A stretch of 64,000 nucleotides of DNA from Utricularia gibba (Eukaryota; Streptophyta; Magnoliopsida; Lamiales; Lentibulariaceae): the NCBI GenBank assembly GCA_002189035.1, contig CM007992.1, forward strand, positions 434,001 to 498,000. The letters are read 5' to 3'. A program made the translations under genes and the position numbers. How positions within the stretch are numbered: the first letter of the stretch is position 1; the number at the start of each line of letters is the position of its first letter. The notes under the pieces are model-generated. The model was given only the letters and a program-made list of their open reading frames with translations, did not search any database and was not told the origin of the DNA. Shown in pieces: positions 1-64,000 of this stretch.

Positions 1-32
1 AGGGGTTTGTTTGTTAAATGATGATTCTGCAG

Positions 33-154
33 ATCCGAGGCAGGAGGAGCCCAGCTTTGAAGGCGTCGGATCCCACGGCCCCACCTCCGGTAGACACCGC
101 CGCCAGGCCAAATCCGTATATGTCGCCGGAGAGGTGAACCGGGGGGTTATTTAG
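33..154 (+). CDS. possible last exon of an unidentified gene (partial)
   Basis: The first 150 bases are GC-rich and end abruptly at A/T-rich DNA. A plausible splice acceptor (ttctgcag, ending at 32) opens a frame in phase 2 that runs 39 codons to TAG at 152-154. The reading starts PRQEEPSFEG and ends GEVNRGVI. No domain is recognisable and the rest of the gene lies left of the window. Other frames on both strands are also open for short stretches, so strand and frame are uncertain. Confidence 0.25.
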
Positions 155-916
155 AAAAAAAAAACAAAATACATTTTAGAAATACAATTTCAAATTTATT
201 ATAAAAGTGCATATCCTTTGTTATTTTTTTTTAAAAAAATTATATCATTTATTAGAGTTTATATTTAAATAAATAATCGTATTTCTTGCATATTTTTTTT
301 ATATTTGTATGAATATATGCACAATATATAAACTTTTTGGGAAGAAAAATAACAATGAATGGAAGGGTTTGAACCAATTTAGCTGCTGTGTGTTCTCCGG
401 AAGCGCAAGTCGCTATTTCTTTTCCGAAGTGCAGTCCCTGAGTCGTCGCCGTAGCTCGATTTTCATGCCGCTACTGCGGCTGAAGATTACAACGCGATGG
501 GATGAACGGCTGGTGAATCGAGGCAAGGGCCTGTTCTCCAGTTTTATGGTAAAAGATAGCTCTTTTATATTTCCGGTTGGAGAAGGGATGGAACTGGGCT
601 TGCGCCTTTCTATTTCTAAAATCATCCCAGTTTTTCAAGATCTTGTTATTCTTTTTTTGATAGTTAATCCGTTCGGATACTTCTTGGTTAAATTTGATGA
701 GGATGCTGTGATTGCTATTCCGAAGTTGTTAGAAATTCCAGTGCCAGCAGAACATAATGCGATGATTCCTTTTTTAGCGTGCCTTTTGCTTGTATGGCGT
801 CTGAAGCTGCTTTAACACTATGGCTTATCTAGGTTCTGATTGGAAAATATGCTTTTGGGGCAAAGGAGTATTGATTAATATGAACATTGAGGAGTTGTGT
901 AGCGCAGTTTGGCGAC
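155..916 (+). other. A/T-rich spacer and probable leader of the PPR gene
   Basis: Bases 155-330 are nearly pure A/T. From about 370 the composition rises to ordinary transcribed DNA. A 168-codon open frame at 309-815 has no family resemblance and sits directly upstream of the PPR start. It is most simply part of the PPR 5' leader. A good donor-like site (ATG/gtaaaag near 546) suggests a leader intron. No separate gene is called here. Confidence 0.4.
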
Positions 917-2710
917 ATGAGAGGTGTGAATCCAGAATCGAGCCATCCAGTGCTGAATCTCTTAGAGAAGTGCAAAGGCATTTATATCTTACAACAAGCT
1001 CATGCTCAAATGATCACAACCGGCCTCATCAGTCACACATACCCGGTCAGCCGCATTCTCGTTGTGTCTTCTGCTCTTGCAACTGTGTCCTACACATTGG
1101 AGGTCTTCCGCCAATTTCCAAGTCCATCTATTTTCCTTTACAACATCCTCATTTCATCCTTGGTTCAGAAAGGCCACCACCAAGTTGCTTTATCCCTTTA
1201 TGGTGAAGTTCTTAGTGAACCTGAACTCAGGCCTAATGACCATACATACCCGTCTCTGTTCAAGGCTTTAGGAGCACAACAGATGTTTAGACATGGTGTA
1301 GCCCTGCATGCTCATGTCATAAAGTTTCTCTCATTTCCTTATGACAATTTTGTTCAAGCCTCAATGCTGAATTTTTATTCCAGGTGTGGAAAAGTTGGCA
1401 CTGCAAGATGGATTTTCGATCAAATTAAGTGTCCAGATTTGGCCTCTTGGAACTCAATGTTATCTGCTTATGCTCATGTTTGTGATGAATACTCGGTAGC
1501 ATGCTCAGGTTTAGATGGAAGCATTAACTCATCCATGGAGGTCTTAAGGTTATTCAGCCTAATGCAGAAGGCATCTGTGGATCCTAATGAAATCTCCCTA
1601 GTGGCCTTAATCACTGCATGCGCCAACTTGGGGGTCCTCAGCCAAGGTATGTGGGCTCATGCATATGGCATCAGAAGCAACATCAACCTTAACCATTTCA
1701 TTCAGACAGCGCTGATAACCATGTATTCAAACTCTGGCTGCCTTGGATTTGCTAGGCAGGTGTTTCAGCAGCTGCCCTTCAAGGACACTTTCTGCTTCAA
1801 TGCTATGATCAGGGGACTGGCGATGCATGGTCACTTCCCTGAGGCTCTCGACTTGTTCCAGACAATGAAGGTTGAGGGTTTTGTTCCGGATGATTTAACA
1901 ATACTAGCCGTGTTGTCTGTGTGCTCGCATGCCGGACTGGTGGATCAAGGACGGGAGATCTTTTGTTCTATGACTAGTTCTTATGGGTTAGTACCTAACT
2001 TAGGACACTACTGCTGTCTAGTGGATCTTCTTGGCCGATCCGGGCGCATAGAGGAAGCACAGGGTATCATACTCACCATGTCAATGAAGCCTAATTCAAC
2101 TCTTTGGAGATGCCTACTTGGAGCCGCTAGAGTTCATGGAAATCTTGAGGTAGGAGAGGCTGCTTTGACGAAGTTGCTGGAGCTAGAGCCAGCGTCCAGT
2201 GGGAATTACATCCTTTTGGCAAACATGTACGCACATCTTAACAGATGGGATGATGTAAACAGAGTGAGGAAGCAGATGAAAGACCATGGAATCAACAAGA
2301 TGCCCGGAGTCAGCTTTGTCGAAGTCAATGGGGCAATGCACGAGTTCCTCATTGGTGACAGGAGCCACCCTCGTGAAAGAGATATATACTTGAAGATCAG
2401 TGAGATGAATGCCAAGCTGCAAGAGTATGGGCACCGGTCACGAGCTATGGATGTGCTGTTCGACATCGAAGAAGAGGAGAAGGAAGACTCACTTTTGTAC
2501 CACAGCGAGAGGCTTGCTCTAGCATTTGCACTAATCGCCTCAGAGCCCCACACTACCATTAGAATCATAAAGAATCTTCGTGTTTGCGTCGACTGCCATT
2601 CAAGCACAAAGCTTCTGTCGCTCATATATGGAAGGGAGATCATTGTACGAGACCGAGTAAGGTTCCATTGTTTCAAAAATGGTTCTTGTTCATGCTCTGA
2701 CTACTGGTAG
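917..2710 (+). CDS. DYW-class pentatricopeptide repeat protein
   Basis: Intronless gene of 597 aa. PPR proteins of this class bind organellar transcripts, and their C-terminal DYW domain is the cytidine deaminase of C-to-U editing. The middle carries tandem PLS-type repeats with typical phrases such as NAMIRGLAMHG and PDDLTILAVLSVCSHAG. The DYW domain spans about residues 462-597. It opens with a PG box (PGVSFVEV), has the HSE zinc/catalytic triad in YHSERLA near residue 529, the CVDCHSS metal-binding pair near 557, and ends exactly in DYW. The first ATG of the frame is at 917. A longer frame would begin with TTG at 887 and is not credible. It resembles Arabidopsis At5g43790 from memory. The target transcript cannot be inferred. 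An organelle address is expected from the family but not obvious in the sequence. Confidence 0.92.
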   Translation: MRGVNPESSHPVLNLLEKCKGIYILQQAHAQMITTGLISHTYPVSRILVVSSALATVSYTLEVFRQFPSPSIFLYNILISSLVQKGHHQVALSLYGEVLSEPELRPNDHTYPSLFKALGAQQMFRHGVALHAHVIKFLSFPYDNFVQASMLNFYSRCGKVGTARWIFDQIKCPDLASWNSMLSAYAHVCDEYSVACSGLDGSINSSMEVLRLFSLMQKASVDPNEISLVALITACANLGVLSQGMWAHAYGIRSNINLNHFIQTALITMYSNSGCLGFARQVFQQLPFKDTFCFNAMIRGLAMHGHFPEALDLFQTMKVEGFVPDDLTILAVLSVCSHAGLVDQGREIFCSMTSSYGLVPNLGHYCCLVDLLGRSGRIEEAQGIILTMSMKPNSTLWRCLLGAARVHGNLEVGEAALTKLLELEPASSGNYILLANMYAHLNRWDDVNRVRKQMKDHGINKMPGVSFVEVNGAMHEFLIGDRSHPRERDIYLKISEMNAKLQEYGHRSRAMDVLFDIEEEEKEDSLLYHSERLALAFALIASEPHTTIRIIKNLRVCVDCHSSTKLLSLIYGREIIVRDRVRFHCFKNGSCSCSDYW

Positions 2711-2911
2711 GCAATGAGCCATCGCCCAGTACACTCCTTACATATGTTATCAAATTCTGCTTGACAGCAACTAAGAGTACAGATCAAGTTTATGTCTCAA
2801 AATGAAAGATATTAAGCAGATTGGTTTCAGTTATCTGATCGATCACTTGATCCATCACCAAAGGATAAGCAATTCATTTATCTTGAAACACTAGAAACAA
2901 TGTATCATCAA

Positions 2912-4715
<1,804 letters not shown>

Positions 4716-6712
4716 TCATCTTGGATTGCTTCTTCTCCTATGAACTCTTTGCCCAGCTCCGATAACCAGAGCTTTTCCGAGTAGTCCAGTGTGAAGTCCG
4801 CAGACAACTGCAACGGCTCCACCGAGGACCAGCCATTTCCAGTTGATCCCATCTTGAACTCTGCGAGGGGTCTCAGGGTTGCTGCTTGGTGTTGGATCCG
4901 CATCTTGGGCCACTTCAGGGAATCTCATAGTGTTTCTGGCCATCACGGCACACCGGCTGAATGTCGACGAATCTAGACTCCGGGCGTTTTGGTATGCTCG
5001 GAAGCCTGTGTGTAGCTTCTTCACTGTTCCCCACATGACATGGCGAACTCCTAGTTTGGCAATGTCCCTTGGTATTCCCATGTCTTCGTAGTGGACAAGT
5101 GTGACCTCACAGGCGGAGTGCTGGCCGTCTCCTTCGTGAGATTCCACTGCATAATTTGCGGCATAGCCGGACAAGAAAGAGATATCAAGGGGTGAATTCA
5201 CTTTGCTTGGAGTGGGGAGGATTTGCACTGTACCTGGTTTGATCACCCAGCTGGAAAAGTAGCAATCAACACGCCTTGGTTTGTCACGTTTCTGCAATGT
5301 TGGGTATTCTATTCCCTGCGTTAAAAGGGCTGAGAGGATGAAAAGCAGGGAGAAATGCACCAGAGAACCATGGAACAACAGGCATCAGTGTTTGTTGAGA
5401 TTCAGATACCTTGGTTATGCAATAAGAGACGTTCCCTGCTTCCCATATTCTTTTAGCGATGATGTATTCTCGGTCACTGCAGAAGAAAGGGAACTACACA
5501 AGCAGAAAACACCATCAGTGACTATGAAAATAAAACCAGAAGTTCAGAGATTCTTCTTGATGAACCTTCTTAATCCAATGAGAAATCATCATCCCAGTAT
5601 CATGGCATTCTTCAACGATTTTTACATATGCAAGCATGGGATCCCATTTGGGCCGAAACTCATCATCCCAGAAAAAATCTTTCAGCAGCTCGGGAGTTGC
5701 ATCCTCAAAAACAGTTCGACTTTGGTATATTATTGGACCCGTCTGGGAAAAAAGGAGTGGCAAGTTAATATCAAGGCAATTTGCCTGAGTGAAACATATG
5801 GGAAGCTTTCTGGAATCACGAGGCATTGGATGGAAGGTGATAGTTTAAACAGAGTGATTCCAACCTGCGGTTCGTAACTCCAAGCTTTGTATGTTAAATT
5901 AGACGTGGAGCGCTCCATCATGCTTTGCCATGCTATTACACCATCTTTACTGCTGAGGAGATATAACAGATGTTCCAGATCTCTTTCTGTAACCTTGTTT
6001 GATTCTCTATTCGAAACTCGAATGATATCTCTGCAGAAAGAAGATGATGACATACTCAGTCTCACCAAACTGGAAACAAGAGTAGGAATTCCATCCATGA
6101 AGCCATTAGAGAGCATCATCGACTGTTAAAAGGAGAGTGTATCAATGCATTCGGAATTACTGACATCTAAATTGGGGAAAATGCTACCATATGTCAACAG
6201 TTGCAGATTCGAGTACCACAAAACCTTACCATCTAAAGGTTGCAACCCAATTGGATTGAAAAATCCAACGAAATGATGAAAAACACCCAAGCGAGGACTT
6301 CTTACCCAGCAACATCATGAGAAATATCTTCATCAGCGTCTGATAGGCTGGACGCAACTGAATGCCGATCCACAGATTCTGCTGGAGAATCCAGTTTGCT
6401 ACTTTGACCCCGAAAACGAGACCACAGTCTCCGGCCGACAGAAAAGGCGGAAAGGGCCGTGACCGCCAGCCAGAACCGCCGCGCTCCAAACCCCGGAGGA
6501 GCAGTCCAAAAGAATCGGAACTTTGACCGGAACCCAAGAAAGATCAGGCCGGTCCACCTGGGCCTCCAAGACCATCCGATGAACAAACCTATCATAACCG
6601 CCACCCAGATGGGCACCACGCAGACCAATGCATCAAGCAACGCTTCCGTCAAAGACGGCTTGTTCAAGAACTCCATCGCGTAGTTATTCAATTCGATCCA
6701 CACCCATTCCAT
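4716..6712 (-). CDS. START-domain lipid-transfer family membrane protein
   Basis: Six exons encode 448 aa: 6712-6306, 6030-5865, 5742-5566, 5493-5410, 5315-5234 and 5146-4716. All junctions keep frame and are GT-AG. The first joins VAG to DIIRVSN after a good ttctgcag acceptor. The N-terminal part has a hydrophobic stretch (ALVCVVPIWVAVMIGLFIG, residues 29-47) and aromatic/basic membrane-proximal sequence. The START fold follows, with family landmarks SRTVFEDATPE, DFFWDDEFRPKWD, DREYIIAKRIWE, KPRRVDCYFSSW and HEDMGIPRDIAKLGVR. A second hydrophobic segment sits near the C-terminus (WLVLGGAVAVVCGLHTG). Plant relatives are annotated as StAR-related lipid-transfer or polyketide-cyclase-like proteins (At3g23080, At4g14500, from memory). 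The ligand is unknown. Two membrane segments flanking START suggest action at a membrane. Confidence 0.9.
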
Positions 6713-7768
6713 CCTCCTCAGATTTCAACAACCGCAAGAAGACGATATAGAGGACAATGATCAAGGCATTACTTCCCTCCCCGGTCTCCTCCTCCATGCC
6801 CAAACGCTGATCTCCGCGGCAGATGCGACGGCTAGAGAAAGAGGAAAGTGATACCGGACAAAACACATTTTTTGTAGATCTGGATAATATTACCATTTTC
6901 CAACCACACTATGCACATAAAACAAATTATTCTCATTATTATTGTTATTTTATTTACAGATATTTTCTCATATTATTGTTCTTAAATTTATACAATATTT
7001 TTATGATATAAATTATTTATAAAATATTTTTTTTTATCATTTACTTATAAAAACGTAAAAACAATAAATCTCCACATAGAAGGAAACATCATACATTCCT
7101 ATTGTATTAGTTTATTGATCATATGTTAATCTCATACTTATCATATTTAATCTTTACTAATCTCTTTTAACGATATACTTTATCTCTATTACTTTTACGA
7201 TCTTCGCCCCCGCATTCAAGATACCTTTTCTTGAATGATTCTAATAAGCATAGAACCCGGTTCATGGCAAAAGGGGACGTCCCAAGAATCATTCTCGAAG
7301 ACCCTTTTTCATGTTCTGAACAAAAAGGGAAAACTTTGGTTCCATGGAGGAGCAGCAGCCAGGTGAACTTTTTGCTCAAGTAAAAGAACGAAAAAGGAAG
7401 CATGGTGTGCAGAAGCCTGGTAGAATTTGATGGCCTGAAACAAACAAGCCTGTGGGCTGTGGGCAATGGTGGGGGATTGCATGTATCTGGGAGCAGGAAC
7501 TAGTGCCGGAATGATGGGGGGGAGCCACCGTGCATAAGAGCAAAGCCAGATTGATAATACAAACACTGGAGGCCTCACAAGCAACAGCCTTTTATGGAAA
7601 CCAAGAGACAAATAAAGATGAAGAAGAAACTGGCAAGGATTTGGCCACAAAAGGATTTTTCTAGGCATAAAAGAGTCGCTCAACAGATCTTGTTACATTG
7701 ATGATGATGATGATGAGTTCAGTCTCCATCTCAGATGGCTTGCGCTTGCTTGGGTGTCTGTGGAAGCT
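6713..7768. other. intergenic: START-gene leader, A/T-rich DNA, TRAF gene 3' end
   Basis: Bases 6713 to about 6840 are the probable leader of the START gene (minus strand). Bases 6890-7190 are A/T-rich with no coding signal. Bases 7200-7768 are more balanced and include the 3' untranslated end of the TRAF-like gene. A short atg/gat run occurs near 7700. Open frames here are short and carry no family motif. Confidence 0.5.
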
Positions 7769-10700
7769 TCACAGACCATTTGAAGGTCTGTACACTGGGA
7801 AACCAGTGCTGCCCATGCTCATGTTCCGATACTCCATTAGGCGGTACAGATAGGTGTCATCCGAGCTTCTTGTATTCAGGAAAGGCCTCTCAGGGCCGGA
7901 GACCTGCCATTGGCTGGGGACCAAACCAAGTTGCCCATTGCTGTAGGGATGAAGGCTAGAATGGGGGATCATGTCTTGCAGTGCTGTTCCAGGGGAGGCT
8001 CCCACGAGGTAACTGTATTGGAAGCTTCCATCACTAGGACTAGGTATCCTTTCAACTCGGCATAAACCGGTGGATGGTCCAGCGCTGGAAGACAGGGAGG
8101 TGTCATCCGGGATGCCATAAATGTTGCTTGCAAAATGTGGCCTGCTGTGTGCATTTCTGAAGCATAGGTAATCAGAGCCCGGGATGAAGGTGTCAGCTAC
8201 TCCATTTTCATCATCAAGCAGATCATTGATTATGTCAAGGTGTGGGAACTCCTCCGGTGATACATGGGAATTCCGGCCTGGCATTCGGAACACTGGCAGG
8301 TTAACATCCTGTGATCTAGACTGCCGGGAAACTTCGCCGGGCAAGCTCCTTATAGCATCCCCTTGGCATGAATCTAATCGGATAGATCTACCCTGCTGCA
8401 TTGGATCATGATTCAGCATCCCAAATGGCAAAGCAGTTTTCAACTGACTCATGTCCATCCTATCTGAGCCAAACTGTGGAAACAATGAAGTTGATACAAG
8501 TGGCGCCGGTTGTGAATATGGAACTGAAGCATTTACCACCGAGCTGGAAGACTGATTAGGAGAATATGAACGTGAACTTCCAGTAGCAGGGCCACCCATC
8601 ATTGCATTTCTATAAGACAGTGGAGCATAAGCCTGAGATGCAGATGTGGAGGATTCAGGACCCAATCTACCAGCAATGCTTGCCGAGCGTGCTAATGCAG
8701 GAGCTGTAGGAACCATCGGAAGAGTAGAAACATTAACTCTGGAACTGGGAACTACAGGAGCACTGCAGGGTCTAGACACAATAGGCACCGGTGGCACTGA
8801 AAGCTTATCCGCTGTCACTGATGCTGAATCCGTTAGTGCCTTTTCACTTCTCAAGTACACTGCATCCCTGGAGGTCTTTTCAGTAGATTTTGGAGTAGCA
8901 CACTTCTGATTGTTCGCCTTGGATGTAACAACACTCTCCACTGACTTTGCTGAACTTGTGGGTATACTCGATTTTTTCGGGCTATCAGACGAGGATTTCT
9001 TTCTGACAACTGGAATACTTGAAATATCAACCTTCACCAACTTTTGAGTGGGTGGAGATGAAACTTCTTTGGATGAGCGCGCAAGACCTGCCGATGTGAC
9101 CTCAGATGCTTCTGCATTTGCATTTCTTTGCACAAAACTAGCTTCTTCTTCCTAAGGAAAAGACAGAAAGATTAGCTATTCGCTCCTGGTATCAAACAAA
9201 CAAAATGCCGATGTGCAAAGACTGTTATAATAGCAACACAGCAACCCAAATTTAATAGAGTATCAACATAACCGCATACAACAGCACCGAATTTTGTAAA
9301 AAAGAGAGGTACCTTCACAACGGGGTGCTCAGAACCATTTACCACCACGTCGTTAGAAACATCAGCAAATGCTGTAGGAGCAACGTCATCACTCTTTGAA
9401 GTTCCATTTACATGTTTAGGCTGCCCTGAAACATCCCCAGCTTCAGATGGATGGCTATTTTCTTCACCAACTAAGTCTGGCGAATCAATGAACTGCTTGA
9501 CTTGGTGGCTTCTCCCTCTGAAAGTTGTAGTACTAGCTATTATATGTGCATGAGGAATAAAAAAAATAATAATCTGCCAAGAGTGGGGGCAAGAGACTAC
9601 CTCCTTCTTGAAGGCCTTTTGCTTTTGTTGTGCTGTGCTTTATTTTTCTGAGGCATGGATGGAACCAAATCAGAAGACGAAGTGGATGAGCTATCATCAG
9701 CAATAGAGCTTTTTCCTTCAGTTGCATTTTTCACTACTGAAAGCCCACTAACCCTACTACTGCTGGCTTCTGTTGGAGGGTGTGCTTCAGAAGTATCAGT
9801 GTCCCAATTGATTGGGCTCACATCACGGTCTTCAGAATCTGGAGGAATTCTTTCACGAGCACAGTCAACAGAGTCAGACACATCAGAAGCATCTGCAGGA
9901 GGGGCAGACTTTTCAAGTTCCACGGCTTCATTAGAGTCAACAACATCTTCACTCTTAACACTGAACCTATCTTGTTCCATCTCCACTTGTACAATACAGC
10001 TAGGCTTTTCATCCCTGTTCTTATCTTTCCCTTGCGACTACGTTTCTGCTTAGCCTGGAGAATGCACACAGAAGATACAGCCAATTATTGCATGTAAAGA
10101 TCACTCGGATCCAAAAAAGCACCTAAGAACAGTATCAACTAGAAAATAGTTATAGCAAAATCAGCTTGATTCTGAGATGGGAAAGAGCAGCCCTAGTCTT
10201 GAGGTTAAACTAGAGTTAGTACATGCAGACCATAGTCCATCTGCCAAAATAAGTACCAAACTGAACACACAAGATTTTAAGTAGCAGTGTGGTATGGCAC
10301 TTGCAAACCTGCTTCTTTTTAGACTTCTTTTCTTTATCTGCCGCACCACGCCTTGATCTATGCTCAGTTCCAGCAAGCCAAGCTGCCTCCTCTTCACGTA
10401 TTAGCTCTTCTTGCTTCTTTAGAGCAACAGCCTCCTGATATGCAACTTCAATTTTGCTTCAAAGACGGCAGAAGAAAATATGAGAAATTTAGAGCAATGC
10501 AGATGAAAGGATACCTAACTCGAATGACTGCACTAAATTAAGAGCAAGCTAAAAAACCAAAGAAAAGAAAGAGACAGAAACTGCGATGGAATATAATTTT
10601 CAACAACAATTTTTTTATCATCACCTTTGCAATAGAAACTGGATGATAGCCTAAAAAATAAAATACAAGAACCAACTCAAATCCCACATGATGCCATGAC

Positions 10701-13277
10701 AGAATAAACACCTACCTGAACATATGAGCCAAGATGAATATTTCGACAGTCCAGCGGCCCAACTCCGTAAGCCGCCTCTCATCTCGTTCAATACAATCCT
10801 TGTTGAATTCTCCTCCCGCCGTTCCATCCTAAGGAGAGATCAACCAATATAGGCTTAAGTCTAGAGATGATATAGCATCCAGCTAAGAACAATGAGATGA
10901 AACTTGCAATACACCATGAAAGCAGCAGTTTCATGATGATAGCTTACTTTAGAACGGTTTTGGGGGCCTGATTCATCCTTTGGTGGCAATGGTTCAGTTG
11001 CAGCCCTCTCAAGCAGTGGCAGCACATCATCATCAAGCACAAACATATCTTTCTCCATTCTTATAATAGGCGTGGATAAATCATCAGAGTCCAAATATTT
11101 GCTCTTGTCTTTCTTCCCTTTATATGGACCTTCAAGAGCCTTTAACCCACTGTATAATGAATCCATGACAAGTGTAGACGTGACTTCTTTTTCTATAAAA
11201 AAATGCTTCACAACTACTTTCAGTATGGACTCAGTTTTCTCTTGGGACATGTGGGATCTGGAACGAGGGTCCATACTCCGCCAGAATGCACAGAAGCTGA
11301 AAATAACAATTCAGCATCTAGTTTTAGATTTCCTCCAGACATGAAATGCAAGATCCTTTTGGGCATACTCTCACAGCACAAAAAGACGGATAATGACACA
11401 ATGGCTACAAAGAAACATGAGAAACCATTTTTTACCCATTACTAAGAAATGAAAATCAGCTTAAAATGTGCTCCAGTAGAATTACATGTTGACACTAACC
11501 ACTTGTTAATACCTGGACCATCTAACTTTATCTTCTATTAGCTTCCCCAGCTTGTTTCGCCTCTCTTCCACAAATCGCCTGCAAACTTGTTCCACATTCG
11601 TTAAATATACTCGTATTAATTCCCTCCGGTACTGACAGTCAAGGCACCGAAATGGCCGATCAGCTCTTTCCCTGCAAATGAACAGATAATTTCTGAACTA
11701 TGGGGATATACCAGGGCCTGATTGGCACGTCCACGATAATAAGACAAGGACAAGTAAACAAGATCATCATGGAAAATCTACTCCATCCGGATTTATTCAG
11801 CAAGTAAATGCTAAACAATAATAGAAGCTGAATGTTAGAAATACCTGATGACTTGAACTTGAGCCTTAATTATCAAAGTATCAGAATCAATAAATCCATC
11901 AAAAACTTTCGAGAGCTCCATGAATTTCTTCCATCCCCAATCATGCTCCTTTTTCCAAAAACGATGCAATGTATCTGTATGTTTTATAAAACATTCAAAG
12001 CTCTGTTTAAAAACATTAGGTGAAAATCCAAAATTGAAAAACTCGGTAGCACTAAAATTCCACCACCAACCGGAATACTTTGATTTTTTTGGATCTTTGT
12101 TCACCACAGCTATAGTAAATTGGGCAAAATGGCTCCATCCTGTTAAAATGACGATGTTTAGGTATATCATATACTTCATTTCCCTTCCCCTCACAAGCGG
12201 TTTTCTTGGGAAAACAGAAACAACTGTTGTAGTATTACGATAATCATACCTGGCAGAAGCTTATCATGATTGGCAACACAAAGAAACAAAGAAAGGTGGT
12301 TACAAACATCACAGCCTTGTGGGTAAATCAAAATATACCTGTAATTAGAAGCTTGACCTCCATCAGTGATCAATAAGAAAACATAAGGATGAATGAACTC
12401 TAATTTCTGGAATTTTATTCATAAAAAAACCCAGAAAGGCCTATAGGCTGGGCAAGTGGATAAAAAAACTATACATCTTGGCATATCAATAACGTGGAAC
12501 ATTTTAATGGAGAAACTGCTAAACCGCATACGGTTTCAAATAGTATATTTACATCAAGTATCACAGATTCGCAAATGGCTCAAAAACCCTACCAAGAGAT
12601 TATTATTCCTCACAATTCATCAAAAAAAAAAAACTTGTGGTACCACAGAAGCAATTAAATTAGTTAATCAAAACAAATAATCAGCATAAAATGGTGAGTT
12701 TCCTATGAAATGACCAGAATATATTTCCCAATATATAACAAAAGCATAGTTAATCAAATGAACAATAAACAACCAGAATGGAAATGAAGTTGCACAACTG
12801 GTGGTACGAGATCAATTGAAAAACATACCATTTGTAACCTCCAATCTCAAAAGGGTTACTCCGAAGCTCTCTTTTGTTAATTTGGGAAAACTTATCGATT
12901 TTCCAAGTGTACTTTCCATATAACTCAGCAGGTTTTGGCCCTGTGATGCAGCAATCGAAATCTGCATTAATTGCAATGACATTCCACGAACATTTGAAAG
13001 AAACGCAGTAGTGTTGTAATCGCTTTTGAGAGATTAGGAGTAAAATCCGGAAAAGATAAGGCTGCCACAATAATAAGCCACATAATAGCTCACCTCCATC
13101 ATCATCATTATCACTATCCCAATACGGGGGCGAAGTTGATGGAACACCATTCTCAAGTTGCTCTGAAGATCTCCATTCTGCCAATGACTCGCTAGATAGG
13201 CATTGCTGTTGCTGATCACTGATATCCCCTTCGGTGGAGCTGCCAGTACCCACTTCCTCAGTTGGAACTTCAGCCAT
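7769..13277 (-). CDS. TRAF1: MATH-domain TRAF homolog 1 (MUSE13/MUSE14 type)
   Basis: Twelve exons encode about 1131 aa: 13277-13094, 12940-12829, 12338-12250, 12139-12071, 11974-11845, 11671-11513, 11296-10948, 10828-10716, 10456-10309, 10054-9601, 9517-9313 and 9151-7769. The MATH domain lies in exons 2-5 (YGKYTWKIDKFSQINKRELR, GWSHFAQFTIAVVNKDPKKS, WKKEHDWGWKKF). It is followed by a conserved helical region, a Lys/Arg-rich coiled coil (REEEAAWLAGTE, EKKSKKKQAKQKRSRKGK) and a long Ser-rich tail containing EFPHLDIINDLL. Arabidopsis TRAF1A/1B act as SCF(CPR1) adaptors limiting NLR receptor levels and also in autophagy. Exon 10 contains a one-base frame break at 10022-10032, where the sequence stops matching the family frame unless a base is added to a GGG run. 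The first in-frame ATG is at 13277; an upstream GTG was discarded. The identity is secure and the break is probably consensus error. Confidence 0.9.
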
Positions 13278-14819
13278 GTTCCCAGTCGCCACCTCTCACC
13301 ACGCTCCTCTTCTTCAGCTGCTTCATTGAAAAGAAAGAGGGCTTAATCAGTGATTCGCAAGACGACTAGAACCGCAATCAGCAGATCAGCATTTTCACAT
13401 CACTGGTGCACAGTGCAACAAAATCCATATATGTCAAAAACCTAATAATATCTTGATTACGTTTACATTCATCTAAAGATTCCACTAACATCTTTTCTAC
13501 AATCAGCATATTCTAAATTTTAAGAAATCTTGTGATTATAACAACAAGCAGAGCATCTCAAGAAAACCTATCTGTCGAGTAACCATAATCCGCCACCAGA
13601 AACCCCCACAGCACCAAATCCCCGGTTGACCCATTACAACAAAAACACAACACACAATGAATAAGCCCAAGATTTTCAAGCACCCATTAAGAAAGAATCA
13701 AGTCCACGGCTTTAAACCAAAAACCACAATCAAATCAAGAACTCAAATCGATAATCCTCTTATACCACTCCCGTCGCAAACCCCTAATCGTCCCAAAAGC
13801 ACACAAATTAAATATGGAGTTAACGTCAACAGCAATAGTAACCACCGCCAATAGAAAGAACAATACAAACTAATTCAGATCGAAAAAGAGACCTTCTTGA
13901 TTTAAAAACCTAAGCTTTAATTCAATGACCTGCAATCGGGCAGAGGGGTGAGGTTTGCGAAGGGATATACGAAGAAAACCGAGTGCAGCGGAAGTGCAGA
14001 GAGTTACAAGAAAGGAAAGTAACGGATTTTATTAGACTAGTTTCCTCGGATATCCGACCCGTGCGTGGAATGGAGCCCGACCCGTCTCCCTCGGAAAATC
14101 CTTCCTTTTTTTCCATGGAAGGTTTTGGGTGAATCAAGAACCCTACTTTTGATTTATTCCTTAATTGAGCAATTAAAAAAGCCTGGTTTTGGGCAAATTC
14201 AGTTCGGTCGGTGTGGACTCTATGAAGAGGAAGGCGGATTAAATGATGTTCGAGCATTAGCGATCCGAATTACAACAGTAATAAGGGCGGTTCTTGAAGC
14301 GTCAGCGGGCCAAAAGGGTGAGAGCCGAGAAGGTTAAGATTTTCATGCGGATCTCGAAGCGTCAGCATATTTCAACTTCTTTGCATTGGCTCTATTTATA
14401 GATTTTTATTGAAAAAAAAGTGAATGCTGTAGTTGCAAAAACCATTCCCATGTCTTGGTTCTTTTAACTGCTGCAAAATTTGAACTTGAAGGTGTGTGTT
14501 CATCAAGTGTTATGAAAGGCAAAAACTTTGATTAGTTCTTGAGAGATGCGTTCAGGAATACCTTGCATTGTAGATATCTTGCTGGTCGATGCATTTTGTT
14601 CTTGGTTATTTGGGCAGCAAAGGTTTGTAAAAACTCTAGAAATTACGAAGTCCGGGAATTATGCTTATGAGAAGTGTTTTTGCTGAACTGAAAATTGATG
14701 TGCTTTGGATATTCTTGTTCATTTGAAGTTCTGTTGCTTTGAAAGTGTCGGAAATTCCTTTCTTGATTCTTTTAGATTACTTCACACAGGAGTGTATATT
14801 CTACATCATCTGGAATTTT
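13278..14819. other. divergent promoter region between TRAF1-like and Agenet genes
   Basis: The two flanking starts face away from each other across 1.5 kb. Bases 13278 to about 13990 probably include the TRAF1 leader, perhaps with an intron. Bases 14000-14340 are GC-richer and are the likely shared promoter core. Bases 14340-14819 look like the Agenet gene leader (T-rich, intron-like). A 90-codon open frame at 14065-14337 has no recognisable similarity. No other gene is supported. Confidence 0.5.
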
Positions 14820-16610
14820 ATGGAGGATCAGCCTAACTTGCCATTCAGAGTTGGAGATGAGGCAGAAATCAAGTCCTTTGTGGAAGGATTTCGTGGTGCA
14901 TGGTTTCGATGCAAGGTAGTATATTGTTCACAGCTGATTTTCGTGAGATGTTGTTTGATCTTGATGGAGAAGCATGAAACCCTACAACCTGTTAACTTCT
15001 GTTACTGCGTCTTCCAATCCACTGAGCAGAAAGACATAGGTTCTATTGCAGTTGGTTAAGTTTAAGTTCGTTTCCATGCCATCTTGTCTTTTAACCTGCT
15101 GTTTTAAAACTGGTAGGATTCCATACATCTGAGTGGGATGTCTTTTGTTTTCACAGGTTGCAGGCATACGAGTGAATGAAGGAGCTTATGAGCATTACAC
15201 TGAGTACCTTGACTTCCCTGATGAAAGTAAGCATCTGCATGTCTTTATTTACTGCTCTTAATCTGATCTCTTACTCTTTAAACCATATGATTAGAATTGC
15301 TCATTGTTTCTGAACCACATTTCGAAAAATCCAAAGACCAAATTTTGAAATCTTAGGGAATCAAACTGAAATGAATTAGAGGTATACTGAATACCGAAAT
15401 ACTGAAAAAGAACTTGGTATCAGTTCAGGGAAATCTGTATACTGATTTCTATAACCTGTTATGAAGGAATGAAATGGGAAAAGATGTATGAAGTGGTGCC
15501 CTATCCTGTTCGGGGAGGTCAGGAGATGAGCACAAAGAGCTCATGCTACGGCCAAGCTATCCACCTATTCTCTATAAAGAACAAATGGGCGATGCTGGTT
15601 CGATATCGCAGGTATCAGTGATCGTTAATCGTAAATGGAAGGTTGGTGATTTGGTTGACTGGTGGACGGACAACTCCTACTGGACTGCCCATATAACAGC
15701 GATATTGAGTGACGACAAGGCTCAGGTAGTAACAAGCTCCCTCTTCTTGAAGGTATAGTCAGATATCTGTATAACAGGGGTAGCCATTGTTATCTTCTTT
15801 AGATTGAGCTGCTGCGGCCACCTTTAGGTGAAGGCTCATTCTATGAAGCTTTTCTGAAGGACGTACGTCCCTCATTGCAATGGTCTCCAAAACGGGGGTG
15901 GCAACTACCACCTCAGGTTCGCATGTTTCTCATCGCATTCAATTATAATGTATCAGACACATTCCCTTATACCTGCCGCCATTTCATATGTCCTGGACTC
16001 ACCACTGTCTTGTGCTGCATTTCAGAGAAAAAGCAGACGGAAACCTTGTGCTTCGCTGGTTAAGCCTGCCAGTGAAGGTGAGATAGTTGCTTAGCTTCAC
16101 CAGTTCTGCAACCTTCCAGCAGATCCTTGCTTCAGTGATGTTGTGAACATTGCAGTTTCTGGCCGGCGGCGACCTAAAAGGACGCATCAAGAAGCCGACG
16201 CGGCTGTGGAGGCGATCTCGTCCAATTTGGTATCCAACTCAGATGATGCCGAGGACACACACCCTTCCATGTCGAAAGACTCCCAAGAAGCCACCAAGTT
16301 CGCCCCAGGAGAAAGCACGAACACGACTTCCGCACACGCTAGTGCGTGTGTGGTCGAAACCAGGGTTCAGGCGGAAGGCGCCATGGCCTGCAATAGAGAC
16401 ACACCGGATAAAACACTCGCTCTCCGGCCCTCCCAATGCGACTCCGCCGAGGCGGCTGTCACTGCTTTGCAGCGGTGTTTGAACAGGGTTAAACACCTCC
16501 GGGCACTCATCCTGAACCGCAAGTCGTCTCCGGTCGGCGCACCGCCGCGATGGAAGTTCGTACTCCCCGACGATCCTTATAATGATCCGGATATCCCGAG
16601 GCCGTCCTGA
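14820..16610 (+). CDS. Agenet/Tudor-like domain protein (frame-broken)
   Basis: Six exons encode about 348 aa: 14820-14915, 15157-15226, 15467-15725, 15803-15916, 16026-16077 and 16156-16610. Agenet modules are plant Tudor-like folds that read chromatin marks or RNA. The first lies in exon 1-2 (PFRVGDEAEIKSF, EGFRGAWFRCKV) and continues to KMYEVVPYP. A second follows as WKVGDLVDWWTDNSYWTAHI and IELLRPPLGEG. Basic clusters RKSRRKP and GRRRPKR fit nuclear localisation. Exon 3 starts in one frame (MYEVVPYPVR) and continues in another (HKELMLRPSYPP). The switch falls at the GGGG run 15512-15515, where one more G would join the frames. No intron fits in this short space. The C-terminal 150 residues are low-complexity with a conserved-looking tail (RWKFVLPDDPYNDPDI). 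Confidence 0.82.
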
Positions 16611-16665
16611 GCCTTGTTCCTCTGTTCATAATTTTCAAGTCCTTTTTTTTTTCTGATTTACGTTG

Positions 16666-16675
16666 AATAAATAAA
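16666..16675 (+). terminator. putative poly(A) signal of the Agenet gene
   Basis: The overlapping AATAAATAAA block lies 56 bp after the Agenet stop codon, followed by A-rich DNA. This is the expected position of a plant near-upstream polyadenylation element. Assignment is by position only. Confidence 0.4.
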
Positions 16676-17800
16676 TCATGGTAAAAAAAAAAAAATTATA
16701 ATTGAACGAATAATAAAAAAAAATGGAAAATACAAAATGATATAGCCGCCGGCTTCCCCATCACGTGTTATTTTACGCCCGCCACGCACGACCGGGCCCC
16801 ACCACTCACGTTCGACAATCACATGCTTTTCCCTGTTTGGGACGACAATTTCTTTTCTTTTTCTTTTTTCAAAAGAATTTATTCGAATTAGGGCATTAGA
16901 TGCTCCATTTATTTCCTAATTAGTCTAATTAAATATAATTTGGAATTGAATCCTTTTTACAATACTCGATTTAATAAATTTTAATTATATTTCAAAATGT
17001 TTTAATTATATAAAAATTAATAGTTAAATAAATTGAATTGAATTGAATCTATGATTTTAAATAATAAATAAACTTTAAAATGTCAAAAATATTTTTTTAA
17101 TTATAAATGGGAACCCTTCGACTCTTCAGTCGTGCTTGTACGACTATAGAGACCAGGCTTTGGACTGGATGCTTTAATATGTGCCAAATACTTGGTACCA
17201 TTCTTCATTATAATTTTGGACTTTGTCTCCGTCCTTTTAGTATACCATACTCTACAACTGAGTACTTTGGTACCTAAATCTTAATAAATATTACTCGATA
17301 ATTAATTTTATATAAACTTTTGATATCATATCTTTCAAACTGTGATGATTCATCTAACAAATAAGAACTAATCGTCAATATCTTCAAGACCATCGACGAT
17401 TAAATCAAAAATTGACTTTAGTAAATATAAAGAATATAGTAATTTTATTTACATGTTTGATTATATTTTTACTTTAATCTTAAATTAATTAGATAGATAG
17501 GAAATTACGCATTTCTTGAAGATATAGTAGCTACACAGATGAGATTTATACTCGTATGATTATTTGAATACTACACGAACGTTGGTTATACATAATTGAT
17601 AACTTTGTAGCATTCGGACAAGAGAGTTGTCCTAAATATGATTATTTGGATTATTTGTTGTGTTATGGTATGGGAATTTAATAATTGCATTTACCATTTC
17701 ATCTTAATGATTGGATGTCGTATTTTAATGATTTTTTGTGATAAAAAGTATATAAATAATAATAATATTATTTTTTTTTTTGTTCTATCGGGTGGTGGAG
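16676..17800. other. A/T-rich intergenic DNA upstream of CslG
   Basis: Mostly A/T-rich with poly(A) and poly(T) runs. A short GC-richer part at 16741-16830 contains a CACGTG-type core (tcacgtgtt). Between 17100 and 17290 there is moderately complex sequence without coding potential. I see no gene and no clear transposon ends. Confidence 0.5.
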
Positions 17801-17804
17801 GGTC

Positions 17805-17810
17805 TATAAA
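17805..17810 (+). promoter_or_regulatory. TATA box of the CslG gene
   Basis: TATAAA follows a poly(T) tract and lies 74 bp before the CslG start codon. That leaves room for a 40-base leader, as expected for a TATA-driven plant promoter. Confidence 0.55.
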
Positions 17811-17878
17811 GGTTGGGAGGGGACTGCGTCTGTAACTGATTTTGCTTTTGGTTTCGGAGGGCAAGGAGAGCGGAAGCC

Positions 17879-20800
17879 ATGGCTGCCCCTTCGCTCCCAC
17901 TCAACGTTCGCCGCGTGCGGACTGGGAACCTGATCATCAACAGGCTCCACATGCTATTCAATGGCGTTGCAATTTTGGCAGTTTTGTACTACAGGGCGAC
18001 GGCTTTCTTGCGCATAATCGAAACCCGGGAAACTCCGTTGGTCCCTTTTCTTGTCGTCGTTTTCGCTGAGATTGTCCTCACTTTTCTCTGGGTTCTTTAC
18101 CAAGCGTATCGGTGGAGACCGGTGAAGCGATATGTTTACCCGGAGAGGTTGCCGGAAGACGAGAGGCTTCCTGCAGTTGATGTGTTCATATGCACTGCGG
18201 ATCCGAGTAAAGAGCCTTCCATAGGGGTGATGAACACTGTTTTGTCGGCTATGTCGCTTGATTATCCGCCTGATAAGCTTGCGGTGTATCTTTCTGATGA
18301 TGGAGGTTCTTATGTGACTTTAGCCGCCATGCGTGAAGCTTGGAAATTTGCGAGGTTTTGGGTTCCTTTTTGTCGAAAGTATGAGGTTAAAATACGGTAC
18401 CCAGACACTTATTTCACTGTAGCCGAAAGCGCGGATCAGAAATTCGTTGGGAACACCGAGTTCCAGGCTGAGAAGAAGATAATTCAGGTTGGCGATCGTG
18501 GCGAAAAATTCGTTATTTGGGAATAGCATTTCCTTGATTCCCAAGTCTTGAACTTTAGGAATTTCTTCACGAAGTGGGGAACTCTGTTTTTGCTGGTTAA
18601 GTAAACTCGGTGTCGTATCTGGAGAACTTTAGGACTTTAAATAAATTGATTCCCCTTGGATGAGAATGCCTTTGGTTTACTGCAGGAAAAATACAAGGAA
18701 TTAGAGGAGGCACTAGAAAGGAATTCAGTCAATGCCAAAGCCTCTGTCAGCCGAGATCATCCACCCACCATCGAGGTCAAGAGTTATTAATTAAGAAATA
18801 TAGTTCATCGACTTCATGGGATTTTCGATTTTATTTAATTTCGCATCTTCGTTGTTTTTAGTAGAATCTCATGAAATTCCAGTAAACTTAGGCAGAGGAT
18901 CTACCGCACAATAAGGCCTGTATCAGTTACCAACCGAACCATATTGGTGTTGAATTGAAACCATGAGTTTATGTACTTCACAAATGTGTTGGCAGTCCCA
19001 TGTTTCTTGCGTCATAAAAAGTCACTGGGGAATGGAGTACAGTGGTTTTTGTTATTCTTTGTGTATTATAGCTTCTTTGCTATTCATGAGAAAAAAAAGG
19101 GGGTCCATAGCTTATATAATGAATCAACAGGTGATGGCTGATGATAATAAGGAACTGAACCTGAAGGAAATGCCACTTCTCGTTTATGTTTCGCGTGAGA
19201 AACGGCCAGGGCATTCACACCATTTCAAAGGTGGAGCACTCAATGTTCTGGTAAAGTTCTTTGTATCTCGATCTAGCATTCCTGGGTTGATTTACGAATT
19301 CATGTGATTTGTTACATACTCTAACTTGCTTCCATGTCTTTGATGCATACCTTGGTAGTAGTTATGTGATTGTGATATATGTTTTCTTGCACTTGCTTCC
19401 TTTGTTTCCATGTCTTTGATGCACACCTTGGTAGCAGCTATGTGATTGTGATATATGTTTGCTTGCACTTGCTTCCTCTCAAGCCCATCCCTCTCTATTC
19501 GTGTCTACTGCCTTAATTTTCATGCTGGTTGCTTCAAAATGTCCTGCAGCTCCGTGTGTCAGCGGTTATCACCAATGCTCCATACTTTTTAGTGCTGGAC
19601 TGTGACATGTACTGCAACGATCCCACATCCGCTCGTCAAGCAATGTGCTTTTATTTGGACCCTGAATTATCTCCTCAGATTGCATGGGTTCAATATCCAC
19701 AGAAGTTCCGTGATGTCAGGGAGCATGATATTTACTCTGGAAAGCTGAATGCCATTTGGGTATTGACTACTATAACATGGGTTTACTCAGCTTCTACGCT
19801 TTAGAAATTCCTGCTGATTTATTCTCTTGTACGTATGCAGAGACTCGGTTTGGGACTAGATGGGCTGAGAGGACCTTCAATCTACGGCTGCAACTTTTTC
19901 ATGACAAGGGAAGCAATCTATGCAACTGACAGAAAACAGAAGGGTACTCGGTTTATATATGAAATTTGTATTCACTTGCTGAAACTATGGCCTTACCATA
20001 TAAGTGATACTTGTTTGTATCCAACATTTTTCAGATATTGATGTCAACTTACTGAAGAAGACCTTTGGTTCTAGCAACGAGTTCATCAGATCAATAAACA
20101 TAAATCACAGACCAGATTTTCCAGATGACCGAAGGGCATCTGATGCATTGCAAAAGGAGCTCCAACTTCTGGCTTCTTGTACATATGATGAGGGCACACT
20201 ATGGGGAGTAGAGGTAACATTGCACCTACATTCATTGACTGAAACTCTTAATCACTCAAAATATGTGTGCAGGCAGGGTATCAATACTTCACCGTTGTCG
20301 AGGATTCCATCACCAGCCTTCTTTTACACTGCAAGGGATGGATATCCGTCTACAATGACCCTGATAAACCATGCTTCCTGGGTTCTTCCCCTGCAAACCT
20401 AAACGATATGTTGGTCCAACAGACAAGATGGTCTTTTGGCTTGATGCAAATCGGCCTGTCTAAATTTTCTCCTCTTATTTATGGACCACCACGAATGTCA
20501 ATCCTTCAAAGCATGTGCTACGGTGTTCTGATACTTGAAGCCTTCTATGTTTTCCCCTTTTACATTTTAGCCATTATCCCTGCTATTGGTCTGGTTGCCG
20601 GAATTCCCCTGTTTCCCAAGGTTAGTAGACGTGAACCATGTCCAGCTTTTCTTCTACTTTCATACCACTTGTATATAGCTGACTTGCTATGATATTGAAC
20701 AGGTTTCCGATCCCGTCTTCATTGCTTATGCCTTCATATTCCTGTCATCGCAACTCAAGCATGTGTACGAAGTGATATCTTATGGAGGAGACACACTCAT

Positions 20801-21248
20801 GACCTCGCTATATGAACTCAGGGTCTGGATGATGAAGTGTGGAACCTGTTACTTCTACGCAACTCTAAATGCAGCTCTGGACAGGCTGGGATTACATGAA
20901 GCAAGCTTCACCCTGACCAACAAAGCAATCGACGAAGAGCAGGCGAGGCGCCAGCAACTCGGAATATACGACTTCCAAGCATCACCAGGCATCCTCATCC
21001 CACTCTGCAGCTTGTACATCATCAACCTGGTTGCTTTCCTTGCCGGCATCATAAGGATCTACCAAAAGGGGGATGATCTTTTCGCTCAAGCGGTTCTTGT
21101 TGCCTTCGGGGTCATCACCAACTACCATTTGCTTGATGGGATGTTTCTCAGGAATGACTCCGGCCGCATATCGCCGTCGGTCACTCTGCGTTCAGCTTTG
21201 ATCACTGCTGTTATCCTGGGCGGCGGATTCATCCTTTTCTGGGTTTAG
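17879..21248 (+). CDS. CslG: cellulose synthase-like protein G
   Basis: Eight in-frame exons encode 734 aa: 17879-18487, 18686-18775, 19131-19250, 19550-19759, 19841-19943, 20035-20213, 20273-20620 and 20703-21248. Two membrane segments lie in the first 75 residues, followed by the GT2 catalytic domain. Visible motifs are LSDDGG (first Asp), DCDMYCND (DxD), the VED acceptor Asp and QQTRW (QxxRW). The C-terminal third contains several membrane helices and ends [10 protein letters not shown]. Phrases such as [21 protein letters not shown] and [11 protein letters not shown] favour the CslG/CslM branch over CslE or CslB. CslG relatives include the ER-located enzymes that put glucuronic acid on triterpene aglycones in saponin synthesis. 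The donor and acceptor here cannot be read from sequence. No saponin-pathway neighbours are present. The reading frame is intact. Confidence 0.9.
19331..19482 (+). repeat. 76-bp tandem duplication in CslG intron 3
   Basis: Two head-to-tail copies, starting at 19331 and 19407, share blocks such as tccatgtctttgatgc, accttggtag and tgtgattgtgatatatgttt. They differ at only a few positions, so the duplication is recent. It lies wholly within the intron between exons 3 and 4. Confidence 0.85.
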
Positions 21249-22153
21249 GCTGCTGTCGATCCTTAGCATCCCATGCTGCCTTGCAACACTGATCAACTAT
21301 GATTCAAATAATTTTAGTGCAAGTTCTGTTTTTTCGAATCGCAATCAACACAACATTCAAAGCTTTATTTTGCGAATCGCCGTCTCCATGACGTTCAAAG
21401 TTCTACTTTGCAACACGAATCTTGAAGACTTGGAAAAAAAAAATCTGCAACTTGTATACTGGTAGGCCACCGAACCCCAGTCTTATCACTTTTCTTGGCG
21501 CAACAAGGAAATTAAAATTAAGTGTGAAAGGGGAGTTTTTTTTTCTTTAGCAGCGTTCAAAAATATAAACACAGTGGAGAAGATATTAAAGATTGTATCT
21601 TGAATTTGAGTGTACTTTTTGGGGGGCGACAGGGCGGCTAAGTGCTCTTCCATCGCTAGCCGTGGATATCTACGCCGTCCTTCTGGCTCGGCTCTCGATG
21701 TCCTGTACCTTGCGTATCAACAAACCTACTTCTTTCTTGAATGCCACGGCTTTTATTGTCTAGCCTCCGTTGTGGAGTAATGGTGGGTCTTGGGTGTTGA
21801 TCTTCGTTTCGAAAGCCTGGCTTTTGGGATTTCGTGTTATGGGTTTATTAGTTTATTTTGGAGCTCTGGGGCAGTGTTTCTCAGATGATCGTATTAAGGC
21901 GTTTCTGGGTGCGCCGGAGCTGGACAAAATTATGTCCGCATCAGCGCGGGGATGAGATCTAAATATCGATGAGCCTAGAATTTGTGTCGTCAGGTCTGCC
22001 TTTGAAGTTAATTTCCCTTTTTTTCCATTCGAAACCTCTATCGTATCATCTGAAGAGCATTTTTGAACTGATGGCTTCACTGTAGCCATTGCTGCTCCTG
22101 CGAGGGCCGGCTGTTGGTAGCTAAAACTGATTGGATGAAACGCCTTGGGTGAA
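21249..22153 (+). other. CslG 3' end and ethylene-receptor leader
   Basis: Bases 21249 to about 21500 are the 3' end of CslG. From about 21600 the DNA is leader-like with several short upstream open frames, including a 61-codon frame at 21770-21955, ahead of the receptor start. Upstream frames of this kind may lower translation, but this is inference. No separate gene is supported. Confidence 0.45.
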
Positions 22154-24517
22154 ATGGTGAAGGCATTGGCATCTTGGGTATTGTTTTCGTTGCAATTATT
22201 TGCAATCTTGGCTTCTGAAAATGGTGACCTTCACTGTAACTGCGAGGTGGAGGGATTCTGGAGCATCGAAAACATGATGGAGTTTCAAAAAGTTAGTGAT
22301 TTATTGATTGGTGTTGCCTACTTCTCCATTCCCATTGAGCTGCTATGCTTTCTTAGCTCTTCCAACGTTCCATTCAAATGGGTGCTTGTCGAGTTCATTG
22401 CATTCATTGTGCTCTGTGGAATGACTCATTTCCTCAACTTCTGGACATATGGACCTCACTCTTTTCAGCTTGTGCTTGCTCTCACTGTCTTCAAGTTTCT
22501 CACAGCCATGGTTTCCATTGCAACTGCCATAACACTTGTAACTGTTATCCCATTGTTGCTTAAAGTTAAAGTGAGAGAGTTTATGCTGAGGAAGAAGGCT
22601 TGGGATCTTGATCGTAAGATCAGCATCAGAAAGAAGGAGAAAGAAGCTGCTTTACATGTCAGGATGTTAACACATGAGATCAGGAAGTCTCTTGATAGGC
22701 ATACTATACTACACACCACCTTGGTTGAACTCTCTAAGATGCTGGAACTGAAGAACTGTGCTGTTTGGATGGCTAATCCAGCGAAAACTGAGATGTGCCT
22801 GACTCATGAGTTGAATAGAAGTACGTTTTCAAACTTCCGAGGAACAACTATCCCAATCGATGATCCGTATGTTCGAGAGATCGAGGCGAATGATGGAGCC
22901 AGAGTTCTTGATCCGGATTCTTCCCTTGCTGTTGCAAGCAATGGAATTGGTGAAATGGGGTCTGTGGCTGCAATAAGAATGCCACTCTTGAAGGTGTCCA
23001 ACTTCAAAGGTGGGACACCTGAGATGGTTCCAGCTTGCTATGCACTTCTGGTTTTGGTGCTCTCAGATGGAGAAAGACGAAGGTGGAGCAACAAGGAGCT
23101 TGAGATCTTAAAGTCTGTTGCTGATCAAGTTGCTGTGGCTCTTTCCCATGCTTCGATTCTGGAAGAATCTCGAAGCATGAGGGAGAAGCTTGTGCTTCAG
23201 AATCAAGCGCTGCAGCAAGCAAAGAGGGATGCACTAATGGCTACTCAAGCAAGGAATGCGTTTCAGATGGTAATGAGTAGTGGTTTAAGAAAACCAATGC
23301 ACTCAACTCGTGGTCTCTTGTCCTTGCTTCAGGATGAGAAGTTGAGCACTGAGCAACGCTTAGTCGTTGACTCAATGTTTAAAGCCAATGGTGTTCTCTC
23401 AGCTTTATTAACAGATTTGATGGATAGCTCTGAGAAGGATGGCGGATTATCCCCATTGGAGATGAGGCACTTTCAGCTGCATTCCACTATCAAAGAAGTG
23501 GCTTGCATATCCAAATGCATCTCTGCTTACAGGGGCTGTAGTTTCAAACTTGAAGTAGACAAATCATTGGAAGACAATGTCATAGGCGATGAAAAAAGAA
23601 TGTTCCAAGTCATTTTGCATATGGTGAGCACCTTGCTGAATGGGAGCAGAAGAGGTGGATTTCTTGTTCTCCGCATGCATCGAGCTTCTAGGACTCCTGA
23701 AACAAAAGGGAGTCGATGGAGATCGAGTTCATCCGACGGCTTTACATTCATCGAAGTCAATGTCAGCATCTCTCGCTCTGGCTTGCAACCGGAAGATGAT
23801 GCATCTCTAGTTATCCCTTTCAGCAGGCAGCATTCCTTCACACCGGTTGAACAGCACATGAGCTTCAATGCATGCAAGAAGCTTGTTCAGGTTCGCCTTT
23901 TTGCCATTTGATATCATTTAAGAATTCAGAGTCCATTTCACTGAACTTCTACTTTCTCAAATGAGCAGCTGATGCACGGAGACATGTGGGTTGCCTCCAG
24001 TTCAGAGGGGTTCGATGAAAGCATGGGGCTTGTGCTGCGGCTACAACTGCAGCCTACCATTGTTTCAGTCGCCCCAGATTATTATGATTCCTCAGACCAC
24101 ATTCCTTCAGATTCCATTTTGAGGGGTTTGCGAGTTCTTCTGGCTGATGCAGATGATATCAACAGGGCCGTCACAAGGAAACTGCTGGAGAGAATAGGCT
24201 GCATTGTTACTCCGGTTTCAACTGGATACCAGTGCATCAGTAATATTGGTCCAGCCATTTCATCATGCTGCCATGTTGTGCTCCTTGATCTCCAGTTGCC
24301 TGAGATTGATGCCTACGAAGTCACCATGAGAATCCATAAATTCCGGAGCCGGGGCTGGCCAGTGATTGTTGCTTTGAGCGCCAGTGACGATGTGGAAATG
24401 AGGGACAAATGCTCGCAGATGGGAATCAATGGTGTTATTCAGAAGCCAGGTACTTTCCAGGAGTTCGCTGATGAGCTTAAAAGGGTTTTGCTGCACAACA
24501 GTCCATTGGCCTCCTGA
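22154..24517 (+). CDS. ETR2: ethylene receptor, subfamily II (ETR2/EIN4 type)
   Basis: Two exons, 22154-23890 and 23969-24517, encode 761 aa. A signal-like first helix precedes the CNCEVEGFW lumenal segment and three more membrane helices. The copper and ethylene-binding Cys and His are present in IVLCGMTHFLNFW. A GAF domain follows (HVRMLTHEIRKSLDRHTILHTTLVELSKML). The histidine-kinase-like domain is degenerate: the canonical phospho-His segment reads MVMSSGLRKPMHSTRGLLS, as usual in subfamily II. The receiver domain keeps the acidic pocket (LLADADDINRAV), the phospho-acceptor Asp in VVLLDLQLPEID and the Lys of VIQKPGT. The extra N-terminal helix and degenerate kinase rule out subfamily I. 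Ethylene receptors sit in the ER membrane and repress signalling through CTR1 until ethylene binds. The start is the first ATG; an upstream in-frame TTG was rejected. Confidence 0.94.
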
Positions 24518-26323
24518 AGGTTTTCACCCGAACCCCTTGTTCAAAGCTAACAAATCTTGTTTTTTGGAATTTATTACACAGAAGACCACACCAGGCTGCA
24601 TTTGTATGATGACCTTTTGTCTTCAATCCCAACATCACATACACTTCATTAGCCTTCGTTTTTTTGTCACTTTTCAAACTTTATGGTTGTATCTCATCTG
24701 CTGAATCTGCGTATTTTTGGAATACAAAATGTTAGCCAAACAATCCAAGGAGTTTCATCATGTAAAGAATGAACTGAAGCACCATGTTTTGCATGCTATT
24801 CTATGAGGTTTTGTTCCATTTCAAAGCTGCATGCGTTCTGGTGATGCTCATACCTGCTGATTCGCTCAGCTACTTCTCATTACGATTCATGATAGTTGAG
24901 CAACATCCACTTCGACAATTTTGAATCAACGAGCCAAGATTGCAACTTCAGGTTATTTCTCAATATGGGCTAGTGAACATGGGGCACATGAAGATGCTAC
25001 ACAAACCACTCAAAAAGAAAAGAAACCCGTTCTGCCGCTTGCCCTTCGCCTGAGTGTCGCGCAGAGAGACACACAGCCGTCCCCTTGCCGCCGTTGGGAG
25101 AAAAAAAAAAAAAACTGTCAATATGGTTTTGCAGAAGAGGAATCTCAGCCGCAGGATTAGGAATGGGTAAGTTTCAGGTGGTAGATCCAACAAGATTTAC
25201 CCACCGCATTTTCCAATTTCGAGCAAGGTAACAAAAGAAAAGTAAAAATTCTCCCTTTGGTCACCCCGGAAACTTTTCTCCTCAGGTTAACCGATTTCAT
25301 AGAACAGTTCAGAGGAAAAGAAGAAATGATCATGGAGTCCTCTGCAACCCGTAAAACAAGCAAATTCTAGGGGAAAAAATGAAAACAAATGGGGAGGATA
25401 CGCGAAGAAGACGCAAATGCTGCTAGAGCTTTCTCGCTACGATTTGAACCAGATGAAATATGCATACAGAAACGCCAAACTGAGGGTTCCCCAAACTCGC
25501 GCAACTGGTTCTAACCCACTAAAAAAGAGATGAAACTGAAAGCTTGCATATATATCCTTCCCATGCAGACAGGGCGTAGATCAATTCCGGGAAAGAAAAG
25601 GAAAATTCATTCGGCTACTTCCGGAGAGCTCCCACCACGCCGCCGTGAGGACTCGAGTTCCGGTTGGCGGACGAGGATTTTCAGCCGCCGCATTGGAACG
25701 GCGGAGTGCCGACTCGTGGTTATTTTCCCATTTAGATCCAAGGTAAAAAAAAAAATTAGAATCATAATAAAACCATTCTCTGTGGAATTTTTTGTGGGGG
25801 AGTTTAGATGAGTAGAAGCACCTGACTGAGAATCCAACAAGTGTTGGTAGTGAGGAAGGGAATGGAATGACTGTGAGATCTTCTTACAAGCATCAGATGC
25901 ATCAATCTTGTGCCAAGGAATATGGGAAAAGGAGCTCAGTATCTGCACAACTGCTCATCAGATTCTGCGCAACTTCACAACTACAGAAGTTGTAAGTCCA
26001 TTGAACAAGACTGTTAAGCTCATGGCTACTAGCATAAATCATGCATAAAGCTAGGAAACTCGACTGAAAAACCAGAGATCATGATGCAAGAATGATAATG
26101 TTGTCACATACTCAGAGCTTCACAGTACATATTCCTAGTACCTGGTACCCCTGGTGCAGTAGGCATATTCCCTTCAGTTATCTTATTCTGCACATAGTGC
26201 GTGTTCTCGATCTAAGAAGAGCATGAATCCGATGCTGTGATTCTCATTCCTTGATATATACTAACTGGAAATGGCTTAGCATGCAGTGATTTGTGAGTGG
26301 GGCAAGAATCAGCAACACAAACC
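24518..26323. other. spacer and probable spliced leader of the WAT1 gene
   Basis: Bases 24518 to about 24740 are the 3' end of the ethylene receptor. A GC-richer segment at 25600-25742 ends in a good plus-strand donor (ATCCAAG/gtaaaaa) and looks like a leader exon. More leader-like sequence continues to 26290. I read it as the spliced 5' leader of the downstream transporter. Open frames on both strands lack any family signature. Confidence 0.35.
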
Positions 26324-28145
26324 ATGAAGGTAGCAGAAAGTTCAAAAGCTTACCGGCGTTTCATGCCTCATTTTCTGATGGTTGTAGCTCAGATAGGCTA
26401 CACCTTCTTGTATCTCATCACAGAGGCTTCCTTTAACCATGGGATGAATCCTGCTGTTTATGTAACTTACCGACATATTGTTGCCGGCCTGGTGATGCTG
26501 CCCTTTGCATATATATTTGAAAGGTCATATCAGCAGAGAGTTCAATATAGGAAAACAGCTGCTGTGTGATCTAATACTTCATGATAAAATGCAGGAAAGT
26601 TCATCCTAAAATGACACCACTGCTGTTCCTTGAGATAAGCATCCTCTCCCTTCTGGGGTAAAAGAATGGCCCGCCTCATGAATACATGATTTCCGTTATT
26701 CAAATGTGAAATCACAAAACGGCTAATGAGGTTGGGCTTTTGCAGGGTGAGCTTAACACTGAACATGTTCTTTGCAAGCTTGAGGTGCACCTCTCCAACA
26801 TTCCTGGCGTGCATGGTCAACACCATAGCTGCCTTGACATTTATATTTGCAGTAGTACTCAGGTAATACCATGTTTCGACCATAAGCACATGTATGAACT
26901 AAAATTGGAGAATTCTTGAAGCCATCTGCCAACAACTCTTGACTAAGTATACTCAACTTCTGAGTGCAGAATGGAGACTCTAAATGTTAGCAGCAAGCGT
27001 GGGATGGGAAAAATCCTAGGAACAGTCATCTCTTTGGCTGGTGTAATGACAATGACCTTGTACAAGGGACCTGCTTTACTAAACCAAGGACATGCACATA
27101 TTCACATGAAAGGGAACACAGCAGCTGACCAAAAAAATTGGTTGAAGGGCTCTATACTAACAGTAGCAAGCTGCATCAGTTGGTCTCTATGGTACATTAT
27201 GCAGGTTAACAAATCTTTCCGCTTACATGTTGCATATTTTATATGAAATGGAATTCAACAGGTTTTGAAAAGTGGGGCATGTATCAGAGACGACGAATGG
27301 CTCCTGAATGTTAGATCAGAGCTAATGATCCATGAGAAACTTGAAAAGAATAAAGAGCTTGTTATGAAAGAGTTGGCATTAGACTGTTGTTTCGGAGTTT
27401 ATTTTCCATGAAATGCGACTATATTTGCTTATTTTAAGCATCGATAACTATATAAAAAAGTGTTTTAGTAACTTACGATTCTGCTAATCTTTCAGGCATC
27501 TACACTAAAACGATTCCCAGCCCAGCTTTCATTGGCAACATGGATGAATTTTGTTGGAGCTGCACAATCCGCTGCATTCACAGTTATGATCCAACATAAA
27601 CCTGCTGCTTGGACTATTGGCTTCAACATTGATCTCTTCTCTACATTATACGGGGTATATTAATGAGCTGCACATAAAATATGCAGCATCAGCTGAAGAT
27701 GAAGCTGATATCCATTCTGTGATGACAGGGGATAGTAATTTCAGGCATGGCTACATTCATCCAACTGTGGTGCACAGAACAAAAGGGACCAGTATTTGTG
27801 ACAATGTTTAATCCGGTGTCTACATTGTTGGTGGCAGTCTTAGACTATTTCCTTCTCGGCTCTAACCTACATGTGGGGAGGTAAAGAAGACTAAACAATT
27901 TTGAATTTTTCACCAGCATTTTGAGCATTTACATCATAAGCAATCCGTCTTTGACTTCAGTGTATAGAATGAAACGTGAGGACTTACTATATGGTTTTTG
28001 CAGCATGGTAGGCGGCTTTCTAGCAATAGCTGGTCTGTACTTGCTGTTGTGGGGAAAAGAGCATGACAATAAGCAAGGAAAGAGTGATGTTGCTGGAAAT
28101 CCAGAATCTGTGGTATCTCATTCAGATAATTCCCTTGGAGTTTAG
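26324..28145 (+). CDS. WAT1-related (MtN21/EamA) transporter
   Basis: Seven in-frame exons encode 355 aa: 26324-26523, 26595-26657, 26746-26862, 26970-27204, 27496-27654, 27729-27880 and 28004-28145. The protein is a ten-helix drug/metabolite-type transporter with two EamA repeats. Family landmarks are MVVAQIGYTFLYLITEAS, NPAVYVTYRH, LTLNMFFASLRCTSPTF, CISWSLWYIMQ, GIVISGMATFIQLWC, GPVFVTMFNP and a closing GGFLAIAGLYLLLWGK. Arabidopsis WAT1 exports auxin from vacuoles, and other members carry amino acids or unknown solutes. The substrate here cannot be assigned. The ATG at 26324 is preferred because the longer frame opens with GTG. The exon 5 to 6 join (TACGGG to GGGATAGTA) rebuilds the family GGIVISG motif. 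Confidence 0.9.
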
Positions 28146-28340
28146 ATCCTTCTTTGTATTCCAGGAAGTCAAAGGAAACCTGCAACAAGAAAAAATGCCC
28201 ATACACAAATAATTAATGAACATCTAAGATTTGATCAACTTCAGTTGAGTCGCTGTTCAACATTCGATCAATTTTACAAAGAGAGGATCAAGAGAACTAA
28301 ATCAATTTTTCGACATCATGAAAGGGTTTTCATGAAAATA

Positions 28341-29503
28341 TCAAGCAGCAGGAGGCCTTAGTTCATGATCTTGAGAAGTGTCTCGAGTGGCTTGTGGTAA
28401 ATACTGCCACATAGGGACAAGCCCATAGCTTGGAATCACAGGGACCTTGTTGAAGTTCGCCTGGTATACGGATGGAAGAGTTGGAATGAGCCCAGGAGTG
28501 CTCATAGCTTTCAACTGCTGCTCAATCGTTTCTTTCTCTGCCTTAAGGACCTGCTTCTCTTGACGAAGTTCATTCTTCTCAGCCTGTGATTTTCAGAGGA
28601 GCAAATGTGACTCTCAGGTAGTTGGATAGCTCATAACAAATAAAGCATCAGTGAATGAAATCCACGATGATGGTACAGCATAAAAGCTTGAAATGCTGAA
28701 ATTCATCATGTATAACCTTCAAACATTTAATCTCTTCCAAAAGCTTTTCATTACTCTCTTTATAGTCCAGGGACTCCGCCTTCAACTGGTTTAACAATCT
28801 AATGGCATCACCAAGTAAGGCCAATTTGTCTGCTTTGACAGGCCTTCCAGGTTCTAATATGGCTGACAATTCCAAGAACCTGTTCACAGGACAGCATTAG
28901 CACTGTAAACTTCTACTAAATACACTACACTAATGAGTCTCACCTTTCGTTCAATTTCTCTCTCCTCAATCTTTCACGGATTGCCTTCGATACAGTGCCA
29001 CCACATGAATCACTGCGTGCCCTGCATATGAGATCGTTCAACCTTTCTGGTAAAGTAAGTAACTACATGCACGTTAGCGGGCAGTCTCAGTTAATTCTAT
29101 AAGCCATGGTTAAGCAAAATATGTTACCCAAGTTACCTCTTTCTCGTACACCCACTTTCTGTGCACTCACTTTCATGCGATGGTGTTCCACCCGTTGCGG
29201 CCTCCAAGGCTACACTATCGCTGAAATAAAGCATCGGAAAAAAGGTCTGCCAATAATCAAGGACGGGTTGCGACAAAAAGAAAGGGGTTTCTTCCTTTTG
29301 TTTTTCGAACCCAAAATCACCCAGAAATTCAGATCGCCATTTCATCAACTTGCTCACCTTAGTGGGTTCCCAACCTCCAAAAAAAAAAGAAAAAAAAGAA
29401 AACAACATGCTCACCTTAGCGGGTTCCATTCAAAATCCGGCGCCTCTCCCATGCCGTTCAGCAGGCTTCCCAACCACTCCGAGTCGTCGTCGATCGAATC
29501 CAT
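28341..29503 (-). CDS. BHLH34: bHLH transcription factor, ILR3/bHLH34/bHLH104 type
   Basis: Five in-frame exons encode 218 aa: 29503-29415, 29220-29137, 29021-28944, 28879-28717 and 28583-28341. The basic helix-loop-helix covers about residues 60-115 (KAIRERLRREKLNERFLEL, loop EPGRPVKADK, second helix LLGDAIRLLNQLK). It continues into a leucine-zipper-like coil (EKNELRQEKQVLKAEKETIEQQLKAM). The C-terminus PMWQYLP...DTSQDHELRPPAA is diagnostic of group IVc bHLH factors, which activate iron-deficiency genes together with bHLH115/ILR3. The tail is closer to bHLH34/104 than to ILR3, from memory. The basic region keeps the E-box reading Glu and Arg. Intron 1 carries a second near-copy of the exon 1 donor 57 bp downstream. 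Confidence 0.92.
29348..29430 (-). repeat. duplicated splice-donor block in bHLH intron 1
   Basis: The end of exon 1 with its donor (plus-strand tgctcaccttagcgggttcc at 29408) recurs at 29351 with one mismatch. The copies are 57 bp apart and separated by an A-rich spacer. Both contain a CTAAG/gtgagc donor. Confidence 0.8.
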
Positions 29504-30360
29504 GTCACGGATGCTCAATCTTCACACCCCACGTACCTGAAAAACGCTCACAACTCCATTAGGGAAATCCAGAGATCGAGCTTTCTGGTAGAGGTCAGAA
29601 GGAATTGGGGGCGAGATAACGCTGACGTTCTCCGCTGAAAAGCACCAATCAGAAACCGACACCTGTGCACCCCCAAAAGGCATACCGCATATGCCAAAAT
29701 AACGGCCCGCACAGCGTCACATTTTAAATCTTTTTTATAATTTGTTAATTTTTTTATTTTCTACAATAAATAAATAAAACATCATCAATTATCTTATCAA
29801 AAATAAAAGATTTATATTCTAAAAAAGAAAAAATCTAAAAATACATATTACTTTTTAAAGAAATTGATTAGACTCATCTTTTATTTTATTATTAAAACTT
29901 CTTAATTTCAAGAAGTAGAATCAAAACTTAATTAGTGGCTTAGTTAATTAACAAGTTTAACTTCCATGTGTCACATGTAATTACTGAATTAATAACCTAA
30001 TTAATTTCAATACTAATTTTAGTAAAACACCAGGCCGTGGGCCCCATCGATTTACCATTTTAATTGCCTTTATTAATCAGTAGACAGTTGTTGTTATTAC
30101 AAGTTGTAGATGCCCCCTAATGTCATTGCATTAGGTTCATGTTTCAACCTATCAAGCCTAAAGTCACGTGCCACAAAACTCATTATTTTTCAGTAAGTTG
30201 AAAAATCAGTAACAAAATTAATTCAATTCAAAAAAAAAGTTTCAAACATTACCAAATCAAATGACAAAGTTGTGTAAATTAAAATCAAGTTATGGACACG
30301 TAATCAAGTTACAAATTTGATCATGGAATCTTTTTGACTGCTAAAACGACGCCGTATGAA
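29504..30360. other. intergenic, A/T-rich
   Basis: Bases 29504 to about 29720 form the bHLH leader and promoter. Bases 29730-30340 are A/T-rich with no open frame of note and no clear repeat ends. Nothing else is supported. Confidence 0.55.
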
Positions 30361-31228
30361 TCAGCGGTTTCCGGTAGCTGTGGAGCTGGTCGGCTCCTGA
30401 TCATTAAACGGTTCTTCAGCTGTCATCTTCTCAACGGCGGATGAGAGCACAGTGACATTTGCGGAGCGCATCGAGAGAGTTTTTCTTAGCTGCCGCGCCT
30501 CAAGCACTTTGTCTTTCTTCCTGCTGGTCTCGATCCATTCATCTCCGTTGCTGGAAAAGGGACGAGCTTGTCCTGGTTTTGAGCTGCGATTGATCGAGGA
30601 AGGGAACATGGAGAGACACCCCCCTGGTTTCACTAAATCAGGGGATGGGTTCTGAACGGAACCCAGCTCGATAACTACGTAATCTTCCTCTCTACCGGCG
30701 AAGAAGTCGTCGGTGGGCGTCTCCGGGGACGCACCGAGGCCGAGAAATGGGGTTTGGGGCGTGATTGTTGTTCTGCAAACAGGGAAATTCGAATCGGCCT
30801 GATGTTGTAAATCGGAAAACAACCCATTCCCACGACACTCCATCGGAAAACCCATGCTCAAACTGCTCTACTCTTCTGAACCTCGTACCAGGGAACATGC
30901 TCCGTATTCAGAAGCATCCCAAACGCTGCAACCAATCAACGAAGCAAAGACACAAGAATAAACTCAGCATGGTTAACGATCTAATGCCTTCTGCGGTGAG
31001 CCCCTCCTTCTCAGCCACCAAGGAACTATCAGAAGCCGCCGGAAAGCGGAGAAGAAAGCCGCGGCAGCGTTTGGTAGCGGAGACATAGAAGCTTATCAGC
31101 AACAAGGCGATGAACAAAACTCCGACAACAGTGATTAACGCTACCGACAAATTGGGGTGGTCAGGGTGAGGATCTGATCTCAAACGAGCCTCATCAAGAA
31201 CCAACTGGATATCCGGAATCGGATCCAT
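30361..31228 (-). pseudogene. decayed ATL-like RING-H2 gene
   Basis: The upstream part (from ATG at 31228) reads as an N-terminal region plus a membrane helix (LSVALITVVGVLFIALLLISFYV). A GL..EGIRSLTML stretch follows, similar to the GLD motif of ATL ubiquitin ligases, and the frame then stops at 30908. After a frame change, 30861-30361 continues with HGF/PMEC...SNFPVCRTTI. This resembles the second half of a RING-H2 (HxFHxxC, then NCPVCRTTI) with key Cys/His changed to Phe, Met and Pro. It runs on into a 150-residue ATL-like tail (DYVVIELGSV). The first CxxC half is not visible in any frame. I read it as a degenerated ATL gene. A genuine two-part gene with a different role cannot be excluded. 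Confidence 0.5.
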
Positions 31229-31265
31229 TGACAAAGTGATGATCCATCAAAGACAGCCTTAGAGC

Positions 31266-31288
31266 AGAGAGAGAGAGAGAGAGAGAGA
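31266..31288. repeat. (GA)n microsatellite
   Basis: About eleven uninterrupted GA units lie 40 bp upstream of the ATL-like start. GA/CT runs are common in plant leaders. Confidence 0.9.
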
Positions 31289-31524
31289 TGACCTGGTCAC
31301 TACAAATAGACAAGTGAAGAAAGGCCAATGTCCCAATTAAGACCAACATAAGATTCTTCATAAACAACGACCACAGTCAAGGTTGTCCTACCCGAACCCA
31401 AAAATGTTTGAGCCAAATCCTTTTCTTTTTTTTTTTAATTTCTTATTTCGACTATCATATGTAATAATCTATACTTATCTTACACTGCCTTCGATCACTA
31501 TTTCAAAGATATTCTATCATAATA

Positions 31525-31826
31525 GGACATGTTTGGTACAAGAGATTATATAATGAGAGTTATGCATTATTTGTGATTGATGTATATTAAGTATAATATA
31601 TTATACATTTTTATATTTGGTATGTATGATTGAATTTATTCGTGATTAGATAAATTTACATTGGTTTGAACAATCTGACCCACTCCTCAAGTTTCATTAT
31701 TACTACATATGTGAGATTATGGTGAGTTTGTTGAATCACTAGTGATTGTTCAATCATTCATACCAAATACACTAAAAATATAATCATTAGTAAAAATATC
31801 ACTTATCTCGCATACCAAACATGCCC
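31525..31826. mobile_element. Tourist/PIF-Harbinger-like MITE
   Basis: The left end ggacatgtttggta and the right end taccaaacatgccc are inverted copies with one mismatch. They match the GGGCATGTTTGGT-type ends of Harbinger-related MITEs. The 302-bp interior is A/T-rich, partly palindromic (tttggtatg motifs recur inverted near 31770) and has no coding capacity. The flanks ATA and TTA would be a degraded 3-bp target duplication. Confidence 0.6.
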
Positions 31827-32924
31827 TTAGAAAAAAAGACCGGTGAAAGATTTGTATGTAATTCTATTCAATTTCATCATTACCTCATCATTAATCAATG
31901 TGAAATTCATGTAAGTGTTTTTAGCCCTTTCCTGATCAGACATGACAATCATATGGGGAATGCGGTATTATGCCAAAATGTTCGCACGTGCGTCTAATCC
32001 CATGTGTATTCCCGTGCACATAATTTATAAATGTTTTTTAAATTTTGATATCAAAGTTCAATGTATCTTGTCATCTACAAAAAAAAAAACCTGCAAACTA
32101 TACTATATTTTCTTTTATCAATATTCTTTAAATTTATATTTTGACTTAATTTTTTAGAGAAACTAAATATTTTTTTGGATTTGTTTTAAGTTGATAACAT
32201 ATAGTCTTATACCTTATTTTTGTTATATATATTCTATTAATTAATTTTCAATTTATAAATAAAAATTGAAATTATTTTATCCTGTATGTTTGGGGAATAT
32301 TAGTTTCTCAAAATAGTTTTGTTATGAAATACGAATAAGTAATATTTTAAAAAGATTAGAGATATAAAGATGTTTATTAATTTGTTCATTTTATTGAAAA
32401 CAATATATTGAGAAACATAACGTAATAAGTTTGGTGGTTTGCTCCTCAACGTTACTATGTTTTGACCAGATGTTGTCCAACTTTTGACCATCGAGATTCC
32501 CACGTGCGGTTCGTCTCATCCAGAAGATTCTCCGGCGTCATATTCTGTGGGTAATATAATTAAAAAAATATATAATAAAACCTGTACATGGTTTTTGAAT
32601 AAAATACATAATTTAAATTATTAAATTATTACTTTTTTATTTGAAAATTTACCAATGGGTGAGGTGGATAGGATAATCAAGGTGACGCCTCTTTGGATTA
32701 ATTAAATTAATTAAATATTTATTTATTCTATTTTCTATTATTTAAATTTAAGGTTAAAATTATTTTATTCGTCGTTCAAAAAAGCGAAAGTCATCATCAT
32801 ATTGACCATTCCATTCTCGGGAGGAATTTGGCCACGTGTCTCGATCTCAATCGTTCCTTCAAAAAAATAATCTACGCCGTTGGATCCTCCATTCCGTTCA
32901 ACTGCTTTTTCAACCCTCGCAACG

Positions 32925-32932
32925 TATATATA
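32925..32932 (+). promoter_or_regulatory. TATA box of ERF-a
   Basis: TATATATA lies 66 bp upstream of the ERF-a start codon. Confidence 0.5.
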
Positions 32933-32990
32933 TGAACTGCCGCCGCGACGGAGTTGCCAACCAGGAAAGACGAACAGTTTCAGTTGTCAG

Positions 32991-33345
32991 ATGGAGAAGG
33001 GCAAGGGCGAAACCAAATACCGGGGTGTCCGTCCCCGCTCCTGGGGGAAGTACGCGGCGGAGATACGCGACACGGATCGCGGGGGAGCTCGAGTCTGGCT
33101 GGGGACGTACGACACCGCCGAGGATGCGGCGCGAGCTTACGACAGAGCTGCATTAGCGATGAGGGGGCAGTACGCGGTGCTGAACTTTCCCCATGAGCAT
33201 GGCTTGCCGGGGGGGTTCGACTTCCGGCGGTGGGCGGCGTTCCATTTGCCAGCAGGAGGTGATCGAGTTCGAATGCGTGGATGACAGCATCCTGGAGCAG
33301 CTGCTGGACGATGAAGTGAAGAGGAGAGCGAAGAAGAAAGGGTGA
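32991..33345 (+). CDS. ERF transcription factor, small group IX type (ERF-a, frame-broken)
   Basis: Single exon. The AP2/ERF DNA-binding domain begins near residue 9 ([44 protein letters not shown]) and binds GCC-box DNA. As written, the frame runs past the domain to [11 protein letters not shown] and stops at 33284. In another frame the same DNA gives [19 protein letters not shown]...RRAKKKG ending at 33345. That is the conserved C-terminus of the short ERF095/096/098 proteins. Removing one G from the seven-G run at 33209-33215 joins the two parts into 117 aa, the expected size. I treat the break as consensus error. The initiator is ATG 32991; the upstream frame opens with TTG. It pairs with a second ERF 1.6 kb downstream. 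Confidence 0.85.
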
Positions 33346-34629
33346 CTGCATGGTGGAAGACTTAGGTTTTGGAGGCTACCCGCCTAAATAATGCAAGAAT
33401 TTACCAGAAACAGCTATAGGGATGATGCAATGAATGTAATAATCTATGGTAAATAAGTGGTTCAAACACCACGAATGTTAGGAATGAATTCCGTACAAGT
33501 TCGTTTGACTTAGAAATGAGCAAACAACTGGTGAAATTAAGGAGATGAGTAAAACGATCACATATCCAATTATACAATAAACATGAATTATAATATAAAA
33601 GATTAACTTCAATTTATTAATTGTGATATGTAATTTTTTATATATTTAATTATATTAATTTTATTTTATAATATGAGATTGTGTATTATAACATGTGTAC
33701 TCAAATCGAATTGATCTGTTAAGATTTGTTTTTTTTGTCTAATTATAGTTAATTTCATTTAATTTTTATCGTTCAAATCCAATATATTTCATTTTTTTTA
33801 ACTGAAACTAAGATCAAAACGAAATCTATCTTGGTCATCCAAATCGTGACGTAAGTCAAATGATCTGATATCATGTTGAAATTAAAAATCCGATAAGTTA
33901 TACAAGCATATATGAAGTCTAAATATTAAAAAAATATGGATTATAATAAAAAAAAATAGATATTAATTGTAATATGTAATTTATTATGTGTAATTGTTTA
34001 TTATAACAACGTCAATTTAGGTAACGATAAGACAACCGGTCTCGGTTGGGGTGGCCCGGCGGCGGGCCTGACAACAATAACGCCGCGGGCCAGGGGGTTT
34101 TCTTGGCTTATGCGGCGGCGCCGGCGGGCGTCTCCATCGATGCATATTCTTTTCAATACGATAGAGGATATGGGAACTAGAAAAGTTATGCGAGTTTATT
34201 GGGTCGCCGAAGCCTGTTGCTTCTGCTGACGCTTAACCACCCACCCGGCATTGGCATGCTCCATCAGAATCCCGGGAATTCAAATGCCGACGAGCACGTA
34301 GACTCTCTCCTTCTGGGCCTCCTCATCCAACTCCTCTGTGCGCAGTATCATCATCTCACGCCCTGAGAGAAATGAAATGGGGATCTGCTCTGACTCTCTC
34401 TGCAAAGATGATAACTGCTGGGATCAAATTTGGAGAGCGTGAAACGGCATTATTGGGCAGAGGAGACCGATTCTAGACGATGATGGACGCCTACAGCTCG
34501 CACCTTGATTAACTGGGGCCCCTTTTGTTATTTTTTTTTAGGATTAAATATTTTATAAATATCGAATGGAGGTACAAGTAGTTTCTCCATCATCTCCTTC
34601 TTCGTCGTCGGTTACGCTTCCCGGGAAAA
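33346..34629. other. spacer between the two ERF genes
   Basis: Bases 33500-34010 are A/T-rich. Bases 34020-34140 form a GC-rich island and 34200-34560 is a balanced stretch. Neither gives a recognisable protein. They may be decayed coding DNA or regulatory sequence. Confidence 0.4.
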
Positions 34630-35105
34630 ATGGATCGGGAGTCTGCTTCATATGGATACCTTCCGTTCAACCAGTGCGACTCGCAGGAAATGCTTCTTTA
34701 CCACGTTCTGGAGGAGGCGGAGCTGGCCAAGCCGCCGGGCCCCCGGTGGGTAAGCCGTGGCGCGGCGTGAGGAGACGGCCCTGGGGGAAATTCGCGGCGG
34801 AGATTCGGGATTCCACCCGGAACGGCGCCAGGGTTTGGTTGGGGACGTTCGACACGATCGAGGAGGCGGCGATGGCGTACGATCAGGCGGCCTTCGCGAT
34901 GCGGGGAACCGCCGCGATCCTGAATTTTCCGGTTGAGATGGTGAGGCAGTCTTTGATCGGGATGGACGACTTCTTCAACGAGGGGTGCTCTCCGGTCATA
35001 GCGCTGAAGAAAAAGCACTGTTTACGGCAGCGGAACAGCGACACCGCCGCCAGCAATGGCGCCTCCGGGAGTAGACGTGGGCACGGGTCGGGACTAGCAG
35101 AGTAA
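34630..35105 (+). CDS. ERF transcription factor, ERF1-like (ERF-b, frame-broken and MITE-truncated)
   Basis: Single exon. The N-terminus in the correct frame reads [20 protein letters not shown], the conserved N-terminal motif of group IX ERF1-like factors. The AP2 domain ([47 protein letters not shown]) and the trailing [11 protein letters not shown] follow in a second frame. One C missing from the run at 34740-34744 would unite them. An in-frame but unrelated start at 34566 gives only the AP2 half. The last 12 residues before the stop at 35105 come from an inserted hAT-like MITE that begins at 35072, so the native C-terminus is lost. Beyond the element the old frame resumes and would end at 35737. 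The family EDLG...LEELL tail is not clearly present. The gene may still bind DNA but is altered. Confidence 0.82.
35064..35071 (+). repeat. left 8-bp target-site duplication
   Basis: TCCGGGAG here is repeated exactly at 35678-35685 on the other side of the inserted element. Eight base pairs is the hallmark length of hAT insertion. Confidence 0.85.
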
Positions 35106-35677
35106 CGAGTATCAGAGTAACGAGTATCAGTCATTGAGTCATGACCATATTATGAGTTCACGAGTTGGGTTGATGGGTTTTCACTCACAACTCTTATCAT
35201 ACCCGAATTGATTCATTATCTGTAGACTGGTCAAGTTGACTCGAATATGAACTCGTCAATCTGTATTTTATCTTATTTTTTTATATAATTATTTTATTTT
35301 TCAATTAATTTTTTCATTATGTAATAATGTTTTTATTTATATATAATTTATTTAATTATTGTATATTTGATTTCAAAAAATGTAATAAAATTTATTTCGT
35401 ATTTTATGATATTTGGGACTTGTGATATATAATATAGTTGAAGTTAATTAGTATTAAATTATAAATATTAAATAAAAAATATAAAAATTAAATTAAAAAA
35501 TGAATAATTTAAAATATAAATCATATATTCTTTCAAGAGTTACTCGAATAACTCATCGAATCGAAAATCGCCAACTCAACTCATACTTGTTTTTCACGAG
35601 TACAAGTAACTCGTATTCATTCCATACGAGTTGACTCACAGGTAACTCGGGTTGACCCATACCCATGCCCAGGTATA
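35072..35677. mobile_element. hAT-like MITE inserted in ERF-b
   Basis: The 606-bp element starts tagacgtgggcacgggt and ends acccatgcccaggtata. These are imperfect inverted ends (TAnACnTGGGCAnGGGT), typical of plant hAT MITEs. Subterminal blocks of actcg/cgagt repeats occur in both halves, such as agtaacgagtatcag near the left end. The core is A/T-rich and non-coding. It is bounded by a perfect 8-bp duplication, TCCGGGAG. It supplies the present stop codon of ERF-b. Confidence 0.85.
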
Positions 35678-35685
35678 TCCGGGAG
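35678..35685 (+). repeat. right 8-bp target-site duplication
   Basis: Exact copy of TCCGGGAG found at 35064-35071. Confidence 0.85.
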
Positions 35686-35737
35686 GACCCGCGAACAAGA
35701 GGATATAGTAGAGCTGGGAGGCGCAGCTTACAAATGA

Positions 35738-36047
35738 AATCAATAGTAATTATTCTTAAATGCAATTAAAATCAATAAATTCCTATATACTTGCAAGAAA
35801 TCACATATTTTATTATATAATTTAAATTCATTTTATTTTAATAATAAAATAAAATGATAATCGAAAATCACGGAATTTATTACCAAAGAGTAGCCGTACC
35901 GTACGTCTTTACGGCCCGACCAATGTAGATTCCAGTGCAACTGGAAACACTACGCCGTCTCAGAGTTCATGAAGGAAGTAGAGATGGGTATCCGTGCAAT
36001 GGAACAACAAGGGGGAATCTTGCATCAAGGAAGCAAAAAACCTTGAA
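35738..36047. other. intergenic
   Basis: Short A/T-rich stretch followed by the 3' end of the malate dehydrogenase gene (minus strand). Nothing else seen. Confidence 0.5.
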
Positions 36048-37886
36048 TCAGGTGAGGCATGAGTAGGCAAGCTCCTTCTCCTCGGAGAGCTCTTGAGCAG
36101 TCAAGTCCAGCTTGTTTCTTGAAAACTCATCGATGGGGAGTCCTGTAGTGTGCGGTCATCATGGAGTTGGTTAATTCGAGAAGGGAGAAGGGGAGGAGTT
36201 TTTATGAATCCTTTCTCACCTTGGACGATGGTCCATTCTCCATTTTTGCAGGTGACGGGGAAGGAATAGATGAGTCCAGGTGGGACGTTGTATGATCCAT
36301 CGGAGTAGACGCCCATGGAAACCCAAGTGCCCTGATCGGAGAACAAAATGGGATCAGAAATAGTGAATTCGTTGCATGATAGATATGGTGTTAGGACAGA
36401 CCTCGGGGGTTCCAAGGACCCAGTCACGGATATGATCGCAGGCGGAGCTAGCAGCGGAGAGGGCACTTGAAAGCTTTCGTGCTTTGATAATTGCTGCGCC
36501 ACGCTGCTGAACAACGGTGATGAACTCATGATTCAGCCATTCGTCATCAGAGACGAGGGCACGAACTGGCTTCTCTCCGGCTGGGGTTGTCACCGTCGCA
36601 TGGTTGACATCTGGGTACTGTGTTGAGGAGTGGTTCCCCCAAATAATCACATTCTTGACGTCAGAGACTTGGACGTTCAACCTCTCTGAAATCTGTCCAA
36701 GAGCCCTGTTGTGGTCCAGCCTAGTCAAACAAGTAATGTTCTTCTGTGGTATTGATGGTGCAAACTCCTTCAAGATCAATGCATTTGTATTCGCTGGGTT
36801 GGCAACAACCAAAACCTGAGACAGAAGGTGGTTTACATGTAAAAAAGATGCACGGTTTGATTGATACTCCCAATCTGGGAATTCCTGCAACTATATGATG
36901 CTCATCATCAACAATTACCTTGCAGTTAGCAGCAGCATGCTTTTCGAGAGCAGAAGCCTGAGACTTGTAGATGGATACGTTCTTGGACATTACATCTTTT
37001 CTTTCCATGCCCTCTTTTCGCGGGAACCCACCAACCAATACAGCCACGCTAACACCAGTGCAGGCTTCGACAACGTCAGTCGTAGCAACAACACCTAGCC
37101 GAAACATAAAGAAAGACAGTGATTGGCAAACATTTCCAACTGGTCCTGGCATGATATGACATATGCAGCATTGGGAATCTAAAATTTGAACCTTTGAGAA
37201 GAGGAAATGCAGCATCCACCAATTCCATTTTGACACCGTTGAGTGCTTCAGCAGCCGGAGGAATATCCAGCATATGCAGGATTACAGGCTGATCAGCTCC
37301 CAGCATAACACCCCTGGCGATCATGGGTACCAGCGCATATCCAATTTGCCCTAAACAATAACGTCAACGATGATATCCAACTCAAGAAGTTGCGATGGTC
37401 AGAGGCACATAAAACCAACTTAAATCACAAAGTCTTCACATCCTGTACTTTCAGAAACCACTGTTTACCAAAGACGTTTTCTTGTAACAAAATTTTCTTT
37501 TTTCATGATAATCCTCTAAGACCCTTTGTCCAAATTCGGACAGAAAGTACCCACCAAAAAATTTAAAAAAACGAATTGCTCGGAAAAACCCAAAATCGAT
37601 ACGGAAACAGCAACCGAAACAACAAAATTGAAATCCCACCACCACATCAAACAACGGCAAAATCTGCAAGACTGCTAGTACTTCCTCCAACACAAATAAA
37701 AAATCCATGAACCGTAAAAGGAACCCAAGAACATGAAGATCCGTCCGCTCGATCCAAATCGAAGATCGACACAGGACGTAAAATCAACAGAGACTGCAAA
37801 CCAAACGGGGTAAAACAGATCTAGATCAAATTTCACTACATACCTGCAGCTCCAGTGACGAGAACGCGAACTGGTTCTTTAGCCAT
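36048..37886 (-). CDS. cMDH: cytosolic NAD-dependent malate dehydrogenase
   Basis: Six in-frame exons encode exactly 332 aa, the standard length: 37886-37844, 37350-37192, 37094-36919, 36815-36402, 36331-36220 and 36142-36048. It interconverts malate and oxaloacetate with NAD(H) in the cytosol. The N-terminus [21 protein letters not shown] holds the Rossmann glycine motif. Also visible are [36 protein letters not shown], the catalytic His in [13 protein letters not shown] and [19 protein letters not shown]. There is no transit peptide, which separates it from the plastid and mitochondrial forms. All junctions are GT-AG and the frame is intact. It is a housekeeping gene close to At5g43330/At1g04410 from memory. 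Confidence 0.97.
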
Positions 37887-38337
37887 ATCTTGATACAGGA
37901 TCCAACCTCCGATACTCAACGACAACGAGACTGAGGGCTCCAAATGAGAAGCCTTCACCCACAGCGAACTCTGTGGTGAAGGGCACAGTGGACGGTATTT
38001 ATCCGGAACCGGAAAGGGCAACCCGACCCGAATTCCTAAAACGTCATCATCCCTAGAGAACCACGCCGTTCATTGAGTCAACCCGTGCGGATAATTTTAA
38101 CCCATTTTTCGAAAAATATTATTATTTAATAATAAAATTAATTCCAAAATAATAAAAATTGGAGCACTTAAAAATTTATATTTTATAAAATTGAAATACT
38201 GAATAATTATTATTGGTAAAAAAAATCTATTTGTTTAAAAAACAGAATTATTATTATTTTTTTAACCAGAAAACAAGCGTCTCTTTTATTGCATGGGTAA
38301 TAAGGAGAACTCTGTTACAGTGAAGCTTCCATCTCGC
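37887..38337. other. MDH leader and A/T-rich spacer
   Basis: Bases 37887 to about 38010 are the MDH leader on the minus strand. Bases 38100-38290 are A/T-rich. The 3' end of the legumin gene follows. Nothing else seen. Confidence 0.5.
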
Positions 38338-40272
38338 TTAGGCCTGTCCACCGCGCCTCTGTTCTGTGCCGGGGCTGAGGAGGGTGGCTTCGTCTCTGTT
38401 GAACTTCAGCCTGCTCGCCTGCTCGCGTGAAACATCGTAGGCATTCGCCAGAACCTCCACCGGAATGGATCGGATCGCGGAGAGGCGGCCGGCGAGAGAA
38501 GTGCTGATCGCGTTGTCGTTCGTCTTGAATGCGATCCATTCGAATCCTTGTTCGTTAGCCCTTTTCGCGACGGCGTAGTTCTGGGGGATCACCAGGAGCT
38601 GCCCTTCACGAACCTCGCCGTCGAATACAGACTCTCCGGTGGGTCCGACCACTTGGATTCTTGCGCTTCCGCGTGTGACGTACTTCGCGACGTGGGCGTT
38701 GACGCTGTACTTCGGTGCTTCTAATGCGTTCTGCGATGGGAAAAAACTCAGGTTATACTGAATTTGGATTGAAGTGTTCAGTTTTGTTTACCTTGTAGAG
38801 AATTCCTCTTTCTGCGCTGAGGCGGAGGTGGGAGAGGACTGGTAGAGTTTGGCTGTTGATGGTGGAGATTCTTCCGCTTCTGGGGTTGTAGAGATCGGCC
38901 CTCGACGGGTTATCGATGTTTTGGTTGAGTTTCAGGGTGCAGAACGTTTCTTCCAGGCCATTTCCCCTGCCTCTGCGTTCTTCTCCTTCTGATCTGCCAT
39001 GGCGGCGTTGCCGTTCACGCTCCTCCTGTTGCTCCTCCCCCCGTGGCGGCGCTCCCATTCACGCTCCTCCCGTTGCTCTTCCCCTCGCGGCGGCGCTCCC
39101 ATTCACGCTCTTCCCTGCCGTGGCGGCGCTCCCGTTCACGCTCCTCCTGTTCCTCTTCCCTGCCGTGGCGGCCCTCCCATTCACGCTCCTCCCGTTGCTC
39201 TTCTCTGCTCTGCTCGGGCAAGACCAGGCGAAGGCGCTTTGCGTTTACGATGAAACCTCTGTTATCGTCCTGGCTTTGAAGCTTCTTAATCAGTTCGCTG
39301 TCTACGTTGAAGGCTTCTGCCAGAAACTCCTCGTCAAATCCCCTGAAGACGTTGCTCCAGTTTTCTTCGCCTCTTCGCGGCTCTTGGCTGCCTCTACCGT
39401 GCCGGCGCTGAGACTCTTCACGTTCACGCTCCTCCCGGCTTTCGCTTTCGCCCCTTCCCCTACTTCCATGTTGCCACTCTTCACGGCGTTCGCTGCCGGA
39501 TCTCGGGTTCCCGGCGAGGAAGAATTTCTTTTTCAAAAACGAGAAAAATTAACATAACACAAAAAGCTTGGAAAATTTCTAAGCAGGGTTTCAGATCTTA
39601 CCCTGAAGTTCAAATCAAGCTGGTTCTTGTCATTGGCTACATCGATGATGGAAACGCTGATAATCGGCGTCTCCCCGTCGTTGTAAGTCCACCGTGCTAT
39701 TCCCTCCGGGAAGGCCAGTACATCACCCTGCCGGAACCTCCGCAGTTTCTGGTGGCGGTCGCTGCCACTCTCTTCACCCCTTTGGCCCTCCGGGCACCTT
39801 CACGGCTCTCCGACTCGTAAGTCTCAGCACATCCCGGAATCACCAGCCCTTGCACTCCTCTACCTGTCAACAAAACGAATCTCACCTTTCATTCACATAC
39901 ACGATTCTAAAGCTGCACTGCACAGAGCACGGTACGGCACTTGCCCTGGATAATGTAGGAGAGCTGGGGAGCATTGGCGTAGTGGGGAAGAAGGAGTCCG
40001 CCAGGCTGAATCACATGCCTAACAAACTGAATCCCAGCGCACTCCAGATCCCTAGAATTCGAATCCCAGAACTCAATATAACCCGCCTCGTACTCGTACC
40101 GGCGATCAGGCTCCCGCGCGTCGAGCTGCTGAATCCGGCAACTCGATTTCCCGCGGAGGCGGTGCTGCTGCTGGTGTCGGAGCTCCCAGAACCATCCCCT
40201 CTGCGGGAGCTCGAGCTGCGCGAAGGAGGAGTGGACGAGGAGGACGAGGAAGAGAAGAGACACGTACCCCAT
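38338..40272 (-). CDS. 11S globulin (legumin-type seed storage protein), frame-broken
   Basis: Four exons, 40272-39945, 39863-39602, 39527-38792 and 38730-38338, would give about 573 aa. A signal peptide ([19 protein letters not shown]) precedes the acidic chain with [30 protein letters not shown] and [18 protein letters not shown] hypervariable Glu/Arg-rich repeat tract comes before the Asn-Gly processing site in [11 protein letters not shown], whose Cys pairs with the early Cys. The basic chain has [20 protein letters not shown] and [13 protein letters not shown]. Intron 1 uses a GC donor (CAGG/gcaagt). Three one-base breaks lie in GC runs at 39792-39794, 39081-39084 and 39037-39042, each short by one. 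The rest is well conserved, so consensus error is likelier than a pseudogene. Legumins are packed in seed protein-storage vacuoles. The upstream in-frame ATG at 40320 was rejected in favour of the one opening the signal peptide. Confidence 0.88.
39013..39215 (-). repeat. tandem E/R-coding repeats in the legumin hypervariable region
   Basis: Blocks such as cattcacgctcctcccgttgc and gtggcggcgctccc (plus strand) recur about five times at 27-45 bp spacing. They encode repeated REERERRHG-like units. This is the usual variable region at the end of the acidic chain. Confidence 0.8.
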
Positions 40273-40315
40273 GAGTCGCTCGCTACTTCTTGGTGATGCG
40301 GTTACAGTCGGAGTG

Positions 40316-40468
40316 TGCATGGGTATTTATAGAACCAGGAAGCCGGAGACGTGGCATGAAAGCGACACACTTGGCTGCTCGAATCCGTGCATGGGGCGGA
40401 GGCTCTGAGTCCCAGACGTTATGTGGCGACCGGAGCTCGTGAGGTGGTAGACGAAGCTGATATGCATG
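40316..40468 (-). promoter_or_regulatory. legumin seed-specific promoter elements
   Basis: Reading upstream from the legumin start: an RY core CATGCA at 40316-40321, a TATA box (TATAAATA) at 40324-40331, an ABRE-like ACGTGGC on the plus strand at 40349-40355, a second CATGCA at 40388-40393 and a full RY motif CATGCAT at 40462-40468. RY elements bind the B3 factors FUS3/ABI3 and ABREs bind bZIPs. This is the standard layout of embryo storage-protein promoters. Confidence 0.65.
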
Positions 40469-41406
40469 AACTTGTACCACATTCTCAGCCAAGTTCATGA
40501 CTTTCAGAGAATATCTTATTTCAAGATAAATAAAAAATCTAAAAACTTGTAGTTTGTTTGTGCAGTTCCAATTTGAATAAAACTAATTATATAAGTGATT
40601 TTCTGATAAAACATGAGTTGATTTTGTTTCACATAGAGTTGAGGCAGTAAATTACTTTAAATTTTTTGTGAAATTGAGATTGTTCTGTTAAAAATTGAAT
40701 TAATTTTTAAATATATTAAATTTTTGACTTCATTTTATTTTAAATTTATTAATAATGTAATTAATGAGAGTAAATTAGTAATATTGTAAAAAATAAAAAA
40801 TTCATATGAAAAAAAATTACACCAAACAAGTTTTACTTCTATTTGTTTGGAATTAGTGGACCAAACAAAAATTGGTCCAAAAAACATTTATATAGAAGAG
40901 CTGTTCCAAATAGATTTTTAGTGAAATTAAAACATCAACATAAATTTTTAACCCCGGATACACAAAATTATGAGAATTTAATATACATTAAAAAGTATTT
41001 AATATAAAACCAACAATAAACTAGATAATTAGTTGAACCCATTTTTAAAATACTAATTGTAGATCAAGATGATTTGTGAAATGTAACATTCACATCGAAA
41101 TGATACTATGTATGCATCATTTGTTTATACAACATACCTTGGATGTGATCATATCAACACTAATACACCGAATATCGTCACAAATAGGAAATGGTATTGC
41201 ATACGTATGATTTCATGAGGCACTTGCAGTTTCACCAAGGAGGTGACATACAACAAACACACTAGGTATATTATTGAGCAAGTCAATGCACACACACACA
41301 CACACAAAACACACTAAAGTTTCAAATGCGACTATGGGATTTCGGTACAGTGCAATCAGCTAGTTGAACAACTCTAAAGATGGGATCTTTGAAGGGAGGA
41401 GCCAGT
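40469..41406. other. intergenic, A/T-rich, with a (CA)n run
   Basis: A/T-rich DNA without coding signal. A CA dinucleotide microsatellite lies at 41289-41306. The 3' end of the phosphate transporter follows at 41340-41406. Confidence 0.5.
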
Positions 41407-42998
41407 TCAGACTCTCACTTCCTGAGGGGTCGTCTCCGTTTCCGGATTCTCCTGCGACACCTCCTCCAGAGACTTGCCTTTGGACTCCGGCACCAGCAGC
41501 GTGCAGATCATCCCCAGAGCATTGATGCATCCGAGAACAATGAGTGAGTACTTCACCCCGATCCCTGGAGGATACCCTGCATCTGTCTTTGTTGGATCCC
41601 TGGATTGCGCGGCGTACAGGAAACCGAATGCGCCGATTATTGCTCCGGCTTTGCCTGCCGCGGCGGATATGCCGTGGCAAGTGGAGCGCAGCCGGGCGGG
41701 GAAGATTTCCGCGGGGATGACGAATGTGGTGGCGTTGGGGCCGAAGTTGGCGAAGAAGAATGTGAGGGAGTACATGACCACGAACCCGATTCTGTTCTCC
41801 TTGTGAGTCCAGTGAGTGTATGGAATGGCTATGGCGAACATGAAGACGGTCATGAAGAAGAAACCCATTAGCTGGATGAGGAATCTGCCCATTTTGTCGA
41901 TGAGGGCGACGGTGAACCAATAGCCGGGAACTGTGCTGCAGAGCGCGATCAGAGTTTGTGCTCTGGCGATTCTGTAGACTTCGTCGAGAGCGTTCATTGT
42001 TTTTGCAGGTGGGATCCATCCGATTGCGGAGAAGATGTCTTTTTGGAAGAGGTTTTGGCTGTAGAAAGCGATGTCCAGCAAGAACCAGGTGGAGGTGGTG
42101 CCGAGAAGATGAAGGCCGTGGCGGCGGAGGAATTGCCGTGAAAAGAGCCCGAAGTCGTTCCCACTTCGTTCGGCGATTTTCACCACTTTCTCTGGTTCTG
42201 CTTCGATTTCAACTTGCAGCACCTTTGACATGTCCGACGCTGCTTGTTCGGCGTTTTTAGCAACCAACGCCGTGTACCTGGCGGTTTCCGGCATCTTCAT
42301 CCGCCAGTAATATGTCAACGCCGCCGGGAGAGCACCGAACATGAGTACCAATCTCCAGACGTAATCGGCTTGAGGGACTGTGGAGGCGTTGGCGTTATCC
42401 TGGTAAGCGGGAGATGGATACGCCGCCTTGAAAGCGGCGGAGAGTATAATCGCCACCATTCCACCGCCCAAAATCCCGAACCCCTGCATCGCAAATACGG
42501 CGGCGATAAACGATCCCCGAGTCTTCTTATTAGCGTACTCCGACATGATTGTAGCGGAAAGAGGGTAGTCGCCCCCAATTCCAAACCCAAGCCAAAATCG
42601 GAAAAAACAAAGCGTCGCCATAACCGCCGTCGGGTTGCTCCCAAACGAAAGCCCTGACGCAACGGAGCAAACCACCATCAATATCAACGTTATGCCGTAC
42701 ACCCTTTTCCGGCCGAGCTTATCCCCAGCCATCCGAAGAAAAGCTGCCCCGCCAGAGTTCCACATAATGCGACGCCATTCACAGCGGCCGCAACATTCGG
42801 CGGCAAAGTCCCAGGCTTCGCAGCACCGGCTTGGTGGTAGTAGATTCTCCCAAGGAGTTTCGTAACTAAAGAAATACAGAAAAGATCGTACGCGTCGGTA
42901 AAGAAACCCATTCCGGCGATCACGATCGCCGTGAAATGGTACCACTGCGTCTTCGCACCATCGAGGGCGCTCAAAACTTGCAACTGCTCCCCCGCCAT
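41407..42998 (-). CDS. PHT1: PHT1-family high-affinity phosphate transporter (frame-broken)
   Basis: Intronless gene of about 530 aa, the normal PHT1 length. PHT1 proteins are plasma-membrane H+/phosphate symporters of the MFS fold. The N-terminus ([47 protein letters not shown]) is in one frame. From [10 protein letters not shown] onward the protein continues in another frame to the stop at 41407. The switch is at the four-C run 42723-42726 (plus strand), where one extra base restores GDKLGRK. The PHT1 signature [13 protein letters not shown] is present, with [25 protein letters not shown] and a C-terminal [14 protein letters not shown]. An automatic call would start at 43014 in the wrong frame with an unrelated first 90 residues. 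Two GAATATTC (P1BS-type) motifs lie about 1.1 kb upstream. Confidence 0.92.
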
Positions 42999-45485
42999 TG
43001 ACCCGTCGCTCCACTGTAACTACGAGACGAGGAGAGGGAAAGGCATCGCCTCCTTATTCATAACCAGAGGATTCAAATCCTGGCCGTCGGATCAGATACC
43101 AAGTTTGACCGTTGAAGATCAAATTCCAGTCTCATTACAGCTGGCCCATTGCCCTTTCTGTCTTATTCTCAATTAATTAATTATTTTAAAAATAATATAT
43201 TCTCAATGGAAAAATGTCAACTTTGACTTTCCATATTAGAAGCTATCACAAGCTTCTCCCCACTAACGCCAACAATCAATCAAATTATGTTCCTTTTTGC
43301 TTCTCTTAGGTAAATGGTGACATTCTTTTTCATTGGTTTTAAATATAATTTTATTATTTCCAAATAAAGTAATACATATCTTCATTTCCATTATCATTAT
43401 CTTTAAAATTTGATAGTATAAATATGAATTAATTTTTTTAAAATATTTTGGTGATGATATTACCTATTTTTTAAGATGTAAAAAGAATCATAAACCGTTT
43501 ACGTGAGCCGATCACGATTTAAACGGTTCAATCACGATTAAATCATAATTATTTTTTAAACAATTTTAAAACAGTTTCAATTTGATTAGAATGTCATTAT
43601 AGACTATTTACGATTTAAAATGATTCAAATACAGGTTTTAAAACACATGATAATACCTAACCCAAAGAGCTTGTACGGATACATGATTAAAGTAAATGGG
43701 CAATTAGGGATTGAATTATTAGTCGTTAATCACAATTATTTGACCGAGAGCCGTACACTTAATTCACAAGGGCATGAGTACGTGGCGAATGGAAAACGTG
43801 AAAGATTATCCACATAATATTTTAGTATTGTTTCCGTAGTGGGATGTGATTATTAAATAAATATTTGATAATAAGTTTTATTTTAAAATAATTTTAAATA
43901 ATATTCTAAATAATTCCATACAACTAACATTAAATCTGCAAACAATGGTTTATTTTAAATTATATAATTTAAATTTAAAATATTTGTTCCAAGCATGTGT
44001 TAAAAAAATAATTAGAATGTTATTAAATGATCACGATATCATATGTTTTGACTTTGGAATTTCGACGTACAAAGAAGAGAATATTCGAATTTGGATGGAT
44101 TATTCTTGTCTATGTAGTAATCTTTGTGGCATCTAAAGAATATTCTTCTCCAAAGTCAACGATATGACGAAATATGGTTTAAAATACGATTTCATTATGA
44201 GATTAGAAAAAAAAAATATTTAATACAATAAGTTAGATATCTTGAAAATTTTATTATTTAATATATAAAATATAAACTTACATTTTTATGTCGAAAAAAA
44301 ATTCTTTTCATTTTTATGTATATAATAAAATTTCTCTCTCTAGATTTGGAATGAATTTTCAGCACATATTATTTTTATTAAAAATGAAATATCATATTTT
44401 AATATAGATATTTTTGATAATTAATCTTTTTTATCAAATAATAACTTCTATCAACAACAAATAGACAAGTTTTATCAAATCCCTAATTTCTAGGCAAACT
44501 CCTCTCTTGACAATTTTATGAAGTTTTAATCTTTATTTATTTATTTTATCAAAAATATCATTTAATATAATTTTTTATCTGTATCTTGATAATAGCAGTC
44601 CATGATATTTGAATTTGAATGAATTATTCTCATTGTGGTATTTGAATTGTATGTTTCTCCAAAGTTAACAACATAAAGATGTTTTAAAATCAATTGGGGA
44701 CGCATAATTGGCTCTGTTCTGAGCTTGGCTCTAGAGTTGGTCTCAATTTTGGAGCAATTCATTCAAATTGTGGAATAAAATAAAGTAAATAAAAATAGGA
44801 CTTCCATTGATGTGGGTTGCTGTGATCATGGGCCCATAATGAAATTGGGCCCCCAGGAATGAGAAGATTGGATGTACTTTTGGTGTTTAGTTAAAAAAAT
44901 ATATTGGCCCAATAAGTTAAAGCATTATTACCAATAAAAATGTTTGCTCAGACTCTTAAAATTATGAAAGTAAAATATCCGAAGATTGGGATTTTAAAAG
45001 ATAATGATTTTTCTGAGGGTTTGAACTTAGTTAAAATTTTTATATTATTATTTAATTATTAGTATATTTAAATTAGTTATTTTAATGTGATTTTGTGTTT
45101 AGAATTTATGAGAAAAAATTGAAATTCAGAATTTAATTATTTAAAAAATTTTGGAAAACATATTTCAGTGAAAAAGTACGTAATCTACCATGTTATTTTT
45201 TTTTTTCAACCAGCTGGAGGCGTTACCTGGCGGATCCGATTACACGGTAGAATGAAATAACGACGAAAACGGGATTGTGTGATGTGAAATGGCGAAGGAT
45301 TTTGGCCCATGTTCCTGAATTTCTTCTTCCTTAAGCTATGATTATCAAATTGTAATCTTTCTCTGGGGGACCATCTCATAGAGTTGAATTTCTCTAAGGC
45401 CCACGATTGGGGTGGGTACCCTGTCTGTTGGTCTTCCCAGAATTAGCGATTATCAGAAGATTTCCAGGGTGGTTTTTTTGGGGGG
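42999..45485. other. long A/T-rich spacer upstream of PHT1
   Basis: About 2.5 kb without a supported gene. A copy of an aaacggtt/atcacgattta-type repeat lies at 43490-43630. Two diverged related blocks sit at 44080-44170 and 44600-44680. P1BS-like sites lie at 44079 and 44138. The leader of the ankyrin-RING gene starts near 45210. The short open frames are chance products of A/T-rich DNA. Confidence 0.45.
44079..44145. promoter_or_regulatory. pair of P1BS-like sites (GNATATNC)
   Basis: GAATATTC occurs at 44079-44086 and 44138-44145. This palindrome fits the binding site of the phosphate-starvation regulator PHR1. The location about 1.1 kb upstream of a PHT1 gene is suggestive but distal, and the sites lie in repeat-like DNA. 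Confidence 0.3.
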
Positions 45486-48400
45486 ATGGGGCAGCAACAG
45501 TCGAAGGATGAATTATTATTCCAGCAAGTGAATTATGGAAACGTTGGAGGAATCAAAGCTCTCCGGAGCCAAGGGGCTGGCCTTGAGGTATGTGGAGCTT
45601 CAGAGCTTTCATCTTGTTTTTGGTCTTTATAACGTTCGCTTCTGCGCGTTGCCAATGTTTATACATGCAGGCTATCGCTTGTTCACTGGATGAAGGTTCT
45701 TTTTTTCATTTGGTTTGTTCTTAATCAGCCTGTGTGCATGTATCTATTTGCGTTTTCAGTAGCTGAAGAAACTGTATGAATATGCATACTTTTTGCTTCC
45801 TGGTCCTGTTACATGTTTTTTAATGGGAAGTTTCTGGTTGCAGTGGATTGACCGTGAAGGGAAGACTCCTTTGATTGCTTCTTGCATGAATCCTGAGCTA
45901 TATAATGTCGCAAAAACACTGATAGAATTAGGTGCCAATGTTAATGCCTATCGTCCAGGTATACATTTGTGCTGGGAGAGACATATGATGGTTCAAGTTT
46001 TCTAGTTTTGGGCTAACTTTATGACATTGGTTTTCATATGTTTTGAAATTTTAACTGCAATGAAATGCGGTAACTTACAACTCTGGGGGTTTATATCTGA
46101 GTCCACATATGCTATTTCAAATTTAATCTTTTGATGAAGTGGTGTAGCTGACCGTTTTTATGATTCCTCGTATGTTGCTCATTATGTTTTTTCTTGAGTT
46201 ATAAATTTTATTTTGGGTTTATTGTAATGTGGCGTTGGCTTCCTCCACCTCTTTGTTTTAGGACGGCATGCTGGCACTCCTCTGCATCATGCTGCAAAAA
46301 GAGGCCTTGATCAGACTGTTAGGTTGCTTCTGTCACATGGAGGTAACCTTGAAACGATGTTGATTTCTAAAAGATGACTATGATGGATGATTTCCTCTCT
46401 TTTTGTCTGATGTTCTGTAAAAAATTTCAGCAAATCCACTTGTGATGAATGATGATTGCCAAACTCCCCTTGATGTTGCAAGAGCCAAGGGATATAGCAA
46501 TGTTGTCCGAGCAATTGAGGTTTCTAGACACTCACTGTGTCCTTGATGCTTAATTTCCGTTGCTGAGAAAAGTAGTTGACCCTTTCCTTGCATTGTTCTA
46601 GGACCATGTGTGCTTATTCTCTGGTTGGCTGCTAGAACTTTATGGGCCAGGGTTTCTAACTCTTCTGGCTCCTCAACTGCTCTCACGGAAAGTGTGAGTG
46701 CAATTTGCGTCTTTTCATTCCATTGGTCTGTTTTTGTAATGTTTCTGGTTTTTAAATATAATTATCTGTTTGTTGGGTATAAGTGAATGATGTAAAGGAA
46801 CTTGGAAATTAGTGATAATTTTAGCTCTTTTCAACTTTGATTTCACCTTTTTTTTTTCTGCATTTCCTTGTCTTGTACATGTTGGATAAGATGAAGCTTC
46901 CTTTAATATACTGCAGGTGGGTTGTTGTTTTGCCTTGTGGTTCACGAAATCTTCGAAAACCTTTGAAGCTAGAACTTGCAGTATATGCTGGTGCACAGGT
47001 TCCGTGAAGTTTGTTTCTGTTGGTTCATTGAGTGTTTCCATAAGCTGGTGCAATTCTCTTTTACGAAAGAAGTCTGCATGAGACTATGAGCTTTTTACTT
47101 GTTTCTGGATTAAGTGACTCCTTTTTCATATGGTGGTAACTTTTTACGGATTATTGTTCAAATCAAATTTGTTGAGGCCTATCCAACAACTCTGCTTTCG
47201 CCTGTTGGATGCATGCTGTCCTGAAGAGCTAAAAGTTTATTTTTTTTTAATCAGCTTACATTTACATGCAGAAATATGATACGTGTGTTTTTTTAAATTT
47301 AATCAGGATGCGCAACCGCGGACAGTTATCCCACTTTGGAAGTCCAATCTAGAGGAACCAAATTTTAACCTGCCAGATCCAGCAGCTGTCATAGCAGACG
47401 TTAATAAAAGTAATATCCTAACCTGTGTTCTATAGATTGGTAAAAAGTGTACTGCTTGTTGCCATTTTCCATTTACTTTACTTTCTCGCTGCCGAGTGTT
47501 AGACACACTATTAAGTGCTCACTGGGGGGTAAGTTGTAAGCTCCTGACTGATTGATTTGCAGCAAAAAAAAAAAAAATGTGGCCTCATGATATAGGAGCA
47601 TCTGATGTATCAAATGGATACTCCAGCGTTCCTTTCTTTGTAGTTGGCGTTCATAGGATTGATCATAGTCCTTGTATCTCTTTGGCTGCACAGTCTGAAG
47701 GAAATTATTGCCGTTTTTTTTATTATATGTTTATCGATGTGCAGTTGCAGAGTAACATCATTCTATAGATGCTGATTGTTTTTCTGATATCTTATATGGG
47801 TGTAGACACTCGGATTAAGCTCACACCTTTAAGTGATGCTGAAAAGGAGCAGTTGAGGAGGTTCTGCAATGCTTGCAAGGGAATTCCCCAGGTTTGAGCT
47901 TGCTGCTCATATCCATTCGAACTTTTTCTGCCCACTACAGGGGTTGTCTCTGTTAACAATGCAGGCTATCCATCCTTCCTTGCCTCCACACAATGCTGTG
48001 CCTGCCGCCGTAGCGGATGCTCCGGAAATCAGCGAGGAAGAAGATCTTGCTGCAGCGATAAGTGCTTCCCTCCAGTCTGAGCGACCTCCTAACACAGATT
48101 CATCTGGAAACGCCTCTGTTCACACTTACAGCCACAACAGCAAGTTGGGGATTGAAGAAGCCGGCCCATCAACTGTTCTGGCTCCGGACGCTTCGCCGGT
48201 GAACGCCTTGGAGAATCTCTCGCTCCCAGCTCCTTCAGCTCCTCCCGCTGATGATGATATCCATATTCACTATCCCCCGATCGATCTCAGCCCCCTCAAC
48301 TTGTCCTCCGACAAGAAGGACGACAGCGCCTCCTCCTCGTGCACCATATGCCTGGATGCTCCCCTGGAGGGCGCCTGCATCCCGTGCGGTCACCTGGCTG

Positions 48401-48498
48401 GATGCATGTCTTGCCTGAACGAAATCAAGGAGAAGAAATGGGGGTGCCCTGTTTGCCGCTCCAAGATCGATCAGGTGGTTCGGATCTACGCCGTTTAG
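45486..48498 (+). CDS. XBAT35: ankyrin-repeat RING E3 ubiquitin ligase, XBAT34/35 type
   Basis: Nine in-frame exons encode 427 aa: 45486-45587, 45844-45958, 46262-46342, 46431-46519, 46602-46693, 46917-46998, 47307-47409, 47806-47891 and 47965-48498. MGQQQSKDELL suggests N-myristoylation. Ankyrin repeats follow (GKTPLIASCMNPELYNVAKTLIELGANVNA, AGTPLHHAAKRGLDQTVRLLLSHGA, QTPLDVARAKGYSNVV). The central region contains HVCLFSGWLLELYGPG and WVVVLPCGSRN. A ubiquitin-interacting-motif-like helix (EEEDLAAAISASLQSE) precedes the C-terminal C3HC4 RING (CTICLD, CGH, CPVC). The family transfers ubiquitin to substrates. Arabidopsis XBAT35 acts in ethylene-linked apical-hook growth and immunity, and alternative splicing controls its location. 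Its neighbour here, an ALOG gene, matches the At3g23280-At3g23290 pair from memory. Confidence 0.93.
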
Positions 48499-49601
48499 CC
48501 CCCATGGAGTTGCAGAAGAAGAAAGAAGGCTTCTTCCTTGCAGCAACTCAGATCAGATCATCTTCTCCGGCAGCATCCAGGTGCTTCACCGCTCCACTTG
48601 TGAATAGACGGAATTCTGTCGTCATAGTTTCAATTTGTTTGGAAATATTGTATTTTCCATATATTTTTTTTGTTCATGTAAACTGAGGTTAAAGTAAATT
48701 AATATTTTAAATCATAAAAAAAAACATAAATCACCTGCGTAAATGATTCATGATTTGAGAGAGTGATTAAATTATTTATTTATTTTATATGTTTATTATA
48801 AAACAATATTAAATTATAATTAAGTCGAAATTACATTATGTTTGAACCATCATTAAATTATCATTGAATCTCGATTAATTTTTCTATTTTAAAATTATTC
48901 AAATTTAATTCAAACATTTGGTTTACAACATTTTTTAAGCCGACGGACTAATGGATGAATCGAACTAGTTTATCAGTTTTTAACAAGTTACTGGTTAACG
49001 GAAAAACCGATTTCCGGTTTTGTTTAAAGAATATATGGAAGATTTAAATATTATGCTTTTATTAGTATAAATGTGAAAGAGATGTATTAATACAGAATTT
49101 TGAACCGAACCCGTCCCGTACCGGTTCAGTTTTTATTTCCGATTGAAAAAACATGGGTTTACAGTTAAAAAGGATTTAACCCTGATTTAAAAACATAAGT
49201 TTAAAGAATGATTAGTGAGATGATTAGTCGGTTAAGCATGTCTCATGCCACGTCCGGTGCTTTCTAAATAAATGCTTTGTCCCTGGAGCATGTCGAGATT
49301 CTCAACTTTGACCATCCAATGGCTATCCAACAAAATCCCTGCCCGGACCTTGACAAAAAAAAAAAAAAAAAAAAAAAAAGATTTTATCCATTAGAATTTA
49401 CGTCGAATTAATTTTAAATATATAATTTTAATGATTTAAAGATAAATATTTTAAATTCATTATTATTATTAAATATTTTGAATTAGGTAATGGGGTGGGG
49501 GTGGCAGGAGGGGTAATTTAGTCATTTACTCGACCTGTCAATCAATCGTAAAGCTAGAATTGTTCGCTTTAAAAAAATCAAATTAAAGAATTAATAAACC
49601 T

Positions 49602-49641
<40 letters not shown>

Positions 49642-49852
49642 GGTTCCCCATTATGCCCTACTGTTCAACAATCTTCAACCCTAATACCAGCTTCAAGTTC
49701 CCGGAATACGAATCTCCGCTCCACCCCAGCTGCTTAAAGCCATGGAGTTCCTTGCTCCGCTTTCTCTGAGCCGACTGATCGTTTGATGGTGCAGAGGAGA
49801 CTGCTTTAGGGGTGGAGGTGAGTAGAATTTCTTGAAGGAAGATCTCGTCATC
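48499..49852. other. intergenic with simple repeats
   Basis: Contains the XBAT 3' end, A/T-rich DNA, and an aaccggtt-rich decayed repeat at about 48940-49210. A 26-base A run lies at 49354-49379 and a CT microsatellite at 49605-49639. The leader of the ALOG gene starts after 49640. Confidence 0.5.
49605..49639. repeat. (CT)n microsatellite in the ALOG leader/promoter
   Basis: About 17 uninterrupted CT units lie 215 bp before the ALOG start. Such tracts are common in plant core promoters. Confidence 0.9.
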
Positions 49853-50426
49853 ATGGAGCATGATCTGAGCTCCCCGGAGCAGGATACCGGGAACCTGAGC
49901 ATGAACGTGGGTCCCCCTAGCCAGATCGTGGGATCGCCGCAGGGGCTTCCGGGGGCGTCGCCTCCTCAAACGGGTCCTCCCCGAGAACCCTGAGCCGGTA
50001 CGAGAATCAGAAGCGGCGGGACTGGATCAGCTTCGGGCAGTACCTGCGGAACCACCGCCCGCCGCTGTCGCTCCCCCGGTGCAGCGCATCCCACGTCTTG
50101 GAGTTTCTGCGGCATCTGGATCAGTTCGGGAAAACCAAAGTGCATAATCAGGTTTGTCCGTTCTTCGGCCATTCCCACCCCCGGCCCCCTGCTCGTGCCC
50201 TCTCCGGCAAGCCTGGGGGAGCCTCGACGCCCTCGTGGGGCGGCTCCGCGCGGCGTACGAGGAGAACGGGGGCTCACCAGAGAGTAACCCCTTCGCCAAT
50301 CGGGCGGTGAGGATTTACCTGAGGGAGGTTCGCGATTCCCAAGCGAAAGCCAGAGGCATCACCTACGAGAAGAAGAAGCGCAAGAAGCCGGAGTCGCTGA
50401 ACTCCGTCACACCGCCGCAGGGATGA
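49853..50426 (+). CDS. LSH4: ALOG/LSH-domain transcription regulator (frame-broken)
   Basis: Single exon of about 191 aa after two one-base corrections. The Ser/Pro-rich N-terminus ([10 protein letters not shown]...) leads to the ALOG domain: [38 protein letters not shown], a zinc-ribbon insert with CPFFGH and [10 protein letters not shown], then [18 protein letters not shown] and a KKKRKK nuclear signal. ALOG proteins are small plant DNA-binding regulators of organ boundaries and light-dependent growth. The frame changes once between SPQG and SRYE, in a G run at either 49938-49941 or 49947-49951. It changes again at the C run in the FFGHSHP segment (about 50176-50180). One added base at each site gives a continuous domain. 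Without correction only fragments would be called. Confidence 0.87.
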
Positions 50427-52831
50427 TGTTTTCCGGCGGTGAGTCCCTTCAGCCCCCACAATCCGGGCCTCCTGTACTCCCTCACCATGTATGGAAAAAA
50501 GAAAAAGAAAAACTTGGTGTTGCTTATGGAAGTTGCAGCTTTGCCTGTACATTTTCCACTTGTGGACTGGCACGCCAGGTTCAGGAAGCGATTGCTTCTT
50601 CTTCGCCCATTCCTTCTGGTTCCGGGTCAAGTTTCAAACCAAAATTCAACATTAAATAAAAAAAACCTAATTTAGGTAATATTCTAGCATGTGAATTCTT
50701 ACTAATATTGATGGTATATTTATGGAAATACCCTTTTTTTGGTCACACTGAGGTCATTTATAAAAAATTAATATTAAATTGATTATTTTTTAATACACAT
50801 ATATTAATAAAATATTCAATTTTCTACATATTTACAAAAGTAAAATCCATTTTTACAAGGTATAATCATTATGAGATTATTATTTAAATAATCATTATGT
50901 TTTATCATTTTCATCCTTAACATTTCAAAACTATTTATAACTGAAATTGGTCTGAAACCCTAATTTTTCTACAATTCAATTTTACAAATGGAGTGGGGCC
51001 TAGATGTTATTGGTCAGTGTGTTTAGATCAATTTTTTCTAAATTATAAAACAATAAATGATCAAATATATTCAGATTTTAATAATAAAGATTAATTATAA
51101 CTGATATTAAAAGAATATATATATAAAATATCTAAATAATGCAGAATTAAATAAATATATATATATATATATATAATATTAAAAATTATAAATTAAATAT
51201 GTTCCATACATCAAACTAATAAGACTATTCATGTCAATGAATATTAAATACACCATTTTTTGACTGGTGTGTGGCTAAAAGAGGAGCTCAATTATGTAAA
51301 ATTTAATTTATTCACATGTGAAAAATGTGTGATATTGACATTAATATAGAGTTGCATAGTAGCACTTCATATGAGTGATGTCAATCATACATTTACATTT
51401 TTTTATTTTTAAATATGCTATAAAAAATAATAATAATTCAAATTTTAATTTTACTAATAGGTACATAATAATTTTTTAAAATAATGTCAGCAGGAGTGGC
51501 TCCCACTCAATTCATATTAATTTAATTGAAGATGTATGGTCTCAATCCCTTCCCCATGTCATGTCACATTGGCATGTCCCCCATGGCACATATTCATTAC
51601 ATGTATGGGCTTTTTCTTTAAAGAAAGATATAGGTGACGTCATCACTGGGATACATGACCTCAGCTGCTTCTATTTTCAATTCATTTTCTAATTTACTCA
51701 TGTATTTTGATAGGATCCTTTTCTATAGTAGATTGAAATGAGTCTTATAATTTTTAATATTTTTTAAAAAATAAAAAATATTATTTAAACGGTTAAATCA
51801 TGATTTTAGATTGAATTGGATGTAATCTCATGTTTATTTTTGTTCTATATAAAAAATAGAAAAAAAAAGAAACTCAAATTGGAAATTAAATTGATATTTA
51901 AATATTTTATGTATACATTTTTGTATTTCGTTATCATTCTCTTACAGAATGAGAATGTAATAAACAAACAAAACATAAATATTTTTATTTTTTATTCTAA
52001 CACAATTTTAATTATTATTTTTCAATAATATAATATTTTATCAATAAGTGGAAATGATCTTATTTTTAATAAAATGACAATGTAAAATGAAAAAACGCGT
52101 AGAACATGATTTATTTTCTTGAATAAATTAAAATTTTAGAATAATTTCTTTTATGTGAAATATTTATATGCAAATAATGACTGTTTTTAAGTTGTGTTGG
52201 CGCCAACTCTTTCCCAATTTATATTCTGAATTTTTCTGATGCTATAAATTCAATTTGTTGCATTTATTTAGAAAAATACAGTTTGTTGCAGTTGAATTTA
52301 GCGGAAGGTTCTTTGTCCACGGTCTGTTCGGAAGACAAAGAAACCGTCCATGAATGGGAGTGCAAGACCGTTTCCGATTCGGAGAGGAAGGCGTGGAGGG
52401 GTTACATTAGATTTCATTTGATCTCTTGTTCAAAAGTTTCTGAAAGCCCCAATTTCGGCGGTAGGTACACGTATTTCGTTCTGGATGGGGTGATTTTTCC
52501 GAATTTCGGGGCATGCGTGTGAGAGCTGCTATTCATTTGTGGTGTGCGAATTCTGGGATGTGTTTAATCTGGTGGAGGTTTAATTTTGATTGTGAAGTTG
52601 CTTGTTTTGTGATGGGTTGTGTGAAAAGAGTTCATTTTTTCGGTTCATCCAGTTTTTTCTTGTGAAGGGTGTTGTTTTCTTTCTTTTTATGGCATTCTCC
52701 ATTCGAAGTTTAGTTTTTTTATCAGTGTTGTGACAAAAAAAAAAAAAAACTTTCTCTGTTCATCCAGACTTTGGTGTGTTTGGTGTTTTTTTTCTTAACA
52801 AATGTTTTTGTTTAATGAACTGTGACCAGTG
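50427..52831. other. long A/T-rich spacer
   Basis: No gene is supported. A TA dinucleotide run occurs at 51153-51175. Bases 52280-52520 are more balanced and probably form a 5' leader exon of the bromodomain gene, with a leader intron ending at the ccag acceptor just before 52830. Confidence 0.45.
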
Positions 52832-55023
52832 ATGTTGTTGATGGAGGAAAAGAATGTGCTTCTTCTTGGCGCCCCAGGTTGTAGCTTGCAAGATGCCAAT
52901 TCTCATTCAGAGGGTTTGAATCAACATGTGGATGACATCCGCGGAAAAGTTGATCAGGTTGAACGAAGTTCGGTTCACAAATTCAATTTTGTCTCCTTTT
53001 TTTTTTCAATTGTGTGAATTTCAATTTGTTTTGTGTTGTATGTATTTGGATTTGGATATTAAGAGTGTCCTATCTATCTTGCAGCTCGAACAGAAAATTA
53101 ATGAGGTAGAACAATTTTACTCGTATTCAAGCACCAAGAATGGCAATAATGCCAAGGGCATTTCTGCTTTCAGAGGCCTAGATAAGGAGAAGATTCTAAG
53201 TAATTTAAGGAAGAGGCAGCATGATGCCTTTAATAGGAAAGCAGCTGCAGCAAAGAGAATGCAAGAACTTATGCGTCAGTTTGGAGTGATAGTGGAAAAG
53301 GTAATATCTTTTTAGCGAATGGTTTTATTAGTTGGATTTCCACCGTCACTTTCTTGTCTTGTACGTTGGAAACATGTGAGAAATTGGTTTATCAGCCTTT
53401 AGTTTTGCATCCACTACTGAGTTGTTGCATCTTTAATGGCATCAATTATGTGCTGGTTTAATCATTGGGTCCTGTCCTGTATTTGTTTTTCTGCAGTTGA
53501 TTTGTTTGGAAGCCTTTTTATATGTCGGGTGTTCATTCGTAAATCTTTTCAGATAATGGAACACAAGTGGGCTACACCATTTTTGCAACCTGTAGATGTG
53601 GTAGGCCTTGGTTTGCATGACTATTATGAGGTAAAAATATCATGCCTCTTAGGCTTGTTCTCCTACCCGCTTGTTTCATTTAAATGCAGGAAGAGAAGCT
53701 CACTACTTGCAAACTGTTTTCAGATTATTGAGAAGCCAATGGACTTCAGTACGATAAAAAGTAAGATGGAGGCCAAGGATGGAAGTGGTTATAAAAGTGT
53801 TCGAGAGATATGTGCAGACGTGAGGCTGATATTCAAGAACGCCATGAAGTACAATGATGAGAAACATGATGTCCATGTCATGGCTAAATCTTTGCTTGAC
53901 AGATTTGAGACACGGTGGCTGCACCTTTTGCCGAAGGTGGATGAAGAGGTACTTTATTGTTTCCCTCCCCTGTTTATTTATGTGTTCATGCTATTCTCTT
54001 TCTCCGTTTTTTATTGGTTTCCAAATGCACGAATTATGAGTGAAGGAAAGGAGGCTTAAAGATGAGGACGCTGAAATGGAAAAGGACCTGCAGCTTGCCC
54101 AAGAAGTTGAGAAATCCAGGAATGCCAGAGACTTATATGCTGAGGTGAGCAGTGCTGAATAGAGGGGGTGCTGGTTAGTTCTAACTTTCTTGGAAAAATA
54201 TGGAGTTTGAAAGTATCCTATCCATTTTAGAGCATGAATTTTTCTGAACTTGCTTTTGCATTGTCGAAATTTTTTTCACGCATTCATGATCAGTCCTCCA
54301 ATCCAAACAAATGGGTAATAATCTTGTGCTTTGGTTGCTGGAAATCGTTCTGAAGCTGGAGATTCTTGATGGTCAACTCGAGATGCTCAAGGAAACTGCA
54401 CTACAGAAATGCAGGTAGGCTTAGGTGTAAGGTCAAGAGATTGATTCTTTTTCTCACCAGGTTCTCCTTGGCATTTCCTTTTCTCATTGTGAAAATGCCT
54501 CATTGATGTTTGTTTCTGCCATTGCGGTTAAATTGTTTCCTTGATTTCAGAAAGATGACAACTGAAGAGAAGAAGCAGCTGGGAAGTTCTATCACCAAGT
54601 TGAATTCAGAGTCTATCAATAAGGCTCTAGAGATCATAGCCCAGAGCAACCCCAACTTCGAAGCATCTGGCAAAATTGTGGAAGTCAACATTGATGCTCA
54701 GGTGTCTCTTTTCCGCCCATTTTTTTTTTTTAAATCTGCCTTCCAGGCATTGCTGCAGGACATGGCTAGGCATAGTAACAGAGCTGCATTTCTACTCTAT
54801 GTAGAGCGAATCCACCTTGTGGAAGCTGAAGTTCTTCGTCAAGGAAACATTGCAAGCCCAGCTGAAGACCACTCAGCCAAGTACTACAACCAATGGCAAC
54901 GTTACTGCTCCTCCTCCTACTACTACTAATACTGAGAACAACCAAAATAACAGAAGAAAGCGCGAGGGATGCGATGCCATTGGTAGGAATCCACAGAAGA
55001 AGTGCAGAAGGCTTCCTGGATGA
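52832..55023 (+). CDS. GTE6: bromodomain protein of the GTE group (GTE1/GTE6-like)
   Basis: Eight in-frame exons encode 390 aa: 52832-52957, 53085-53300, 53553-53630, 53724-53948, 54046-54144, 54356-54414, 54551-54701 and 54805-55023. The bromodomain spans about residues 110-215 (HKWATPFLQPVDVVGLGLHDYYE, IIEKPMDFSTIKSKMEAKDG, FKNAMKYN with the acetyl-lysine Asn). A C-terminal NET domain follows (KMTTEEKKQLGSSITKLNSE, TLWKLKFFVKETL). A coiled coil precedes the bromodomain (LEQKINEVEQFY). GTE proteins read acetylated histones and activate transcription in the nucleus; GTE6 of Arabidopsis activates AS1 in leaf development. An apparent coding stretch at 54733-54800 belongs to the last intron. A second ATG at 52841 is an alternative start. 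Confidence 0.92.
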
Positions 55024-55647
55024 ATCCATCCCAATGTAAATGCGTGTGTAGCAGGTATGGCTCAAATATAGTGATGTACAGTTAGCTGACCTTGCAAGGC
55101 CTACACCAATTAGTGCTAGCGCCCATTTTCTAAGGAGGTTTGAATGTGTTGTTGTGATTCAACTGCACCCCTAATCGTCCCTTCCGAGTTTGTGTTTGTG
55201 AGTCACTTGGGATCGGATGGGCATAGCATGCTACCTTGGGATCAAACTTGAGATGCTTTCAAGGGCGGTTGGATGGTTCGAACCAAAAGTGAATATTAGA
55301 ACCGGTTTTCGTCTCAAACATCTTCAGCTTGTTAATTACAACATACCCCTGGAATGTTTGTAAATACAGAAAGGGTTAGATTTGGGTGGAAATCAAGCTA
55401 CAGAGGCCTGCAAATGGCCCCTGGTTTCTCAAAACAGCATGAAGCAGGTTACTTTGGCTCAGTTTCCATGAAGCTATTGTGTTGAAGAAGAAGCAGTTCA
55501 CATTTCATGGTTTTGTAACAAGACTTCCCACGAAACCATGGAGTAGATAAGAAGCTATCATTCAGAATCAATTTTACAAAATGTCGCCAGTCAGGAAGTG
55601 TTCATTCCACCTCTCCATTAAAGTGGGATATTACTGTTGGAAGGCAC
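55024..55647. other. 3' ends of convergent GTE and L28 genes
   Basis: Transcribed-looking, non-coding DNA between two convergent stops. It contains the GTE 3' end and the L28 3' end on the minus strand. Nothing else seen. Confidence 0.5.
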
Positions 55648-56583
55648 TCACTTCTTGCTGAGATCAATCCCAGCTTTCTTAGCCACTGCACTAAGTCCAT
55701 TCTTCTCGATGGTCTTTATAGCTTTTGTGGACAACCGTAGCTTGACGTAGCGCTTCCCTTCTTCCCACCATATTCTCTTGTACTGCAAGTTCACAAACTG
55801 CCGCCTGATTGTCTTGTGGTTCGAGTGGGAAACGTGGTTTGCTTTATTAGGTTTCTTGCCAGTGAAAGGGCACACTCTACCTGAATTCACCACAAAAAAC
55901 AATGCAGTTTAACTAGTATAAAACAGAGTCATGGAGGGCATGCTATGATCTGCATCACAGAAGCATATCAGCATGAATATTCATACCATATAGGATGCAT
56001 GGACATGAAAATAGCAATCCAGGTTATCTGAATTCAACACTACTTGTTTCTTCTTGAAACACAGACGCTCCTTGGTGTACAATTAAGAATATTGAGCCTC
56101 TTCTTTTACAAATTCTGGCATGATATTTATCCATACTTTCACACTCATAAAGACAAACCCAACCATACAGAAAAGGATATGTAAACTGTTAGCAACAGCC
56201 AACAAGTTGAAGAAGCGTCTTCAATTTCACAAGTTCTTACACTAATTCCAGAGAAAAGAGAACATAATTTCATGATTACCGATACGAATTTCGAAACAAT
56301 CATCCGTTCTAAACAAAAAAAAAATGTAGAATCACAATCGGGCAGAGAAACCCAACTAAAGAAGAAGATACTCACGAGCAACGGGCTGAAGAGAAGGCCG
56401 AAGCGGGACCGAATCATTCAAATGCGGAACCTTCTGAAGCTGAATTGGGGATATCTTCATTCCACTCATCTGAGATCCCAAAGACCCGATATCAGAAATC
56501 ACTCTTGAGCTCCTCAAACCCCCAACCCTTGGCGCTGCACAGCTAAGCATCATCGAGCACTGTGCTACAGAAATTACATTCAT
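55648..56583 (-). CDS. RPL28: chloroplast 50S ribosomal protein L28 (bL28c)
   Basis: Two exons, 56583-56376 and 55880-55648, encode 146 aa. About 70 residues of Ser/Arg-rich, acid-poor sequence form a plastid transit peptide ending near PVAR. The mature bL28 fold follows: [52 protein letters not shown] and [10 protein letters not shown]. The protein is part of the plastid large ribosomal subunit. The exon join C/gtgagt to ttcag/GT rebuilds VARRVCPF. Two upstream in-frame ATGs exist (56679 and 56724). The 56583 start gives the usual precursor length. The neighbouring U2AF-like gene matches the At2g33450-At2g33435/40 neighbourhood from memory. Confidence 0.93.
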
Positions 56584-57134
56584 CTTGTTGGAGTCTTCTG
56601 GCCACAAAGAGTGAAGTGAAGGGGATAAGCAGGCAAACTCCTCCAGAGCCCTGTTTCTGTTTGGGCCCTGAAACTTCATTTTATCCCACAATTCGCTCCC
56701 CAAAGTACAGATATTACATTTCACCCCCCAAAGTTCTCACTTCTCACGCTTGACCCCCAGAAGCACCCATTCATTACTACTCAGTCCTTGAATATTTACT
56801 TATCCTATCTTTTTTTAATTAAAACATTTACAAAGACATCCCCAACAAAATATGAATTTGGGTTTTCGGTACTCTCTTTTATCTCTAATATTCAGAAAGT
56901 ACATGTAGTCAAAAGTAAGCTCATTGTATTAAGCAAATGTTTAGATTATATGGCATGATGAGAGCATCCACCCAAGGCATTTTGCTCACAGGCTGCAACC
57001 AGAGCTTCAGAAATGCCACTCTGATTCACAGCAACACTGGCCATGAACCAATTCTCGGATACCAAGTATCTCCACCAATGTAGCAGAACAGCTTCAGATT
57101 TCTTGCTGTTTCGAAGATCCAGATCCCCTCCTCC
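56584..57134. other. L28 leader and 3' end of the U2AF-like gene
   Basis: L28 leader sequence to about 56720, A/T-rich DNA, then the 3' untranslated end of the U2AF-like gene on the same strand. No gene seen. Confidence 0.5.
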
Positions 57135-60100
57135 CTACCTTCGAAACCTTCTCCGGTAGAGAGCTTCGTCGATGTATCCTGCACTGACAACCCGGCCGTC
57201 GAACGTCCGGCCATGCAAACCGTGCGCAGCCACACAAGCTGCCTCACTTCTTCTGTATTCGATGAACACAGTCCCTGTCTCAAAGATGCTACTCAAGTCT
57301 GTTTCACTGTCATCGTCTGCGTTTCTTGTGAATTTACTGGAGGCAGATTCATAACCAGCAGACACTGCATTTTCCATGTTGCTCTTGTTGTCTGCATTCA
57401 TCTCTTCATCATGCAAATGCTTGATTCCCGTCTCTAGCTCAGGACCAAGAGTGTTGGGTTGAGTGGCCATTTCTTTTTCATGGCACGAGAGATGTTCAGC
57501 GGGTATAGTTCCATTTTCAGAGAGCACTTGAACTGTGGCATCTGGGATGAGCATATCACATCTCTCGTTGGAAGAATATCCAATGTCAAGGTGTCTGTCA
57601 ATGTCAATGGGCTCAGATGCATCAGAATTCGGTACGCTACCATGACTAACAGAATGGATTTCTTCCACCCGTTGAACGAAATTCTTCGATTCAGAGGTAT
57701 TGGATTCCCCAGACTCGCTGACACTTGCAGCCACCTGTTGAGTTCTACTGGCCCAAATATCATACTCAGTACTGCAACCATTAACAGAAGCCTTGCCGTG
57801 CTTCGCATCAATTGCTTCTGTTGTGCTAGAAGCATGCATTGGTTTGACTATGTTCACAGATTTCACAACACCAAACCTGTTAAAAAAAATTAAAATGAAA
57901 AAAAAAAGCCAAGGCACGAATAAATTTAAAAAAAATGCCAGAAATTTCTTATGTTAACCTAGAACACTCCAGCTTTATATCTGTTAACAAGCCTTCAAGT
58001 TCTGACTCAGCCAAGGACAAGAGATGCTCCGGATCCAACTGAAATACAAGCAATTTAGTAACCACGTAGAGAACGATGGGAAAATTCAAAAGCAATACAT
58101 CATGTGTGCAGACTCTACCACATTTTTTAGCTTTAAAATGGGAGTTGGCTTCTCCAGAAGTGGCTTCGCGTGTTCAGGGATACCATAAAAGGGTGGTTTC
58201 CCAACATTTCCCTACAATTATCACACTGTGTTACCGTTTTGTATAAATGATTTTTAGAGAAAAATAAGCATATGAGACAGGCAACGAACCAAAACAGCTT
58301 CAGGCGTGGCAAATACTGCAATTACAACTTTTCCACCTAGTCTTAAACCACTAAGACCAGCACATGCCTTGGAAGATACTGAATGGTCAACATACTGAAG
58401 CATCAACGGATTAGTTTATAGCATGAAGGGGCATGAGATATTTATGGTGCAGAGATATCAAACAAGAAATAAATGAGATGGTTCACATCTATCGTTCAAA
58501 CTATGCATACATACTAGTAAAATAGCGTACACGTATTACCTCCAGAAACGCGCATGCTTCATTAATTTCATCATTCACTTCAAAGTGGAATGCCTTCACA
58601 TTTCCAAAGGCTTTGGCAACGTCCAGAAGCTGATGAGTGAACACAAAAATTTATTAATAACAGCATACTTTTTGGAGGACAGAAAACTTGTGCATAAACA
58701 CTCTGCATCAACTAACCATTTTAGATGAGATATGGCGTGAAATGCCTCCAATGAAGATCTGCAAACTTGAAAAAACCCTCATTGGACAGAATAGAGTAAT
58801 CGCATTATACACACGAGTAAAGATCTAGATAATTCTGCTTGATCAGCATCATATGGTCAATGGCAAATAATGAGATTGCCTACTTTCATCAATCATGTTC
58901 AACAAAAAAACCTGATATCCCGGTAACAACTTTTGGTTTGTTCAAGCTTTAAAGACTCAGATGCATACCTTATGGGGTGAATCTTCAACAACATCACTGA
59001 CTGAATCCACATTAATCATTGACTTTTCGTGAAAAGCAGTCTGCATGAAAATAGCAACTGTCTGAAAACCTGCTAATGACAATAAATCTCAGAAGTTGAA
59101 TTTTGAAAGAAAAACTGTTTCAATGAATATACTTGATGGAGCCAAGCAAGCCCATGCATTAAATATGCGGAACAGAAAAAACGTCATCAAATGACAAACA
59201 CTCATTTTTCTTAATGAACCTCATGGCTACCCAGGATGCGAAAGCTCAATAAGACTCAGTAACTGTGCAGCCGTCCTAATTGTATTGGAGGAGATACAAT
59301 CACTGTGACAATTAGAACAACACGACAACTCTTTCTTGTGCATGTGTTCTTGTGTTTTTATTCCATAACAACTAAATAAACAAAAATCCACGAAATTGAA
59401 TACTGAATGTTATGCTACTCATGTGGACATACATGAACGAAAAAAATAATCCTCAGAAGTTGAATAAACATACAAAAATATATTTTTTAAAATTACATAT
59501 TCAGGACTTGCAGAACAGCAACAGTTTATGAACATTGACACCATGAAAAAGATACGTTGAAAAACATTTCTTACTGTTATGGCAGCATAGTCTTTAGGCC
59601 GTCTGAGGATAATATTGGAGCCCAAAAACGATAGAGCCTTTAAAGTTAGGGCTGCAGAAGCATCTTCTTGAGTCAAAAATTCCAGCAGAGCTTGGCCCTT
59701 GTCCTTGTGTATCTGAAGTTGAACATAGAAAGAAACTTGTGAATCTTTCTTGAGACACATACTAGCAGAATCATGGAAGCAGAGAAAGGGTAGGACATAC
59801 TATACAGCTAATGCAGGGTTGGGTTCCTTGAATGTGATTAATACCAGAGGAAAGTAAAAATTGATTAACACAATCTATTAAATCCTTCTCGGATGCTGAA
59901 GCAGGTAAGTTGTCAACATATAGTCTCCGCATAGGACGCGTTGCTTCAGTAAGTTGAACAGATTCAATGGCCTGCATATGCAAGGAAAAGGCATGATGAA
60001 TTGCCTTTAGAGGAACAGATGCGACAGAAGTTACACCCGGAAACTCAAGGCTGTTTAAAGATGAGCTTTGGGTCACTTTCTCCATGTTGGATAGAGTCAC

Positions 60101-61324
60101 ATCACTAGAATTTCCCTGCTGCTCAGCCGTTGGTAGATCCCATCTTGCAGTTCTTTTTTCCTGGGAATGATGAATAGGAGAAGGAGTTTTTCCTCCAGCA
60201 TCTGTTTTCCTCTTTCTGGGTGAATAACCGCCAAGACCACTAGACGCACCAAAGTTCTGCCATTGGTTACTACCAGACCCAGTAGTGGTCACTCGCTTCT
60301 TTTCAGCCGAAGAATGCTCTCTTCGCGATCTTCCTTTGCTAGAAAGTGACAAATCCTGAAGCTCTGTTTTATCCACGGTCGTGTGCTGAGATATATTTTG
60401 TGAATGCAATACTGAATTTCTATTTCTCTCGTCCGCATGCTCTCTGATTAATGACCTCCGACTTGGCCTTGATTCTTCACCACTGCCATGAGGCAACTCT
60501 ACATGCTTCTTTTCTGTATCATATTTTTTACCAGAAATTCTGCGTCTAATACTGCCTACCCCATTATCGTGTTTGTGCCTCCTTTCCTTTACAGTAATAT
60601 CTCTAACTTGGTCTGCTAATTTCTCAGCACTCATCACATCTCTAATACTTCGATTTCTATAATTCTCAGGATAAAAAACCCTATGCTCAATAATTTTCCT
60701 CTTTCTTGAGAGCTTTTTGTCCCCATTATGGTGCTCTCGACTATACACCCTAGATTTCTCTTCAATTTTTTCAGAAAATCTCGTGTTACTCATTGCTGAA
60801 CTGGAATTCTTTCTATGATATTCATGAACATGATCATCATTGAAAAGAACACCCTTATCGGGAATGCTGGTATCAAGCCTCCCGATTTTTATATCATGCT
60901 CTGTATTGGAGCCGAAATTCCTTTCAACAATGCTCCTAAGTTTGACGTCTGGACCCCGTGATCCTACATGCTTATCCAAAACACGGTCTTCATTCTTTCG
61001 AAGAGTATTAGAATCCAGAATATTCCAAGAAGTTTCATCCTTCATGCTGCGAGTAATATGTTTTAGATCCACCAACACAGAGGACTGAGTAACAGGACTA
61101 TTGTTCTCTAGTGAACGAAAAACCATCTCCCCAGCAAATGGAGTATCAGTTGCTTCAGCATTGCTGTCCATTTTCTTGCTTATAGATCCTTTTATTTTCC
61201 TAGCACGCATTATTTCATCGTAAGAGAATGGCCTCGTTCGAGCTGATGTACCCTCCAAACACTCCTCTTCATATGGTTCAGACCTAGTCTCGCATCTCCT
61301 CTTTTCTTCATCAAGTCTATCCAT
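57135..61324 (-). CDS. large U2AF65-like RRM splicing-factor-related protein
   Basis: Nine in-frame exons encode 961 aa: 61324-59801, 59712-59575, 59040-58969, 58758-58717, 58629-58540, 58394-58290, 58211-58119, 58038-57959 and 57876-57135. The first 450 residues are charged and disordered with RS/RE-like content. Three RRM-type units follow in the U2AF large-subunit order. RRM1 starts RRLYVDNLPASASEKDL and closes KGQALLEFLTQEDASAAL. RRM2 has IFIGGISRHISSKM and EACAFLEYVDHSVSSKA. The C-terminal UHM-like RRM (FGVVKSVNIVKP ... GTVFIEYRRSEAACVAAHGLHGRTFDGR) is interrupted by a 170-residue acidic insert. U2AF65 binds the polypyrimidine tract at 3' splice sites. This longer plant paralog resembles At2g33435/At2g33440. 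Its exact role is unknown. Confidence 0.88.
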
Positions 61325-62275
61325 GTGTCCCTTTTATTCTATATTCCTCAGACTTCAAAACTTGGTCGTGCTGCAGCAAATTCACGATAAAAAAGCAAAA
61401 CCTGCAAAATGAAAAAGCTCCAAAATCAGTTCAAAGCACCTAGGAGACAATGATTACGACAACAAAGCGCTAAGTTTTCATTCCAACCAACGTGTACCCC
61501 ACTACCTTACACCAAAACCGAACACGAAATCAGTTCTGGGGAAAAAAGACCCATAGCAAAAAACCCTTGAAGAATAGAAATGAAAAAAAAAACCCTAGCT
61601 AGTTGCTTGGAGGGCCGGAGCTCCAAGTACATTTGTTAAACAAGAAAAGAAATTTAAAAAAAAAAACCACAATTTTGAAAAACCTTGCTGCTTCAAGTAC
61701 ATTATCCCCACACCAATTCTTATTCCATCCCAAAACGAGCAGAAAAAACACAAGAATTAAGTAAACCCCCAATATAACCTAATCTCAGAACAAAATCATT
61801 CCATCATCCGACTTAGCCCGGCGATTGCGAGTTCCGATAAGCGAAACCGCACTTCGACATGAGAAGTCATCCAATACTTACGCATGAAGAGAGGCCGTCG
61901 CCGGAGATGCTACCGAAAAGAGAAATTGTCGACGGAGAAAGTAGTCAAGAGGTGTCTTCAGTGGAGTGTGCGTGCTGCGGCCAACGCAGATAAACTAGGC
62001 CCTAGAACCCCCGTCCGAGCGGGACAAATGCTTCCCCGCGAAATGACCCGCCGGTTCACGCCGCCGCCTAAACCCGGTTTTTGAATTTTAATTTTTAATT
62101 TCTTTTATGAATTAAAAAACCCGGTTTTTTTTAAGTGTAATTAAAAAAAAATCCTAAGCAATCTCCTCAGTCAGCCACCAATATTTTCTGTGGCCTCCCT
62201 TTTTTCTCCGTTTCTCATCATCTCAACACACGGCCACCCTTTCTTCGCCCCTCCCACACTCGCCACTCCTCTGCA
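61325..62275. other. divergent promoter between the U2AF-like gene and PGR5
   Basis: The two genes point away from each other. Bases 61325 to about 61910 look like the U2AF-like leader, probably with an intron. A/T-rich DNA around 62090-62150 is the likely shared core. A PGR5 leader begins after 62170. The 66-codon open frame at 61884-62084 shows no family similarity. Confidence 0.5.
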
Positions 62276-62753
62276 ATGGCGACTTCAGTTTCCCCTTCTC
62301 CGTTTCTGGGTACCTGGGTGGGAGAAGACCAAGCCCTTTTCAATGCCAAGGCGGCCGCGGCCCAGCGGGTACCGTCGACGCGCCCTGTTCGAGGACGCCC
62401 GATGATGAAGAATGTCAATGAAGGCAAAGGTATATTCGCTCCGGTAGTTGTTGCCACTCGCAATATCGTCGGGAAGAAGAGGTTCAATCAGCTCAGGGGA
62501 AAAGCCATTGCTCTGCACTCCCAGGTAACAAAGTTTGGATTTTGATCGCGGTTGTTTCTGTTCAGTGAAGATTCTCTGTGAAATCATAAAGCAGCAAGTG
62601 TATCATTCTGTTTTGAAAGATGTGGTCTGTGGTTGGTTTGGACTGTAGGTGATCACAGAGTTCTGTAAATCCATAGGAGCCGACTCCAAACAGAGACAAG
62701 GGCTCATACGTTTGGCTAAGAAAAATGGAGAATGGTTGGGATTTCTTGCGTGA
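62276..62753 (+). CDS. PGR5: PROTON GRADIENT REGULATION 5, chloroplast
   Basis: Two exons, 62276-62524 and 62649-62753, encode 117 aa. The N-terminal 42 residues are a plastid transit peptide (MATSVSPSPFLGTW...). The mature protein is nearly invariant in plants: PMMKNVNEGKGIFAPVVVATRN, IVGKKRFNQLRGKAIALHSQ, VITEFCKSIGADSKQRQGLIRLAKKNGE. PGR5 acts with PGRL1 in cyclic electron flow around photosystem I and in photosynthetic control at the thylakoid. The intron falls between HSQ and VITEF. One position near the end is Trp (NGEWLGFLA) where I remember Arg. The transit peptide is shorter than in Arabidopsis. Confidence 0.96.
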
Positions 62754-62827
62754 ATCATTTCATATGTTGGTTCAATACTTGTACTTGGAACCATTGTTGC
62801 TGTATGTGAGATCCTCGTTAAGTATAT

Positions 62828-63419
62828 TCATCTCTCTTCGCTTGATAGTATAGAGCTTGATACCCCCACCACGCCTTTGATTTTGTTCATGGGAACTGCA
62901 TCAGCACACCATCCCGTGGCTCTTTTGTAACCTGCAAGACACCAAAAGGGAAAAAACTGATCGATATAGACAAGTAGAAACATATGTTAAAGAATGATGT
63001 GAGGTCCTAATGGAGCAGATGTGGTCTGGAGACATATGCCCGCATCTGTAACGAAAGACATCTCTGTCTCTTTATCAGACATGTAACTCTGCTGATACCA
63101 AATGTATAAAAGTAAGATGAGCACATGACTTATGTCTGAATCCAAATTCAAACAGAAATTCCAATAAAATCAAAAGCCCAGACTAAAGTTTCCAGCTTTA
63201 CGCTGCTTAATTTGGAAAAAAAAAAGATGAAACCTGACTCGATTGGTGTGGCTTTATTGTAATCCCAAACCTTAACTGGAATGTATGAACACCAGGAAGT
63301 TCACCATCCGAAGCAGAGGATGAAAGTTTAGGATTATGGATGTAGCTGATCATGGGAGGTGCAGAGAAGCAGGCATATAGATGCATCTGCACTACATTAC
63401 CAGCGGCGGGGAAGGACAC
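62828..63419 (-). CDS. unidentified gene, probable C-terminal exons (partial)
   Basis: Two exon-like blocks on the minus strand. One reads MISYIHNPKLSSSASDG...GVHTFQLRFGITIKPHQSSQ and ends at a good donor (CAG/gtttcatc) near 63234. The other starts after a ttgcag acceptor at 62931, reads YKRATGWCADAVPMNKIKGV and stops at 62828. A short block at about 63010-63080 (SYMSDKETEMSFVTDAG) may be a middle exon, but its donor is unclear. I do not recognise the family. The gene should start to the right, possibly beyond 63570. Confidence 0.35.
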
Positions 63420-63775
63420 CGTTCAGGAAAAAAGATGCATAAAAGAAAATCACGAGGATATCAGGGAATCAGATTCAGAATTTTCACCGAAGTCAGATAG
63501 TGTACACACAATTCATAAGCTGCCCAAGAAATCAGACACTCGACAGTCGGCACCGATAACTGCCGCCATGGGATGTCATACAAGGGGGAATCGGAAACCT
63601 GGCTTCTGTATGTCTATAATCTACATACAAGGGAAAGAGTACAATTACTAGGGTTTGAATTGGGGAAGAATTTCAGATTTGAGCCTGGTACAAGCATCCT
63701 AAGCCCGTATAAATGGAGAAAGAACATGAGTTCGCTGCTCCATGCCCATTCAAGGCCCGCATTTCCTGGCTTTAG

Positions 63776-64000
63776 ATTTATGTTCTGAGCCGACCGACCG
63801 GCGCCCCACCTCTAAATCGGTCACCACCCACCGGCACCGGAGCGAATTTCGTCGAATCGGCTCCGGAGTCTGGGGGCTTAGCACCGCCGTATACGGCCGA
63901 AGACTTTGGCAAATGGTTGGCTGCCGGCTACCCCAACTACCAGAAGGTCGACGAAGAAGAAACTAATGAAGGCACCTTGAATTGCGAACATCGGATCATT
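63776..64000 (+). other. open GC-rich frame running off the window
   Basis: After a tttag acceptor-like site a plus-strand frame stays open to the window end. It contains APPYTAEDFGKWLAAGYPN and a run of acidic residues. There is no ATG in this frame and no recognised family. It could be an exon of a gene continuing to the right or an artefact of GC-rich promoter DNA. Confidence 0.2.

Follow-up and report, generated by a model that had tools for sequence, protein, structure and literature searches.

One-base frame breaks at G/C runs in seven conserved genes of a Utricularia gibba assembly, very probably left by consensus error

Seven genes with conserved protein products are interrupted by one-base frame changes within the window, the whole stretch of 64,000 nucleotides analysed here (bases 434001-498000 of contig C4), raising the question of whether the plant carries pseudogenes or the assembly carries errors. 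Our analysis, in which all frames of the window were translated and its genes compared with copies elsewhere in the 100 Mb assembly (516 contigs), indicated that the ten breaks are very probably errors of the assembly consensus rather than mutations of the plant, and that the seven genes would most likely be intact in the plant, as judged from sequence.

Frame breaks in the window

An earlier note on this DNA had described ten one-base breaks in seven genes, nine at runs one base short and one at a run one base long. Base-by-base reading in three frames reproduced this: frame changes were present at 10 of 10 sites, nine runs were one base short, and the only overlong run was the seven G of ERF-a. 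The Pfam domains of the broken genes are MATH (TRAF1-like), Agenet, AP2 (both ERFs), cupin (legumin), sugar transporter (PHT1) and ALOG. The ten sites, in window coordinates, are as follows.

10029-10031, minus strand: TRAF1-like gene (MATH), run of three G, one base short; the paralogue at contig C413:4491002-4491451 is continuous
15512-15515, plus strand: Agenet gene, run of four G, one base short; the domain is continuous in the read-through protein
33209-33215, plus strand: ERF-a, run of seven G, one base long; paralogues are continuous
34740-34744, plus strand: ERF-b, run of five C, one base short; the related copy at contig C413:4468471-4468710 is continuous
39777-39780 (four G) or 39786-39788 (three G), minus strand: legumin i, in exon 2, one base short; exon 2 of copy L079 is open
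39081-39084, minus strand: legumin ii, in the exon 3 repeat region, run of four G, one base short; exon 3 of L079 is open
39037-39042, minus strand: legumin iii, in the exon 3 repeat region, run of six G, one base short; exon 3 of L079 is open
42723-42726, minus strand: PHT1 phosphate transporter, run of four G, one base short; paralogue L003 is open
near 49942-49945 (four G) or 49951-49955 (five G), plus strand: ALOG i, a putative break with no conserved protein on its left flank
50178-50182, plus strand: ALOG ii, inside the ALOG domain, run of five C, one base short; copies L080 and L082 are open there

The note had also held that a conserved protein continues over each break and that each break can be assigned to a run of 3-7 G or C. 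The first statement stood at nine of the ten sites, where conserved protein was found on both flanks, ALOG i being the exception. As to the second, placement in such a run was tight for PHT1, ERF-a, ERF-b, legumin ii and iii, ALOG ii and Agenet, but three placements (TRAF1-like, legumin i and ALOG i) were ambiguous: for TRAF1-like, an adjoining run of three A is as good a candidate as the three G, and for legumin i, situated in a loop of low conservation, runs of three C, three G, three A and four G all qualify. Related copies in the same genome were uninterrupted at the TRAF1-like, ERF-a, ERF-b, legumin, PHT1 and ALOG ii sites. The TRAF1-like copy at contig C413:4491002 forms a single open frame over query positions 2-151 (70% identity), the ERF-a paralogues run uninterrupted over 9-115, up to the C-terminal motif, and the window PHT1 shares 90% protein identity with L003. 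A paralogue of the Agenet gene was not found in the same genome, and support there comes from the gene's own domain, since one added base yields a single continuous Agenet match over the break. Twelve other conserved genes of the window (about 15 kb) contained no frame change in the exons read, in agreement with the note's description of its other genes as unbroken. A C-terminal motif is expected in group IX ERFs; in ERF-b (window 35000-35102) it is seemingly absent, through either real loss or a further error.

Some breaks might be unreal if alternative splicing or an upstream exon accounted for TRAF1-like and ALOG i, or if legumin had undergone an in-frame change in repeat copy number. The frame would also be preserved by use of an AG that lies 17 nt inside the TRAF1-like exon, another AG is present at 49919 upstream of the ALOG domain frame, and legumin exon 3 does contain an expanded tandem repeat (window 39018-39260) with a Glu/Arg-rich product, much shorter in the contig C413 copy L079. 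However, the TRAF1-like copy at C413:4491002 retains the would-be skipped residues in its one open frame, and the legumin frame differs between the two sides of the repeat within a single exon. For ALOG, the GC content of third codon positions reaches 0.83 in the ATG frame (49853-49940), indicating coding upstream of the domain, and 0.81 in the next frame (49960-50175); we infer break i because third-position GC changes frame and the domain frame downstream has no ATG. Explanations of this kind are unlikely, and we treat the ten breaks as real features of the written sequence.

If the breaks were present in the plant, the seven genes would be pseudogenes formed through natural one-base slips in G/C runs. 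Their frames are indeed interrupted as written, and since homopolymers are naturally prone to slippage mutation, a single break could be real. Shifts aside, however, the proteins are conserved: neither substitution stop codons nor lost splice sites, such as mark pseudogenes, were seen in the seven genes by frame reading, and identity at the protein level is still high (90% for PHT1 against L003). Nearly all breaks fell in G/C runs, and essential families were hit. A further proposal, that the genes are expressed as written through programmed frameshifting or RNA-level correction, draws on the frame changes themselves and nothing more; the sites occur in a variety of unrelated genes and families, and the shift is missing from other copies of these genes, so that this proposal is scarcely credible.

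Recurrence across the assembly and dependence on run length and base

A survey of 32 genes from the PHT1, KCS and HSP70 families, among them the window PHT1, covered 49,038 coding bases (49 kb) and yielded nine nonredundant single-base breaks, or 0.18 per kb coding. We regarded frame shifts called beside KCS and HSP70 introns as artefacts of alignment and excluded them, and N-terminal calls in L027 and L029, where the reference is variable, were left out of the count. Eight of the nine breaks lay in G/C runs of 3-6. Besides the window copy, the broken PHT1 genes were L004 (six C), L009 (five C or four G), L011 (four G) and L012 (three G), with six others unbroken; the broken HSP70 genes, 83-95% identical to references, were L053 (three G), L054 (three C) and L060 (two C, and five G). 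The first break of L060, at just two consecutive C, counts against the homopolymer pattern. L053 and L054 showed 94-95% identity to the reference and no substitution stop codon, yet were broken. Among about 14 copies of the ALOG domain, the window's included, 8 were whole and 6 were split between frames, and the four copies fetched besides the window's were broken at four G (L080), five C (L081), five C (L082), and six C plus four G (L083). Breaks therefore reach strongly constrained families (PHT1, HSP70 and ALOG) on several contigs, and the fault affects the whole assembly, not the window alone. Elsewhere in the assembly, some copies of KCS and HSP70 genes have a decayed appearance, which favors pseudogenes, but that explanation would have housekeeping HSP70 and many copies from multiple families decaying simultaneously by one type of change.

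The proximity of G/C runs to the breaks exceeded chance. When one random coding base was deleted in intact genes (n=308) and the deletion placed in the same way as the real breaks, only 10-13% could be placed on a G/C run of at least 3, 3-4% on one of at least 4 and 0.3% on one of at least 5, so that a nearby run is no automatic explanation for a break in a conserved exon. Against an expectation of about 13%, eight of nine breaks in G/C runs of at least 3 gave P ~6e-7 under random single-base deletion. The share of G/C runs that were broken rose with their true length, from 1/824 at 3 through 3/187 at 4, 2/25 at 5 and 2/6 at 6 (0.1%, 1.6%, 8% and 33%) to 1/1 at 7, the counts being small at the longest lengths. 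Among runs of at least 4, 0/368 of A/T and 8/219 of G/C were broken (Fisher P 3e-4).

The errors had also been described as concentrated in GC-rich exons. Broken genes were indeed richer in G/C runs of at least 4 (7.0 per kb vs 3.6 in unbroken genes), but the breaks are spread assembly-wide and run density mostly accounts for the concentration: GC-rich exons are the most affected largely owing to their greater number of long G/C runs. Survey rates applied to the window exons predicted about 5 errors against the 10 seen (Poisson P ~0.04, with rates derived from few events), and its frequency of breaks is average or slightly higher. Were the run lengths real, a lineage-wide loss of bases from G/C runs, through a slippage or repair defect, would now be breaking many conserved genes, which we consider exceedingly improbable. 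A test for depletion of long G/C runs within the window carried no information, the counts being near random expectation.

Duplicated copies compared

Copies of the broken genes were informative about the origin of the breaks. The window legumin is broken in exons 2 and 3, both of which are open in its copy L079 on contig C413; in exon 1 it is instead L079 that is broken, at a run of four C, and the window legumin that is open. Similarly, the ERF-b copy at contig C413:4468471 is open through the window's break site (4-68) and split at another place. Old duplicates broken at complementary sites would be a very odd outcome of decay, and the pseudogene explanation as a whole is very improbable. 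Legumin and PHT1 genes adjoin at four places (window 38341-42999, contig C413 at 4.46 Mb, contig C304 at 2.62 Mb and contig C451 at 2.70 Mb), which suggests old large-scale duplications.

Contig C187 (29.6 kb) duplicates part of contig C4 (C4:3373053-3378875; L084/L085). An ALOG stretch present on both was compared over two stretches of 58 bases and was identical over the shared bases but for one C, the version with CCCCC being in frame and that with CCCC (contig C187) out of frame; this disagreement may be a real haplotype difference. The halves of this ALOG gene are separated by about 125 nt in contig C187 and by 5.4 kb in contig C4, probably through an insertion in one copy, perhaps in an intron. 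Around an HSP70 cluster, contig C241 duplicates contig C304 at 99.5-99.8% (L057/L058, L070/L071), the two being leftover haplotype contigs in the assembly; over about 7.2 kb they differed by three indels only, none in a G/C run of at least 3, a result that counts against consensus error.

Collectively, the earlier note's reading of the breaks as homopolymer consensus error and not pseudogenes gained strong support from three independent lines: the assembly-wide recurrence, with a G/C effect that grows with run length and no A/T effect; the copies broken at complementary sites; and the ALOG pair that differs by one C.

Source of the errors and consequences for gene annotation

Long-read base calling could have misjudged the length of G/C homopolymers, mostly by one base too few, and incomplete polishing would have left the consensus uncorrected at the ten sites. 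We infer such base calling, most likely nanopore, as the source; PacBio data of an older kind, or a failure of short-read polishing in GC-rich exons, are possible sources as well. In one nanopore study, reads underestimated homopolymer lengths, with deletions that dominated and grew with length and with C/G worse than A/T (PMC8486125), and in a nanopore-only assembly homopolymers caused frame breaks in conserved single-exon genes, which BUSCO misses according to its authors (PMC7500977). The breaks described here, known from the assembly alone, resemble long-read and especially nanopore homopolymer errors in being one-base indels, mostly deletions, that depend on length, affect G/C more and break conserved genes. 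They differ from the latter study, where polishing added more insertions than deletions, and from a bacterial long-read study in which A/T deletions outnumbered G/C deletions (PMC12007338), so that a G/C bias is not universal, whereas deletions in G/C runs dominate here.

The breaks are thus a warning about data quality, an ordinary artefact rather than biology. For GC-rich genes with few introns (ALOG, ERF, PHT1 and storage proteins), this assembly would yield wrong gene counts, pseudogene calls and claims of gene loss, and the families at risk are often studied. The remedy is re-polishing of the assembly, in which several thousand genes could be affected by extrapolation from about 0.18 breaks per kb coding.
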